Assembly: GCA_028716365.1 (NCBI GenBank)
Contig: JAQUPZ010000002.1
Span: 637,005 to 701,004, forward strand
Source: Kiritimatiellia bacterium
GTDB lineage: Bacteria; Verrucomicrobiota; Kiritimatiellia; UBA8416; YA12-FULL-48-11
DNA length: 64,000 bases
Direction of reading: 5' to 3'
Below are positions 1-64,000 of this stretch, one piece after another. Under the pieces are notes generated by a model. It made no database searches. It saw only the letters and a program-made list of their open reading frames with translations, and was not told the DNA's origin. How positions within the stretch are numbered: the stretch's first letter is position 1; each line of letters begins with the position of its first letter. Both the position numbers and the translations under genes were made by a program.

Positions 1-1
1 G

Positions 2-445
2 ATGAAAACGCACGGTCTAGGCTGGTGGTTTGTTATCGTTTTCCTTATTCTTATTATTGTCGCAATATCTTATATCGTCTGCGGCCTCCTGGTGAATCCA
101 GTAAAAGCATCCATTGTCCAGCATCGTGTATTAACGGCCGACCATGGGGCATTACTTACCGCCTGCCGTGAAATGCTGGTTAACAAAGACAAATACAGAA
201 ACGACTGGAACGGCAATCCGAACCTCGCCGAAGGGGAAAAGGCCATTGATGCCATAAAAGGAATTACGCCCGACGTACCAAAACCCATCCGGGAATTAAA
301 GCCCCAGTTTGTCGTAATTCGAACTGACAAAATTGAAATACGTTTATCCGGTCCATACCGCCAATACGTCTTTGGCTTCAAGGATGGTGTCCAGGGAAGT
401 GGCGACAAAATGCTCACCAACGGACTGTGGTATGTACGTCATTAG
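2..445 (+). CDS. Hypothetical protein with N-terminal transmembrane segment
   Basis: ORF of 147 aa; hydrophobic N-terminus (WWFVIVFLILIIVAISYIVCGLL); begins at the window edge so upstream context is missing. Confidence 0.65.
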   Translation: MKTHGLGWWFVIVFLILIIVAISYIVCGLLVNPVKASIVQHRVLTADHGALLTACREMLVNKDKYRNDWNGNPNLAEGEKAIDAIKGITPDVPKPIRELKPQFVVIRTDKIEIRLSGPYRQYVFGFKDGVQGSGDKMLTNGLWYVRH

Positions 446-456
446 AGTATGGCTTT

Positions 457-3400
457 TTACTCATTCCTGAGAGCACTGATCATCGATTGGCGCATGGCTA
501 TACGTACGGAAGAAATAATCCATAACAACTGGAACACTGCGATGCCGCTGATGAACAATGCCATTGTCATGTACGGAAGACGCACGCCCGGCGCATGAAA
601 ACTTGGCCACATTGCGGCAAGGGAAGACACAACACCAGTCATCAACCCCATGGCCAGTATCAACCAGTGTTCGGTCAGAACAACACGGCGTACATTTGCA
701 TCGGAATAACCAACAGCCTTAAACAATGCCAGTTCATTCCGCCTTTCAAGAATGTTTCGCAGAACAACAATCCCCATGCCGGCACTGCCCAGAAGCAAAC
801 CCAATCCACCGAGTACAAGAAACATCGCCATATATGTGGATTCAACAGAGTAGAATTCCTTCAACCTCTCAACAGTAGTGGAAATATTTACTCCAAATTT
901 TCCAAGCTTCCCGGCCAGAAGCTCCATCACATTACGTTCGGTTCCCCACGGAACATCAAACAGAAACATCCTGTATCCGTTTTCGGAAGGATACTTTGCT
1001 GTAAATGAGCCTGCAGGAATCAGAATCGAACCCTGGAAAACAGAAAGCCTCATCGGCAAAGAACCAACCAACTTTACTTTGAACAATTCGCCCCTTTCAT
1101 CACGGTAAGTCAGCGTGTCGCCTTTTTCCCTGCCAACTTTCTTTTTCAATCCCCACATTGCGGTGTTGGAATCACCCGCAAGCCCCGGTACAACTCCATC
1201 CGGCAATTGTTCCGCAAGTAATTTCCAGTTTTGTTCTCTATTGTCCGGCGCCATGAATGCTTTCCGCTTCACAAATTCCTGCGGATCAACGCCGATAAGT
1301 CGCGGTGACTGTGCACGGTTCAGATTCAAACAACTTGCATCATCACCATCACGGACCTTCAACGATACAATCTCAACATTTTTCAGGTCCTGTTCCCTTT
1401 CGAGTTTGACTTTTTTACGTCCTTCTACGCTGTTTAAATCCATCTGGATTGGAAAAGAAGATTCACCAAACAGTGCAAAACCACCAGTACCAGATGAACG
1501 CTTGACGGCATCAGCCCCGATATCCTCCTGCATGGAAGATACTGCAAAAACAAGGAAACATCCGCAGGCAAGGAGTCCGGTCACTGTCAGACTCCTTCCG
1601 CGGCGACGACCGGCATTACGTAAACCCAGTACAGTAACGGACAAACCACGGCACATCTGATCCAGCCGAACAAGGACTTCCCTGCTCAAGCCAAGAAATG
1701 CGATTAGAAACAGCGTTCCTGCCATAAAGAAAGTCTCAACGGCATTATGCATCCCGGTCATCGCAGAATACCCGATAATACCCAGCGCAATCGCAACACC
1801 GGCAAGAGATAGCATCCCCAACAGCCGTCCTTTGCCCGGTACAGATCCTGCCGGTTCGTAGGACTGCGAAAAATCGACTGTGAGCAGTTCACGCGCAGGT
1901 CTGACGGATTGTTTTCTTACGGCAATCACAAGGGAAAACATGGCACAGAGGAAACTCATGACGGCACCTTTTATCACCGTCACCGGTTCTGCATGATATT
2001 GAATAGCAGAATTCGCCACCGCTCCCTGCCAGTAGTTGCCCAGTCCCCAGATCAGCGCACGGGTATATAACGTCCCGAGAAAAGCGCCGGCAATTGAACC
2101 CACCACCGCCAGTAGACAACTTTCCTGCATCAGCAAATGTCGCACGTGTCCGGGCCGGTATCCAACAGCCAGCAGAATACCCATCTCCTCTGAACGTTGT
2201 TGTATCCCGAAGGCAAACAGTAATCCTGTCAGCATCAAGCCGGCAACGATCAGGAAAAAACTCATCCCGAGGAAAAGTTGTCCGAAATCCATTGCCTCAC
2301 CAGCCGCCTTGAGCGCCGCCTCACGAACTGGAGCGAAACTCAATCCGGTTTCTGCCGGATTAATGCGTTGACGCAGTGTTTCAACAATTAATTCTTTTCC
2401 ACAACGCGCCACCGGAAAACGTACAGAGGTCAGATTGCCGAACCGGTTGGACCACATTTCCTGTCCCGCTTTCAAAGTCACAAAAGCTTTCGGTGTTGCC
2501 CGATATGCCTTCCAGTAGGCTTCATTTGCCTTGTCCTCAACTTTGTCTTTTTCCAGCGGCATGCCGATGTCCCATTCTGTACATCGATCGGCGTCGGTCA
2601 AACCCGGAAACTTCGGGCCAAGATCCTTTTCATCCGCGATGTCACTCATCTCAAGAATATGGCGGACTTTGAAAGACCTGCTTTTTTCAATAAACTTGTT
2701 TGAAGGCGTGAGTTCATAATATGACACGGCAATAGTCTCACCTGTCCTGGCCGATAGACAATCGGCAAGCCAGCGGTTTAAAATTATTTCATCATCTGTC
2801 ATGTCCGGCGGCACAGGTCCAAGAGCACGGTCAGCAGAAGGAGCAAGCGCTGTTATAAATGAATATGGTGTCCTGCGGGAACCATCCCTGTCTTCCTTCG
2901 AAATAGAGTTCACAAGATATGTGAGCGTGCCAACCGGCTTCTCAATATTCAGCGCCGCACGCGTGATTGCCGGATCCATGAATATCCGCTCGCTCTCAAG
3001 TTGAAATAATCCCCTGCCTTCAAAATCCCGGAGGATGAGGCCGATATCTTCAATTCGCCAGACTTTCTTTATTACACCATTGAGTTTTTCAACAGTCAGA
3101 TCTTCCTTTCCTGCCGCAAGCAACAAATCAACCTTGTCTTCGAGAAAAACATTCTTCTGCAACCAACTCAGGTTCACAAACACATTACAAGGAACAATCT
3201 GATTGGCAGTAAGACTGAATCTGCCCAGTTCCCCGTCAGATACAATTTTTGCAATGGAAAACGTTCCGCGGACGGTGTCATCCCCTTTCCGGGAGGAAAG
3301 AGGTGCATCCCTGGAAAGTAACGAAGGTTTACCGATACGAATGGAGATTTCATCTCCGGTCTTGAGGCAAAGTTCAGCGGCAAGTTTCGCATTGACGGCA

Positions 3401-3804
3401 ATTTCATCTTCCGCAAACGTTACTACGGAGTTGCCGGATAAGCCCCAGAAACGCCTGTCAACACCAATGACCTGAATATTGTTTACCTGCCGGGATTTTT
3501 CATCAGTATTCTCCTGCCGTATCGCAATACCGCGCAGGAGTAATGCCGGAGCCACGAGAGTTTTGGCTTCTTTCTCCAAACGTTCTGCAAGATCCTGCCG
3601 GAAAAAACGACCCTGAGTGTTCAAGGCATAATGAACATTTCCAAGACGTAAAAGAGCGGACTTCATCAAACTGTACCTGACCGAATCTCCAACAAGCATG
3701 GCGCCAACAAGAACTGCGCCAGCGAGAATGATCCCGGCCAACACACTCAAATGGGTACGCCAGTAGAATAAAGCACTGCGGATACTCAGTCGTAGTCCTG
3801 TCAT
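457..3804 (-). CDS. Large FtsX/MacB-like ABC transporter permease
   Basis: 1115 aa; N-terminal TM plus two FtsX-like membrane blocks (GILLAVGYRPGHVRHLLMQE..., ELALFKAVGYSDANVRRVVLTEH...); 3 nt from the ATPase gene. Confidence 0.9.
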   Translation of the reverse strand: MTGLRLSIRSALFYWRTHLSVLAGIILAGAVLVGAMLVGDSVRYSLMKSALLRLGNVHYALNTQGRFFRQDLAERLEKEAKTLVAPALLLRGIAIRQENTDEKSRQVNNIQVIGVDRRFWGLSGNSVVTFAEDEIAVNAKLAAELCLKTGDEISIRIGKPSLLSRDAPLSSRKGDDTVRGTFSIAKIVSDGELGRFSLTANQIVPCNVFVNLSWLQKNVFLEDKVDLLLAAGKEDLTVEKLNGVIKKVWRIEDIGLILRDFEGRGLFQLESERIFMDPAITRAALNIEKPVGTLTYLVNSISKEDRDGSRRTPYSFITALAPSADRALGPVPPDMTDDEIILNRWLADCLSARTGETIAVSYYELTPSNKFIEKSRSFKVRHILEMSDIADEKDLGPKFPGLTDADRCTEWDIGMPLEKDKVEDKANEAYWKAYRATPKAFVTLKAGQEMWSNRFGNLTSVRFPVARCGKELIVETLRQRINPAETGLSFAPVREAALKAAGEAMDFGQLFLGMSFFLIVAGLMLTGLLFAFGIQQRSEEMGILLAVGYRPGHVRHLLMQESCLLAVVGSIAGAFLGTLYTRALIWGLGNYWQGAVANSAIQYHAEPVTVIKGAVMSFLCAMFSLVIAVRKQSVRPARELLTVDFSQSYEPAGSVPGKGRLLGMLSLAGVAIALGIIGYSAMTGMHNAVETFFMAGTLFLIAFLGLSREVLVRLDQMCRGLSVTVLGLRNAGRRRGRSLTVTGLLACGCFLVFAVSSMQEDIGADAVKRSSGTGGFALFGESSFPIQMDLNSVEGRKKVKLEREQDLKNVEIVSLKVRDGDDASCLNLNRAQSPRLIGVDPQEFVKRKAFMAPDNREQNWKLLAEQLPDGVVPGLAGDSNTAMWGLKKKVGREKGDTLTYRDERGELFKVKLVGSLPMRLSVFQGSILIPAGSFTAKYPSENGYRMFLFDVPWGTERNVMELLAGKLGKFGVNISTTVERLKEFYSVESTYMAMFLVLGGLGLLLGSAGMGIVVLRNILERRNELALFKAVGYSDANVRRVVLTEHWLILAMGLMTGVVSSLAAMWPSFHAPGVRLPYMTMALFISGIAVFQLLWIISSVRIAMRQSMISALRNE

Positions 3805-3807
3805 GTT

Positions 3808-4488
3808 TTACTTCCTGGAAACAAGCCTGCCGCCGGAAAGTTCATAAACCATATCCATACGGCCGGCCAGCAATAGTGAATGCGTGACCACTATCAACGT
3901 CAAACCATGCTGCTTGTTCATTTTCACCAGAAGATCAGCCAGTTTGTCTGCCCCAGCTATATCAAGTGAACCTGTCGGTTCATCGGCCACAAGAAGTTTT
4001 GGACCGTTGATCATGGCCCGGACAACGGCAACCCTTTGTCGCTCTCCACCGGATAATTGACCAGGCCGGTAATCAAGCCGCTCTGACAGTCCAACCTGTT
4101 CAAGCAGATCCCTGGCCCTCTGTTCGGCATTTGCTGCATGTTCGTTGACAAGCACAGGCACAAGCACGTTCTCGAGGACAGTACACTGCGGCAACAGATG
4201 ATGAAGCTGAAAGACAAACCCTATCTTCCTGTTACGAATGTCCGCTTGTTCCTTTTCGTTCAAGTTGAGAATATCCTGTCCATCGAACATGACTTTACCG
4301 CTTGTGGGCAGATCGAGTGTTCCAACGATGTTCAGGAGCGTACTCTTGCCCGATCCTGATGGGCCAACAATAGCCACCGACTGACCGTTCATCACCTGAA
4401 GATCGATGTCCTTGAGAACTTCCAATCCGCCGCCAGCAGACAGATATTTCTTCGAGATTTTTTCAAGTACTAACAATGGTGTCGTCAT
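3808..4488 (-). CDS. ABC transporter ATP-binding protein, LolD/MacB-like
   Basis: Walker A GPSGSGKSTLLN, signature LSGGERQRVAVVRA, Walker B LLVADEPTGSLD. Confidence 0.95.
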   Translation of the reverse strand: MTTPLLVLEKISKKYLSAGGGLEVLKDIDLQVMNGQSVAIVGPSGSGKSTLLNIVGTLDLPTSGKVMFDGQDILNLNEKEQADIRNRKIGFVFQLHHLLPQCTVLENVLVPVLVNEHAANAEQRARDLLEQVGLSERLDYRPGQLSGGERQRVAVVRAMINGPKLLVADEPTGSLDIAGADKLADLLVKMNKQHGLTLIVVTHSLLLAGRMDMVYELSGGRLVSRK

Positions 4489-4490
4489 AT

Positions 4491-5684
4491 TTATTTTCCC
4501 GCGCCATACATGATAATAAATCCATCGTCAGAGCCGATAACAACCTTACCGTCAATCACAGCCGGCGAGGAAATGGAATCACTCGCTTTGCCGGTCCACA
4601 GTTTTCTACCATCTTCAAGTTTCAGAATATAGAGCGTTCCTCCCGCTGAAACAACCACCTTGTCTCCTGCGACAACAGGCGACAAAGGGCTACCATCAAC
4701 CGTAAAACTCCATATTTTCTTTCCATCAGCCCGGTTGAGGCAAAAAACCGAATCATCACTTGAACCGAATACAACCCGGCTCTTCGTCACTGCAGGGGTT
4801 GTAAAAACCTCACTGTAACAAACTTGATTCGTCCATACGATGGTACCTTTCCTTGCATCCGCACAGACGGCCAATCCTCCACGGGTTCCGGCAAAAACCA
4901 GGTTGCCATCTATTGCCACACCGCCAGCCACCTGCCCGTCACCTTCAAGTTCCACCCGCCCGATTGATTCTCCTCTGGCCGACGACAAAACATGCAATGC
5001 AGCATCACAACTGCCAAAAACAATAAAATCCTTACCAACACCCGGCGAACCATCACAACGTGACACCGCCTGCGATACCCATATCGGCTTACCAGTTTCA
5101 AGATCAAGACAATGAACGATTCCATCGGCCTGGGAAATAACGATAACGCTCAATCCACGCCCACTTTCCGGTTCAATCCAGTTTGCTGTACCGTTTATAT
5201 TTTCACCAACCTGGTATTTCCACTTCGTTTTACCTGTGTCCGCTTCCAGGGCATGAAGATTTCCCTGGTCCGATCCAACAAGCAATATGCCACGAACATA
5301 CATCGGCTGCGTTGAGAATTTCTCGACATGTTGTGTTACGTTGGTTTTTGCCGATTCCTGACGTATAGCCGCCACCCAGATTTTTTCACCCTGCATGCTT
5401 ATGGCAAATGTCTCCCCATTTTCTGCTATGAAGAATATCCTGTTGGTACCCACCACTGGCGTAACCGTTACCGGCGCTCCAACCTTGAACCGCCACAGAA
5501 CGGAAAGTTTCTCAGACAAAGTAGTTCCTGCAATTCCGCGCAGGGCGGCATCACCATGATAGACCGGCCAGAACTGCAGAGCATTTGTTCCTGTTGTATT
5601 GCCCTGTTCCGCAGTCCACCCATTGAACTGGCTGTACGTAAACATAACAACGGTCAATGCAGTAATTCTTAACCTTTTAAACAT
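4491..5684 (-). CDS. PQQ-like beta-propeller repeat protein, probably exported
   Basis: Repeated 'LEADTGKTKWKYQVG / LDLETGKPIWVSQ / ADGKKIWSF' blades; hydrophobic N-terminus. Confidence 0.9.
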   Translation of the reverse strand: MFKRLRITALTVVMFTYSQFNGWTAEQGNTTGTNALQFWPVYHGDAALRGIAGTTLSEKLSVLWRFKVGAPVTVTPVVGTNRIFFIAENGETFAISMQGEKIWVAAIRQESAKTNVTQHVEKFSTQPMYVRGILLVGSDQGNLHALEADTGKTKWKYQVGENINGTANWIEPESGRGLSVIVISQADGIVHCLDLETGKPIWVSQAVSRCDGSPGVGKDFIVFGSCDAALHVLSSARGESIGRVELEGDGQVAGGVAIDGNLVFAGTRGGLAVCADARKGTIVWTNQVCYSEVFTTPAVTKSRVVFGSSDDSVFCLNRADGKKIWSFTVDGSPLSPVVAGDKVVVSAGGTLYILKLEDGRKLWTGKASDSISSPAVIDGKVVIGSDDGFIIMYGAGK

Positions 5685-6961
5685 TTGCGATAAACCTCCA
5701 GCATACTTGCTGCAGTTTTCTTTACACTGAAATTTTCAAGGACGACCTTCCGTCCGGATTGTCCCATGCTACGGATACATTCCGGATCAAGAAGCAGACT
5801 TTCAAGTGTCTTCGCAAGCGTCACCGCATCATTTGGTTCATAACAGATACCGCCGCCTGTAGCTTCAACTATTTCTGGAAATGCGCCCACTTTTGGTTGA
5901 ACTACCGGTACACCACACGCCAATGCCTCCACAATGTACATTCCGAATGCCTCGGGATGCGGTACAGGTACAGACATTACAGATAGAGTCCTGATAAACT
6001 CAATACGACTGTTTCGGTCAAATTCCGACAAGAACTCAACATCATCGCCCATGTTTTTTGAAGCCAATTTCCGTCGTAAATGCCGAAGGAAAGGCCGGTC
6101 CTCGGGCGTTTGTCCGCCCAATACCTTCAACTTGAGATTCTTCAGCCGGTCATTGTCTTTTAATATAATGAAAGCGTCCACCATGACCCCCAACCCGAGC
6201 GACTCCGTCATGTTCGAAAGGTAACCGATGACCGGTCGTTCGGATGACAACCTTGCTTCCCCATAACCCTCGATGTTGATTCCTATCGGCACAACATGGA
6301 AACGTTCGGGGCCAAGTTTCAATCTCTTTTGCATCAGGTCGCTGTAATAATTACTCACCGGTACAAAGGCTGAAATATCTGAAGATTTCTCCGCCATGAG
6401 ATCCCAAGCCTTGCGTGCGGCATCCGGCTCCATGGAATCAATCCATGCATCTTCATCCTGCAGAGTGCAGACAACAGGTACCCCAAGTTCATTCTTGATT
6501 CGTCCTGCCAGTCCAAGAAGAAGAGCATTAGAGAGATGTACAACGTCAGGTTTTCCTTCTTGAACCAACCATGACACCAAACGACCCAGCTCTTTTTTTT
6601 GTCCCCCGTTTTCACCTTTCAAAATCGACAGGGTCATTTCTTCAAGACCGCTCGCACGCGTGGTTCCTGATTTTTGCGCAATCCAGCCAAGAAGTCTGCG
6701 TGAATCGATAAGACGCTTCAACCATTGCGGTGCATTGGACAAGGATGGGAAATACTGTGAAAGATATACGCCTACGGCTCCATAAAAAACCGGCACATCA
6801 GTTCCAATATCTTCACCCTCTGAAAAAACCGGCAGATACATGGGCGCAAGGATGACATCATGGCCAAGCAGCCGCAGTTCCATGACAAGTTCCCTGTCGC
6901 GCATGCAATTCTGACAATAATAGGTATCACCTGTACCGGGAATTATTTGAACAATCTTCAT
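5669..6961 (-). CDS. Glycosyltransferase (GT4-like)
   Basis: Rossmann-type N-terminus MKIVQIIPGTGDTYYCQNCMRDRELVMELRLLGHDV; C-terminal EALACGVPVVQPKVGAFPEIVE motif. Confidence 0.88.
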   Translation of the reverse strand: MKIVQIIPGTGDTYYCQNCMRDRELVMELRLLGHDVILAPMYLPVFSEGEDIGTDVPVFYGAVGVYLSQYFPSLSNAPQWLKRLIDSRRLLGWIAQKSGTTRASGLEEMTLSILKGENGGQKKELGRLVSWLVQEGKPDVVHLSNALLLGLAGRIKNELGVPVVCTLQDEDAWIDSMEPDAARKAWDLMAEKSSDISAFVPVSNYYSDLMQKRLKLGPERFHVVPIGINIEGYGEARLSSERPVIGYLSNMTESLGLGVMVDAFIILKDNDRLKNLKLKVLGGQTPEDRPFLRHLRRKLASKNMGDDVEFLSEFDRNSRIEFIRTLSVMSVPVPHPEAFGMYIVEALACGVPVVQPKVGAFPEIVEATGGGICYEPNDAVTLAKTLESLLLDPECIRSMGQSGRKVVLENFSVKKTAASMLEVYRKCLKG

Positions 6962-6970
6962 TGAATTTCT

Positions 6971-8539
6971 TCAGGCATTTTTAAATGCCAGCGCACCAGT
7001 CGGACACTGTTTCACACATTCCTCGGCTGTACTTTGCAAACCTGCGCCAAGCGGTTCATTGAATGGTATATCAACAACAGATTCAAAGCCGCGCCCTTTG
7101 AATGCAAGCCCCAGTTTTTCATGGGCATGCTCGGTAATCCTGACACAGATTCCGCACTTGATACATTTTCCTGGTTCAAAAATAACGCTGGTATGAGTCG
7201 TAATTCTCTGGAAACTTTTCCGGCCTTCCACGTTGAAATGCTTTTGACTTGCCGCGTATCGATCCGTGAAATCCCTTAACTTACACGCTTCCGCTTTTCG
7301 ACAATCGCAATGCATACATCGTTTACTTTCCCTGATTGCTTCTTCAGCCGAAAATCCGGCGAGAGCACCGCCCGCCGGTTCTATACCGGCTGATACATCC
7401 ACATCTTTCATAAGTTCGTATATTTCCGCTTCCTGCAGTTTTCCCATGCGCGATTCGAATCGTCTCACAAGACCAGTCACCTTCTGTCCACCGAGATACT
7501 GATCAATTGAAACTGCCATTGTCTTCCCGTGAGCAACAGCCCTTACCGCAAGATGGCCCGGGTGAACAGCTTCACCTCCTGCAAATATTTTTTCATCGGA
7601 TGTCCTGAGTAAATGTGGATCAACTTTTATTCCATGTGCATCGGAATCAATACCCCACAATGAATCAGGCTGAGGTTCCGTCTTCCCAGGCGAAAGAATA
7701 ATAGCATCGTATTCTTTCTTCAGTTGATCCATGCTCACATCATTACCAACACGGCACTTCACCCTGAACATCGCGCCGAGTTTCCTGATAACATCTATTT
7801 CCTTGTCCAGGACCGCTCGTGGAAGAATATTTTCCGGCACCCCGTAACGAAGTTGACCGCCCGGTTCGGGGTGGTCATCAAGAATTGTGCAGGCATGTCC
7901 TGTCTGTACAAGGTAGTAAGCGGCGGAAAGACCGGCAGGCCCTGCCCCGACAATCGCCACCTTCTTTCCCGATGCTTTTCTGCAAACAGGCATGTATGGT
8001 GACTTTTCGGAAAGGTCTTCGTCGGCAGCAAAACGCTTCAGGAGACATATGGCAAGAGAAGCGTCATAACGTGAACGGCGGCACGCCTTTTCGCATGGTT
8101 CCGGACAAATCCGCCCGAGAACTGCCGGCAAGGCAATATCTTCCTTTACCGTCTCAATCGCTTCCTTCATTTTCCCTGCTGCAATCTGGCGAATCATTAA
8201 CGGAATATTCATATGTGCAGGACAGGTTATCCGGCATGGGGCCTCGCAATCTCCAACATGTTCGCTTAGCAGCAGATCGAGGGCATTCTTCCGCTGGTGA
8301 TGGACTTCCTCGCTATCCGTTTCCACAATCATGCCGTCAGCGGCAGGCGCACTGCAGGACGGCAGAAACCTGCCGGATGTCTGCTCCTTTACGACACAAA
8401 TCATGCAGGATGTGAAAAGCGCATATCCCTTCAGATAACACATGGTCGGTATGTCTATGCCAATACTCCGGGCGGCATCGAGTAAAGTTGTTCCTCTTTC
8501 AACAACAACATTCCTGCCGTTTATTTTCAGTTGCGGCAT
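6971..8539 (-). CDS. NuoG/HydA-like [2Fe-2S]/His-Cys3 N-terminus fused to a GltD/NfnB-like FAD protein with C-terminal Fe-S motifs
   Basis: N-terminal ferredoxin cysteines (CYLKGYALFTSCMICVV...C), HVGDCEAPCRITCPAHMNIP, FAD motif VAIVGAGPAGLSAAYYL, EPGGQLRYGVPE, DEKIFAGGEAV, C-terminal CIKCGICVRI...CVKQCPTGAL. Confidence 0.9.
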   Translation of the reverse strand: MPQLKINGRNVVVERGTTLLDAARSIGIDIPTMCYLKGYALFTSCMICVVKEQTSGRFLPSCSAPAADGMIVETDSEEVHHQRKNALDLLLSEHVGDCEAPCRITCPAHMNIPLMIRQIAAGKMKEAIETVKEDIALPAVLGRICPEPCEKACRRSRYDASLAICLLKRFAADEDLSEKSPYMPVCRKASGKKVAIVGAGPAGLSAAYYLVQTGHACTILDDHPEPGGQLRYGVPENILPRAVLDKEIDVIRKLGAMFRVKCRVGNDVSMDQLKKEYDAIILSPGKTEPQPDSLWGIDSDAHGIKVDPHLLRTSDEKIFAGGEAVHPGHLAVRAVAHGKTMAVSIDQYLGGQKVTGLVRRFESRMGKLQEAEIYELMKDVDVSAGIEPAGGALAGFSAEEAIRESKRCMHCDCRKAEACKLRDFTDRYAASQKHFNVEGRKSFQRITTHTSVIFEPGKCIKCGICVRITEHAHEKLGLAFKGRGFESVVDIPFNEPLGAGLQSTAEECVKQCPTGALAFKNA

Positions 8540-10941
8540 TCTATATCAACTCCTGTTTTAGTGTGTCGGATTTTAACGGCTCCCGACGGGCATACCTGCC
8601 TGCAAGTGTCACATTTTGTACATTTTTCATGCTGGATCTCGTGTTCCTGGTATGGCATCAATTCTATGGCATCTGCGGGACATGCCTGTGCACACCGCGT
8701 ACATCCAATACAGTCATCATTGATGTGGTACGAAATGAGAGCTCTGCATTTGCCTGCAGGACACCATCCTTCTATGTGTGCCTCATATTCCTCTCGAAAA
8801 TGCTTTATCGTCGATAACACAGGATTAGGCGCAGTCCTGCCGAGTCCGCATAAACTGCCTGACTTTGTGGTATGTCCGAGATGTTCAAGCCTTTCGATAT
8901 CACCTTTTTCACCCTTACCCTCACATAACCGCTCCAAAATCTCGAGCATTCGCTTTGTTCCTATCCGGCAATAGGTACATTTGCCACAGGATTCCCTTTG
9001 CGTGAAAGTCATGAAATACCGTGCAATATCTACCATGCAGTCGGACTCATCAAGAACGACCATTCCGCCTGATCCCATGATGCATCCGGCCGCCTCCAAA
9101 GTTTCATAATCTACCATGGTATCAGCCAACTTCGCCGGAATACATCCGCCGGAAGGTCCTCCGATCTGTACAGCCTTGAACATTTTCCCACCGGACGTCC
9201 CGCCACCGATCTCCTGAACAATTTCCCTGACGGTAATTCCCATTGGTACTTCAATCAACCCGCCGCGCACAACTTTTCCTGCCAGTGAAAAAACCTTGGT
9301 ACCTTTACTGGTGGACGTTCCCATCGACGAAAGTGCTTCAGCTCCATTCCTGATAATCCAGGGAACTATGGCAAAAGTTTCCACGTTATTAATATTAGTA
9401 GGTTGTCCCCATAATCCGCTTTCAGCGGGATATGGCGGACGAAAACGAGGCATACTACGCCGGCCTTCAATGGCGGCCAGTAATGCAGTTTCTTCGCCAC
9501 TCACAAATGCACCCGCGCCTTCAACAATTTTCAGTTTCAAACCGAAACCACCTCCGAAAATATTTTCACCAAGGTAACCCCTGGTTTCCATCGTGGACAT
9601 GGCAGAACGAATTCTCTGCAGGGCAAGCGGATATTCGGCACGGATATACAGGAAACCTTCTTTTGCTCCTATCGCATAAGCCGCTATGACCATTCCTTCA
9701 AGAACCCGGTAAGGAAATGATTCCAGCAGCATCCTGTCCATAAATGCGCCTGGATCACCTTCATCACCGTTACAAACAATGTATTTTGGAGTGCCTGAAG
9801 CTTTACGTACCATTGTCCATTTTTTCCCTGTCGGAAAACCTGCGCCACCGCGTCCGCGCAAACCGGACTGAATGATGGTATTAACCACATCATCCGGTCT
9901 GCTGTCCTTGATACATTTCTTCAGAGCCGTGAAACCGCCATCCGTAATATATTCATCGATATTCAGGGGATCAAGGCTTCCACACCACTCACTCGCAATC
10001 CTTTTTTGCCTGCCAAGGAACGAACACACCGGTGCATCCCTCACATCAAGGGCATAACGGTCGACAGGCTCCCATGTCTCATCTGTCAGTAATTGTTCAA
10101 GCATTACAGACGCATTGGTCCTGATTTGCCTCAACAATCCCTTTGATTTAAAATGCCGCCTTACGATTTGTGCCGCATCCTCCGCCTTGACTTTTGCATA
10201 TGTGACAGGTTCACCACCTGCCGCAACTATCTGGACAAGCGGTGTCTGGTGGCACATACCCACACAGCCGACAGGTTTGATGACAGCAGCTGCGCCGGTC
10301 TTCCTTACTTCATCTTCAAGCTGTTCACGGACATTCAAACTTCCACCGGCAACACAGCAGGAGCCCACACCTATCCGGATCTCTGCAAGTTTTTCGGTAG
10401 TTGATTCAGATTTGCCATGCCGGCGCGGTACTACGCGCCGCTTCTCAAGTTCCAGGAAATCCCGGATTGCGCGTGGCACTGTGTCAGGCGTCAAGTGTCC
10501 GTATGTCACTCCATCAATTTTAATGACCGGCGCCAGCGTACAACACCCAAGACATGCAACTTTCTCAAGAGTAAATACACCATCAGCATCGGTATCGTCC
10601 CCCTCCTTGATTTTTAAATGCCGCATCAAGACATCCTGGATCAATTCCGATCCTTTAACATGACAAGCGGTACCGTGACAAACGCTGATCAAGTGACGGC
10701 CCGTGGGACGGTGCCGGAATTGTGAATAAAAAGTGGAAACGCCGGTTATTGATGCAGGCGTGATTTCCGTTAACTCACATACACGGCGTAACGCAACTTC
10801 CGGCAAATACCTGTAATGCCGCTGAAGTTTCTGCAGTATGGGAATGACCGCTGACGGAGAACGACCGAATTCCGCCACAGCAGCATCAACAATACCAAGG
10901 TCAATCTTCTCAACCTTTTTTATTTCAGTTGTGTCACCCAT
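8527..10941 (-). CDS. Fused NuoE-like + thioredoxin-like [2Fe-2S] + NuoF-like + 2x[4Fe-4S] ferredoxin protein (HndA/HndC-type NAD(P) module)
   Basis: CHGTACHVKG...CLGCC (NuoE-like), CC...CVGMC (thioredoxin-like), GLRGRGGAGFPTGKKW and CNGDEGDPGAFMDR (NuoF FMN/NAD site), ESCGKCTYCRIG, CIGCTRCAQACP, CTKCDTCRQVCP. Confidence 0.95.
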   Translation of the reverse strand: MGDTTEIKKVEKIDLGIVDAAVAEFGRSPSAVIPILQKLQRHYRYLPEVALRRVCELTEITPASITGVSTFYSQFRHRPTGRHLISVCHGTACHVKGSELIQDVLMRHLKIKEGDDTDADGVFTLEKVACLGCCTLAPVIKIDGVTYGHLTPDTVPRAIRDFLELEKRRVVPRRHGKSESTTEKLAEIRIGVGSCCVAGGSLNVREQLEDEVRKTGAAAVIKPVGCVGMCHQTPLVQIVAAGGEPVTYAKVKAEDAAQIVRRHFKSKGLLRQIRTNASVMLEQLLTDETWEPVDRYALDVRDAPVCSFLGRQKRIASEWCGSLDPLNIDEYITDGGFTALKKCIKDSRPDDVVNTIIQSGLRGRGGAGFPTGKKWTMVRKASGTPKYIVCNGDEGDPGAFMDRMLLESFPYRVLEGMVIAAYAIGAKEGFLYIRAEYPLALQRIRSAMSTMETRGYLGENIFGGGFGLKLKIVEGAGAFVSGEETALLAAIEGRRSMPRFRPPYPAESGLWGQPTNINNVETFAIVPWIIRNGAEALSSMGTSTSKGTKVFSLAGKVVRGGLIEVPMGITVREIVQEIGGGTSGGKMFKAVQIGGPSGGCIPAKLADTMVDYETLEAAGCIMGSGGMVVLDESDCMVDIARYFMTFTQRESCGKCTYCRIGTKRMLEILERLCEGKGEKGDIERLEHLGHTTKSGSLCGLGRTAPNPVLSTIKHFREEYEAHIEGWCPAGKCRALISYHINDDCIGCTRCAQACPADAIELMPYQEHEIQHEKCTKCDTCRQVCPSGAVKIRHTKTGVDIECRN

Positions 10942-11016
10942 GAAATCTCATCCTTGCCGACAATCTCAATTCTTTAGCTTAATATCAGACACCTGACTTC
11001 CGACGTCTGTTCCCTT

Positions 11017-12810
11017 TCATTTGTTTCCTATACAAAATAGATTGGTTGCTCCCCGCATAATGATCCGTCCATCCACAAAAGCAGGAGAACAATCACTTGG
11101 TTCACCAAGACTGGTCTTGCCAATTTCTTCATACTTGCGGCCAGCCCTGACAATGAATACCTCACCATTACGGGTTACCAAATAAAGCCGATCACCGGCC
11201 AAACCGGGTGATGCATAAAATTCACCATCCAGACTTTTGTCCCAGATTATTTTTCCACTGGCGACCTCAATACAGGTCAGCGTTCCGCCTGAATGTGCAA
11301 AGAAAACCAGTTCCCCATTACTGACGGGGGAAGAAACATCGGCTACACCGTCTTCCGACCGCCAAACCACATGACTTTTGGTGACATCACCCTGCCCATC
11401 CGGTCGTATTGCATAAACCTGTTCTGCTGCGATGGATGCGATAACTAATCCGCCGGCATAAATAGGTGATGGAGTAACCTCGCTACCGGCACATTTGACT
11501 TTCCATAACTCCTTACCGGCAACAGGATCGTAAGCGATGATCCATTCGTTAGCCATGGAGATAAGTTGTGCACCCTTCCCCGTCTGCGCCACAATCGGCG
11601 AAGGCCAGGAGTCGGCAACCGGCCTTGTAATACTCCACGCCTTTTTTCCCGTGGCAGCATCCAAAGCAATCATCTCAGAAACCTTGCCATCCGCATCGAC
11701 ACTGTCATACTGGACAATGATCTTGCCCTTATGAATCGCAAGCGAAGCAGAATAACCATATGTATTGTTACATAATCCCATGTCGACATCCCATATTTTC
11801 TTCGAACAGAAATCTATTGCAGTAATATCACCATTGGCAAAGATCGCATAAACGTTTACACCATCCGTCACGGGCGTCGGTGCAGCATAACCGGCATCCT
11901 TACTGACTTGCGGAACTTTGTTCGTATTGCCCGGCGCCGCGTCAACCCTCGCTGTCCAAAGCAAAGTTCCATTGGCAATATCATAACAATATACTTCACG
12001 TTTTGTTTCAGAAGCACCAGTCAGAAAAACCCGGTTACCCCATACTACCGGAGAACTCATTCCTGAAAGCGGCACTTTGACTTTCCATATTATCCCCCTG
12101 CCGCTTTTTACATCCCATGACACTGGCATATTGGTGAAAGCACTGACTCCATTACCCAATGGGCCACGAAAACCCGGCCAGTTTTTTAAAACTTCCGCGG
12201 CATCCGGACTTGCCGTCACAGGTTGAGCTGGTGAAACAGTAGTCGAAACCATTTGTCCAGATACAGGCATGGTGACAGGCTGGGCAGTTTTTATCGGCAC
12301 TCCATTTGACGGGACAACAGCTTCCAATCCGGACCGTTCCATAATACCAATGACAACGGCACCGGTAATGAGCGCAACCCACATACCGGCGATCACCCAT
12401 CTGGCAGTTGCCGCCGACTGGAGCATATCAGGACTGGCTGGATATTCGCGTGGATTTGGCAGTCTGCGCCTGAGACTTGCCATTGTTTTCAAACTAACCA
12501 GCATAATTATTACTCCACCCAACAGTAGAAAACTGCCGGTGCGAAGTGATGTGAGACCTGTAAAATAAAACCTTCGCGAAACCAAATCCAGATCCCTGAT
12601 TTTATTTCTTAAGATTTCGTCGGTGGGATTTTCCTTCAATACCGCACGCAACTGATCAATCTCCGGCATGTCCAAAGGTGATGAAGTTCTCACTGCCATA
12701 AGACTGGACACCATAAGCATACCAACGAGAAGTGAAAATACGCACGATACCACCGCCATCGCATACGTAATTCGATAAGACAATTTTACCGATTTTTCAT
12801 CAACAATCAT
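11017..12810 (-). CDS. Membrane-anchored PQQ-like beta-propeller protein
   Basis: Start moved from 12933 to ATG at 12810 (MIVDEKSVKLSYRI), preceded by GGAGGG; N-terminal TM segments, then 'NWPGFRGPLGNGVSAFTNMPVSWD' and propeller blades. Confidence 0.88.
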   Translation of the reverse strand: MIVDEKSVKLSYRITYAMAVVSCVFSLLVGMLMVSSLMAVRTSSPLDMPEIDQLRAVLKENPTDEILRNKIRDLDLVSRRFYFTGLTSLRTGSFLLLGGVIIMLVSLKTMASLRRRLPNPREYPASPDMLQSAATARWVIAGMWVALITGAVVIGIMERSGLEAVVPSNGVPIKTAQPVTMPVSGQMVSTTVSPAQPVTASPDAAEVLKNWPGFRGPLGNGVSAFTNMPVSWDVKSGRGIIWKVKVPLSGMSSPVVWGNRVFLTGASETKREVYCYDIANGTLLWTARVDAAPGNTNKVPQVSKDAGYAAPTPVTDGVNVYAIFANGDITAIDFCSKKIWDVDMGLCNNTYGYSASLAIHKGKIIVQYDSVDADGKVSEMIALDAATGKKAWSITRPVADSWPSPIVAQTGKGAQLISMANEWIIAYDPVAGKELWKVKCAGSEVTPSPIYAGGLVIASIAAEQVYAIRPDGQGDVTKSHVVWRSEDGVADVSSPVSNGELVFFAHSGGTLTCIEVASGKIIWDKSLDGEFYASPGLAGDRLYLVTRNGEVFIVRAGRKYEEIGKTSLGEPSDCSPAFVDGRIIMRGATNLFCIGNK

Positions 12811-12823
12811 TACACCCTCCTGC

Positions 12824-14107
12824 TTAACAATTAACCTGGTTAAGTTTCTTAATCCTCTGGTGTTCTTTCGGACAGGACATGAAACATCTTGCACAACTAA
12901 GGCATGCGCCCCTGTCCGGCTCGTAGGAATCACGGGTCCTTTTTATTGAAACTCCGATCAGACTGCAGCCGAAAACCACGCCAAGAAACCCGCCCATGAA
13001 CCAGCCTCCCTTCCGGAATTTATTCCGCAAGGTATGAGCTTGCACATAAAGATCTTCCTTTTTCATCCCGCTTCCATCAAACGCTTCTTTTTCAAATACC
13101 ATCAGTTTTAATTCTGACTGATCGTTTTGTTGTATTGCCTCGGCCAACCGCACCGTTGGATTTTCCCTGGCCAGCACAACATCAAGCCGTGAACCGGCCC
13201 ATCCACCGCCTATCGCAAGAAAAGGAAGAAGAATTAAAAGCATGATCAACCGATGCACACCTGAAATACGCGGTTCCGCAACCTGATTTATATTGGGTAT
13301 CTGAATGGCATCAAACGGACACGATTTCTCGCACAACCGGCATTTAACACATTCGTCTGGTGTGATGGTAGCGTGCCACTTTGAAAGTTTTGACATCCAG
13401 TTCAACAAAACACTGAAAGGACATAAGAAACGACAGTACGGTCTTGCAACAAAAATTCCAATCAGTAACAGCACAATACCTGTCATAAGGATGGGTAATT
13501 TGCCACTGAGCCTGAATATGGGAACAAATGGATCAAGACGGCAGATGACAAATGCTGTACCAGTGGCCGCAAACAGAGCACCGAGTCCAAGGTATACATA
13601 AGGAATCAATTTGAGTATCTGTGCCAAACAGGAAGGTACTTTGACGGGGAAAAGAATCATTAAATCCTGTATGGTTCCCAGCGGACATACGGCTGCACAG
13701 AACACCCTTCCGAACAACAATGCAAAAACCAGCGGAAGAATAAAATAGGCTGCGGCAGATAACGGCAGTACATATTGATTATCAAAAAGCCATAATGTCA
13801 CATTTTGAATGGCCCCAATGGAACAAATACATCCCTTTTTCCAGAAACCGAAATAAATCACTGAGAATATCGTCAGGAGAAAGACACCCCTTCGCGAACG
13901 TTTCTTCAACACCAGCCATGTGGCCAGGGAGAGTGCGGCTAACAGGACGACCACATCCACGCTTTCCAACAGTATCGACCTTGGACCAGGCGCCGTGGTT
14001 TCCGGCAGAGTATAACCTTTTTCAAACTGGGGTTTGGGAAACCGGTTTTCGGCAAAACATGTCAGTGTCGAAACCAGCAAAAAAAGCATGACAAGTATTT
14101 TTCTCAT
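12824..14107 (-). CDS. NapH/NosR/CcoG-like polytopic 4Fe-4S membrane protein
   Basis: Signal/TM segments; FCAAVCPLGTIQDL, YCRFLCPFSVLLNWMSK, CVKCRLCEKSCPFDAIQIP, C-terminal CLSCARCFMSCP. Confidence 0.88.
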   Translation of the reverse strand: MRKILVMLFLLVSTLTCFAENRFPKPQFEKGYTLPETTAPGPRSILLESVDVVVLLAALSLATWLVLKKRSRRGVFLLTIFSVIYFGFWKKGCICSIGAIQNVTLWLFDNQYVLPLSAAAYFILPLVFALLFGRVFCAAVCPLGTIQDLMILFPVKVPSCLAQILKLIPYVYLGLGALFAATGTAFVICRLDPFVPIFRLSGKLPILMTGIVLLLIGIFVARPYCRFLCPFSVLLNWMSKLSKWHATITPDECVKCRLCEKSCPFDAIQIPNINQVAEPRISGVHRLIMLLILLPFLAIGGGWAGSRLDVVLARENPTVRLAEAIQQNDQSELKLMVFEKEAFDGSGMKKEDLYVQAHTLRNKFRKGGWFMGGFLGVVFGCSLIGVSIKRTRDSYEPDRGACLSCARCFMSCPKEHQRIKKLNQVNC

Positions 14108-14823
14108 GTGTTCTGTGAAGCAGGTTTAAATAAATAAGGTTCATCTGCAGGCACACGACGATAGGCTCCGGCCGGACAGTTCCGCGCAATTGAACATTCA
14201 TTGCAGTTTACGCAAAGGTCATGCCGCACCTGCAGGATTAATGAACCATTACCAAAGGCACCGCATGTCTTTACGCATCTTCCGCATCCTATGCAAAGGG
14301 ATTCATCAATCGTGTATTCGTAGTAAGGTTCTTCAATGAATTTCCTCCGGATCGCGCCGGTGGGACACATCTGGTTTTCAGCTGCGCTTGTGAGGGTATC
14401 GGCGCCGGGCTGGAAGAAACCGAAACATAACTTACAGTATCCACACATTTCAAAACGGTGAACACATTTGACTGCTGATATCCGAAGAACACAATTGGTT
14501 GCGCATCTGCCGCATTGAATACATTTTGCAGGATCAAGCTGCCACACGGTCCTCCGCGTACTCACGGGACGCGCCAGCCATGAGTAAGGTGATTTACACC
14601 TGACCAGATCGGGACAACCTGAACATGCCTTACCATGATCGGCACCATCAGCCTTTAAGCATACCTTACGAAGAATGACGGTACCACCAAAACATGCGAG
14701 AACGGCTAGAAACACATTACGCAGGATACCCCTGATGAAATCGCGACGGCTTTGCGGTTTTGTCAACTCCGTCTGCATTCCTTTACACGTTCCTGGCATA
14801 ACGTTCTTCTCTTTCTCAGTCAT
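14104..14823 (-). CDS. Tat-type exported polyferredoxin (NapG-like)
   Basis: Twin-arginine SRRDFIRG plus hydrophobic stretch; several CxxCxxCxxxC clusters (CIQCGRCATNC, CIGCGRCVKTC, CVNCNECSIARNCP); ATGA overlap with the NapH-like gene. Confidence 0.87.
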   Translation of the reverse strand: MTEKEKNVMPGTCKGMQTELTKPQSRRDFIRGILRNVFLAVLACFGGTVILRKVCLKADGADHGKACSGCPDLVRCKSPYSWLARPVSTRRTVWQLDPAKCIQCGRCATNCVLRISAVKCVHRFEMCGYCKLCFGFFQPGADTLTSAAENQMCPTGAIRRKFIEEPYYEYTIDESLCIGCGRCVKTCGAFGNGSLILQVRHDLCVNCNECSIARNCPAGAYRRVPADEPYLFKPASQNT

Positions 14824-14824
14824 A

Positions 14825-15805
14825 TCACATCTTCGAATAAAGTCTTACTGTACCGGCCTGGGGATCAAGAACCAGTATCCGTCCTCTGGAATCAACTGCG
14901 AGATCCAGTCCCACTGCACCCTTACTCCATTCTTCCTGACCCGATATAATCCCTTTGAACCTGCCTTCGGGATCATAAACCTTCACCCGTACAATATGTT
15001 TCTCACTGGTAACAAACGAACCATCAGGCATGAGCGCAAAATTTGACGGATTACAGCACCCGCAAAAACTTTTTGCATCAAGTCCTGCTTTACCCCAATA
15101 CGAAATGAATCCTCCATCCGGCGAAAAATGTTCGAGCCTATGTTGTCCGGGACTAGCCGCCCACAAACTGCCGTCATTAGCTACTGAAACATCAAAAAAC
15201 GCGCTTGGAACCACAAATCCGGTTTTGCGCTGAGCATTATCCTTATCTCCAACCCTGCCGAGAAGTTCACCCCCGGGACTGTAGCGCCAGACAATCCGGT
15301 TAACATAATCTGCTGCAAATACAAAAGTTGATGATGCAGAAATCGAGGTCAACTCTGTTTTGAAATCGGGACTCTTCCATACTGCTTTCCTGGTTCCATC
15401 CCGACCATAAACCTCAATGTGATCCTTCAGTCCTGCGAGAATATCACCATAGGGAGATACTGAAAGACAATGAACCGGCTCACTGATAGCAAAACCTGAA
15501 ATGCGAATACCGGCCGAATCAAGAATTTCGATACCCGTGTTACCACCGACATAAATATTATCGCTACAATCAACAGCAAGAGCCTTAAGGTTTGATATTG
15601 ATGGTTTAATGAAACAAACACCGGTACGAATCAAGAGGTTTGTGTCTGTCTTTTTTAATGCATCGATATCATACCGGCATTCACTGTTTTTATCTTCACA
15701 TTTACCACCTGACAGACCACGCCACATCACTATTACAGCCGTAACTGCAACAGCGATAAACACCAGGCATAAAATCATATTCACGTTTGAATTCTGTCTA
15801 TCCAA
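14825..15805 (-). CDS. NHL/6-bladed beta-propeller repeat protein with N-terminal TM anchor
   Basis: ORF track start 15853; TTG at 15805 preceded by GAGGGG is preferred; repeats such as 'LKALAVDCSDNIYVGGNTGIEILDSAG' and 'VGLDLAVDSRGRILVLDPQAGTVRLYS'. Confidence 0.8.
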   Translation of the reverse strand: MDRQNSNVNMILCLVFIAVAVTAVIVMWRGLSGGKCEDKNSECRYDIDALKKTDTNLLIRTGVCFIKPSISNLKALAVDCSDNIYVGGNTGIEILDSAGIRISGFAISEPVHCLSVSPYGDILAGLKDHIEVYGRDGTRKAVWKSPDFKTELTSISASSTFVFAADYVNRIVWRYSPGGELLGRVGDKDNAQRKTGFVVPSAFFDVSVANDGSLWAASPGQHRLEHFSPDGGFISYWGKAGLDAKSFCGCCNPSNFALMPDGSFVTSEKHIVRVKVYDPEGRFKGIISGQEEWSKGAVGLDLAVDSRGRILVLDPQAGTVRLYSKM

Positions 15806-15830
15806 TCCACACCCCTCAACATTAACAGTT

Positions 15831-17264
15831 TTATTTCTGTGCCCTAAGATCAAGACAAGTCATCTTCCCGTAGTCCCTGACAAGCAAACGACCATCCGCG
15901 AGAGCCATGGGCGCCCATGACTCCTTGCCATCAAGTACTTTTGCCTGTGCCAGCTTGAAATATCCCTGTTCGGTAGCCTTGATCATTTTCAGCAGGCCGT
16001 TATCTTCCAGAATAAACATCTTGTTGTCGGCGATCATGAAAGGTCCAAGACCAAACCGTTCTGTGGAACCACTGGCCCAGATTACTTTACCCCCGGGATC
16101 CATGCAAACCGCCTGCTTCCGTACAGAACCCGCATCTGCAGGCAAAACAGAGTAAAGATAACCTTTGTAGAAAATCGGAGTATGCTGTTCGCAGGCAAAC
16201 GTCTTTTTCTCCCATCGGTACAACTGTTTGACAACAAACTTTCCTGATTCCAAGGAAACTTTAAACATGGCACTGCCAACTCCATATCCGGCCGTGATAA
16301 AAACTCTTCCATCACCAAGAGAAACCGGAGCCGGAGCCATCACCTGGTGGTTCCATTCGCCAGTTTCCCAGAGAATGGTCCCGCGATCCGTTTTCTCCGC
16401 TGAGATACCAACCATGCCGCCAATCGCGCAATAGACATACATTTTCTTCCCGCTCAATTCCATCGGCATCACTGATGAATGAGACATCTGCCACTTCTTC
16501 GGATTGGGAGTCTGCCATAAGACCTTGCCCGTCTTGCAGTCTACTCCCATCAAAAGGGCCTTACCGCCAACACCCAGGACGACCTCCTCACCGTCTATCA
16601 AAGGACACTGCCCTGTGTACCACATTGGAACTGCTGTACCCCATTCTTTCTCAAGATCAATTCCCCACCGGAAATCACCTGTCCTGGAATCCACACACAT
16701 GACATGACAACGCGGACCGATTGTGACCACATAATTTTCCGTAACAGCCGGAACTGTACGCGACATACCGTGATTACGTTTGATATGAACTTTGTACCAG
16801 CGTCGCCAGATTTCTTTTCCATCATCCATCGAAAAACAACGAAGCGCATCGGCATTTTCTCTGCTGTCGTAGTCCAACACATAAACACATCCGTTCAAAA
16901 CCGCCGGTCCGGCATAACCTTCCCCAAGCTCGACAGACCAAAGCACAGGCGGACCAGACACGGGCCAGGTATCAGCCAGTTTCACCGGTTCCACAGCAAT
17001 GTTGTCATAATTTACGCCACGGAAACGGGGCCAAGCGCTGTTATTCTTCGAAGGAACACCCTCTAATTTTTTGAAACTTTCGCCTATTTGAACAGTCTTT
17101 TCGATCGTTTCAGATTTCTTTGTAAATTCCGCAAGTTCACCTGGAAGAGCCAGACGTTTCCTGATCGACGGATCATCCGTCGTTTCACGCCACCACGAAA
17201 GTAAAATGGCAGCCAGAACAACTCCCGTAAAAAGAACAATCATTACAGGAATGTGTTGTTTCAT
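15831..17264 (-). CDS. PQQ-like beta-propeller repeat protein with N-terminal TM anchor
   Basis: N-terminal IPVMIVLFTGVVLAAILLSWW; 'AWPRFRGVNYDNIAVEPVKLADTWP'; propeller blades. Confidence 0.9.
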   Translation of the reverse strand: MKQHIPVMIVLFTGVVLAAILLSWWRETTDDPSIRKRLALPGELAEFTKKSETIEKTVQIGESFKKLEGVPSKNNSAWPRFRGVNYDNIAVEPVKLADTWPVSGPPVLWSVELGEGYAGPAVLNGCVYVLDYDSRENADALRCFSMDDGKEIWRRWYKVHIKRNHGMSRTVPAVTENYVVTIGPRCHVMCVDSRTGDFRWGIDLEKEWGTAVPMWYTGQCPLIDGEEVVLGVGGKALLMGVDCKTGKVLWQTPNPKKWQMSHSSVMPMELSGKKMYVYCAIGGMVGISAEKTDRGTILWETGEWNHQVMAPAPVSLGDGRVFITAGYGVGSAMFKVSLESGKFVVKQLYRWEKKTFACEQHTPIFYKGYLYSVLPADAGSVRKQAVCMDPGGKVIWASGSTERFGLGPFMIADNKMFILEDNGLLKMIKATEQGYFKLAQAKVLDGKESWAPMALADGRLLVRDYGKMTCLDLRAQK

Positions 17265-17316
17265 TCGATGTCCTGCTCAAGGTCCGTTACGAATCGTTAC
17301 ATTCTAATTCCTGTCG

Positions 17317-18525
17317 CTATTTACTGACATCAACAGCAACAAGGTCACCTTTATTGTTACGGCAGAATATTGTACCCCGGCAAAAGACCGGAGCAGTCCA
17401 GCAGGTCTTTGTCAATACGCCTTTGGCAGACGCAAGTTCTCCATAATTATCCGGTACAGCTTTTGCAATGAAAAGATCCCCACTTTCGTTCAGCATTATG
17501 ATCTTGTCTCCTGCAACTGTCATACCGCCAAACCCAAGATTCTGCGCCCACTTCTCTTTGCCGGTGGTGGGATCAAGGCATTTTAATGTTCCCTTGCCTG
17601 TATTTCCATCGATTCCATACAGATCACCATTAAAAAGAACGCAGCTGCTGAAATGGTTCCGCATCGCCTTATTTTCCCAGACAATCTTCGGTTCTGTACC
17701 ACTGATATCTATGAGCGCACATCCCCTGTTATATCCGGAAGATATGAATATTTTCCCACTAACAGGCACCGGATCTGCGGCATTTACGTCATAGCTGGTT
17801 TTCCAATCAACGAACGCCCGTTGCTTGCCGGTTCTGGCTTCCACCACGCAGAGACCTTTGCTGCTGAAAAGCGCGACACAGTCCATGGCACCTTTTTTAA
17901 AAACAACGGGTGTTGAATATCCACCCTTACCTCCACTACTCCAGATTTTTGTCCCGGTTTTGCGATCAAATGCAACTCCTCCTTCGCCGGCATTCATCAG
18001 CAACATATCATTGTAGATAACAGGCGATCCGGCAATTCCCCACTCGATATTTTCGCCACCGCCATCCCTCAGAATATTTTTCTCCCATATCACCTTACCG
18101 TCATCAATATTCAGGCAGAACAGATCTCCGTTACGGCTCAACGAATAAACCGCCTTACCGTCGGTTGTTGGAGTCGTCCTTGGACCGGAATGATTACCAG
18201 GATCACAGGGATAAGAGTGGCGCCATATTTCCTTACCTTCCTTTACGCTAACGGCATAAACAATATCCTTATTATTGACATTGCCCATCGTGAACAGCTT
18301 GTCGCCGCAGATTGAAACACTTGACCATCCATTTCCCACATTGATTTTCCATGTTATCTTCGGCCCTGCGGAGAGAGACTTGGGATTCAAGACATTTTCT
18401 CTGGAAATACCATCGCGATCAGGTCCGCGGAACTGAGGCCAATCAAAATTATCCGCGGCCCTTATTCCATTCACAACAAAGAGGCACATTATCATTCCAA
18501 CTGTAATTTCATTTCTTGAACGCAT
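17317..18525 (-). CDS. PQQ-like beta-propeller repeat protein, exported
   Basis: Signal peptide; 'FDWPQFRGPDRDGISRENVL'; 'GPRTTPTTDGKAVYSLSRNGDLFCLN'. Confidence 0.92.
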   Translation of the reverse strand: MRSRNEITVGMIMCLFVVNGIRAADNFDWPQFRGPDRDGISRENVLNPKSLSAGPKITWKINVGNGWSSVSICGDKLFTMGNVNNKDIVYAVSVKEGKEIWRHSYPCDPGNHSGPRTTPTTDGKAVYSLSRNGDLFCLNIDDGKVIWEKNILRDGGGENIEWGIAGSPVIYNDMLLMNAGEGGVAFDRKTGTKIWSSGGKGGYSTPVVFKKGAMDCVALFSSKGLCVVEARTGKQRAFVDWKTSYDVNAADPVPVSGKIFISSGYNRGCALIDISGTEPKIVWENKAMRNHFSSCVLFNGDLYGIDGNTGKGTLKCLDPTTGKEKWAQNLGFGGMTVAGDKIIMLNESGDLFIAKAVPDNYGELASAKGVLTKTCWTAPVFCRGTIFCRNNKGDLVAVDVSK

Positions 18526-18684
18526 TTAATACCCCCATGATTCCTGATGCATATATAACAAACAGCGATAATCCAAGATGCGGACAATAAGTTATACAGG
18601 GCAACGTAATTGAGCAATAAAATACGATGATGGATGATTCCTGAAATTACTCTCAGTATATTCTGGCAGACAAGAATACCAGCA

Positions 18685-19941
18685 TTACTTGCCACTCACA
18701 TTATAACAGAGTAACACGTCCTGGTCTCGAATATAGAGCTTCCCATTAACGATCACCGGGTGTGTCCAGCTGTTTTTGGTACTACGATCAGGCTGGTTGA
18801 ACCGCCCTTTCTCGACATATTCTTTTGAGTTTGCTTCGATGAGAGCAATTGATCCGGGACCAGATTCACTGCGGATATAGAAATGACCATCGGCATAGGC
18901 TATTGATCCTTTACCAACACCCTTGTGCGTCCATGCAACCTGACCAGTCTTGAAATCCATGCAAACCCAGCCTCCCTTATTGGAATGGCCATAGACAAAA
19001 CCGTTCAGAAGGATTACACCACCATGATGGTTTTCCATGAACTTGTTGGTGTAAATTTCTTCAACCTTGAATTCTGAAGCATCCTTGGAAACCTTAAAGG
19101 CGTTACATCCGATGCCATAACCGGAAGTCACATAAACCTGGTTGTCAGCATAAATTGGCGTCGGAACAACAGCAACCTTACCCGGACGATTACCGCGCCA
19201 GAGAACTTTCCCGCTGGCCACGTCTATTCCCACAACACTTGCCGCTGTCAACTGGATAACCTGTCGAACGCCGAAAATGGTCTCAAGAATAAGTGATGAA
19301 TAATGGGCAGGGTCTGTGAAACTTCCAGTTTGCCAAACTGCTTCACCGGTTTTCTTGTTAAGCGCAATTATTGCTCCTTTGCTTCCTCCTGGAGTCGCAA
19401 AAACTTTATCACCGTCTACGAGCGGTGATTCAGCATAGCCCCAACTCGGTGTACGCCCGCCAAAATCCTTGGTCAGGCTTTTTCGCCAGATTTCCCTGCC
19501 TGTGGCAGATTCAACACACACCAGATCACCGTGTTGATTAAGCGCGTAAACAAGATCACCATCAACCGTCGGTGTACCTCGCGGGCCAATGTAACCACCA
19601 TATGCACCGACAGCTCCCATCTTGGCAGACCAGAGTTTCTTGCCGGTGGATTCATCAAGTGCTATCAACTGACTTGCATTATCTACATCACCCATCGTGA
19701 AAATCTTCCCCTTCACGACGGAAAAACCGGAATATCCTGCTCCCAACCCGGTAATTTTCCATGTCAGAGACGGGCCTTCAGCGGGCCACTGCTTAAGCAA
19801 ACCGGTTTCTCTGGATATATCGTCGCGATTCGCTCCACGCCATTGCGGCCAGTCGAAACCTTTTGCTGTCTGCCCATCACCTGCAACAATAAGACCGAAC
19901 ACCAATCCAAAAACAATTACCATCTTCGTCCTTAAGTACAT
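18685..19941 (-). CDS. PQQ-like beta-propeller repeat protein, exported
   Basis: Signal peptide; 'FDWPQWRGANRDDISRETGLLKQWPAEGP'; 'GPRGTPTVDGDLVYALNQHGDLVCVE'. Confidence 0.92.
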   Translation of the reverse strand: MYLRTKMVIVFGLVFGLIVAGDGQTAKGFDWPQWRGANRDDISRETGLLKQWPAEGPSLTWKITGLGAGYSGFSVVKGKIFTMGDVDNASQLIALDESTGKKLWSAKMGAVGAYGGYIGPRGTPTVDGDLVYALNQHGDLVCVESATGREIWRKSLTKDFGGRTPSWGYAESPLVDGDKVFATPGGSKGAIIALNKKTGEAVWQTGSFTDPAHYSSLILETIFGVRQVIQLTAASVVGIDVASGKVLWRGNRPGKVAVVPTPIYADNQVYVTSGYGIGCNAFKVSKDASEFKVEEIYTNKFMENHHGGVILLNGFVYGHSNKGGWVCMDFKTGQVAWTHKGVGKGSIAYADGHFYIRSESGPGSIALIEANSKEYVEKGRFNQPDRSTKNSWTHPVIVNGKLYIRDQDVLLCYNVSGK

Positions 19942-19995
19942 GATTCACCTTTCTATAAGTTTCTGATCAGTTTACCCGTTATATTACAATTATTA

Positions 19996-21255
19996 TCATG
20001 CTTTTGACACAGGTATTGGCAGTATTTCGCTGCTTTGATTTATTATCCCTATCTTCAGATTCTTGTCCAGCTTCAACCGGTACTTTATGTAATCAGGCAA
20101 ATCTGTATCGCTGAGATAATGAAAGCCCATGATATTACTCTGCATCGGATCCATCATCAATGTTGCCTTATAGTTCCTTTTTATGTGATTAAGATACATG
20201 CATTCCGATGCGCAGAACCGGTCATGAACCTGTTTCTTCTTCAGCATCTTCCACAAGGTATCGTCATCATACCCGCCAAGCTTGGCCATTTCTTCACCAT
20301 GTGTCGGCGCAATCCCTTCAGGACATGGCGATACCAGTATTATTTCGCCGCCTTTTCTTGTTGCCAGTTCCGCCGAGAACAATCCCTTGTCGCACTGAGT
20401 TAAATCATAATCAGCCGGATACGTACTGCTCAGGGTGATATCCGCATACTGCCGGAACTTTACGCCGAATACCTTCATCCCCCATTTCACACCTTCACGA
20501 TGCGCCTTTATAAAATGTCCTGCTACAGACTTCAGTATATGCCCATGTTCATCAATTATAACATTGACGATAAAATGCAGTCCTACCTCGCGGGCAAAAT
20601 CTTCCATTTCTTCCCTGCACGGAGTCAGAATTTTACCCAACTGCTGCTCTGTTGCTCCCAAAAGATGCATTGAACAGACAGTTTCCTGACCTGCAACACC
20701 CGGCAGCAGAATCTTCGCCCCGCCACTCCAGCCCGTCGGGTGATGTGGCAGAATCCCTCCGACGGCTATCCTGAAATCTGCCTGCATGAAGTCTTTATTG
20801 ACGAAAATCCTCGTCCCCCGCCGCGTCACTCCCTTGTCGATCAGTTTTTTTCTATCGAGGCAATTGTGTCCCTTGACTTCAATACGGCGTAAAACCTCTT
20901 TACCGAACTTCCGCTTAATTTCTTCGGCGGTCATCGCACGATGTGTACCATATGCAATTATCAGTTTTACCTGCTCGTCTTTCACTCCAGCTGCATTAAG
21001 TTCATCCAGAATTACCGGTATTATTTTCCCCTGCGGCGTAAGTCTCGTCCGATCATCACCCAAAATCACGACCGATGCATTCTTCGGAACAATATCGCCG
21101 AGCCTGCCAGTTCCGACCGGATTGGCAAGGGAACGCTTAATTTCCCTTATCTCGCTCTTTGGTCTTGGAAATTTATTTGCATGCAGATTGAAGACCATGT
21201 TCTTTTCAGGAATATCGAGCTTTATGTTCTTTTTACCGAAATTGATAGAAACCAT
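19996..21255 (-). CDS. LarA-like (DUF2088) racemase/epimerase homologue
   Basis: VVILGDDRTRLTP, LIIAYGTHRAMT, GGILPHHPTGWSGGAKILLPGVAGQETV (LarA-type His/Lys motifs). Confidence 0.88.
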   Translation of the reverse strand: MVSINFGKKNIKLDIPEKNMVFNLHANKFPRPKSEIREIKRSLANPVGTGRLGDIVPKNASVVILGDDRTRLTPQGKIIPVILDELNAAGVKDEQVKLIIAYGTHRAMTAEEIKRKFGKEVLRRIEVKGHNCLDRKKLIDKGVTRRGTRIFVNKDFMQADFRIAVGGILPHHPTGWSGGAKILLPGVAGQETVCSMHLLGATEQQLGKILTPCREEMEDFAREVGLHFIVNVIIDEHGHILKSVAGHFIKAHREGVKWGMKVFGVKFRQYADITLSSTYPADYDLTQCDKGLFSAELATRKGGEIILVSPCPEGIAPTHGEEMAKLGGYDDDTLWKMLKKKQVHDRFCASECMYLNHIKRNYKATLMMDPMQSNIMGFHYLSDTDLPDYIKYRLKLDKNLKIGIINQSSEILPIPVSKA

Positions 21256-21269
21256 GTCCCGGATTCTCC

Positions 21270-22787
21270 TTACAACTTATTCAGCATTTCAATAACTTTC
21301 TTTTCATACATTTCCTGCCATTGTGGAGCCATAAGGCAATTATCATCTTCGTAATCACCACGACCGACGGCATCTTTTGTCGGGGCATAATGAATATATC
21401 CGTTAGAATACGCCGCGATGAATGTGTTTTTGAAAGGTGAAGCTTTTTTGATGTTCAATCCTATTTCAACAAACAATTCGCCAGGGAATGTTACCAGCAC
21501 AAAATCACCGATTTTCATCACCTGTACTTCCAAAGGCAGGGTTGGAGAACCGGCTTTTTTGTTTATCTCGGCACGTTCCCTCAAAACACGAAGGTTGGTT
21601 TGGATCCTGGCCAGTTTTTCCATCGCATAAATATTCTGCTGATATTTCTCAATATTTTTCAGATTCTCCGCGTCCAGAGTAGGTAATTCCATCTCACCCA
21701 TCTTTTTCTGGTGTAAATACCAATACGAATAATAAGAGGGATATTCAGGGCTGAACTTGTATTTTATCAACAGCGGCAAAAACGTCTTGAAGTTCAAACT
21801 TGTCCCCGCAAGTGACTTGAGCAGTTGTTCCTGTTCGGCTTCCATCTCTTTAATTCTCAGAGGTATATCCGTTCTACGCGGTACTTGTATGGTTTCTGTA
21901 AGTACTTTAATTGTTGTATCGCTTGCCTTGGCGCTCCGCCAGGCATCCAATACACTCAATCCCAGAATCATTCCCAGAGGCTCACTGTTCCTGGGCCGAT
22001 TGACATCCTTGTAATAAATCTCGGTAACATCCCCTGCCGCTCCTTGGAGAAATAACGATATAAAATCTTTGCCAATATTATGATCAATCACATTTGATGT
22101 AAATCCCGGCAGTTCGGCTGTCACCCCGCCACCTGAAGCACCACAATAGGCATGCGCAGTGAAATTATAAACCAATGCGAAGGGTTTGCCTTCCGTAGTA
22201 TCAAGTCGTAGCACTCCGATCTGCGGATCGATCGGCCCGACACCAGCCACCTCATCATCTTCTGGCGAAGGATTTGCATGCCTCTCGGTCCAGTCTTTGC
22301 CATTTTTAAGCTTGATCCTGCGATTCATCGTTATCCGGCTTTCTTTGCCCAAGCCGACTCCGATTTTCACCTGTACCATATTCGCGCAGGCTTGCCTGAC
22401 CGCATCCACCGTCTTCTCAACCACATCATCGCATATTTGTCCTCCCACGAGATGGGTATGCGAAGCGTTTACGAGTACATTCGTTTCCTTGATTTTAAAT
22501 TCCTTCTCAATTTTGGTCCGAACGTTTGCCAGAAAATCATCGGCTATTTCGTAAATTCCGCCTATCGCAATCACATCCATCGACAATATGACCACCTTTG
22601 TTGTCCCGTCATCCAGTACAAGCGCCCTGGCATAAAGCGGGTCATGGATTTTGATCCTTCCTTTCTTGTCCAGACCGAGCGACGCCTTTATCGCCACATC
22701 ACCCATTATTTCACCGGCTTCCCATCGTGTAATATCGCTCTTTCCAATACCCGCCATCAGGATTTCTGAATCTTTATTTTTTTTCAT
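21270..22787 (-). CDS. Neutral/alkaline non-lysosomal ceramidase-like protein
   Basis: MAGIGKSDITRWE..., VVILSMDVIAIG, VNASHTHLVGGQ, NFTAHAYCGASGGGVTAELPGF, LFLQGAAGDVTE. Confidence 0.8.
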   Translation of the reverse strand: MKKNKDSEILMAGIGKSDITRWEAGEIMGDVAIKASLGLDKKGRIKIHDPLYARALVLDDGTTKVVILSMDVIAIGGIYEIADDFLANVRTKIEKEFKIKETNVLVNASHTHLVGGQICDDVVEKTVDAVRQACANMVQVKIGVGLGKESRITMNRRIKLKNGKDWTERHANPSPEDDEVAGVGPIDPQIGVLRLDTTEGKPFALVYNFTAHAYCGASGGGVTAELPGFTSNVIDHNIGKDFISLFLQGAAGDVTEIYYKDVNRPRNSEPLGMILGLSVLDAWRSAKASDTTIKVLTETIQVPRRTDIPLRIKEMEAEQEQLLKSLAGTSLNFKTFLPLLIKYKFSPEYPSYYSYWYLHQKKMGEMELPTLDAENLKNIEKYQQNIYAMEKLARIQTNLRVLRERAEINKKAGSPTLPLEVQVMKIGDFVLVTFPGELFVEIGLNIKKASPFKNTFIAAYSNGYIHYAPTKDAVGRGDYEDDNCLMAPQWQEMYEKKVIEMLNKL

Positions 22788-22823
22788 TAAGCAATCCTTT
22801 CAGAAATGAAACAGGAACCTGCT

Positions 22824-24131
22824 TTAATGGCTGCCTGTTTCAACAGCCTCGGTGGCTTTTCTTTTTAGAATAGAATCAAATGCAGATATTGCCAGCAAAC
22901 ACAAAACCGCCAGTACAGGAATTGAAATAAACACGGCGGCATAACTGCCGGTTTTGTCAATATACTTGCCTATTACAGGGTTAACCAGGGCTGACAGAAC
23001 GTTTCCGAACATTCCAAGTACCCCTGATACAAGACCAACATGTTTAAACGAAAGATCCTGTATGCATGCAGTGTAATTTACCATTATTGATGTAATTCCA
23101 AATCCTGCCATTCCCAGCAATCCAATGCCCATCCATGGACTGGGAACTTTTGTAATCAATGCCACTGGCACTATGAATGCAACCGACATGGCAATAGCGG
23201 CACCCCTGGCCTTCTTGAGAGACCATCCACGGCCAGTCAGGAACTTTACCACCGCGCCGCCAATAATGTTGCCCAGGTCCGCACCAAGAAAAATAGGAAT
23301 TGTAACCACACCAGCTGCGAAAACCGTAAAGCCACGCTGGTCATGCATATATTTCGGAATCCATTCATTCAAAAAATACCAGCTCGGATTTACACACATT
23401 GAAACCACCATCAGCATCCAGAACGCGGGATGCATCAATACTTCTCGCATAAAACTTTTGAGAGACTCAAGTTTCCCGGCTGGTTGCCCGTTACCAGTTT
23501 CCTGCGAGCCATGATGCCGGACCGATGTCACCGCATCGTAAGCATTACTTCCTTTACGTGTCGAAGCATACCACAACAAAATCCAGAATAATCCTGCTCC
23601 GCCGATGATGAGAAATGCCCATCGCCAGCCATATAGTAATGCCAGAGGTGTGATTATCAGAGAAGCAGTCAAAGAACCCACCGCGGCGCCGCTATTAAAT
23701 ATTCCATTGGCCAGTGCGCGATCTCCCGGCGGCATTGCATTTGCAACTATACGCGTAGCGCACGGCCAGTTGAATGCTTCCCCAACCCCCAGCGCTGCGC
23801 GTGTAAAAAGCAACTGCCTGAAACTGAACACGAACGCTGCAGCCGCGCCCGACAAAGACCAGAATCCCACAGCAAGGGCATATGTAAACCGCAGGGCAAA
23901 ATGATCAGCTATAAAACCAGCCGGTACATGTACAATCGCATATGTCAGGCGGAATGCGGATACCAACTCGCCATATTGTTCATTGGAAAGATCAAACTCC
24001 TTGCATATCATTGGCGCACATAATGCAATAGTCTGCCGGTTTAAATATGTCAGCAAGGTTGCGATGAACAATACTATGGCAAGCCACCATTTCCACATAC
24101 CCTTTTTGAAAAGGAAAGACGTATTAATCAT
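22824..24131 (-). CDS. MFS transporter, hexuronate (ExuT)/ACS-family-like
   Basis: Twelve-TM-type hydrophobicity; LTYLNRQTIALCAPMICKEFDLSNEQYGELVSAF; GVGEAFNWPCATRIVANAMPPGDRALANGIFNSGAAVGSLTA. Confidence 0.9.
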   Translation of the reverse strand: MINTSFLFKKGMWKWWLAIVLFIATLLTYLNRQTIALCAPMICKEFDLSNEQYGELVSAFRLTYAIVHVPAGFIADHFALRFTYALAVGFWSLSGAAAAFVFSFRQLLFTRAALGVGEAFNWPCATRIVANAMPPGDRALANGIFNSGAAVGSLTASLIITPLALLYGWRWAFLIIGGAGLFWILLWYASTRKGSNAYDAVTSVRHHGSQETGNGQPAGKLESLKSFMREVLMHPAFWMLMVVSMCVNPSWYFLNEWIPKYMHDQRGFTVFAAGVVTIPIFLGADLGNIIGGAVVKFLTGRGWSLKKARGAAIAMSVAFIVPVALITKVPSPWMGIGLLGMAGFGITSIMVNYTACIQDLSFKHVGLVSGVLGMFGNVLSALVNPVIGKYIDKTGSYAAVFISIPVLAVLCLLAISAFDSILKRKATEAVETGSH

Positions 24132-24196
24132 TCTTTACTCCCGGACTTTAAATCCAACATGTGGTCGACATATTTTTGGATCTTTTCCGAAAAACA

Positions 24197-25027
24197 TTAA
24201 GCCTTGATCCTCTGTTTAAGAACGTCAAATACCTTTTTGCACTTGAACACAGCGGCGTCAGGATCAGTCGTGTATCCCCAACCGAGTTCGGCAGTCAAAT
24301 ATCCTTTATAACCGTCTTCAACCAGCGCCTGCAGGAACGGTTCAAAACAAATTCCACCTTCTCCAGGTACCTTGTGGTCATCCGACTGCCCGCCATTGTC
24401 ATCAATATGAATATGATAAGGAATTCCTTTCAATAGTTTGATACAGTCGGGGAGCGGTTCCTTGTTCACAAAACAGTGCCCTGTATCCAACACTATGCCC
24501 AGCTCATCAAAACCATAATCCTTTATGAACCGCACACCATCTTCAACCGTTACGACCAAATCTGTCTCAAAACGATGGGCAGGTTCCATGAAAAGCAAAA
24601 CTTTTTTCTCATCCGCAAATTTAAGCAATTGCCCTACACTATCGGCCAATACTTCCATGCCGTTATCATATCCCTGGCCAAAAAGGGTATGCCCCGGGCA
24701 GATACTGACTTTGTTACAGCCGAATAATGTCGCAGTAACAATACTTTTTTTGATGTAGTCAACACTGGCAGATTGAATCCCTGAATCAGGACTGCACAGA
24801 CATGTAGGATAACGGAACTGGGCAGGAATAAACGCCGAAATGGCAATGCCGAGTTTGTCAGTTAATTTCCCGATACGGCTGGCTTCGTCTTTGCTGATAT
24901 CATCGCAGTATGCATGCGGTCTGCCGCCCCATATTTCCACGCCATCATAGCCAAATCCTGCAACTCTCTTAATGGTTTCATCGAGCGGATAGTTGAAGTA
25001 AACAAATGTAGAGATACTTAATTTCAT
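24197..25027 (-). CDS. TIM-barrel sugar phosphate isomerase/epimerase family protein
   Basis: GYDGVEIWGGRPHAY..., LGIVLDTGHCFVNKEP, HIHIDDNGGQSDDHKVPGEGGICFEPFLQAL. Confidence 0.9.
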   Translation of the reverse strand: MKLSISTFVYFNYPLDETIKRVAGFGYDGVEIWGGRPHAYCDDISKDEASRIGKLTDKLGIAISAFIPAQFRYPTCLCSPDSGIQSASVDYIKKSIVTATLFGCNKVSICPGHTLFGQGYDNGMEVLADSVGQLLKFADEKKVLLFMEPAHRFETDLVVTVEDGVRFIKDYGFDELGIVLDTGHCFVNKEPLPDCIKLLKGIPYHIHIDDNGGQSDDHKVPGEGGICFEPFLQALVEDGYKGYLTAELGWGYTTDPDAAVFKCKKVFDVLKQRIKA

Positions 25028-25047
25028 CTATGCCCCCTTCAAACAGC

Positions 25048-25106
25048 AAACCCGGAACCTGCGCTACCACCCTTGATTTGACTTCTTAAAGCAGGTCCCG
25101 GGTTTT
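25048..25106. terminator. Long stem between two isomerase genes, possible terminator
   Basis: aaacccggaacctgc (25048-25062) / gcaggtcccgggttttt (25091-25106); stem with small bulge, stronger T-tract on the plus strand. Confidence 0.5.
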
Positions 25107-25196
25107 TAAAAAATTACGTTTATTCCTCTACCTTCTGATATTATTACACTGAATCCTGGTGGTTCAGATTATCAGCGTAATACTATCGTTGGTAGC

Positions 25197-26078
25197 TTAC
25201 CCTTTACGGATCAGCCCCTCCAGCATCTTCTTCATCTTAACAGCCTCGACCATGATGTTGGGCGCACCGCTTATATCAACTACAACATTACCGTTGTAAC
25301 CGACTTTCTTCAGCATTTTGATTATTTTCGGGAAGTTGATATTTCCCTTCCCCGGTACATAGTGATAGGCCTGTGTCCCGTCATTATCCGACATATGCAC
25401 CAGCTTGAGATATTTCTTACCAAGCTTCAGGATGCCCATTTCAAGGTATTCCTTGGTTGCATGGATATGGGCAACATCGAACACCACTCCCATGTTCTTT
25501 CTTTTGCACGCCTCAAATATACCGATCAAACCGTCGACTGACGAAAGGAAATCGCCCGCACGCAATTCCACGGCAAAGTCAAGTTTCCGCTTGGCCGCGG
25601 CATCTGCACATTTGCCAAGCTGACTGATTAACACTTTCCGCAGTTGCGCCCAGGTGAATCCTTCCGGCACCTTCACCTCAATTGGCGGACCGCCACGATA
25701 AAGCGCAGTCCGTACATCAGGGATCAATTCAGGTGGAAGATAGAAACACAGTGTAGCCAGTTTGGCACCGACACTTTTGATCATGTCGCATATCTGATCA
25801 AACTGCGCGATTGTCTTCTTCTGCAACTTGGGATCGAGAGAGAACATCTCGTACGCCACACACATGATGCTGGGTATTTTAACTTTCTGCTCTTTACTTC
25901 TGGCAATCACCTCATCCCATCGGTCGATATATTCCTGGTTCCCAGTTTCAATTTCCATCTCGAGAGAATCGAAACCAGCGTCACCGACTTCCTTAATCAC
26001 TTTAAGTACATTATTAATGCTCGGGGGAAGACCGTACTTGGTAATAGGAATGGTAAAACCGCAAATCACCTTCATCAT
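25197..26078 (-). CDS. TIM-barrel sugar phosphate isomerase/epimerase family protein
   Basis: GDAGFDSLEMEIETGNQEY..., GVVFDVAHIHATKEYLEMG, VHMSDNDGTQAYHYVPGKGNINFPKIIKML; GGAGAAT upstream. Confidence 0.88.
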   Translation of the reverse strand: MMKVICGFTIPITKYGLPPSINNVLKVIKEVGDAGFDSLEMEIETGNQEYIDRWDEVIARSKEQKVKIPSIMCVAYEMFSLDPKLQKKTIAQFDQICDMIKSVGAKLATLCFYLPPELIPDVRTALYRGGPPIEVKVPEGFTWAQLRKVLISQLGKCADAAAKRKLDFAVELRAGDFLSSVDGLIGIFEACKRKNMGVVFDVAHIHATKEYLEMGILKLGKKYLKLVHMSDNDGTQAYHYVPGKGNINFPKIIKMLKKVGYNGNVVVDISGAPNIMVEAVKMKKMLEGLIRKG

Positions 26079-26211
26079 AATTAATTCTCCTTAATCTACG
26101 TTTGATTTTTCTATATAAGGGGAAAAACTTAGCCATATTAGGCCATTCTGTCAAGGATCGGAGCCAGAATAAGGAGGAGATATCAAACAATTTTTGACCA
26201 GCTAAACTTTC

Positions 26212-27498
26212 TCAATCAAAAAATGGATAACTGCAGCCGGCGTGTGTAAGGACACTGACTTTTGCCTGTGATCCATGACTCCTTATCGCTGAATCTACGG
26301 CCTGCTGGATATCAGCAAAGTATTCCATATTCATCCTCTGGGCGTATTGTTTGCTGACACCACTTGATACAAGCATGAACTTTTTCCGTTTTGCCATCCT
26401 GCCCAATGTAACCCCTCCGGATACGGCTATTGGATCAACTGTTTTGCCACCATACGCATCTTTCAACAGTCTGTCAGGATCACTGTCCCCGATATAGTCT
26501 GCATATTCAGGATGAGGACCGATGCCTTCGCAACATTCAGTAGTGAGTATGATAGTCCCTCCCGGCTTTGTGAGTAAATCGGGGGCAAAGACCGCTTTGG
26601 TCGCCTGCCAGAAATCAATTTCCGCCGGATAGGAACTGGCAACGGCTATCTCAACCTTCTGCCTGGCTTTTATTCCGTAAACCTCGCGCATCATTTCAAC
26701 CCCTGCCCTGTGCGCCTTCACAAAATGACCGGCAACGGCTTTATATATCCGCCCATCAGGAAGATTGATCACATTGACAATAAAATCCAACCCGATCAGT
26801 TCCACCCAGCTCTCCATCTTGTCACGGCTTGGAGTTGTCGGCGCGCCGAACATGTTTTCTTTTGTCGACGCATACTGTAAATGAAATGACGCAACGGTTT
26901 CTTCGCCGGTTACGCCGGGGAATATTATCTTTGCACCACCACCACAGCCGGCGGCCGGATGTGGTACGATACTTCCGACGGCAATCTTTATTTTGGCCTG
27001 TGAGACCCTCTTATCAAGCCAGATCGGAACACCATCATCAGCAACACCCATATTAACCAATCCAGCCACTTTATCCCTGAATTCAGAATTGTAGATCTTG
27101 ATCCGGTTGAAAACCTTCCGGCCAACTTTGTGAATGATTTCTTTTTCTGTCATTGGCCGATGCGTTCCCAGCGCCATAACAATGAATATCTGCTCATCTT
27201 TGACACCGGCTGAATTCAACCGGTCAAGTACTATGGGAATAATCACATCAGCAGGAGTGTGCCGGGTAAGATCATCACAGATAATACATATCTTATCAGC
27301 AGACGTTATTTTCCTGCCAGCAATGATTCTTTTAAGAGACAAACTGCCAACTGGATTATCCACCGCTTTCTCGATCAGACCTTTTGTATCTGCCGGTATT
27401 TGAACACTATTAGGCGAAAGTATTTCGAGGAAATTACCGTCAGGAACATTGAACTTTAAATTTCCTTTTTCACCGTACGGAATGGTTATCTTTGCCAT
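26212..27498 (-). CDS. LarA-like (DUF2088) racemase/epimerase homologue
   Basis: ICIICDDLTRHTPADVI, IVMALGTHRPMTEKE, GSIVPHPAAGCGGGAKIIFPGVTGEETVASFH; paralogue of 19996..21255. Confidence 0.88.
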   Translation of the reverse strand: MAKITIPYGEKGNLKFNVPDGNFLEILSPNSVQIPADTKGLIEKAVDNPVGSLSLKRIIAGRKITSADKICIICDDLTRHTPADVIIPIVLDRLNSAGVKDEQIFIVMALGTHRPMTEKEIIHKVGRKVFNRIKIYNSEFRDKVAGLVNMGVADDGVPIWLDKRVSQAKIKIAVGSIVPHPAAGCGGGAKIIFPGVTGEETVASFHLQYASTKENMFGAPTTPSRDKMESWVELIGLDFIVNVINLPDGRIYKAVAGHFVKAHRAGVEMMREVYGIKARQKVEIAVASSYPAEIDFWQATKAVFAPDLLTKPGGTIILTTECCEGIGPHPEYADYIGDSDPDRLLKDAYGGKTVDPIAVSGGVTLGRMAKRKKFMLVSSGVSKQYAQRMNMEYFADIQQAVDSAIRSHGSQAKVSVLTHAGCSYPFFD

Positions 27499-27574
27499 AA
27501 ATTGTCCTCATGTGTAATTAATAAATGTGATTAAATTGCCCCGTTTTTTTCCGCGTCCTCGCGGAATGGAAACC

Positions 27575-27738
27575 GCAGGTGGCATTTCGATGCCCGAATG
27601 GGACGGAGAAACGGTATGTGGATTTTGCGATGCCGGCAAGTCTTGGGTTCTGTCGCTGTATACGCATACGCGACAGAACCCGTAACGATGCCGGGGCGCA
27701 AAAGATGCATACCGGCTTCTCCGCGAAATGCCACCTGC
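27575..27738. repeat. Long imperfect palindrome (~164 bp), possible MITE/REP-like element or structured RNA
   Basis: Nested complementary arms: gcaggtggcatttcg (27575-27589)/cgaaatgccacctgc (27724-27738); cggagaa (27604-27610)/ttctccg (27717-27723); gggttctgtcgc (27645-27656)/gcgacagaaccc (27670-27681); apex gtat-acgc-atac. Confidence 0.8.
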
Positions 27739-27767
27739 TTCTTCTAACTACAAATTTGAGACGATTA

Positions 27768-29267
27768 TCACATCAATCTCCTCCCAAATTCTTCAATAGG
27801 TTCAAAGCAATCTATCAAACTGCATCCTGTATGATAGCCCGGATCTGCATCCGAGGTTGCTGGAATAGCATTAGATGGCTCTCCATTTATATCTATTGTC
27901 TGTATCGCAAAATAATGACACTGCGGCCTGATATAATATTTTACAAAACTGTTATGACATTTTCGCACAATATCGAGGCATTTATTTCTTTCGTTGTCCT
28001 TTTCCGAACAACAATAAGCCAACCATCCCGCCCTGATTGTCTCCGGCAACGGCCACCACGGCATATCGGTATTCACAGGTTTTCTCGTCTTGAGATCAAA
28101 GAGCTTACATATCCCTCCCCCCTTTTCAGAAAACCCATTTTCGAAATTTCTCAGCACAATGTTAACCAGTTTTTCCCGAATGCCGGAGACTTCAGACAAC
28201 TCGAAAGCGGACCGGCCAAATGCCGCTATTGCATTATTGATGAATTTCAGAGACAAGCCGACAAACTCCAGGCTGTGTCCCGAGTCACTAAGGATCATAT
28301 CATTCTGCCTATATGGTTCGTTTCTCTCATTTATGAACTCTACGAAATCGTATTCTGCGAGGTCCGGCCAGCGGTCATTAATATTTACGTAGTGGTCAAG
28401 AATATGATTTATCAACTGTTTGCCAAAACGAAGGCCTTCTTCCTGCTTTTCCTGTACGAGGGAACACGCCATTCCAATGGCTATCATTTTCGGGCCATGT
28501 GAATATCTGCCTTTTACAGGAACAACAGGGTTTTTCGGGTCAAGCGGAACCTGATCGGACTGGAACCTGTCTTCAAAGAGACTATTCAAAACATCAAGAC
28601 AATACTTTGACGTCTCACGAATCATTGACTCATTGCCGAGATACTGGGCGGCTGCATACATTCCTTTTGCGCCGAAAAGGTCACTGAAATTATAAGAACT
28701 GTCGGGGGAAAGATTGGCCGGTTCTCTTTTACCAGTATTGTTGATGGTAAATGTGTTACCATCCTTATCGAAGAAAAAGAAAAGATGACCACTGTTTTTG
28801 TTACGTATCTTTTGTAAATTGCCGAGAACGGACTCCAATATTATTCGCAGTTCGTTTTCCAAGTTCTGGACACGAGTTTCATCCGGCCAGTGTTTTTTCA
28901 TCCATCGGCAGTGACTGGCTATAGCTTCAAGAGCGCGCCCCTGTATCCAGCCATAGATGCTGTTTTTACCTTTGACGAGATCATCCGGATCAAAATCCTG
29001 CCCTGTGATTATATTTATCTTCGTATCGATCCATCCATAGCCGGGGTTTTGCTTAAAACGTCCGGCTATTGCCTGCATAACCAACAAGAGCATTTTTTTG
29101 TAACAACTCAAAAGACTGTCAGTCGCCCATTTCCCCGGGTCTATTTCAAGTATGCAGAGTGTGTCCAATTTCGATAATCCCCCAGAATGAATATCTTTCA
29201 AAATAACATCTCCAATTATCCACTGGAAGGTCGTATGATTGACTCCGAACAGGTCGGTTTTTCGCAT
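27768..29267 (-). CDS. (alpha/alpha)6-barrel, N-acylglucosamine 2-epimerase-like protein
   Basis: GKNSIYGWIQGRALEAIA, DSGHSLEFVGLSLKF, MPWWPLPETIRAGW, DADPGYHTGCSLIDCF; start uncertain because the ORF overlaps the next gene by 52 nt. Confidence 0.65.
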   Translation of the reverse strand: MRKTDLFGVNHTTFQWIIGDVILKDIHSGGLSKLDTLCILEIDPGKWATDSLLSCYKKMLLLVMQAIAGRFKQNPGYGWIDTKINIITGQDFDPDDLVKGKNSIYGWIQGRALEAIASHCRWMKKHWPDETRVQNLENELRIILESVLGNLQKIRNKNSGHLFFFFDKDGNTFTINNTGKREPANLSPDSSYNFSDLFGAKGMYAAAQYLGNESMIRETSKYCLDVLNSLFEDRFQSDQVPLDPKNPVVPVKGRYSHGPKMIAIGMACSLVQEKQEEGLRFGKQLINHILDHYVNINDRWPDLAEYDFVEFINERNEPYRQNDMILSDSGHSLEFVGLSLKFINNAIAAFGRSAFELSEVSGIREKLVNIVLRNFENGFSEKGGGICKLFDLKTRKPVNTDMPWWPLPETIRAGWLAYCCSEKDNERNKCLDIVRKCHNSFVKYYIRPQCHYFAIQTIDINGEPSNAIPATSDADPGYHTGCSLIDCFEPIEEFGRRLM

Positions 29268-29734
29268 TCGACAGTCTGTATTGATTGCACAAATGCCAGG
29301 GGATCATCAGGGGTAATTAAAATCTTAAAACATCTTGTTCTAACCAAAACGGCATCCTGCTGTCTTGCACTTGTAACATATGCACGAAATACACCGTATC
29401 GTTTGTTCCAAAAGATACCAGTGCCGGCAAACAGTCCGCCATTGCCAAAGAGTCTAAGCGTGAATGGAATTTTTTCAGTTATTCTTTCGCAGGTAGTGAC
29501 TGGTCCGAAAAACTTTTTCCCGACACGAAACAGCACCGTAAGTTGACCACCGGAGATATCATACGCTACCGGAGCGAAAAGATAACATAAAAACGAGATG
29601 ATTCCGACAAAAACACCGGCATAAATAAGATTCACGTCAAACATGGCACCGACGATGAATCCGACTGCCATCATAATAACGAGTGATGTTACGATTCTGA
29701 TAGACAGACTGGTCTTTGCAGTTTTGTAAATCAT
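29216..29734 (-). CDS. Small membrane protein with bacterial PH-domain-like C-terminus
   Basis: Start moved to ATG 29734 (MIYKTAKTSLSIR) preceded by GGGAGGGG; two TM segments; 'PVAYDISGGQLTVLFRVGKKFFGPVTTCERI'. Confidence 0.65.
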   Translation of the reverse strand: MIYKTAKTSLSIRIVTSLVIMMAVGFIVGAMFDVNLIYAGVFVGIISFLCYLFAPVAYDISGGQLTVLFRVGKKFFGPVTTCERITEKIPFTLRLFGNGGLFAGTGIFWNKRYGVFRAYVTSARQQDAVLVRTRCFKILITPDDPLAFVQSIQTVECEKPTCSESIIRPSSG

Positions 29735-29766
29735 TTCCCCTCCCACGAATATCACAAGTTTCGCGC

Positions 29767-31314
29767 TTACCGCCTGGGACGAGAGTGTCCGCCAGATCGC
29801 GGCCTGCGTCCACGTAACGCGTGACCGCCGTAGCGTGATTGGTCTCCCATGGATCCATGGCGTCGGAGTGCGGTTGTACTCCGGGGACCTTCCTTCGGTT
29901 CCGGCAAAATCAGCAGGCTTTCATCAGGATAAGTACATTTCAGCGTTTGCCCGATATATTCCTCTATCGAGGGCAACCTGAACGATTCATCTTCACAGGC
30001 AAATGTAATAGATGTGCCTGTTTCCCCTGCCCGGCCAGTACGCCCGATACGGTGCACATAATCTTCCGGGTCTTCGGGGATGTTAAAATTGATCACATGC
30101 GTGACACCTTCAATATGCAGGCCGCGACTCGCTACACCAGTCGCAACCAGCACAGGGATTTTACCGGAACGGAAATCATCCAGGGTACGCGTACGCACAT
30201 TCTGCGGAACCGCGCCGGATAACAATGCGCATTTCACGCCAAATCGGCGGAGTTCTTTCATCAGATGTTCTGTCTCATCACGGCGATTACCAAATACCAG
30301 CGCCCGTTCAGGATGTTCTTTCACCAGGATGTTGATGGTTATCGCGAATTTCTCTTCGCTGGTTACCAGGTAAACAATCTGGTTCACGGTATCCACGGCA
30401 ACCTGTTCTGGCTCGATATCCACTTTCACTGGACTCTTCTGCCACTTGGAGGCCAGTTTCATTACACTATCCGTCAGCGTTGCACTGAATAACATTGTCT
30501 GGCGGTCCTCTTTAGGCGGTGTGCTACGGATAATACTCGAAACGTCCGGAATGAACCCCATGTCCAGCATGCGATCGGCTTCGTCAATCACAAGTATCTC
30601 AACATGCCGCAGATCCAACACGCGGCTCCTCTGGAAATCCAAAAGACGACCGGGCGTGGCAACCACTACATCAACAGTCTGTTCACGCAGAATTGAACGC
30701 TGTTTTTCATATTCGGTACCACCATAAACGGTCAGGATTTTGAACGGACAGTATTTTGCCAGATCAACGGCATCCCGCCCGATCTGCAATGCGAGTTCAC
30801 GGGTTGGCGAAAGGATCAATGCACGGGGTGTACCGTTCCTTCGCCGTTGCGTAATCGGATGGCAGATAAAATGAGTGAATATTTCGATTAGAAAAGCCGC
30901 GGTTTTGCCTGTACCTGTCTGGGCACGACCTGCGGCATCCTTGCCTTCAAGAAGATGAGGCAGAATAGCTTCCTGGATAGGAGTACAATATTTGAAATCC
31001 AGGTCTGCGATGGCATGCATTATCTGATCAGGCAGCCTCAGGTCGTGAAAGCGTGTTTTTCCTTCAACCAACGGGACAACAAACATCTCCGGTGTCCAGG
31101 GAGGTCCGGCTGGTTCGCGCATATGCCGGATCTCATCCTGCCGATGCGGCTTCCTGACATGTGACGATCTGTCTTCATGTTCGTGATGGATCTTTCTATC
31201 AGCATGTTTTGCCTGTTCAACATTTCTTTTATGGTGTTTATGCGCAACAGGTTCCTGTACAACATGCGGCTTTCCGCTCAATTTACCCCAGATTTTTCGC
31301 AATAGTCGTTTCAC
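29767..31314 (-). CDS. DEAD-box RNA helicase
   Basis: AGRAQTGTGKTAAFL, PTRELALQIGRDA, VIDEADRMLDMGF, LFSATLT, HRIGRTGRAGETG; basic N- and C-terminal tails. Confidence 0.95.
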   Translation of the reverse strand: MKRLLRKIWGKLSGKPHVVQEPVAHKHHKRNVEQAKHADRKIHHEHEDRSSHVRKPHRQDEIRHMREPAGPPWTPEMFVVPLVEGKTRFHDLRLPDQIMHAIADLDFKYCTPIQEAILPHLLEGKDAAGRAQTGTGKTAAFLIEIFTHFICHPITQRRRNGTPRALILSPTRELALQIGRDAVDLAKYCPFKILTVYGGTEYEKQRSILREQTVDVVVATPGRLLDFQRSRVLDLRHVEILVIDEADRMLDMGFIPDVSSIIRSTPPKEDRQTMLFSATLTDSVMKLASKWQKSPVKVDIEPEQVAVDTVNQIVYLVTSEEKFAITINILVKEHPERALVFGNRRDETEHLMKELRRFGVKCALLSGAVPQNVRTRTLDDFRSGKIPVLVATGVASRGLHIEGVTHVINFNIPEDPEDYVHRIGRTGRAGETGTSITFACEDESFRLPSIEEYIGQTLKCTYPDESLLILPEPKEGPRSTTALRRHGSMGDQSRYGGHALRGRRPRSGGHSRPRR

Positions 31315-31443
31315 AATTAGACAACACGGTAGCGATGCAGGCGTTCTTAAACAAGTCTATTTTCGCTTTTCCAAATATTGTGGTCTATTGCTGACAAGTC
31401 CCACACATAAATGTACGATGCCGGAGAGTTGGAGGAATTACCA

Positions 31444-32418
31444 TTGAATGTTTCTGCAGATTTTGAACATCTTGTACCGGATATAATGCTGAACCTGGTT
31501 GAGCAGTCAACAGGTCTTAAAATGACCGGCCTGGCTACTCCATTACCAAGCTATATCAATCGCGTTTATGAAATCCAGACAATGGACGGTAACCGCTTAA
31601 TCGCAAAGTTTTACCGGCCGGGACGATGGTCACGCGAAGCGCTTCATGATGAACATGATTTCGTGGCAGACTGCGCGGCGGAAGAAATTCCTGTGATCGC
31701 GCCGATGAAACTGAACGGCGACCAGAGACTCCATGAGGCAGACGGAATCTATTTCACCATCTTTCCCAAACGTTATGGACGCCAGTTGGAGATCAATAAC
31801 GACACAGACTGGTTGAGGGTCGGGCGGTTACTTGGGCGGGTACACATGGTAGGTAGCCGACGTCAAGCTACAGCAAGGACAGATTTACATCCCAAGCAGT
31901 CCACCAAAGAGCATGTGCGTCATCTGCTTGACAACGGGTATGTAACCCCGCGATATACGGAAGAGTTCAAAAAAATAACGGACCTTATCCTCGATTTGAT
32001 TACCTGTTTATTCGAAGACATCGAATTTATACGAATCCATGGTGATTGCCATTGCGGTAACCTGCTTGATCGGCCTGGTGAAGGAATCATGATCATCGAT
32101 TTTGACGATATGATGGTGGGACCGCCAGTTCAGGATCTCTGGCTGTTACTGCCAGACCGGGCGGACAAATGCCGGCGTGAACTGGATTTACTTCTTCGCG
32201 GTTACGAACAGTTCAGGGAATTTGATGATCGTTCATTCCGCCTTATTGAACCTCTACGTGCCATGCGTATCATCTACTACCTTGCGTGGTGCAGCAGGCA
32301 GGTAAACGATTTTAAATTCCGTACGACTTATCCCGAATGGGGTAGTGACGCATTCTGGCAACGCGAAGTCACCGATTTGTCTCTCCAACTACAGGTGATC
32401 AAGGAACATATCAACTAG
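31444..32418 (+). CDS. srkA: SrkA/YihE-like serine/threonine protein kinase
   Basis: LPSYINRVYEIQTMDGNRLIAKFYRPGRWSREALHDEHDF; IRIHGDCHCGNLLDRPGEGIMIIDFDDMMVGPPVQDLWLLLP; TTG start at 31444 after GGAGG preferred over 31411. Confidence 0.88.
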   Translation: MNVSADFEHLVPDIMLNLVEQSTGLKMTGLATPLPSYINRVYEIQTMDGNRLIAKFYRPGRWSREALHDEHDFVADCAAEEIPVIAPMKLNGDQRLHEADGIYFTIFPKRYGRQLEINNDTDWLRVGRLLGRVHMVGSRRQATARTDLHPKQSTKEHVRHLLDNGYVTPRYTEEFKKITDLILDLITCLFEDIEFIRIHGDCHCGNLLDRPGEGIMIIDFDDMMVGPPVQDLWLLLPDRADKCRRELDLLLRGYEQFREFDDRSFRLIEPLRAMRIIYYLAWCSRQVNDFKFRTTYPEWGSDAFWQREVTDLSLQLQVIKEHIN

Positions 32419-32427
32419 GACCTTTCC

Positions 32428-32859
32428 ATGAAAACCTTCATTTTAAAATGGTTTATACAAATGGTTGCGGTGTGGGTGGCGGCAAATATTATTCCGGGCA
32501 TTGTTTACGACAACTGGCAGAGTCTGTTTGTTGCGGCGCTTGTCCTCGGTATTCTCAATTCGCTCGTAAAACCAGTCCTTCAAATCGTATCGATTCCCTT
32601 CATTATCATGACACTGGGACTTTTCCTGCTGGTAATCAATGCAATCCTGCTTCGTATGACAGCCTGGTTGGTAGATGGTTTCCACGTATCCGGATTCTGG
32701 CCTGCAATGGGTGGAAGTCTTGTAATAAGTATTGTAAGCATGTTCCTCGGTTACTCGAAAATAAAAAAGCGTATTGTAATTGACCGCGACCGTCCGGAGC
32801 CTCCATCTTTCACGCAATACGGACCACCACCGGGTAACGGACCGATAATTGATGTCTGA
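32428..32859 (+). CDS. Phage holin family 4-like membrane protein (DUF360-type)
   Basis: AANIIPGIVYDNWQSLFVAALVLGILNSLVKPVLQIVSIPFIIMTLGLFLLVINAILL. Confidence 0.85.
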   Translation: MKTFILKWFIQMVAVWVAANIIPGIVYDNWQSLFVAALVLGILNSLVKPVLQIVSIPFIIMTLGLFLLVINAILLRMTAWLVDGFHVSGFWPAMGGSLVISIVSMFLGYSKIKKRIVIDRDRPEPPSFTQYGPPPGNGPIIDV

Positions 32860-32871
32860 CATACATCCCGC

Positions 32872-33882
32872 TCAAATACCGGACACACTGATGTCCTTGG
32901 AGAGTTCTGGTGATTCAGTAAAAAATTGAGCAGTACGCTCTCGCACCGTTGCCATATCAGTCGAAGATTGAACCGCCTTGAAAAATTCATGGCCGAAGAC
33001 AAAGTTACGTGCAAAATAAGGGGCAATGATTTTGATTCTGATAAGAGCCTGCACAGGTGAAAAGTCCTCGGCAATGTAATTGCACAGGCGGTTCCACACT
33101 TCTTCATGATCAATAATAAGCCCGGGATTATGCCATCGGGCGAAAACCCAGGGACATGCCGCCGCCATCCGGCCAATCATTATTCCCGAAACCGGCGTAA
33201 ATGCTTCAGCATGATCGCGGAGGAAAACAAGTCCCGTAATATCGCCGTTAGCGATAACAGGCAGGCAGGTTTCAGCCGCAAGTTCGGCATAGAGCGCGTG
33301 GCGGGCAGAACGTTTGAACTTTTCCTCGTAAAAACGTGGATGGATGGTCAACGCGTCAATACCTTCACTTTCAAACAATTTTAAACGCTCATGAAGCCTG
33401 TTGCGCCAGTCCGGAATTTGCCGGCCAAGTCTGATTTTAACCGTAAGCGGACCGGCAAAACTTTTCCGCATGACCTGTATAATCCTGCGGAGACGGTCAA
33501 CATCATTGAAAAGATCGGCACCGCCACCCTGCTTGCGGACAGTATGTGCGTCGCAGGCAACGTTAAGATCGAGTCCATCCGGTTTCAACGGAGCCAGTCT
33601 ATCAATGATCTCCGGCAGGCGAACGGTATCCATTACCATGAGTTGATAAATCACCCTGCCCTCCCGCGGGCGGCGCTTGAGCCAGGGAGAATTTTTCGGA
33701 TTTTCATGGAGAATCATTTTGGCAGAAAGCATTTCGGTAAAAAGTGCGCCATAACCGCCAAAATCAGCTATAAGCCGGCGAAATGCACTGTGTGTAATTG
33801 CAGCCATTGGTGCACAAAAAAACGGCGGATCAAAAATGATCCCTTGTAAAATCAGACTTTTCAATTTTGATGGCTTATTCAT
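32872..33882 (-). CDS. dus: tRNA-dihydrouridine synthase
   Basis: PPFFCAPMAAITHSAFRRL, LFTEMLSAK, LDLNVACDAHTVRKQGGGADLF, LTVKIRLG, VIANGDITG, GIMIGRMAAACPWVF. Confidence 0.88.
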   Translation of the reverse strand: MNKPSKLKSLILQGIIFDPPFFCAPMAAITHSAFRRLIADFGGYGALFTEMLSAKMILHENPKNSPWLKRRPREGRVIYQLMVMDTVRLPEIIDRLAPLKPDGLDLNVACDAHTVRKQGGGADLFNDVDRLRRIIQVMRKSFAGPLTVKIRLGRQIPDWRNRLHERLKLFESEGIDALTIHPRFYEEKFKRSARHALYAELAAETCLPVIANGDITGLVFLRDHAEAFTPVSGIMIGRMAAACPWVFARWHNPGLIIDHEEVWNRLCNYIAEDFSPVQALIRIKIIAPYFARNFVFGHEFFKAVQSSTDMATVRERTAQFFTESPELSKDISVSGI

Positions 33883-34034
33883 AAAACCAGACTATCAGTT
33901 ATCAGTTCATGGTTGTTCATGTCCAGACAACTCGTTTACCATTGTATAACTGTCACAGGAACCGGAGACCACCACATCCGGTACACCGGAAAGGGAAGAC
34001 AACTTCTTTACGATTGCTAAAATCTCCATTCTCC

Positions 34035-36098
34035 ATGTACATTATGTGCATGAAGTCCATTTTTCATCCACAGTCCAGACTTTTTGATGATGCATATCTA
34101 AAACCTTTTCTCCCGATCATTCTGCAAAGGCAGGAATACGCACATAAAGTCACGCAACGCTTGACAAATAACAAAATCAACCTGGCGGATTTTTCTAGCG
34201 GTCATGAATTTTTCGGCCTGCACCGCCAGAAAAAAGGATGGATATTCAGAGAATGGGCGCCAAATGCCTCTTCTATCAGCATATTCGGTGCATTCTGCGG
34301 ATGGCGACCTTACGAAGGAGTTCCTCTTGAACGCAGCGAGAATGGAGTGTGGCAGGGCACCATACCGGAAGGAATACTGCATCATGGTGATCTATACCGG
34401 TTATATGTCCGATGGCCGGGCGGTGAAGGTGACCGTATTCCGGTATATGCACGCCGTGTGGTTCAGGACGATACAACCAAGATTTTCAACGCACAGGTCT
34501 GGGCCCCGGACAAACCTTATGTTTGGAAACATCGTGATCCAAAACGGCCCTCTCCCATAGCCACAATCTATGAGGCTCACGTCGGCATGGCACAGGAACG
34601 TGAGGGAATCGGGACATATGAAGAATTCAGACAAAACATTCTCCCCAGAATCATCGATGCCGGTTACAACACCATCCAACTCATGGCCTTGATGGAACAT
34701 CCTTATTACGGATCGTTCGGCTATCATGTTTCAAGCTTCTTTGCCGCATCATCACGTTTCGGCACGCCTGAAGAGTTAAAGGCTCTGATTGATGACGCAC
34801 ATGGTGCCGGAATTGCAGTAATAATGGACATGGTTCATTCCCATTCCGTCAGCAATGAAACAGAAGGACTGTCAAGATTCGACGGAACACCGTACCAGTA
34901 TTTTCATGAAGGGCCCCGTGGACATCATTCTGCCTGGGACTCTCGCTGTTTTGATTACAGTAAACCTGAAGTACTGCATTTTCTCCTGTCAAACTGCAGA
35001 TTCTGGCTCGATGAATACCATGTGGATGGAGCACGCTTTGACGGTGTTACCAGCATGTTATATTCTCACCATGGATTGGGGACAGTTTTTACTTCATATG
35101 ACCGGTATTTCGACTCATCGGTGGATTTAGATGCTTTGACATACCTTGTACTTGCCAATGAAGTAATCCACACAGTAAAGCCATCCGCCATCACCATCGC
35201 CGAAGATGTCAGCGGAATGCCCGGCCTGGCTGCTCCACGGGAGGATGGAGGTTGTGGATTTGATTACAGGCTCGCAATGGGAATCGCCGATTGCTGGTTC
35301 AAGCTGGCGGATAAAGTCCCCGATGAAAAGTGGAATATGGGAGAACTTTGGCATGAACTCACCAACCGTCGCGCAGATGAATGTACAATCAGTTATGTTG
35401 AGTGCCACGATCAATCAATAGTCGGCAGCAAGACAATGATTTTTGAACTGATTGATGCCGCAATGTACACCGACATGCGTGTATCGGACCAAAATGCATA
35501 TATTGACCGTGGCATTGCACTGCACAAGATGATGAGGCTGGCAACCCTTGCGGCCGCAGGCCATGGTTATCTGAATTTCATGGGTAATGAGTTTGGTCAT
35601 CCTGAATGGGTGGATTTTCCACGCGAGGGAAACGGCTGGTCATACAAATACGCGAAACGTCAGTGGCATCTGCGTGATGACCCGAACCTTAAGTATCATT
35701 TTATGGCCGATTTCGACCGGGCCATGCTTGAACTGGCCAGGAAATTTAAAATCGTCTTCAACGAAATTCCTCACCTGGTACATATTCATGAAGATGACAA
35801 GGTGCTGGTATTTGAACGTGACGGACTTCTGTTCCTTTTCAACTTCGATCCATCACGCTCATATACGGATTATGCCATCGATGCCCCGCCAGGTGAATAC
35901 ATCCTGATATTTGATACTGACGAATCAAGATTTGGAGGGCAGAATCGGATTGTCCCTGATCAGACCTATTTCACATGTCCGATAATGACCAAAAATTCTC
36001 CCAGACTCTGTATCAAATTGTATTTACCGTGCCGTTCCGGACTGGTACTGAAAAAACTTTCACGCAAGGGAACAACATCAAAGAGGAAAAGGACTTAG
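34035..36098 (+). CDS. glgB: 1,4-alpha-glucan branching enzyme, eukaryote-type (GH13_8-like)
   Basis: [105 protein letters not shown]-like; start uncertain (34035 or 34050). Confidence 0.93.
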   Translation: [687 protein letters not shown]

Positions 36099-36142
36099 CA
36101 CATCAGCTCACAGAGGTGTTTTAAGATTAATCAAATTCAGTA

Positions 36143-37090
36143 TCAACCTGATTTTTTCTTTTTATTCTTTATACCTTTTGAAGGATCAACAATATTCCCG
36201 CAGATTTCACACTCTACTTTTCTGGAAAGAGGATCCTTACCTAAAAGTAATCGAACCGCCGCACTGGCCGCAGCCATGCCAAATACAGATGTAACAAATA
36301 CTGCCGTGCCGTAGATCATGTGTCGTCTCCTGGTCATATAATGGTTTTTCCCGTTGTCCGGACAAAAACAATCAACTCCACAGATTATATCGCCATGATC
36401 CGTGACAGGAGGCATAACTGGTTCATCAGAAAAAACAGCAACAACACTGGCAAGCTGAGCATCGGTAATATCATATTTGCGACGAATATGTTTCCTGAGA
36501 GCACGTCCGAGCGGATCAGTATGTGTTTCCGCGAGCGGTACGATCCTGATTCGTGTCGGATCCATTTTAGCACCTGCGCCCAAGGTCGTAATGATCGGAA
36601 TATTACTTTCCACACAGGTAGCAACCAGATGCATCTTGGCCGTAACATTGTCAATGCAGTCAATCACTGCGTCCGGCCTGGGATCCATCAGTTTGGCGGA
36701 TGTATTCTTGTCATAGAACTCATTACATGCTCGAACTTCAACTTTTGGATTGATAATACGGACACGCTCCGCCATGAGGTTCGCCTTTGGCTTACCAATA
36801 TTATCAGGAAACGCATGCAGTTGCCGGTTTATATTAGTGACACATACATTGTCAAAATCCACCAGCGTCAGACACCCCACACCACTCCGGGCTAGTCCCT
36901 CGACAGCATAACTGCCTATCCCTCCAAGGCCAAAGATAGCCACATGACTGTGTTCCAATTTATGCATCGCCGGACTGCCAAACAATCGAATACAACGTTC
37001 AAATTTCCAATCCCTTTTAGAGACGCGCGAATGATCGCGGTCATTCGGATCAGTCTTCATTTGTTTCTTCATGGAACCAGATAATATCAA
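36143..37090 (-). CDS. tcdA: tRNA threonylcarbamoyladenosine dehydratase (E1-like/ThiF family)
   Basis: RLFGSPAMHKLEHSHVAIFGLGGIGSYAVEGLARSGVGCLTLVDFDNVCVTNINRQLHA; C-terminal Cys pairs. Confidence 0.9.
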   Translation of the reverse strand: MILSGSMKKQMKTDPNDRDHSRVSKRDWKFERCIRLFGSPAMHKLEHSHVAIFGLGGIGSYAVEGLARSGVGCLTLVDFDNVCVTNINRQLHAFPDNIGKPKANLMAERVRIINPKVEVRACNEFYDKNTSAKLMDPRPDAVIDCIDNVTAKMHLVATCVESNIPIITTLGAGAKMDPTRIRIVPLAETHTDPLGRALRKHIRRKYDITDAQLASVVAVFSDEPVMPPVTDHGDIICGVDCFCPDNGKNHYMTRRRHMIYGTAVFVTSVFGMAAASAAVRLLLGKDPLSRKVECEICGNIVDPSKGIKNKKKKSG

Positions 37091-37148
37091 CGTTTACGCC
37101 GACTTCAAGCTATGGGTAATTACATCTTTTTTATAAATCCATAAAAAA

Positions 37149-37173
37149 GTCCCCACACCAAAGGTATGGGGAC
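37149..37173 (-). terminator. Rho-independent terminator for the EF-hand gene
   Basis: Plus strand AAAAAA-gtccccacacc-aaa-ggtatggggac; on the minus strand an ~11-bp stem followed by a T-tract (37143-37148). Confidence 0.8.
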
Positions 37174-37242
37174 CTTTCAAAACTCACGGCTTAGTCCAAG
37201 AACTCTTATTTCAGAGTTATTGGTATTGCTACAGGCTGACCA

Positions 37243-37656
37243 CTATTTTTTTTCGCCTCTATGTTCCTTCATCCATTTCTTCATTTCAGTTTTTTCTTCG
37301 TCTGAAAGTTTGCCATCTTTGTCCGTGTCGAACTTTTCCAACATCTTCTTTTTATTTTCTTCCATTTTCTTGTCGCGGGCTGCCTTTTCCTCATCTGAAA
37401 GTTTGCCATCGCCATCCTTATCAAACTCGGCGAGCATCTTCTTTTCCCTTTCTGCCTTCTTCGCCTCCATTGCCGCTTTGGCTGCAGCCTTTTCCTCATC
37501 ATTCAGTTTGCCATCTCCATCCTTATCAAACTTCTTAAGGATTTCTTCACTTATTTTACCTTTTCCATGTCCACCTTTACCATCTTGAGCAAACAAACAA
37601 CGCGCCGACCCCAATACCAGACATACTGCCATTACTGCTACGATCACTACTCTCAT
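37243..37656 (-). CDS. Secreted EF-hand (Dx[DN]xDG) calcium-binding protein
   Basis: Start moved to ATG 37656 (MRVVIVAVMAVCLVLGSARC) after AGGAGGT; three loops FDKDGDGKLNDEE / FDKDGDGKLSDEE / FDTDKDGKLSDEE. Confidence 0.88.
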   Translation of the reverse strand: MRVVIVAVMAVCLVLGSARCLFAQDGKGGHGKGKISEEILKKFDKDGDGKLNDEEKAAAKAAMEAKKAEREKKMLAEFDKDGDGKLSDEEKAARDKKMEENKKKMLEKFDTDKDGKLSDEEKTEMKKWMKEHRGEKK

Positions 37657-37818
37657 TACTACCTCCTTCTTTTGAATTTTTCTGCCATTAACAAAAGTTT
37701 CGACATACACTTTTACAAACGCAGGAGAAAGATATTTTATTGTAAATTTAGTAAGGATTTTTTAAGGATAGCCGTTATGTACGGCCAATAAAGCTGACAA
37801 AGGTCATCAATCAACCTT

Positions 37819-38210
37819 TTAACCCGGTCCCTTGCCTGAACCGTCTTCAACCTTGGTAGATATAACAGGTGAAATTGACCTCAAACGATCCAACAGGTTC
37901 TTCATAAGATCGGCATTATCGGTCGCCAGTTGCAAAACATTGGCCTGGAGTTCGACATTAGATCCAAGGAATTTGGCGAAGAATGGGAACTTACCCCAAA
38001 GAATAACACTTTCCCTACGCTCTTCCTCGACAAACACACTTGTAAGTCTGAAAAAAAGCCGCTAACGCGTCAAAATGCTTTACTTCCCTGGAAATGTCAC
38101 CCAAACTAAGGATACTTGTATTGAAACACTGAAATTCCGATCGAGGGAGAGAGATGCTTGAATTTACCTTGTACGGTGTACATATCATACTGCAAATTCA
38201 CCATGCTCAT
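37819..38210 (-). pseudogene. Frameshifted ORF (pseudogene or sequence error) of unknown family
   Basis: RBS-like AGGAGA plus ATG at 38210 gives MSMVNLQYDMYTVQGKFKHLSPSIGIS...; the +1 frame continues SLGDISREVKHFDALAAFF; after an A7/T7 homopolymer (38051-38057) another frame continues TSVFVEEERRESVILWGKFPFFAKFLGS...GKGPG*. Confidence 0.55.
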
Positions 38211-38442
38211 AGACTATCTCCTGTATTCTCCTTCATTTGATAACATAAAGCCAAGAATCGTCTAACCTTGAGAAATTGTCGCCACATGCTGGTAAACAAG
38301 CAAGTATTTTCACCTGCTTTTAGAGACTCAGCGAACACTTCACCGCCTGACCTATTTCGTTGTGACCAGGATATGTGTATGTAACAACTGCAGTATATCT
38401 TCCTTTTTGAGCTACTTCACCGAAGTAGCCTCCCCTCCCTCC

Positions 38443-39174
38443 TCAAGAAGGACACATCTTATCAGCCTGCATAGTGGCTGTAAAAATTTCTGTATTATTT
38501 TCATCAAACAAACGTACAAGACAAGGTCCGGTTCTTACGACAGCCCATTTATCATTTTCGACTGTCCCGGGCGGCGGACTCATCGTTATCGTCGCCGTTA
38601 TGCGATAAGGAATCATACCTTTTTGTTTCTGGGCTTCCAGCGCCGGTGGAGAAAGTTTCGGAACACCAAATGTACACGTAATCCTGGATTTACTTCCACC
38701 ATTAGGATCAGACCACATGACCTTCAAATCCTTTGCTGCAGGCGGCAAATTCTCTTCCAAAGATTTGGACGTGGAACTTAGCACAGTAACAGCAGGATTA
38801 TTCCTTACTACCTTTGTTTCATTTTGCTTTAACGGTTGTCGTGGAGTTACCTGACTCGACGCGTTTGCAGTTTTTGGAGCCGGAGTTGGAGCAGGAGAGG
38901 ATGAAACAGGTTTCATCGATGTCATCTTCCCACTCTGAAAGGCGATTTCCGAATCACTGTAAAGCCATATAGCTCCATTTCCCTGCATCATCTTGCCTCT
39001 GGGGTTACCTAGAGCCTGTAAAACTTCACTTTCCGTACTTCCAATCACCAAATTTGTACTAACATTTTGTGCCACGGATTTGGCATGAGTCAAAACACAC
39101 ACAAGGAAAGTCAATCCAACATATCTGGATAAAAATACACTGGTAAATTTCAACGAGCATAACGCGTTCTTCAT
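38443..39174 (-). CDS. Exported protein with SmpA/OmlA-like segment and a C-terminal beta-sandwich-like region; may continue past the TGA to 38320
   Basis: Signal-like MKNALCSLKFTSVFLSRYVGLTFLVCVLTHA at 39174; 'NLVIGSTESEVLQALGNPRGKMMQGNGAIWLYSDSEIAFQSGKMTSMK'; in-frame open sequence beyond the TGA. Confidence 0.65.
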   Translation of the reverse strand: MKNALCSLKFTSVFLSRYVGLTFLVCVLTHAKSVAQNVSTNLVIGSTESEVLQALGNPRGKMMQGNGAIWLYSDSEIAFQSGKMTSMKPVSSSPAPTPAPKTANASSQVTPRQPLKQNETKVVRNNPAVTVLSSTSKSLEENLPPAAKDLKVMWSDPNGGSKSRITCTFGVPKLSPPALEAQKQKGMIPYRITATITMSPPPGTVENDKWAVVRTGPCLVRLFDENNTEIFTATMQADKMCPS

Positions 39175-39257
39175 AGAAAAAAGTTTAGTCACATATCTAT
39201 CACTATTCAATAGATTATTGGACTTTTGATTCCTGGTAATTCCGTGTTTCATGGAAA

Positions 39258-42200
39258 TCAAGCTACAAACTTCCGGGCATTTTGGAACATTTTTAGCCAT
39301 GGACCTTCTTCACCTTCAAATAGTCCTTCCGGACGATAGGACATCTGAATGGAACGGAATCCTCTTTCAGGATGAGGCATCATGACTGTTACCCGGCCAT
39401 CAGTCGTGGTTACACTGGTAATTCCCTGTACAGAACCATTCGGATTGAAAGGATATCTTTCAGACGGTTTGCCATAATTGTCAATAAACCGGACCGACAG
39501 CAGGTTATTTTCTAAAATTTTATCCAGTGATCCGGTAGATTCAAAATTCGCAAATCCCTCGCCATGCGCCACAGCTATCCCAAGCCGTGATCCTTCCATC
39601 CCCCTGAAGAAAATGGATGGTGACGGCATAATTTCCACAGTTATATAACGTGCTTCAAACTGCTGGGACTTATTTTTTGTAAACATCGGCCAGTATTCAG
39701 CTCCAGGAATTATACCCTTGAGTTGTGACACCATCTGGCACCCATTACATACGCCCAAAGCAAAAGTTTCCTTTCTGGCAAAGAATTTCCTGAACATCTC
39801 TTTGAGCCTGTCGTTATAGAGAACGCACTTGGCCCAGCCTGAACCTGCACCGAGAACGTCACCATACGAGAAACCTCCGCATGCCACCAATCCTTCAAAA
39901 TCTTTTAAATCTGCCCGGTCGCCAAGCAGGTCTGTCATGTGTACATCAACACTTTCAAAACCGGCACGATCAAACGCCGCGGCCATCTCAACATGACCAT
40001 TAACCCCCTGCTCTCTCAGGATTGCCATCCGGGGACGCCGCGATGAAATATTCACCGGTCGACTGTAATCGTAGGTAACCTTGAAACACATCCCGGGATC
40101 TTTCTCATCTAGAAGGTTGTCGAATTCCTGCTTTGCACATTCAGGATTGTCACGCCGTGCCTGCATGCGATATGTCAATTCCGACCAGACGCGATAAAGT
40201 CTTGATACATGTTCACGCAAGAACTCTTTTCCTTCAAAGAAAAATACCATCTCACCTGTTTTGTGTACGGAACCAATAATACGGGTAATATCCTTGAGGA
40301 AATGCTTCTTTAATATACTCTCGACCTTGTTTATAGAACTACTCTCAATTTGCAAAACAGCTCCAAGTTCCTCAGAAAATAATATCGAAATAGGATCATT
40401 GCCCAGCCCGGAAATATCAGCCTTAAACCCCATGCGGCCGCCAAATGCCATTTCCGAAAGCGTGGTCATAAGGCCGCCATCTGATCTGTCGTGATACGCA
40501 AGCAGAAGTTCACTATCCACCAGTTCCTGAATGGCGTTGAAAAAATTAACCAAGTCCGGCGGGTTATCTACATCGGGTACTTCGTTCCCAACCTGGCTAT
40601 AAACCTGAGCAAGCGCCGAACAACCCAATCGGTTCTTTCCCCTGCCAAGATCAACCAATAGTAATTTTGAATCCCTGGGCTTCAGGTCAGGGGTCACAGT
40701 TTTCCTGACATTTTTTACCGGTGAAAATGCGCTGACAACCAGGCTGAGCGGTGCAATCATTTCTTCCTGCTTGCCATCTGATGTCTGCCAAAGCGTTCTC
40801 ATTGAAAGCGAATCTTTCCCAACGGGAATCGAAACGCCAATTTTCGGACACAGTTCCATGCCAACAGCCCGCACTGTATCGAACAAGGCGGCATCTTCTC
40901 CTTCTTCAGAACATGCGCACATCCAGTTTGCCGAAAGCTTGATGTTGCCGATGACGCCGATATTCGTGCCGGCAATATTGGTGATTGCTTCGCCGATTGC
41001 CATCCTTCCGGAAGCAGGACCTGATACAATGGCCAGATTCGTCCGTTCACCCATTGTCATTACCTCTCCGGTACTGGCTTTATAGGAAGTAATAGTCACA
41101 GCCGCATCTGATATGGGCGTCTGGTATGGACCCACCATCTGGTCCCTTGCCACCATTCCGGTAACACTTCTATCGGCAATCGTTATCAGAAAAGTCTTAT
41201 TCGCCACAGCCGGTAGACGTAGAACACGTTCAATAGCCTCCTTGATATGAATCGCCTTGAAGTCAAGCGGCACATGCTTCTCCGTTAAATGCTTTACATC
41301 CCTCAACATTTTGGGAGGTTTTCCAAGAATAACTTTGATATCTATATCTATCGGTTTGTTTTCGAAATACTCATCCTCAAGTGACAAATGCATGTTACCG
41401 GTCACCTCTCCAATAACCGCAACAGGACAGCGTTCCCTCTCGCAAAGCTTGAAAAAGTTCGCAAGGGATTGCGGAGCAACTGCAAGTACATAGCGTTCCT
41501 GTGCTTCACAACACCAGATTTCCATCGGGCTCATGGACTTGTCTTCGTTGTGAATTCTGCGCAGATAGAATTTCCCGCCTGTATCCGAAACGAGTTCCGG
41601 GCAACCATTGGAAAGTCCGCCGGCACCGATATCATGGATACTGAGGATGGGATTTTCTTTACCAAGAGCTATGCAGTCATCGATTACCTCCTGGCAACGT
41701 TTCTGCATCTCCGCATTATCACGTTGAACGGAATTAAAATCGAGATCAAGTGCATTACTTCCTGTATCCATTGACGAAGCCGCGCCGCCACCCAATCCAA
41801 TACGCATTGCCGGTCCGCCGATCTGGACCACACAATCATTTTTGGTGAGATCGTGCTTCCGCGTGTGTATCCGTTTTATATTACCCATTCCGCCTGCAAC
41901 CATAATCGGCTTATGATACCCGCGATACCGTCCATTGTATTTCTGTTCGTAAGTTTTGAAGAGGCCAAATAAATTCGGGCGTCCGAATTCATTACCAAAC
42001 CCTGCCCCGCCGAGAGGTCCGTCAGTCATTATCTCCAGCGGTGTGGCCAGTCGTGACGGGAACTCGGCAAAATCCTTTTCCCACGGCATTATGAAACCGG
42101 GAACACGAAGATTTGACACCATAAAAGCGCAAAGGCCCGCCTTGCTCTTTCCCCCGATCCCAGTGGCGCTTTCGTCCCTGATCTCTCCCCCCACCCCCGT

Positions 42201-43127
42201 TGCCGCCCCGGGATATGGCGAGATCGCGATGGGGTGATTGTGTGTTTCCACCTTCAGAAGAATGTCCATCTGTACTTTTCCGTAGGAATAAACATTACTG
42301 TCATCACACTGCACATTGAACCACTCATCCTGGAAACCTTCGACAACACCGGCATTATCCTTATATGCAACCAAAGTTCCTTCCGGATGCATGGCATGTG
42401 TATTTTTGATCATCTTGAACAGGGACATATCCTGCTTTTTGCCATCAATTATCCAGTCAGCATTGAAAATCTTGTGACGGCAATGTTCCGAATTAACCTG
42501 TCCAAACATCACCAGTTCGACATCGGTAGGATTACGGTTGATGCTTTTATATGACTCATAAAGATAAGTAATTTCGTCGTCACTCAGTGCAAGTCCCATC
42601 TCCACGTTTGTCTTCTGCAGGGCTTCACGTCCACCTTTAATAATATCCACCACGACGCAAGGCGCAGGCTCCATATGCCTGAAGATATCCGAGACGTCCA
42701 GATAAACTCCTTCTGTCATGCGATCATGAAGAAGGCGGAGTACAGGCTGGGCTTCCTGCACTGCAAGAACCTTTCCGCTGGAAGAAAGCAGGCGAAAATG
42801 GACACCACGTTCAACGCGCCATACATCCTTGATTCCGCAATTTCGAAATATATCCGTGGCTTTCGATGACCAGGGCGAAATCGTGCCTTTGCGAGGCGTA
42901 ACAATAAATCCATCCATCCGCCTGAATTCGTCGACAGCCCCAAGCAATGCATAAGCCTTCTCAAGTACGTCTTTTGACAAGACGCCAATAGCATCCATGA
43001 AGTAGACATGCGATGCTTCGATCTCCGAAACACCCAAATCAGGCGCAGTCTTTCTGACATTTTCAAGCAAAGCAGTTATTCTGAAGTTTGGATATGCAGA
43101 CTTTCCTTTAAGCATTACCGGTTCCAC
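39258..43127 (-). CDS. purL: Phosphoribosylformylglycinamidine synthase, single-chain (synthetase + glutaminase)
   Basis: 1289 aa; [52 protein letters not shown]-terminal [12 protein letters not shown] and MPHPERGFR. Confidence 0.97.
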
Positions 43128-43190
43128 AAACAGTTCTCCTGTTATTTGATTTAGGAAAACGGAGCTTTTATCATGATGTAGAGCGCCACG

Positions 43191-43865
43191 TCAATTGAAG
43201 AGCGAAAGAAGGTCACGAGCCGCCTGTTCCGGATTATCGGCGGCAGTAATTTCCGTCACAACAGCAACAGTCCGTACACCGGCGGCACGAAGCTCAGGAA
43301 TATGCCTTTTCTTGATTCCACCCATGACCGTAAAGGGAATTTTAACAACGGCAGAAATCTCTTTCAGGCCATCCATACCCAGAAACTTTGCGTCCCATTT
43401 CTTGGTTTTTGTCGGGAAAAGCGGACCTATATTGACATAGGAAGCACCGTCATCCTGGGCTTTTACAGCTTCCTGAACTGAATGAGTTGATGCCCCTATG
43501 ATCAAATCCGGCGTCATTAAACGTGCCTCCCTGACAGGAAAATCAGCCTGCCCGAGATGGACACCATCCGCGCCGACAGACTGTGCAACTTCCAGATTAT
43601 CATTGATTATGAGTAATGCTCCGGCATCCGTGGTCAGTTTACGCGCCTCGACCGCAAGTTTCATAAAATCCTGAGGCGAGAGGTGTTTTTCCCTTAACTG
43701 AACGAGACTTATGCCGCCGGCAAGCGCCGCCTGTATGATTTCGATGGTTCTGCGGCCAGCAGACATATCTTCAGAAGTAACAAGATAAATACCCGCATCC
43801 AGAAACCTTTGCATTCGTTCATGGTGGATATGGCTCATTCCGGAAAACGCAACCTGACCGTCCAT
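43191..43865 (-). CDS. thiE: Thiamine phosphate synthase
   Basis: LVQLREKHLSPQDFMKLA, LLIINDNLEVAQSVGADGVHLGQADFPVREAR, IGASTHSVQEA, YVNIGPLFPTKTK; ATG at 43865 overlaps the upstream gene's stop (TGATG). Confidence 0.93.
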   Translation of the reverse strand: MDGQVAFSGMSHIHHERMQRFLDAGIYLVTSEDMSAGRRTIEIIQAALAGGISLVQLREKHLSPQDFMKLAVEARKLTTDAGALLIINDNLEVAQSVGADGVHLGQADFPVREARLMTPDLIIGASTHSVQEAVKAQDDGASYVNIGPLFPTKTKKWDAKFLGMDGLKEISAVVKIPFTVMGGIKKRHIPELRAAGVRTVAVVTEITAADNPEQAARDLLSLFN

Positions 43866-44443
43866 CAATTTGCAGAGTGGGTGTGCTCAATATCTTTTAT
43901 TCGATCTCTGATCATGGCGGCATCCTCAAAACGTTCTTCATTTACCGCCTTTTCCAATTCCTGTTTCAAGGTATCAATCGGATTTAATTGTTTTTTCCCT
44001 TTAGGATGATCCCCTTCTTTTTCTGAACCTGTCATCTGCAGTTCTTTCTCGGTAAAAATCCGACCGGCCTGTTCCATTACCGTTTGAGTAACATAAATGG
44101 GTGCCGACGCACGAAGTGCAATCGCAATTGCATCACTGGGACGGGAATCGATTCCCATTTCCATTCCATCACGTTCAAGGATCAGTTTTGCATAGAATGT
44201 TCCTTCCCTGAGGTCGCAGACTTCTATTCGCTTTACGCGGCATTCCAGGAAATCGAGCGTGTTCTTGAACAAATCGTGTGTCAGCGGTCGGGACATTTTA
44301 ACATTGTTAATCTGGAGTGCTATGGCCTGGGCTTCTGCAGCTCCGACAAAAATGGGCAAAGTTCTTTTATCTGATGGACCCTTCAAAAGGACCACAAATC
44401 CCATATTTGAAAAGAAAAGTTGCTCAACTTTTACACAAATCAT
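43865..44443 (-). CDS. Bifunctional nuclease (DUF151) family protein with C-terminal UVR motif
   Basis: LPIFVGAAEAQAIALQINNVKMSRPLTHDLFKNTLD; IDSRPSDAIAIALRASAPIYV; KQELEKAVNEERFEDAAMIRDRIKDIE. Confidence 0.92.
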   Translation of the reverse strand: MICVKVEQLFFSNMGFVVLLKGPSDKRTLPIFVGAAEAQAIALQINNVKMSRPLTHDLFKNTLDFLECRVKRIEVCDLREGTFYAKLILERDGMEMGIDSRPSDAIAIALRASAPIYVTQTVMEQAGRIFTEKELQMTGSEKEGDHPKGKKQLNPIDTLKQELEKAVNEERFEDAAMIRDRIKDIEHTHSAN

Positions 44444-44577
44444 GCCTCATCACTCCTATCCACAAAAACAACTTCCGAAACAACTCTTTCCAGGTAAATT
44501 ATCTCACTCCTATAACGGCCAAACAAGATTATTTTTAAACAAGGAAAGCAGACAATTGGAGCAAACTTCCGGAATAA

Positions 44578-45048
44578 TCATGCGGATACGGAAATAGAGG
44601 TTCCACCTGTCAGGATAGTTACAACCTCATCAACAGTTTGGGCCACTAACAGTCGTTCGCGGACGGAAGGAACGTTCAATACTTTGCTGATTTCGGCAAG
44701 ATATTGAATGTGAGGGCCAGTACGGTTCGACGAGGAGATTGTCATTACAAATATAGTGGAAGGCTGACCATCAAGAGAGCCGAACTCTATTCCTTCCTTC
44801 TTCATGGCAAAGGCAACCAGGAGATCGTCAATTGTATCTGTCTTGCCATGCGGAATGGCCACACCGCACTGCATGCCCGTGGACATTTTCTTTTCCCGTT
44901 CAAGCACCGCATTAAGGGCAGCATTCTTATCAGGCAGTTTTCCTGCGGCATCCAGAAGATCTATCATTTCATGGATGACGCCTTCCTTCGTGTCGCTCTT
45001 AAGCTGAAGGCAAAAACAACCCTTCTTTAAAGTCGATTTGAAATCCAT
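44578..45048 (-). CDS. PTS IIA domain protein (fructose/Ntr type)
   Basis: Active-site-like MQCGVAIPHGKTDTIDDLLVAFAMKKEGIEFGSLDG; start at ATG 45048 after GGAGA. Confidence 0.88.
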   Translation of the reverse strand: MDFKSTLKKGCFCLQLKSDTKEGVIHEMIDLLDAAGKLPDKNAALNAVLEREKKMSTGMQCGVAIPHGKTDTIDDLLVAFAMKKEGIEFGSLDGQPSTIFVMTISSSNRTGPHIQYLAEISKVLNVPSVRERLLVAQTVDEVVTILTGGTSISVSA

Positions 45049-45169
45049 AATTCTCCAGCACTCAATGGAAAAAACAGTTTCACCTTTTTGAAGGGCTCTT
45101 TTTACCACATCAGCGTAGAAATACTACTGAAAAATTCAGAAATTTCTCCATAAAGAAAAATCCGGATTA

Positions 45170-46156
45170 CTATGCAAGCCCCGGAACCGGGGTCAATAGT
45201 TGTTTGTTATTAAGAATGTCGTCAACGAGAAGAGTATTCAACCTGCTATAAACCACGCCAGACTTTTTGCCACCGATATGAATGCCGTCAAATTCATGGA
45301 CACTAACAACATTCAGAGTCGTCCCGACAATGAGCACTTCCTCTGCATCCAAAATATCATGGTGCGAAATGTCTTTGAACCCAATATTTATTAAAATACC
45401 TTCCTTTATAACAATTTCGGCAAGTTCAACAATCCTCATCATGGTTGTACCACGGAGAATCCCTTCCAGCCTTGGAAACAGCAGTTCTTTTTCCTTTGTC
45501 ACAATCCCCATATTCTCAGTTGCACCCTCGGCAAGGAACCCCCTGCCGTCAAAAGCAGCAACAAAATCAGCTTTCAGGTCAATTGCTTCTTTCTTCATCA
45601 GAACATTCGGAAGATAGTTACAATTCTTAATCGCCGCAAAAAACGGCTCCTTGACAGGAATGCGACTTGTTCTGACAACAGCCCCGTCGGGATGCATCTC
45701 CATGAAAGGCTTTTTTAAGAATGTTGCCACCACGTAAAGCTGCGGTTCTGAACAATCATAAGGATTCGCATCAAAACTACCGGGGCCACGTGATACGAAA
45801 AGCCTGATCATGCAGTTCTTCCTGCCGCCTGCTTTTATTGTCTCTATAACTATTTCGCCTATCTGCGCAGGCGACCAGGGGAATTTATAATACAAACCTG
45901 ATGCGGAACGTATCAATCGGTCGAGATGGGCTTTCATATTGTAAATACTGCCATTGACACACTTGAAAGTTTCAAATACGCCATCGCCGCGATGTACCAT
46001 GTGATCATCAATCGGGACCATCATCAGGGACGGATCAGTGACGATTCCACCATATACACTTGAATACATGGCGAAATAGTTCTTCTGAAACTCTCGCCGC
46101 ATCACCTCAATCACTTCATCAAATGAAGACTTATCAAACCTTTTCATAATCACCAC
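45170..46156 (-). CDS. Class IV PLP aminotransferase (branched-chain / aminodeoxychorismate lyase-like)
   Basis: HRGDGVFETFKCVNGSIYNMKAHLDRL; NYLPNVLMKKEAIDLKADFVAAFDGRGFLAEGATENMGIV. Confidence 0.9.
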   Translation of the reverse strand: MVIMKRFDKSSFDEVIEVMRREFQKNYFAMYSSVYGGIVTDPSLMMVPIDDHMVHRGDGVFETFKCVNGSIYNMKAHLDRLIRSASGLYYKFPWSPAQIGEIVIETIKAGGRKNCMIRLFVSRGPGSFDANPYDCSEPQLYVVATFLKKPFMEMHPDGAVVRTSRIPVKEPFFAAIKNCNYLPNVLMKKEAIDLKADFVAAFDGRGFLAEGATENMGIVTKEKELLFPRLEGILRGTTMMRIVELAEIVIKEGILINIGFKDISHHDILDAEEVLIVGTTLNVVSVHEFDGIHIGGKKSGVVYSRLNTLLVDDILNNKQLLTPVPGLA

Positions 46157-46227
46157 AATAAAGTACTGACATCTTTCTTACAATCTTTGTCTTATTCTCA
46201 TTCGTGATCTTAGTTATTCGTCATCCA

Positions 46228-47121
46228 TCACTTATGCTTAATCCTTTTCTTAAGATAATCCGCCTGCTCTTCCGAATGATACGAACTTCTCACCAGCGGC
46301 GCAGATACAACCACTTTAAATCCCATCTCCAATCCCCGACATTTATATGATTCGAATTCTTCAGGAGTAACATACCGGCTTACTGGTAGATGTTTTTTCG
46401 TTGGTTGAAGATACTGGCCGATATAAAAAATTTCACAACCGGAATCAATTGCATCTTTCATCAATTCAAGCACTTCCTTTTCAGTCTCGCCGATTCCAAG
46501 CATTATTCCGGTTTTAACCACAGCACCTCGATCATGGGCTCGTTCCAACAATTCAAGTGAACGCTGATAATCGGCCTGTGGCCTTACCCTGCCGTACAGG
46601 GATGGAACCGTTTCAAGGTTGTGCCCGAGAACGTCTGGCTTTACAGCAAGCACGATTTCGAGCGAAGCAAGGGATCCTCCAAAATCAGGAATCAGAACCT
46701 CAACCATGATGCCCGGTACTGCATCATGAATCCGCCGAATGGTCTCCGCCCAGATCGATGCACCACCGTCCTTTAAATCATCCCTGGTAACGGAAGTTAT
46801 GACCACATCCTTGAGCGCCATTTTCCCGACTGCTTCTGCAACCCGTTCCGGCTCTTTAGCATCAAACTCTCCTGTCATTTCGGCCCGTACATTGCAGAAT
46901 CTGCAGGCGCGGGTACATTTGTCACCCAGAATCATTATGGTGGCCCTGCCCTTTTCCCAGCATCGTCCCATGTTCGGGCAAAAGGCCTCTTCGCAGACGG
47001 TATGCAACTGTCCGCCATGAACAATGTCTTTCATGCGTATAAAGCCGGCACCATGCGGAACTCTGACTCTCAGCCATGGCGGTTTGCGTAAATTATTCTC
47101 TCCGGACGTCATCATATTCAA
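46228..47121 (-). CDS. lipA: Lipoyl synthase
   Basis: CEEAFCPNMGRCWEKGRATIMILGDKCTRACRFCNV; VTSVTRDDLKDGGA; GIMLGIGETEKEVLELM. Confidence 0.97.
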   Translation of the reverse strand: MNMMTSGENNLRKPPWLRVRVPHGAGFIRMKDIVHGGQLHTVCEEAFCPNMGRCWEKGRATIMILGDKCTRACRFCNVRAEMTGEFDAKEPERVAEAVGKMALKDVVITSVTRDDLKDGGASIWAETIRRIHDAVPGIMVEVLIPDFGGSLASLEIVLAVKPDVLGHNLETVPSLYGRVRPQADYQRSLELLERAHDRGAVVKTGIMLGIGETEKEVLELMKDAIDSGCEIFYIGQYLQPTKKHLPVSRYVTPEEFESYKCRGLEMGFKVVVSAPLVRSSYHSEEQADYLKKRIKHK

Positions 47122-47800
47122 ATATTCTTAAGAACTCCCCAACAACCATTTGCTTCACTTCAGACATGGAAATACGGGGAACAAGTAAATTCAGCGAAGT
47201 AATTCCTCTACCTACGATCCCGCAGGGGATAATACCTTTATAATCAGCCAGATTCACAGATACATTAAGCGCAAATCCATGCATCGTAACATGCCTTGTC
47301 ACTCTCACGCCAATAGCGGCAATCTTGTCATTCCCGATCCATACGCCCCGGTTATGAGGATCTGTAACACCTTTCAATCCAAATTTTTCAAGCGTACTGC
47401 AGATGACTTCCTCAAGCTTCTGGACATACCACAAGACACCCCGCCCCTCCCCGCCGATATTCATTATTGGATAACCAACGAGCTGACCGGGCCCATGATA
47501 CGTCACATCCCCGCCGCGATCAGTTTTAATCAGACGGATGCCACTCTGGCTGAGTTCGACGTCGGACATTACCACGTTCTTGTCCTTTGCATTACGTCCC
47601 ATGGTATAAACACGATCATGTTCCACAAGAATCAGCACATCAGGTATCTCACCTTTCTTTCTCTGTTCGGCAAGTTTACGCTGGAAGTCCAAGGTCGATT
47701 CATAATCCTGATGACCAAGATCCCTGACACAAAGTATTCTTTTTCCTTCAGCTTTCATGTGTAAACCTAATATCAGCATATTACCTGTAAGAAAAAACAA
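47093..47800 (-). CDS. lipB: Lipoyl(octanoyl) transferase
   Basis: LVEHDRVYTMGRNAK, TDRGGDVTYHGPGQLVGYPI, GVWIGNDKIAAIGVRVTRHVTMHGFALNV. Confidence 0.96.
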   Translation of the reverse strand: MFFLTGNMLILGLHMKAEGKRILCVRDLGHQDYESTLDFQRKLAEQRKKGEIPDVLILVEHDRVYTMGRNAKDKNVVMSDVELSQSGIRLIKTDRGGDVTYHGPGQLVGYPIMNIGGEGRGVLWYVQKLEEVICSTLEKFGLKGVTDPHNRGVWIGNDKIAAIGVRVTRHVTMHGFALNVSVNLADYKGIIPCGIVGRGITSLNLLVPRISMSEVKQMVVGEFLRIFEYDDVRRE

Positions 47801-47834
47801 AGAAAGCCAGTTTTCAACTTTTCGTTGAATTTGA

Positions 47835-48785
47835 CTATTTACGGAAAAATTTTGGGCGGGGTTCGGGAACCTTCCGGCAGTTATTGCCCGTATTCAAACC
47901 ATAAATCCATCCGGTTTGAAAACGTTTCGGGACAACCATTGCCTGTCGTATCATAGTTCCCGAAGATGTTTTTACAATCAAAGGAACAGTCTCAAAAGCC
48001 ACAGGATATCTGTACTCCGTTCCAACAAAGAACTGAGGAGGAGTTTTGATTTCAAGTAAACGACTGGATGGTATTTCAACAGGCTCAAGAGGAGGAGCAT
48101 GACGTATCACCTGCGTAATTACCTTCGGTTCCGGATCCTGGGGTGGTTTGTTTTCAGCAAGTTTTACCTGTTCACTCGCCTTTCTTCTGCTTTCCCACAA
48201 AGATGTAAGCATCACCTTCTCCTCATCCGAAATAAAAGGAATACCGCGTGATGCATTACCCACCATCACGGCAAGAGAATTTTCAGATATGGAATTCACA
48301 GGAATTTCGGTAGCACCAGCAGGTATCGCATCGCTCTCATTAACATACATCCAGTTACCGCTGTCCATCCATACCAGACAGGCAGTCCATCCTGGCAGGG
48401 AGAGTATCTTTCCCATTTCAAGAGTAAACATCTTGCCATTCGGTGATTTGACCATGACAGAACCTGCTTTCTTCTCGATATACGAGTTCACAGAAGGATT
48501 AAAAACCCGTTCTGCGCTGGGATTAAATGACTTTACTGTATACTCTCCGAGAGGATCACCCAGTCCGGAAAATATTGTTCGCCCGTTAATATGATTAAAT
48601 GATAAAGTTTGCTTGCCCTCAGGTTTTTCCATCACAGAAGTAAACATGTATTCAAAACATGCAGGTTGTATGGCATAGACTCGCAACGATCCGGGCACGT
48701 TTGTTATCTGCGACAAAGCGGAACAAAACGGTATGACAATCATTGATAATATGACCGAAAGCATTCTTGTTACTGAAAACTTCAT
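47835..48785 (-). CDS. Hypothetical exported protein
   Basis: 316 aa with signal peptide MKFSVTRMLSVILSMIVIPFCSALS; no family recognised. Confidence 0.7.
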   Translation of the reverse strand: MKFSVTRMLSVILSMIVIPFCSALSQITNVPGSLRVYAIQPACFEYMFTSVMEKPEGKQTLSFNHINGRTIFSGLGDPLGEYTVKSFNPSAERVFNPSVNSYIEKKAGSVMVKSPNGKMFTLEMGKILSLPGWTACLVWMDSGNWMYVNESDAIPAGATEIPVNSISENSLAVMVGNASRGIPFISDEEKVMLTSLWESRRKASEQVKLAENKPPQDPEPKVITQVIRHAPPLEPVEIPSSRLLEIKTPPQFFVGTEYRYPVAFETVPLIVKTSSGTMIRQAMVVPKRFQTGWIYGLNTGNNCRKVPEPRPKFFRK

Positions 48786-48856
48786 GAGATGATATTAGCA
48801 TGATCAAATATGAAATCCAAGCCCTCAATCACAGTACTAATGTAAAGATTCATTTC

Positions 48857-48884
48857 TTGACAACAGCCTTATATAACATAGTGT
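48857..48884 (+). promoter_or_regulatory. Possible sigma70-type promoter upstream of the Tat isomerase gene
   Basis: TTGACA (48857-48862), 16-nt spacer, TAGTGT (48879-48884). Confidence 0.3.
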
Positions 48885-48941
48885 ACAACCCATAATTCCG
48901 AATTTCATGAAATATTTCGAAAATCCCAGGAGGGACAGATT

Positions 48942-49874
48942 ATGATGTGCAGTGAAAAGAAACAATCCACCGCATTTTCAACAAACCGACGCAATTTCCT
49001 GAAGGTTTGTATGATAGGTGGAGTCGTTGCCGCCATGCCCGGCATGTCATCACCGGTAATTGGACAGGAACAGAAGAAGCCCGGCGTTCTGAAACTCAGC
49101 AGCCAGGAAGGTCGTATACCAGGCAAAACCCTCAAGGAAAAGGTCACATCTCTTGAATCATGGGGCGGATGCGGAATGGAATTCGGCGGCAATGCGGTCG
49201 GGAGGGTAAAAGAAATTCAAGATGCCCTGAAAGGCACAAAGATTAAAGTCAGCGCAATCTGCTGGGGATCACACAGTGGAGATCTCGTATCAATGGACAT
49301 GGAAAAACGTAAGAAGGGTATCCAGGACATTAAGGATGCCCTTTCGGCAGCGGGTGAACTGGAATCAACAGGAGTTATTTTTGTTCCATGTTTCCATAAA
49401 CAATCCACCTTGCAAAACGATGAGATTAGGAAAATTTTGATTGATATACTTCCTGATATTGGCAATCACGCGCAAAAATGTAAAACGCGTGTATTGCTTG
49501 AACCTTTGAACAGTGGCGAAACTTTTTATCTTAAGAAACTGGAACAGGCTGCATCGATATGTAACGAATTAAAAAATTCCGGAATAGCAATGATGGGCGA
49601 TTTCTATCATATGAAAAAAGAGGAAACCAGCGATAAGGAAGCATTTATTACCGCCGGAAATAATCTTCACCATGTCCATCTTGCCAGCACAACCAGAGTT
49701 CTCCCCGGACAGGATGATCGAAGTTTTGTCGATGGATTCCGCGGATTGAAAATAATTGGATATCAGGATTATTGCAGTCTTGAATGCGGATGCAAGAAAA
49801 AGACAGATCCGGCCGTAGAAATTCCCAAGGCATTTGAATTTCTTAAGAAACAGTGGGAAGAAGCAACAGTATAA
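48942..49874 (+). CDS. Tat-exported TIM-barrel sugar isomerase/hydroxypyruvate isomerase-like protein
   Basis: RRNFLKVCMIGGVVAAMPGMSSPVIGQ signal; 'VLLEPLNSGETFYLKKLEQAASICNELKNSGIAMMGDFYHMKKEE'; AGGAGGG RBS. Confidence 0.87.
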   Translation: MMCSEKKQSTAFSTNRRNFLKVCMIGGVVAAMPGMSSPVIGQEQKKPGVLKLSSQEGRIPGKTLKEKVTSLESWGGCGMEFGGNAVGRVKEIQDALKGTKIKVSAICWGSHSGDLVSMDMEKRKKGIQDIKDALSAAGELESTGVIFVPCFHKQSTLQNDEIRKILIDILPDIGNHAQKCKTRVLLEPLNSGETFYLKKLEQAASICNELKNSGIAMMGDFYHMKKEETSDKEAFITAGNNLHHVHLASTTRVLPGQDDRSFVDGFRGLKIIGYQDYCSLECGCKKKTDPAVEIPKAFEFLKKQWEEATV

Positions 49875-49927
49875 ATGTGATCCTGTTGCATCGAATCAAT
49901 AAAACTTCAATACAATAAAAAGGAGTT

Positions 49928-49952
49928 ACCGCTTCCTTGGAATGCGGTTTTG
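49928..49952 (+). terminator. Possible terminator after the isomerase gene
   Basis: accgcTTCCttGGAAtgcggt followed by TTTTG; short U-tract. Confidence 0.4.
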
Positions 49953-50071
49953 ACAGGAAAAAACATAATGACTGAATTTTTGCCGCTTGGCATGATACAT
50001 ATTTAATATTCACCAAGAATCAGTCCGTCTACGGGCAGGATACTCAGTCAAAAACACAGCAGGAGGTAGTT

Positions 50072-51430
50072 ATGGATAGTAGTTCAGTATCAAGAAGAAG
50101 TTTCATGAAAACGTCGGCACTTACCGCTGGAGCGGCTGTGTTGGCTGACATTGGAACAAAGCAGGTATTTGCCGCCGGTTCAGACAAAATTAAGATCGGT
50201 TTAATCGGCTGTGGCGGTAGAGGCAAGGGCGCGGTTAACGACTGTTTCAATGGCGCTAAGCACGTCGGTGCTAAGGTTGAAATTGTAGCGGTAGGCGACC
50301 TTTTCGAAGAACAGGCAAGAAATGCGAAGAAATCCTTCGCCGAGAAGCTTGGTGAAGGATGCAAGATCAATGATGACCATGTCTTCTGGGGATTTGATGC
50401 CTACAAGAAGGTCATTGAGTCAGGTGTTGATATGATTATCCATGCCGGACCTCCGGCGTTCCGTCCGCCGCATATCAAGGCCGCGATCGAAGCCGGTAAG
50501 AATATTTTCATGGAAAAACCCGTGGCGGTTGATCCTGTCGGATGCAGAATGATAATCGAAGCTTCTAAAATGGCGACAGAAAAGAAGCTCGGAGTGGTAT
50601 GCGGGACACAGCGCAGACACGCTCCTAACTATCTTGAGACCATGAAACGAATTCATAATGGAGATATCGGCGAGCTGGTGAGCGGACAATGCTACTGGGG
50701 TTTCGGTGGCGGAATCTGGTTCCGTGACAAGATAGGGCCCTTCGAGCAATTGAGTGATCTCGAGTGGCAGTGCCATAATTGGTATCACTGGGACTGGCTC
50801 AGCGGTGACCAGATATGCGAACAGCATATCCACAACATTGACGTATTGAACTGGTGTTTCAATGGTCCGCCTAAGAAAATCTTTGCGGCCGGCGGCAGGT
50901 TGTCACGTGACAACCAGATCCTGCCCCACATCAAAAACACCGCAAACCTCGAACGCATGGGTAAGACAGACGGGCACTACAACATGCTTGGCAATATATA
51001 TGACCACATGGCCGCAGAACTCGAGTACCCGAATGGCGCACGCTGCGTGAGCATCTCCGGGCACGTCACGGGTGGGTCGAGCCGTGTTGGCGAACGCATT
51101 GTCGGAACAAAGGGTACATCGAACTGTTCCGGTAAAATCGAAGGCGAAAAACCTTTCGATTACAAGGGTGAATCTCCCAGCTCTATGACTCTGGAGCATG
51201 CAGATCTGCTTAAGAGTATCATGGACGGAAAACCTCTTAACGAGGGTATCCGCATCGCCGAGAGTACACTGACCGCCATCGGAATCCGTATGTCCTGCTA
51301 CACCGGCAGGGAACTGCAGTGGGACTGGCTGCTGAATGCTTCAAAGCTGGACATAGTGCCCAAGGACCTCAAACCTGGTCCTGGCCATTTCCCGGCTATT
51401 GCAGTGCCAGGTGTAACAAAGCTGATCTAG
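50072..51430 (+). CDS. Tat-exported Gfo/Idh/MocA family oxidoreductase
   Basis: SRRSFMKTSALTAGAAVLADIG; IKIGLIGCGGRGKGAVNDCF; GKNIFMEKPVAVDPVGCRMI; QRRHAPNYLE. Confidence 0.95.
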   Translation: MDSSSVSRRSFMKTSALTAGAAVLADIGTKQVFAAGSDKIKIGLIGCGGRGKGAVNDCFNGAKHVGAKVEIVAVGDLFEEQARNAKKSFAEKLGEGCKINDDHVFWGFDAYKKVIESGVDMIIHAGPPAFRPPHIKAAIEAGKNIFMEKPVAVDPVGCRMIIEASKMATEKKLGVVCGTQRRHAPNYLETMKRIHNGDIGELVSGQCYWGFGGGIWFRDKIGPFEQLSDLEWQCHNWYHWDWLSGDQICEQHIHNIDVLNWCFNGPPKKIFAAGGRLSRDNQILPHIKNTANLERMGKTDGHYNMLGNIYDHMAAELEYPNGARCVSISGHVTGGSSRVGERIVGTKGTSNCSGKIEGEKPFDYKGESPSSMTLEHADLLKSIMDGKPLNEGIRIAESTLTAIGIRMSCYTGRELQWDWLLNASKLDIVPKDLKPGPGHFPAIAVPGVTKLI

Positions 51431-51446
51431 CAGTTGGATGATAACA

Positions 51447-51480
51447 AAACCCCGCCCTGTTAATCCGGGGCGGGGTTTTC
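51447..51480. terminator. Bidirectional terminator between convergent genes
   Basis: aaaaCCCCGCCCtgttaatccgGGGCGGGGtttt: perfect 8-bp GC stem flanked by A and T tracts. Confidence 0.85.
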
Positions 51481-51502
51481 TATTTACGGGTTTGACAGTC
51501 AA

Positions 51503-52252
51503 TCAAGACAATTTTTCGGCCCTGATAACATCGTCGTCATGTGAAGCCTTCACTGATTCACCAGGCTGAAGAATCAGAAAGTCATCATCCCATTCACCAT
51601 TAACAAGCTTACGGAGAATATCCATTGATCCTTGAATTTTCTCAAAAACCAAGTTCTTCTCCCTTGCCTCTTTTTCCGCTATGCTGGCAAAATGATCTTC
51701 GCAATCCAATCCCATACAAATAAAGGCAAGTTTATCATAATTGGCAGTGAGGTCCCCCATTGTTTCCATGATATACTGGGCATTGTCTTCTCCATACTTC
51801 TGGACAAGCTCTTCGTATTTCATGTGGAGCCCAAGTTTCTGTGAAATCGTCACGTCATCGACACTTTCGCCGTCTCCGCGCTCAATCCATCCAGTTGTCC
51901 TGTAATACGTTCCAGGGCTGTTATTGAAACAATCCTGGTACTTCTTCCTGCTTCCCAGGAAAAGTGTTATGCAGTCATGGGCCCTGGGTAAAACGATTCT
52001 GGTATTCCGTGACGTAAGACCCGCAACACCATTATTACATAGACCGTATCCTAAAAGCACAGCATCATATTTACCGTCGGGAACACTATCGATACGCTCC
52101 TGAAGTCTTGGTTTCATTTTTTCCACACCAAGATCGTGAAGTCCCTTTGGAAGAAATTCAGCATCACAAATATGCGGACTGTTTGCCGTCAGGAATGATA
52201 TTTCCCGGCAAAGGACTTCACAACATATCAATTTCAATCGCATAATCACCAC
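51503..52252 (-). CDS. DUF1638-like protein
   Basis: MRLKLICCEVLCREISFLTANSPHICDAEFLPKGLHD; YDAVLLGYGLCNNGVAGL; PRAHDCITLFLGSRKKYQD; GTYYRTTGWIERG. Confidence 0.82.
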   Translation of the reverse strand: MVIMRLKLICCEVLCREISFLTANSPHICDAEFLPKGLHDLGVEKMKPRLQERIDSVPDGKYDAVLLGYGLCNNGVAGLTSRNTRIVLPRAHDCITLFLGSRKKYQDCFNNSPGTYYRTTGWIERGDGESVDDVTISQKLGLHMKYEELVQKYGEDNAQYIMETMGDLTANYDKLAFICMGLDCEDHFASIAEKEAREKNLVFEKIQGSMDILRKLVNGEWDDDFLILQPGESVKASHDDDVIRAEKLS

Positions 52253-52408
52253 TCCGCATCTTTACTCTCTCTGAATAATTCGAGGTTAACTGTTATGAAT
52301 TAATGAGTTCAAGGAGATTCCTGTCTATTCTTGACTTGACGCTTTTTTTGATATATGTACGTCTAATGTTTTTCTAATTTCAGGTGTGTTTTCCAAGTGG
52401 GGGGGTGC

Positions 52409-52738
52409 GTGAAAAAGGTTGTAGTTTATCTTGCAGTACTGGGTTTGGCATATGTTCTTGTTGGTTGCGGAAAGGCCCAAAAGTCTCCTGAAATAAAAGT
52501 TTCCGAAACCCCGGCGGCAGAAAAACCGCAGGTTTATTGTCCTTGTATGGGCGGAGGAACAGCAGAAGAGGAAGTTTCTAAAACCCCAGCTACAGCACCT
52601 GTAGCTCCGGTGGCAAAAGCAAAGCCTGCGGTAACTCCAGCAACAATGCCCATAGCATCAACAGCAAAAACGCCCAATGTTCCTGATGCGACTCCCGCCG
52701 TAACAACAACCCCTAAGGCCGCTCCCGAGAATAAATAG
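52409..52738 (+). CDS. Small Ala/Pro/Thr-rich putative lipoprotein
   Basis: GTG at 52409 gives MKKVVVYLAVLGLAYVLVGC (lipobox), G-rich RBS-like run just upstream; low-complexity C-terminus. Confidence 0.65.
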   Translation: MKKVVVYLAVLGLAYVLVGCGKAQKSPEIKVSETPAAEKPQVYCPCMGGGTAEEEVSKTPATAPVAPVAKAKPAVTPATMPIASTAKTPNVPDATPAVTTTPKAAPENK

Positions 52739-52759
52739 TATTTGGAAGGCAAATAGAAA

Positions 52760-52790
52760 GCCGATAGTTTATCCATCGGCCTTTTTGTTT
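52760..52790 (+). terminator. Rho-independent terminator
   Basis: GCCGATAgttTATCcATCGGC followed by CTTTTTGTTTT. Confidence 0.8.
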
Positions 52791-52844
52791 TAGACGGCAA
52801 TGATCATCAGGACGATTCCTGTTTAAACATGCATCCGTAGATTT

Positions 52845-53285
52845 TCAATGACGCAGTTTCTCTATTGCCTTTACTTTGTCGCCATCAAACTCAACCCGTA
52901 ATGATTCGTACTCCCTTGTACGATTCCTGCTAATCCACGCCAAATCACGCATTTGATGCATATGACCTTTTACATCACGATAATAATACCAAGTCTCAAG
53001 AGGTTCATATTCAGTCCAGACATGAAAATCATTATAGGACCAGATTTCTGTCATACCCGTCTCGGTTTTACGTTCATAAATACTATTCGGTCTGCCAAAC
53101 GCGAGAAAAACCATGCCCTTCGTATAACCAACCTCTATCACCCCTTTTTTGACGTTCTCCTGAATTTCTGGCGAAAAACTGGCGAACAGATCAGGGTTCT
53201 TTTTGATCCGGTTGGCTGGTGTTGAACAACCAACCATCATCAATGGAATAACAACAAGAAAAACAATCAAAATTTGTCTGTTCAT
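52845..53285 (-). CDS. Putative lipoprotein, OmlA/SmpA-like features
   Basis: MNRQILIVFLVVIPLMMVGCSTPANRIKKNPDLFASFSPEIQENVKKGVIEVGYTKGMVFLAFGRPNSIYERKT. Confidence 0.8.
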   Translation of the reverse strand: MNRQILIVFLVVIPLMMVGCSTPANRIKKNPDLFASFSPEIQENVKKGVIEVGYTKGMVFLAFGRPNSIYERKTETGMTEIWSYNDFHVWTEYEPLETWYYYRDVKGHMHQMRDLAWISRNRTREYESLRVEFDGDKVKAIEKLRH

Positions 53286-53350
53286 CGTTACAGATAATGC
53301 TCAAAGAGAGATGTCAATCTCAAGACAAATTGTCTGATTCAGAATACAGA

Positions 53351-54085
53351 CTATTGCGTATCGATTACCGCATGCGCCAGCGCCAAAGCAGAAATACAGG
53401 CCGTATCACTCCTCAATATTCGCGCACCCATATTGACACATATAAAACTGTGTGCTTTCAGTAAATCCACCTCAAAATCAGTCCAGCCACCCTCTGGCCC
53501 GATCGCAATGAGTATTCGGCCGTTCTTCACTCCTTCAAAAGCCTGAACAGCATTTGAACCATTAAAATGAAATACAAAACAGGAACTCTGCGGAAAAATA
53601 TCACTTAATTCGTCTTCAACAAATACTTTCAATCGACGGCATATTGTTACCTTCGGCATCCTCGTGTCACTTGACTGCATTAATCCTTCGATCAGCAATG
53701 GTTCATAGTATTTCTTTTCCAGCCACTGTGTGTCGAAATAATTGCGTTCTACTTTCGCGGCATTGGTTATGATAATACGACCGACACCCATTGAAGCCAA
53801 TGAAGGCCATAGACGTTTCATCACCTTAGGACGCGGAAGGGCCAGTATGAGATCAACACAAGGAACCGGCATCGTTCCGCCATTAAGGACACACTTCAAC
53901 ACGACATGTGCCTTGCCGGTTTCCACGATAATGCCATCACCAGTTGCTCCATCAATTACACCTGCACGAACCTTCTGGCCAACTTTTCCGTGCAAAACTT
54001 CCAGAACATGTTTTGCACGTACACCCGTAAGGTTTACGATCCCATCGGCATTAATTTCATCTTCTTTAAATAAAATTCTATTCAC
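53351..54085 (-). CDS. rsmE: 16S rRNA m3U1498 methyltransferase family protein
   Basis: LTGVRAKHVLEVLHGKVGQKVRAGVIDG; LALPRPKVMKRLWPSLASMGVGRI; IAIGPEGGWTDFEVDLLKAHSFICVNMGARILRSDTACISAL. Confidence 0.93.
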   Translation of the reverse strand: MNRILFKEDEINADGIVNLTGVRAKHVLEVLHGKVGQKVRAGVIDGATGDGIIVETGKAHVVLKCVLNGGTMPVPCVDLILALPRPKVMKRLWPSLASMGVGRIIITNAAKVERNYFDTQWLEKKYYEPLLIEGLMQSSDTRMPKVTICRRLKVFVEDELSDIFPQSSCFVFHFNGSNAVQAFEGVKNGRILIAIGPEGGWTDFEVDLLKAHSFICVNMGARILRSDTACISALALAHAVIDTQ

Positions 54086-54325
54086 GGTCGATTAAACATC
54101 CTTATCAAATACTGGTCGTGGTTGTCTCTACCATAAAAAAGCATCCTGAAAGAATTTCACTGCATTTCAATCCTTCCCGTTTCCAAAGGAAACATTTATT
54201 TTCCTTTTGTATCCATGTATATTACCATATTGATATTATAAATTTACAAGATGCGAAAATTATGCTTCAGCGGCACTGTCCAAGGATACAGATATTGAGA
54301 CATTCCAAACCTAGGAGGTAAAAAA

Positions 54326-56689
54326 ATGAAGCAAGTCATTTTGTTATCCATTCTGTTCACAGCAATACTCATCACCACGGTCCAAGCCGAACAGAATGAA
54401 AAGAAAAATCCCGTGATACCCATTAAGGCCCAATCATTTGCCCTGGAACAGATAAAACTTTTGAACGGGCCTTTCAAAGACAATATGCTTCGTAATAAGA
54501 AATATCTTCTCGACCTTGAACCTGACCGTTTTCTTTTCACATTCAAGCTGACCGCCGGCCTGCCGACATCTGCCCAACCGTATGGCGGATGGGAAAAACC
54601 GAATGGTGAACTCCGTGGTCACAGCATGGGGCATTATCTGACTGCCCTTTCTCTTACATATGCAAGTACCGGTGAAAAAGAATTCAAGAGAAGAGTCGAA
54701 TATATCGTCACCGAACTGGCCAAGTCCCAGGAAGCCATGCCGTCAAAGGGATATAATAATGGGTTCCTTTCCGCCTATCCTGAATCCTTCTTTGATCGTG
54801 TCGATGCCTGTAAACCCGTCTGGGCGCCCTACTATACCCTGCACAAGATCCTCGCCGGACTTTTGGATTCTTACATTTATTGTGACAATAAACAGGCACT
54901 CGACATTCTTGAAAAAATGGTCGCCTGGCTTAAACCCCGCATAGAGCGCCTGGGTCATGGCCAGCAACAGAAGGTACTTGGCAATGAACACGGTGGTATG
55001 AACGAAACACTTGCCAACCTTTACGCCATCACTGGAAATCCGGATCACCTGAAACTTGCCAAAGAATTCAATCACGAAGTTATATTCAATCCCCTTGCAA
55101 AAGGTGAAGACCAACTTAATGGCAAACATGCCAACACGCAAATTCCGAAGATTACAGGTGCTGCGCGTGAATACGAACTGACCGGCGAAACAAACTTCAA
55201 GGATATTGCCTCAAATTTCTGGAAATTTGTGGCAATTGATCGCTCCTACTGTATCGGCGGACACAGTGACAGCGAACATTTCTTTCCGGTTGATCAATTT
55301 TCGCAACACCTCAACCCAGCGACCTGCGAGACGTGTAACACTTATAACATGCTGAAACTCACACGACATCTGTTTGAGTGGGAACCAAAGGCTGAAATAA
55401 TGGATTTTTATGAACGCGCGCTTTTCAACCAGATACTCGGTTCACAGGATCCCAACAAAGGAATGGTTATTTACTTCGCCTCATTAAAGCCTGGCCACTT
55501 CAAGACCTACTCAACGCCATATGATTCTTTCTGGTGCTGTGTCGGTACTGGTATCGAAAATCACAGTAAATATGGTGAAATGATTTTTTCCCACGACGAT
55601 AAATCGCTGTTTCTTAACCTATTCATCGCATCAGAACTAAACTGGAAGGAAAAAGGACTTGTTGTGAAGCAAGAAACCCAGTTCCCCGAACAGGATACAA
55701 CCAGATTAACGATGAAGTGTGAGAAGCCTGTTAAACTAGCGCTCAAGGTACGTTATCCTGCTTGGGTAACCGGCGGCATGACAATAAACATAAACGGGAA
55801 AAAAGAAGAAATTTCGGGTACGGCAGGTTCATACATCACGGTTGACCGCGAATGGAAAGATGGTGACCAGATCGAAATAAAAATCCCAATGCAAATTCAC
55901 CTCGAAGCCATTCCTGGCAATCCTGATATAGTTGCCGTCTTGTATGGCCCAATCGTTCTCGCAGGTGAACTCGGAATTGAAGGTCTGGGAAAAATATCTC
56001 CTTATGTCAAAGGTCAATTGGATCTGGCAAAAACTCCGGTTCCCAACATTCCGATACTTGTGTGTAAGGCAAAAGAACTGCCTGGTAAAATTGAACCAGT
56101 TACCGGTAAACCACTGACATTCCAGACGAAAGGTATCGGCCGTCCGAAAGACGTATCACTAATTCCCTACTATAAAATACACTATCAGCGACTTACCGTT
56201 TATTGGAAACTCTTCTCAGAAGCAGACTGGAAAAAGAAAGAAGCAGAAATTATGGCGGAAGCGGAAAAACGTAAAGCGTTTGAAGCCAGGATTATTGACG
56301 AAATAAAACCCGGCGAACAACAATCTGAAACTGATCATAACCTTAAAAGCGAACACTCCAACTCCGGTGACTTCCACGACAGGAAATGGCGGGATGCCTT
56401 CGGCTGGTTCAGCTACGAAATGAAGGTATTAAAGGACAAGCCGATGATACTGGCCTGCACATACTGGGGTGATGATGCAGGTAAACGCGAGTTTAATATT
56501 CTCGTCGATGGAGAAAAAATAACCACCCAGAAACTGAACCATAATAAGCGGGGTGAGTTCTATGAAGAGCAATATGTTATTCCGGAAAATCTTACAAAAA
56601 ACAAAGAAAAGGTTACCATAAAGTTCCAGTCACACCCTGGTAATATCGCCGGTGGCATGTTCGGAATATTGATGTTGAAAAAAGAATAA
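54326..56689 (+). CDS. GH127-like (DUF1680) glycoside hydrolase, exported
   Basis: Signal peptide; LRGHSMGHYLTALSLTYASTG; NEHGGMNETLANLYAITGN; GGHSDSEHF; PATCETCNTYNMLKLTRHLFEWEP; FWCCVGTGIENHSKYGEMIF; AGGAGG RBS. Confidence 0.95.
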   Translation: MKQVILLSILFTAILITTVQAEQNEKKNPVIPIKAQSFALEQIKLLNGPFKDNMLRNKKYLLDLEPDRFLFTFKLTAGLPTSAQPYGGWEKPNGELRGHSMGHYLTALSLTYASTGEKEFKRRVEYIVTELAKSQEAMPSKGYNNGFLSAYPESFFDRVDACKPVWAPYYTLHKILAGLLDSYIYCDNKQALDILEKMVAWLKPRIERLGHGQQQKVLGNEHGGMNETLANLYAITGNPDHLKLAKEFNHEVIFNPLAKGEDQLNGKHANTQIPKITGAAREYELTGETNFKDIASNFWKFVAIDRSYCIGGHSDSEHFFPVDQFSQHLNPATCETCNTYNMLKLTRHLFEWEPKAEIMDFYERALFNQILGSQDPNKGMVIYFASLKPGHFKTYSTPYDSFWCCVGTGIENHSKYGEMIFSHDDKSLFLNLFIASELNWKEKGLVVKQETQFPEQDTTRLTMKCEKPVKLALKVRYPAWVTGGMTININGKKEEISGTAGSYITVDREWKDGDQIEIKIPMQIHLEAIPGNPDIVAVLYGPIVLAGELGIEGLGKISPYVKGQLDLAKTPVPNIPILVCKAKELPGKIEPVTGKPLTFQTKGIGRPKDVSLIPYYKIHYQRLTVYWKLFSEADWKKKEAEIMAEAEKRKAFEARIIDEIKPGEQQSETDHNLKSEHSNSGDFHDRKWRDAFGWFSYEMKVLKDKPMILACTYWGDDAGKREFNILVDGEKITTQKLNHNKRGEFYEEQYVIPENLTKNKEKVTIKFQSHPGNIAGGMFGILMLKKE

Positions 56690-56840
56690 GATTATTCCGA
56701 TATTTGCCCAGTTTAGGCCAAGTTTTATTGATTTTCCTGGAAAACTTCATCGTAGTCAGCAATTGTACCTCCCTTGACCCAGTATGGTAAAATAAAACGC
56801 AAATGTGTAATCAGGTTTAATGTTCTATAAATAAATAGCC

Positions 56841-57206
56841 ATGTTAAATCCAAGAACAATTGTTTCCGCGGCGAGGACGGCAATGTATGGGGGTATCGCC
56901 GGCTTCCTGTCCATCAATGTAGCCGAAACCAGGGAAATGATTGATTCAATCCTGATTGGCGGAGTATTGGCTGATTATGTAACATGGCTAATAAGAAGCA
57001 TCATACTTCTGCCGAGCAATATTCTGCATGGCTGTTACGATGTAGGTGTGAATTTCCTTTTTGGCTGGTTCCTGGCCAGTTATATGTTTTCTAATCCTGA
57101 TTTACACGGACAAGTGCTTGGTATTGCATTTCTGGCATTCATACTTGTGATGGGCGCAAAAATCACTTATTACAGCGTAAAATACCTTGGCGAAGAGAAT
57201 GAATAA
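56841..57206 (+). CDS. Hypothetical membrane protein
   Basis: 121 aa, hydrophobic segments, no family recognised. Confidence 0.6.
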   Translation: MLNPRTIVSAARTAMYGGIAGFLSINVAETREMIDSILIGGVLADYVTWLIRSIILLPSNILHGCYDVGVNFLFGWFLASYMFSNPDLHGQVLGIAFLAFILVMGAKITYYSVKYLGEENE

Positions 57207-57227
57207 TTCACAAAAACAGGAGACAAC

Positions 57228-57677
57228 ATGCGATATATACTTACGTTCGTTATTGGTATTTTCCTTGGTTCAATTGGAACTGGCATTACTATTGGCAAAA
57301 ACGCATCAAGTGATGCCGCAGCATTGACACAGGCAAAAAAGAATTACATGTTCGCCCAACTTGATGAGATCGGTCCAAGGCAGTGCCCTTGCGGTGACAG
57401 CAGGCGGGCATTTGTCAGGCAGGATAATCCAGTGGCAACAATTCACATGGTTGATATCAAAATAGACAGTCAAGTGCATTACCACAAGAAACTGACCGAA
57501 ATTTATCTCATCCTGGAGGGTACCGGACACATGGAACTCGATGGGGACAAAATTGTCGTCAAACCGATGAGTACCATTCTTATCAAGCCCGGCTGTCGTC
57601 ATCGCGCCGTTGGGCGAATAAAGATAATAAATATTTCGGTACCGGCTTTTGATCCAAAAGACGAATGGCTTGACTGA
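57228..57677 (+). CDS. Cupin-domain protein with N-terminal membrane anchor
   Basis: N-terminal TM; HYHKKLTEIYLILEGTGHMELDGDKIVVKPMSTILIKPGCRHRAVG. Confidence 0.87.
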   Translation: MRYILTFVIGIFLGSIGTGITIGKNASSDAAALTQAKKNYMFAQLDEIGPRQCPCGDSRRAFVRQDNPVATIHMVDIKIDSQVHYHKKLTEIYLILEGTGHMELDGDKIVVKPMSTILIKPGCRHRAVGRIKIINISVPAFDPKDEWLD

Positions 57678-58044
57678 ACTACCATCGCCTTGAGGGAGAG
57701 GATCAATGGCGTGAAACGTGCCATGAAGGTTATGGATTCCAGCCGCAGCTTGATCTGCCCACGATACTATATACCATCCCGATAGAGACACTTAACACTA
57801 CATGGATCTTTCAACCTGCACTTTTTATACAGGTTCTAATACTGCGGTTTGTTCCCAAAAACTAGAAGCTTATCTCACGTTCTTAATTTTGAGTTTTGCC
57901 CTAGGAACAAACCTGATTGTTTTCAGGACCTTAAAATCCAAGTTATTTAGACACTGTGAATGAAATGTCAAATAATTGTAATACGTTACTGTTTAGCCTG
58001 GACATGCTATTGTTTTTTATTTTTGGCATAGATGATGCTCAACA

Positions 58045-58163
58045 AATAACGACCCTTCGGTTGGTTTGGTATGAGAGGACCTCATACTTAATGAGCAGTC
58101 TGCAAGACTAAGAATTTGCGGCAAAGTCCAATGAAACCAATCTGACCGAAGGGCGTCTTTTTT
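58045..58163 (+). ncRNA. Candidate structured RNA with intrinsic-terminator-like 3' end
   Basis: Closing stem cccttcggt (58053-58061)/accgaaggg (58145-58153), tggttt (58062-58067)/aaacca (58134-58139), internal hairpins gtatgag/ctcatac (58069-58087) and agtct/agact (58097-58109), then cTTTTTT. Confidence 0.5.
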
Positions 58164-58297
58164 AGTATCTTGCTACCACCCAATTTACATGTTTTTTTAG
58201 GAATTGCATTAGCAACAACAACTCCCTAGTATCTATCATCGTTTGCTTGGCAAGAATAAATGGTCATTGTGAGTTAAATGAATTTGGACCAAAAGGC

Positions 58298-59533
58298 ATG
58301 AAAAGGTATTTTATATCTGCTGCAGTGGGGTTTATGTTCCTGCTGACCGTGTGGCAAGCGTTCTCTTCGGAAATACACGAAGCCATCAAAGCCGGTGATG
58401 CAGCTGCCGTTCAACGTCTTTTAAAGAAAAAACCCGAAGAAGTCCTGAATGCAAAGGCAACAGGTGGATCTACCCCGCTTCACTGGACCGCAGTGTATGG
58501 TTTTGTGGAAGGTGCAAAACTTCTTCTTGATAAAGGTGCTGATGTTAACACAAAGACTGAGGGTGATTCAACCCCACTGCACTGGGCGGCAAATAAAGAT
58601 GCCGTCGAGCTGGGCATTCTTTTCCTGAAGAATGGCGCCAGGATAGACGCAAGAACCGACAAGGGTTATACCCCACTGCACTGGGCCGCGTTGGGTAATT
58701 CACCCAAAATGATAATGTTACTTTCAAGCAAAGGCGCCGATGTAAATGCAAAAGCAAATGACGGAAGCACCTCACTTCATCTTGCAATTCAGAAAGACAA
58801 TCTATCGGCAATTGAGGCATTAGCTAATGTCGGGGCAGATTTATACATCAAGACCAAGGATGGAACAACACCTCTCTTTTTCATAAAAAGTACAAAGGCC
58901 AGGGAGATTTTGGAGGCAGCAATCAATCGCAAACAGGAAGCCGCCCAGCCAAAACCTCAAGTACAACCTGCGCCTGATATCGCCGTAAAACCACCGCCCG
59001 TCGAAACACCGAAACCTGTAGACATACCAGTTTTGCCAAAATCAGAGGTTGATCTGTCTGCGACAATGGGAGTAGTCACGTTTGCCGACGGTACAAAATA
59101 TTTCGGCCAGCGGTTCAGGGGCAAAATGCATGGCGAAGGAACCATGATTTTCCCAAACGGCGAGAAATATACCGGCCACTGGTTTAACGGCAAGAAACAC
59201 GGTAAAGGTATATACTCCTTTCCTGATGCCGAAAGATATGCAGGAGAATGGCTTAACGACAATATGTGCGGCCATGGCATATACACCTTCAGCAATGGCG
59301 GATGTCTCGAAGGTGATTGGAAAAACAACACACTGGTCAACGGTACAGGCACGTATATCTTTGCCGATGGTGACAGGTATGCAGGACAATGGCGTAATGA
59401 CAAGATGTGGGGCAATGGTGTTTACACCAGAATAGACGGAACCAGGATCGAAGGGTACTGGGAAGCCAACCAGTATATCAGCACCAACTCTTCGCCAGAA
59501 CCAATTGTACCACTTACATCAAACATCCCCTGA
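58298..59533 (+). CDS. Exported ankyrin-repeat plus MORN-repeat protein
   Basis: Start at ATG 58298 ([23 protein letters not shown]); [34 protein letters not shown] etc.; [45 protein letters not shown]. Confidence 0.92.
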
Positions 59534-59564
59534 AATTTTTCATCAAGCATACCGCCGGAGAACC

Positions 59565-62075
59565 ATGAAAGAAAAATATCCGTTTACAGAAATTGAAAAA
59601 AAATGGCAGGCATGCTGGGCCGATAACGGTACCTTCAAGGCCAACACTTCAAAATACGAAAACAAGTATTACTCCCTTAACATGTTTCCTTATCCATCCG
59701 GTACAATGCATGTGGGACACGGCCGTAATTATATCATCGGCGACGTCGTGGTACGTTATAAGATGATGCATGGTTTCAACGTTCTTTCCCCAATGGGATG
59801 GGATGCATTCGGCCTGCCGGCCGAAAATGCCGCCAAAACCCGCGGCGTGCATCCGCGTGAGTGGACCACGCAGAATATCAAGCAGATGAAACAGCAGATC
59901 AAATCATGGGGTGTTGGTTATGACTGGGACCGCGAACTTGCAACCTGTCACCCGGAATATTACAAATGGACACAATGGATATTTCTCAAACTCCACGAGC
60001 GCGGCCTTGCCTACCAGAAGAATGCACCGGTCAATTGGTGCGAACTCTGTACCACGCTTGCAAATGAGGAAGTCCTTCCAAACGGTACATGCGAGCGATG
60101 CGGCAGGCCTGTTATAAAGAAAGATCTCACCCAGTGGTTTTTCAAAATTACGGAATACGCTCAGAAACTGTTGGATGATCTCTCCCTGCTCGAACATTGG
60201 CCCGAAAAGGTCCGTAACATGCAGGCCAACTGGATCGGCCGGTCCGAAGGCGCGCGGGTGGAGTTTAAAATAACCGAAACTGGAGACCCCTGCCCCGTCT
60301 TCACGACGCGCCCCGATACCATCTATGGCGTTACATTCATGGCCATCGCGCCGGAACATCCATTGGTGAAAAAACTCGTCAAGGGTACCCTCCAGGAAAA
60401 GAAGGTACTGGAATTCTGTGAACGGCAATCCATGATTTCCGCAGCTCAACGCGCAGACGATACCACGAGAAAAGAAGGCGTATTTACCGGTTTCCACGTA
60501 ACAAATCCATATAACGGCGACAAGGTCATTCAGCTCTGGGTTACAAATTATGTCCTGATGGAATACGGTACGGGAATAGTAATGGCTGTGCCCGCACACG
60601 ATCAACGCGATTTTGACTTTGCAAAAGAGTATGGGCTATCGATCAAGGTAGTTATTCAAAACCCGGCCAAGCCACTCGATGCCACAACCATGCAAATGGC
60701 CTTTATTGAAGATGGTATAATGGTCAATTCCGGTCCTTTTAACGGACGGCAAAACCGCGATGCCATGCATGACGTGATACAATACGCAAAAGATCATGGC
60801 TTCGGCGATTTTACGATCACTTTCCGTATACGCGACTGGCTGATCAGCCGCCAGCGTTATTGGGGTGCCCCTATTCCGATAATTCACTGCCCTACCTGTG
60901 GCGCTGTTCCAGTGCCGGAAAAAGACCTACCTGTACTTCTGCCGGACGATGTTAATTTCAAAGTTGAGCGCGGCAATCCACTGACATTTCATGAAGGATT
61001 CATCAAGACAACATGTCCAAAATGCGGTGGGACTGCAAAACGTGAAACAGATACGTTGGCCCAGTGGATGTGCTCATGCTGGTACTTTATACGTTATGTT
61101 AATCCCCGCATGAAGGATCGTCCATTTGACAAGAAGGATGTTGATCACTGGTTACCGGTTGATCAATATATCGGCGGCATCGAACATGCCGTTCTGCATC
61201 TCCTGTACTCACGGTTTATTGTAAAAGTCCTGCATGATGCCGGTTTCTGCTCATTCCCGGAACCTTTCAAGGCTCTTTTCACGCAGGGAATGATCTGCAA
61301 ACGCAGTGATAAAGACGGCCAGCTTTACAAGATGTCAAAGTCAAAGGGCAACGTGGTCAGCCCGGATGAACTGGTAGAGAACTACGGTGCCGACACACTT
61401 CGTCTTTATACTCTTTTTATTGGTCCACCGGAAAAAGATGCCGAGTGGAGCGATCAGGGTATTGAAGGTGCAAGCCGGTTCCTGCGCCGGCTGTGGCGCC
61501 GGGTTTATGACAACAGGGAAATACTGGTATCTGCAAAAGGACTTAGTTGCGATCTGCAGAAAATGGATACCCAGGAACGAAATCTTTACAGGAAACTGCA
61601 CGAAACAATCGATAATGTGACAAAAGACATGGAAGGCGGTTTTCATTTCAATTCTGCAATTGCACAGATCATGGAACTATCCAATGCCATCGACGACTGC
61701 GGTATTTCTGCCGACAGCGGTGAACAAAAGAAGGCCGTTTATCGTACGTCTCTTGAAACCCTTGTAACATTACTTTCCCCCTTTGCCCCGCATATCTCCG
61801 AAGAACTTAATGAAGTTTTGGGTAATAAAAACAGTATCCTGAAGACAAAATGGCCCGCGATAGACACAAAAGCCCTTGCCCGTGATGAAATTGAAATTGT
61901 TATACAAGTCAATGGCAAGCTACGCGGGCACCTGATAGTGCCTGTCGGTATTTCACAGAAAGATCTGGAGGCAAAAGCCCTGGCCTCTCAAGAGGTCACA
62001 CCTTACCTGCAGGGTAAAACAGTCCGCAAGGTTATTGTTGTACCGAACAAACTTGTCAACATTGCCGCACAGTGA
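59565..62075 (+). CDS. leuS: Leucyl-tRNA synthetase
   Basis: [69 protein letters not shown]; start at ATG 59565. Confidence 0.97.
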
Positions 62076-62344
62076 GCCAGAAAGAAAAACAACCTCAAAC
62101 AGACAGTGGAGTGCGACAGAAGGTTTTTGCCGGTTTACTGCGATCATGGTTTGAACTTACAGCTGACGAACAAAAAGCTGTCATTACTGTTCTTGCAATT
62201 TTTCTCCTGGGCCTGGCCGTGCGAACATGGCACATACAAATGGAAGAATCTAAAGGAAAAACAGGGCACATTACTACGATCCACCAGACTGGAGAGGAAA
62301 TCACGAAGAACTTAGAAAGTCTACCCAAACATTCTAACTACTGA
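62072..62344 (+). CDS. Small single-TM hypothetical protein, coupled to leuS
   Basis: GTG start overlapping the leuS stop (GTGA); '[27 protein letters not shown]'. Confidence 0.55.
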
Positions 62345-62509
62345 ATAGAGCTTGTGCTCTACGTATTTGTCGAACCTGTCCCTATTCACAGAGATTACGT
62401 CAGGAGTTACATCAGTCGTGTTAATATTACCTTCGAACTCAATCTATGCCGGCTTTACAGATATTCAGTTTGGTTGTACTATGTGATCCCAGATGTGTAG
62501 TATTATTCA

Positions 62510-62950
62510 ATGGAGGATTCAATTGAAATGAACTCGGAATGTATTTTCTGTAAAATAGCTGCCGGAGAATTGCCATCATCAAAAGTTTACGAGGATTCCG
62601 ATACGTTTGCATTTATGGATATAGGACCTGTGGTAAAAGGACATACCCTGGTTATCCCAAAACATCATTACGACCCCATAACAGGTACCCCGGACGATGT
62701 TCTTCATAAATTAATTACCGTGGTCAAAAAGATAGCACAAGCCCAGACGGAAGGTCTCAAGGCTGATGGAATAAACATTACTCAAGCCAATGGAAAAATC
62801 GCGGGTCAAATTATCCCTCATGTCCACTTCCATGTCATACCAAGGTTTGCCAATGACCGCCATTCCTGGAACTGGATCCCGAAAAAATACGATACCCCGG
62901 AAGAAATGCACCAATTTGCCGGGAAAATCAAATCATCGCTGAAATCGTAA
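62510..62950 (+). CDS. HIT family protein
   Basis: CIFCKIAAGELPSSKVYEDSDTFAFMDIGPVVKGHTLVIPKHHYD; QIIPHVHFHVIPRF; start may be the internal ATG (MNSECIFC). Confidence 0.93.
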   Translation: MEDSIEMNSECIFCKIAAGELPSSKVYEDSDTFAFMDIGPVVKGHTLVIPKHHYDPITGTPDDVLHKLITVVKKIAQAQTEGLKADGINITQANGKIAGQIIPHVHFHVIPRFANDRHSWNWIPKKYDTPEEMHQFAGKIKSSLKS

Positions 62951-62971
62951 CAACCGGCGAAAGGAAATAAA

Positions 62972-63421
62972 ATGCCTGAAATGGATTTTAAAGCAGCCGT
63001 AAGAGAAATATGTATAAAGGACAGTCGCTATCCGATAGAAGCCTATATCTTCGTACGTGAAGCACTGGATTTTACGACAAAAATGCTCAACAAACCTGCC
63101 GAAAACAAGAAAAAACATGTAACCGGATCAGAACTACTCGATGGTATAAGGGAATACGCTATTCAGGAATTCGGCCCAATGACGTCTACTGTTTTCAAAA
63201 CATGGGGCATCAGCAGGACTGAAGATTTCGGCGAAATAGTTTTTAACCTCGTGGATTCAGGGCTCCTGGGAAAGACAGACACCGACAAGAAGGAAGACTT
63301 TGCCAATTGCTATGACTTCTTTAATACCTTTATCAAGCCATTCATGCCAGCTTCTGCCTTTACTGAACTGAAAAACAGAAGAAAGGCAACACCAACAAAG
63401 CGGAGAAGATCAAAACAATGA
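62972..63421 (+). CDS. Minf_1886 / Plancto_Ver_chp-like conserved protein
   Basis: Recalled family pattern: DFKAAVREICIKDSRYPIEAYIFVREALDFTTK...HVTGSELLDGIREYAIQEFGPMTSTVFKTWGISRTEDFGEIVFNLVDSGLL. Confidence 0.8.
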   Translation: MPEMDFKAAVREICIKDSRYPIEAYIFVREALDFTTKMLNKPAENKKKHVTGSELLDGIREYAIQEFGPMTSTVFKTWGISRTEDFGEIVFNLVDSGLLGKTDTDKKEDFANCYDFFNTFIKPFMPASAFTELKNRRKATPTKRRRSKQ

Positions 63422-63538
63422 TGCTCCATGTTAATGGAACCATAGTCAAAACAGATAGCATCATTTATCGCTTGCCCGAAAAAGGGGTCTAAACATATAA
63501 TAAACACACAATCCAGTTTTTCTTGAAAGGAATATATC

Positions 63539-63946
63539 ATGACAGAACAATTCAGTGAGAAAGAAATGTATAAAGCGCTCTTTGCCCAGCTGGTAATGAT
63601 GCTTTCTTCATCGGCAATGCAGCAACTCGGAAAACTTGTCAATCCCATTACCCACAAAACAGAAGTTGACCTGGAAGGCGCACAAATCACTATAGACATG
63701 CTTTCCATGTTGCGGGAGAAAACAAAGGGCAACCTGGACAACAACGAAGAAACAATGCTCGGTTCTATTCTCTCTTCGCTCCAGATGAACTACGTGGAAA
63801 CAATGCAGTCTGCGCCGGCATCTGCAAAAAAGGAAGAACAACCCAAACAAAATACAGCTCCGGAAGACAAGGGGAAAATGCCTCCCGGTTCGAGCGATAC
63901 AGTCGACAAGAAAGACCCGAAATATCACAAATCTTACGGCGGCTGA
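63539..63946 (+). CDS. DUF1844-like protein
   Basis: LFAQLVMMLSSSAMQQLGKLVNPITHKTEVDLEGAQITIDMLSMLREKTKGNLDNNEETMLGSILSSLQMNYV. Confidence 0.85.
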   Translation: MTEQFSEKEMYKALFAQLVMMLSSSAMQQLGKLVNPITHKTEVDLEGAQITIDMLSMLREKTKGNLDNNEETMLGSILSSLQMNYVETMQSAPASAKKEEQPKQNTAPEDKGKMPPGSSDTVDKKDPKYHKSYGG

Positions 63947-64000
63947 CTGTAAAATCGTACGGCCGTCAATCTAAATACCAGTGCGACTGTTATCAGGACA

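Follow-up and report, generated by a model that had tools for sequence, protein, structure and literature searches.

A conserved gene cluster of uncultured bacteria that appears to join a Bfu-family core to membrane and exported Fe-S proteins and beta-propellers

Introduction

Enzymes of the Bfu family combine a BfuB bearing Complex1_51K, SLBB, NADH_4Fe-4S, and 4Fe-4S ferredoxin domains with a NuoE-like BfuC and with a BfuA that has 2Fe-2S and 4Fe-4S ferredoxin domains, and they contain a pentacoordinate B2 cluster with a His ligand that is missing from non-bifurcating homologues (Schut et al. 2022, PMC9304861). Representatives of the Stn/NfnABC (Nfn-Bfu) type include Sporomusa ovata StnABC (8oh5), Caldicellulosiruptor NfnABC (9bov), and Thermococcus sibiricus NfnABC (9n5u). 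In Nuo-Bfu and Mbh-Bfu, which are predicted to be membrane bound, BfuABC genes accompany genes for membrane subunits (PMC9304861). For 17 BfuB clades, Schut et al. assigned no function, and they predicted third substrates that await discovery (PMC9304861). Separately, conduits of the NapGH/NosR/PceC type pair a Fer4_5 4Fe-4S membrane protein with an exported polyferredoxin (PMC8238504). Rnf, a ferredoxin:NAD+ oxidoreductase, is a membrane system that links NAD(H) to ferredoxin.

The operon analyzed here resembles each of these systems in part. With Stn/NfnABC, it shares a BfuBC core with all clusters and a BfuA with 2Fe-2S, GltD-type 4Fe-4S, C-terminal ferredoxin, and, in the window, FAD elements, but it has BfuB and BfuC in one chain and adds NapH/NapG, propellers, and ABC/GT4 genes. 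Unlike StnC, its BfuA-like protein (FLAV) lacks both the NADP(H) domain and the part corresponding to StnC after about residue 675. As in Nuo-Bfu and Mbh-Bfu, BfuABC genes stand with genes for membrane proteins, yet there are no NuoAHJKLMN or group 4 hydrogenase subunits, and the membrane part resembles NapH and is accompanied by an exported polyferredoxin. Relative to NapGH/NosR/PceC-type conduits, the operon has the same membrane and exported pairing without an FMN-binding domain or NapA/NosZ/RdhA, and a Bfu complex takes the place of quinol as predicted donor. The predicted function is similar to that of Rnf, but no Rnf subunit is encoded.

Results

Layout of the gene cluster

The window was a 64,000-nucleotide stretch of the genome of a Kiritimatiellia bacterium (GCA_028716365.1, contig JAQUPZ010000002.1). 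An initial annotation of the window had proposed 13 minus-strand genes at positions 457-19941, all of which we found as open reading frames at these coordinates (Table 1). The ATGA at 14104-14107 and the overlaps of 13 nt (8527-8539) and 16 nt (5669-5684) also agreed, and one of the two gaps described as 3 nt around the ABC gene is 3 nt and the other is 2 nt. Pfam concurred with the domain calls apart from NHL342, which had no Pfam match and was instead backed by a PDB profile search that found NHL propellers. Because homologues of mPQQ (638 aa) align from about residue 42-69, its true start is very probably Met41, at about 12813, which would abolish the 110-nt overlap with the NapH gene. Promoter and terminator scans performed no better than on shuffled sequences.

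Table 1. Genes and internal features of the cluster, with positions in the window
Feature	Position	Strand	Basis
Large FtsX/LolCE-type permease, 1115 aa	457..3804	-	FtsX Pfam match
LolD-type ABC ATPase	3808..4488	-	ABC_tran; co-located across loci
PQQ397 propeller, probably secreted	4491..5684	-	PF13360/PF13570; co-located across loci
GT4 glycosyltransferase-like protein	5669..6961	-	Glycos_transf_1
FLAV, BfuA-like Fe-S flavoprotein, 522 aa	6971..8539	-	Pfam/NCBIfam, StnC alignment, AF2, Foldseek
FLAV FAD domain (aa about 190-345)	7505..7972	-	
NuoEF fusion, 804 aa (BfuC + BfuB)	8527..10941	-	Pfam, PDB matches, ligands, tree
BfuB part of NuoEF (aa 185-795)	8557..10389	-	
Pentacoordinate B2 [2Fe-2S] site codons (C635, C673, H722, C727, C732)	8746..9039	-	HydB alignment
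BfuC part of NuoEF (aa 1-165)	10447..10941	-	
mPQQ, three TM + C-terminal PQQ_2 propeller	11017..12933	-	PF13360; TM prediction
NapH-like multi-TM Fe-S membrane protein, 427 aa	12824..14107	-	Fer4_5, hydropathy, conserved Cys
NapG-like Tat-exported polyferredoxin, 239 aa	14104..14823	-	Fer4, RRxF-type motif, conserved Cys
NHL342, membrane-anchored NHL-type propeller, 342 aa	14825..15853	-	NHL in PDB; one TM predicted
PQQ477, membrane-anchored propeller	15831..17264	-	Conservation; AF2 BamB-like fold
PQQ402 propeller, probably secreted	17317..18525	-	PF13360
PQQ418 propeller, probably secreted	18685..19941	-	PF13360; linked on either side at many loci

Conservation across phyla

A scan of GTDB genomes identified at least 550 relatives of FLAV. 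Among the 80 best loci, we observed NuoEF upstream of FLAV in 61 of 65, NapH in 47 of 49, NapG in 43 of 47, and the NHL propeller in 42 of 44. The gene set occurs in at least eight bacterial phyla, including Planctomycetota, Bacteroidota, Aminicenantes, KSB1, Kiritimatiellota, and Armatimonadota, and all loci seen come from uncultured MAGs. The same gene order in many phyla argues that the cluster is more than a chance arrangement. These findings uphold the earlier proposal of one co-conserved gene set, with order kept far beyond the host genome and with propeller and Fe-S genes clearly co-occurring elsewhere. Exceptions included BfuA orphans without NuoEF (loci L094, L104, and L110) and one locus with NuoEF and FLAV without NapGH (L103). 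The neighborhood tables came from a simple ORF caller, which produced truncated pieces of genes and a few unusual lengths.

Divergence was correlated between FLAV and NuoEF (r 0.85), FLAV and NapH (0.88), NuoEF and NapH (0.87), and NapH and mPQQ (0.87) in a comparison that held no unlinked control gene, and shared descent could account for part of this correlation. Values for LolD were low (0.13-0.49), probably due to paralogue picking.

NuoEF as a BfuBC core

NuoEF contains the Pfam domains 2Fe-2S_thioredx, Complex1_51K, NADH_4Fe-4S, and Fer4. The N-terminal BfuC part is a NuoE-like thioredoxin 2Fe-2S domain (PF01257, E 4e-50) with NfnC/StnA as best PDB relatives, and its four Cys are kept in 60 of 61 aligned members. 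The BfuB part gave full-length BfuB matches (E<1e-180), with NfnB/StnB/HydB as the best matches in the PDB (E<1e-190). PF01512, PF10589, and PF14697/PF00037 were above cut-off in this part, and SLBB was weak (24.0 bits versus a cut-off of 27).

Ligands of clusters C1 and B1-B5 are all present in NuoEF, along with the FMN domain. Residues C635, C673, H722, C727, and C732 align with the B2 ligands C438, C476, H525, C531, and C536 of A. mobile HydB (positions from PMC9304861). Four of these (C635, H722, C727, and C732) are found in all 61 aligned members, and position 673 is C in 53 and T in 6. The host's own Hox-type NuoF has D, I, L, S, and M at these positions, so the B2 site is absent from that protein. 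In our tree, the operon BfuB sequences formed a single clade (support 100/100) beside StnB, and the nearest characterized BfuB proteins were of the Stn/NfnABC type.

Taken from sequence, these results make it very likely that the cytoplasmic module is an electron-bifurcating core of the Bfu family (HydABC/Stn type), with predicted FMN, NAD(H), and ferredoxin. The initial annotation had considered the cluster a candidate undescribed redox system; by sequence and cofactor ligands, the redox module instead belongs to the Bfu family as a sister to Stn/NfnABC. Membership in this family implies that NAD(H) and ferredoxin should both be coupled, a point that had been missed.

FLAV as a BfuA without an NADP(H) domain

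FLAV matched Fer2, Fer4_20, and FAD Rossmann domains in Pfam and is arranged as an N-terminal 2Fe-2S domain, a GltD-type 4Fe-4S domain, a FAD domain, and C-terminal ferredoxin clusters. Fer2_4 and Fer4_20 together with the C-terminal Cys motifs support its assignment to BfuA. FLAV aligns to StnC residues 6-311 and 425/445-673, skipping about 130 residues, so that nothing in FLAV corresponds to the NADP(H)-binding domain of StnC (~312-440). Across 97 homologues, we detected no second nucleotide motif of the GltD type. The AF2 model of FLAV (pLDDT 91) matched StnC over its whole length in Foldseek (TMq 0.86; 678 columns for 522 residues). By alignment and model, FLAV is a StnC-like BfuA minus the NADP(H)-binding domain. 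The earlier description as GltD-type holds for the FAD half of GltD, whose NAD(P)H-binding domain FLAV lacks. Loss of the pyridine-nucleotide site rules out FLAV as a second NAD(P)H dehydrogenase or glutamate synthase, and the missing NADP domain likewise excludes an NADP-dependent transhydrogenase of the Stn type.

The FAD domain is present in the AF2 model of the window's FLAV and missing in eight relatives with the same operon type. This loss, in one or two lineages, maps to two changes on the tree, one of them on a long branch. A dispensable FAD domain agrees with the report that the FAD of StnC is non-bifurcating (PMC10482914), and the FAD of BfuA may be a relay at most, or a relic. The loss series, first of the NADP domain and then of the FAD domain, represents a natural experiment favoring bifurcation at FMN-FeS rather than at FAD.

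A putative Fe-S chain across the membrane

The NapH-like protein has two 4-Cys 4Fe-4S motifs (C253-C263 and C402-C412) plus CxxxCP motifs, and the NapG-like protein has 16 conserved Cys forming four 4-Cys motifs, with an RRxF-type Tat motif in 48 of 56 members. The names proposed initially stand as family-level resemblance only, with NapH and NapG scores far under curated family cut-offs (for NapH, NCBIfam napH, 36.4 bits versus 213, and PRK09477, 33 versus 234). Pfam detected no NapA in the operon and no FMN_bind or ApbE match in its proteins, and the redox and propeller proteins examined contained no cytochrome c motif except in 2 of 59 NapH members. These results support the proposal that an NAD(H)/Fe-S module in the cytoplasm accompanies periplasmic propellers and an Fe-S chain made up of membrane and exported proteins, and a Tat-type NapG with anchored propellers places the far end of the chain outside.

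In our model, the operon would encode a membrane-associated Bfu-family complex in which BfuBC merges electrons from NADH and reduced ferredoxin into one mid-potential stream (confurcation). BfuA would hand these electrons to the cytoplasmic clusters of NapH rather than to NADP+, and they would cross the membrane via NapH to NapG and then reach an acceptor in the periplasm, which the NHL/PQQ-like propellers would hold or handle. The reaction could also go in reverse. On balance, we favor the overall picture of a Bfu core, a membrane Fe-S chain, propellers, and outward flow. A more specific version, which we offer tentatively, is a cytochrome-free and often quinone-independent transmembrane confurcation leading from NADH and ferredoxin through Bfu and membrane Fe-S clusters to a propeller-presented acceptor in the periplasm or at the cell surface.

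Quinones and other energy systems

The NapH-like protein might instead exchange electrons with the menaquinone pool, making the complex a small NADH/ferredoxin:quinone oxidoreductase with NapG and propellers as accessories. In nitrate reductase, the NapH subunit putatively binds quinone (PMC8238504), and among 19 genomes of the host's class that carry the operon, 7 had a menaquinone marker. However, the two marker families tested, MqnA/D and MenB, were both absent from the other 12, nine of which are at least 90% complete, including the window's own genome, where neither was above cut-off. Moreover, such a complex would have no need of the exported polyferredoxin and propellers, which are nonetheless among the most constant neighbors. 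We consider a quinone-linked complex quite unlikely. The marker absence weakens an obligate quinone reductase and suggests that quinone is probably not an obligate partner.

RnfC_N was found alongside the operon in 16 of the 19 genomes, indicating that the operon does not replace Rnf there; the window's genome lacks RnfC_N. Presence and absence over 57 relatives revealed no exclusion between the operon and Rnf, complex I, or [FeFe]-hydrogenase, and replacement of any of these was rejected.

Beta-propellers and the direction of electron flow

The PQQ propellers are of the PQQ_2/BamB type in Pfam. Their best matches were BamB/ACSF4-type propeller domains, with PF01011 weak and partial, and none contains CxxCH. 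PqqC was not detected in 57 relatives, nor was it in the control genomes of the same search. Without a good quinoprotein family match, a PQQ dehydrogenase chain was dropped. Of 68 loci, 19 have PQQ402 linked on the downstream side of FLAV, and mPQQ is cut down to its TM part in two loci (L039/L040). PQQ477 has a mean column identity of 51% and 35 near-invariant polar, Cys, or Trp residues, the most conserved polar residues of all the propellers, and its AF2 model (pLDDT 90) adopts a BamB-like fold. PQQ477 is our candidate for the best periplasmic partner among the propellers.

The enzyme-like polar set of PQQ477 would also suit inward flow, in which a periplasmic donor is oxidized at the propellers and NapG-NapH supply BfuABC with mid-potential electrons for bifurcation to NAD+ and ferredoxin. 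Bfu enzymes are reversible (PMC9304861), and reductases as well as oxidases have been reported to occur with NapH-like proteins (PMC8238504). Ferredoxin bifurcation, however, requires a donor near -400 mV, and no such periplasmic oxidoreductase lies in or beside the operon. PQQ-type chemistry is far too positive to supply one. Inward flow is unlikely on these grounds.

The GT4/LolD/FtsX module

The GT4 protein has a conserved N-terminal YCxNCxRD motif (Y15 C16 N18 C19 R21 D22), and a search of 10 Planctomycetota genomes found it in 7. The flanks retrieved for 80 loci contained the FtsX permease, a weak ADOP/LolCE match, in 35 cases. In our model of outward flow, these genes and LolD would probably serve to make or export a component of the envelope needed by the system.

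Co-conservation of GT4/LolD/FtsX in two arrangements, the BamB-like fold of PQQ477, and an invariant vicinal-cysteine motif in NHL342 (CCNP; C266 C267 N268 P269) also fit a role in envelope maturation or repair, whereby low-potential electrons reduce thiols or metal centers of exported proteins at sites such as the CCNP pair. We regard this role as very unlikely, as energy metabolism is the typical setting of a Bfu core that acts on NADH and ferredoxin (PMC9304861) and many loci that keep NapGH-Bfu either lack the ABC/GT module or have it elsewhere.

A proposed third partner for a BfuB clade

The gene set appears to give fermenting bacteria an undescribed means of electron exchange with the periplasm. 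Its novelty lies in the proposed third partner, which consists of the NapH-like protein, the polyferredoxin exported by Tat, and anchored propellers, often with the GT4/LolD/FtsX module. The operon defines a BfuB clade with a membrane and periplasmic Fe-S chain as its consistent, putative third partner and could explain how uncultured fermenters, some apparently quinone free, handle surplus low-potential electrons. If the cytochrome-free confurcation reading is correct, many uncultured fermenting phyla would have an extracytosolic electron disposal route in common. Open-access literature searched for NapH with NuoF and propeller, or for PQQ-like with NapG and bifurcation, yielded no paper.

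The cluster was said to lack a recognizable terminal oxidoreductase, which Pfam and our reading of neighbors bore out; no recurring terminal enzyme was seen among unmatched neighbors in 16 loci. The sole recurring unmatched neighbors in these loci were a radical-SAM/prenyl gene set that follows PQQ402/418 in Phycisphaerae.

Gene order around FLAV is conserved across phyla

All thirteen minus-strand ORFs of the operon were found with the positions and overlaps reported in the initial annotation, and Pfam and NCBIfam matches agreed with the domain assignments made there. One gene start is probably to be moved: alignments of mPQQ, the 638-aa propeller protein with transmembrane (TM) helices, to its homologues begin at about Met41, near position 12813, and with that start the apparent 110-nt overlap with NapH, the gene for the membrane Fe-S protein, would be gone. 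The host genome (G000; 5.8 Mb in 55 contigs, 92% complete) has a single full-length copy of FLAV, the 522-aa flavoprotein of the operon.

Searches of the host and 57 relatives detected FLAV or a shorter form in 19 genomes. We examined the FLAV neighborhoods of 18 relatives, in which the usual order on contigs of sufficient length was PQQ477, NHL, NapG (the exported polyferredoxin), NapH, mPQQ, NuoEF, and FLAV, followed by PQQ397 and GT4, LolD, and FtsX. Scanning with FLAV alignment A1, one genome per GTDB species, recovered at least 550 FLAV relatives. The best 80 of these loci came mainly from Planctomycetota (37), Bacteroidota (14), Aminicenantes (6), and KSB1 (4), with others from Armatimonadota, Poribacteria, Calditrichota, Acidobacteriota, Myxococcota, Chlorobiota, and further groups, taxon names being those of the MAG records. 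Where the flank was long enough among these 80 loci, NuoEF was upstream of FLAV in 61 of 65, mPQQ in 51 of 54, NapH in 47 of 49, NapG in 43 of 47, NHL in 42 of 44, and PQQ477 in 34 of 41, almost always on the same strand; 36 loci kept all seven core genes in order. Pairwise divergences were correlated between FLAV and NuoEF (r = 0.85), FLAV and NapH (r = 0.88), and NuoEF and NapH (r = 0.87) in a comparison restricted to linked genes, a pattern that fits inheritance of the core proteins as a unit.

GT4, LolD, and FtsX were downstream of FLAV in 23 to 25 of 53 to 60 loci. Many Planctomycetota loci contained an FtsX fragment just upstream of PQQ477, where the fetched DNA begins. Among 10 Planctomycetota genomes chosen from those with this fragment, seven contained a GT4 homologue, which coordinate comparison placed about 2.7 to 3.0 kb further upstream in each. 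In the GT4 protein, an N-terminal YCxNCxRD motif is nearly invariant and may mark a distinct subfamily.

In four loci (L094, L104, L110, and L112), from Thermoguttaceae and other planctomycete MAGs, FLAV/BfuA was an orphan, with no other operon genes in the fetched DNA. Four Phycisphaerae loci (L082, L089, L099, and L111) shared a run of similar-length genes downstream of the propeller genes PQQ402/PQQ418; read from sequence alone, the run in L082 and L089 encodes an Fe-S protein, a radical-SAM-like protein, a polyprenyl-synthase fusion, and prenyltransferase-repeat proteins. The FLAV match of L010 contains one in-frame TGA, yet a 520-aa ORF covers most of the match, and the TGA could lie at the match edge.

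NuoEF has the features of a BfuBC core

The 804-aa NuoEF protein consists of a BfuC part (aa 1-165), with NfnC/StnA as closest relatives, and a BfuB part (aa 185-795) that matched NfnB, StnB, and HydB at E < 1e-190. The B2 cluster of A. mobile HydB is a pentacoordinate [2Fe-2S] cluster involving C438, C476, H525, C531, and C536, with the His missing from non-bifurcating homologues (PMC9304861). Alignment with HydB identified C635, C673, H722, C727, and C732 as the NuoEF equivalents. Across 61 aligned sequences, C635, H722, C727, and C732 were invariant, and so were the B1, B3, and B4 cluster ligands; the C673 position was occupied by Cys in 53 sequences and by Thr in 6. As a negative control, the Hox-type NuoF of G000 had none of the B2 residues. 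In a 40-sequence tree, which included four PDB sequences taken from printed alignments and possibly containing small gaps, the operon BfuBs formed a single clade (support 100/100) adjoining StnB and C. saccharolyticus NfnB. By homology, the cytoplasmic module of the operon is a Bfu core and a member of this published family.

FLAV resembles a BfuA lacking the NADP site

Alignment of FLAV with StnC of S. ovata and with the C. saccharolyticus homologue of StnC gave two blocks, FLAV 4 to ~310 with target residues 6 to ~311 and FLAV ~276/298-519 with target residues ~425/445-673, leaving ~130 target residues between the blocks unmatched. The match between the AF2 model of FLAV (pLDDT 91) and StnC extended from one end of the model to the other (TMq 0.86; 522 residues in 678 alignment columns). 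NCBIfam GltD-type matches ended near residue 290, and the second GltD-type nucleotide motif was found in 0 of 97 FLAV homologues. The GltD-like label in the initial annotation thus holds for the FAD half of GltD, which is present, and fails for the rest, which is absent. Eight relatives, mostly of ~350 aa, also lack the FAD domain; the tree requires two changes for this loss, the second on a long branch (L054), with several forks weakly supported. Because the FAD of StnC, an enzyme subunit that has been produced in E. coli as part of StnABC, is described as non-bifurcating (PMC10482914), loss of the NADP site and then of the FAD fits a BfuA whose electrons now come from, or go to, a different partner.

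Membrane and periplasmic partners suggest an electron-export route

The operon neighbors point to the membrane as the third partner of the Bfu core. The NapH-like protein has a Fer4_5 domain, several predicted TM helices, and two four-Cys 4Fe-4S motifs, which flanking charges would place on the cytoplasmic side. A Tat-type motif was present in 48 of 56 NapG-like members, and the 16 conserved cysteines of this protein are enough for four 4Fe-4S clusters. All operon propellers are predicted to be anchored or secreted: mPQQ has three TM helices, with the TM part alone left in two relatives; the 342-aa NHL-type propeller has an invariant CCNP motif; and PQQ477, with a BamB-like fold, has the most invariant polar residues. 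CxxCH was absent from NapH, NapG, and the propeller proteins except in 2 of 59 NapH members. Quinone is probably not an obligate partner of the operon, since two menaquinone markers, MqnA/D and MenB, were both below the cutoff in 12 of 19 operon-bearing genomes, including the host; nine of these 12 are at least 90% complete.

These observations suggest a model in which BfuBC would confurcate electrons from NADH and reduced ferredoxin, BfuA would relay them to NapH, NapH would pass them across the membrane to NapG, and NapG would deliver them to a periplasmic acceptor at the propellers. Homology and ligand conservation support the steps within BfuBC, and gene linkage suggests the BfuA-NapH link, the membrane crossing, and the acceptor. 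Alternatively, electrons could flow in the reverse direction through the same complex. There is a substantial chance that the operon represents a physiologically new electron-export route; we found no report of such an operon in the open-access literature searched. The published BfuB clades number 57, and 17 clades are without known function according to Schut et al. (PMC9304861).

Other features of the host genome

The DNA immediately upstream of the operon carries, in the same orientation, two LarA (lactate racemase-like) genes, accompanied by a ceramidase-like gene, an MFS transporter, and TIM-barrel genes. G000 also encodes two further NuoF proteins fused to GltD-type domains, with open frames of 1065 and 1092 aa, one of which is adjoined by an [FeFe]-hydrogenase.

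Locations of the operon and of related features in the host and relative genomes
Feature	Location	Strand	Loci
Window	G000:C2:637005-701004		
Operon	window 457-19941	minus	
GT4 protein	window 5669-6961	minus	
FLAV (522 aa)	window 6971-8539	minus	
NuoEF (804 aa)	window 8527-10941	minus	
LarA gene	window 19996-21255	minus	
LarA gene	window 26212-27498	minus	
Hox-type NAD-reducing [NiFe]-hydrogenase cluster with HypF and NuoF	L056:8149-16019 (G000:C14)		L056
NuoF-GltD fusions	G000:C17:33050-37210; G000:C10:66782-69756		L002, L030, L034, L001, L033
FLAV match with in-frame TGA	G014:C49:4204-5748		L010
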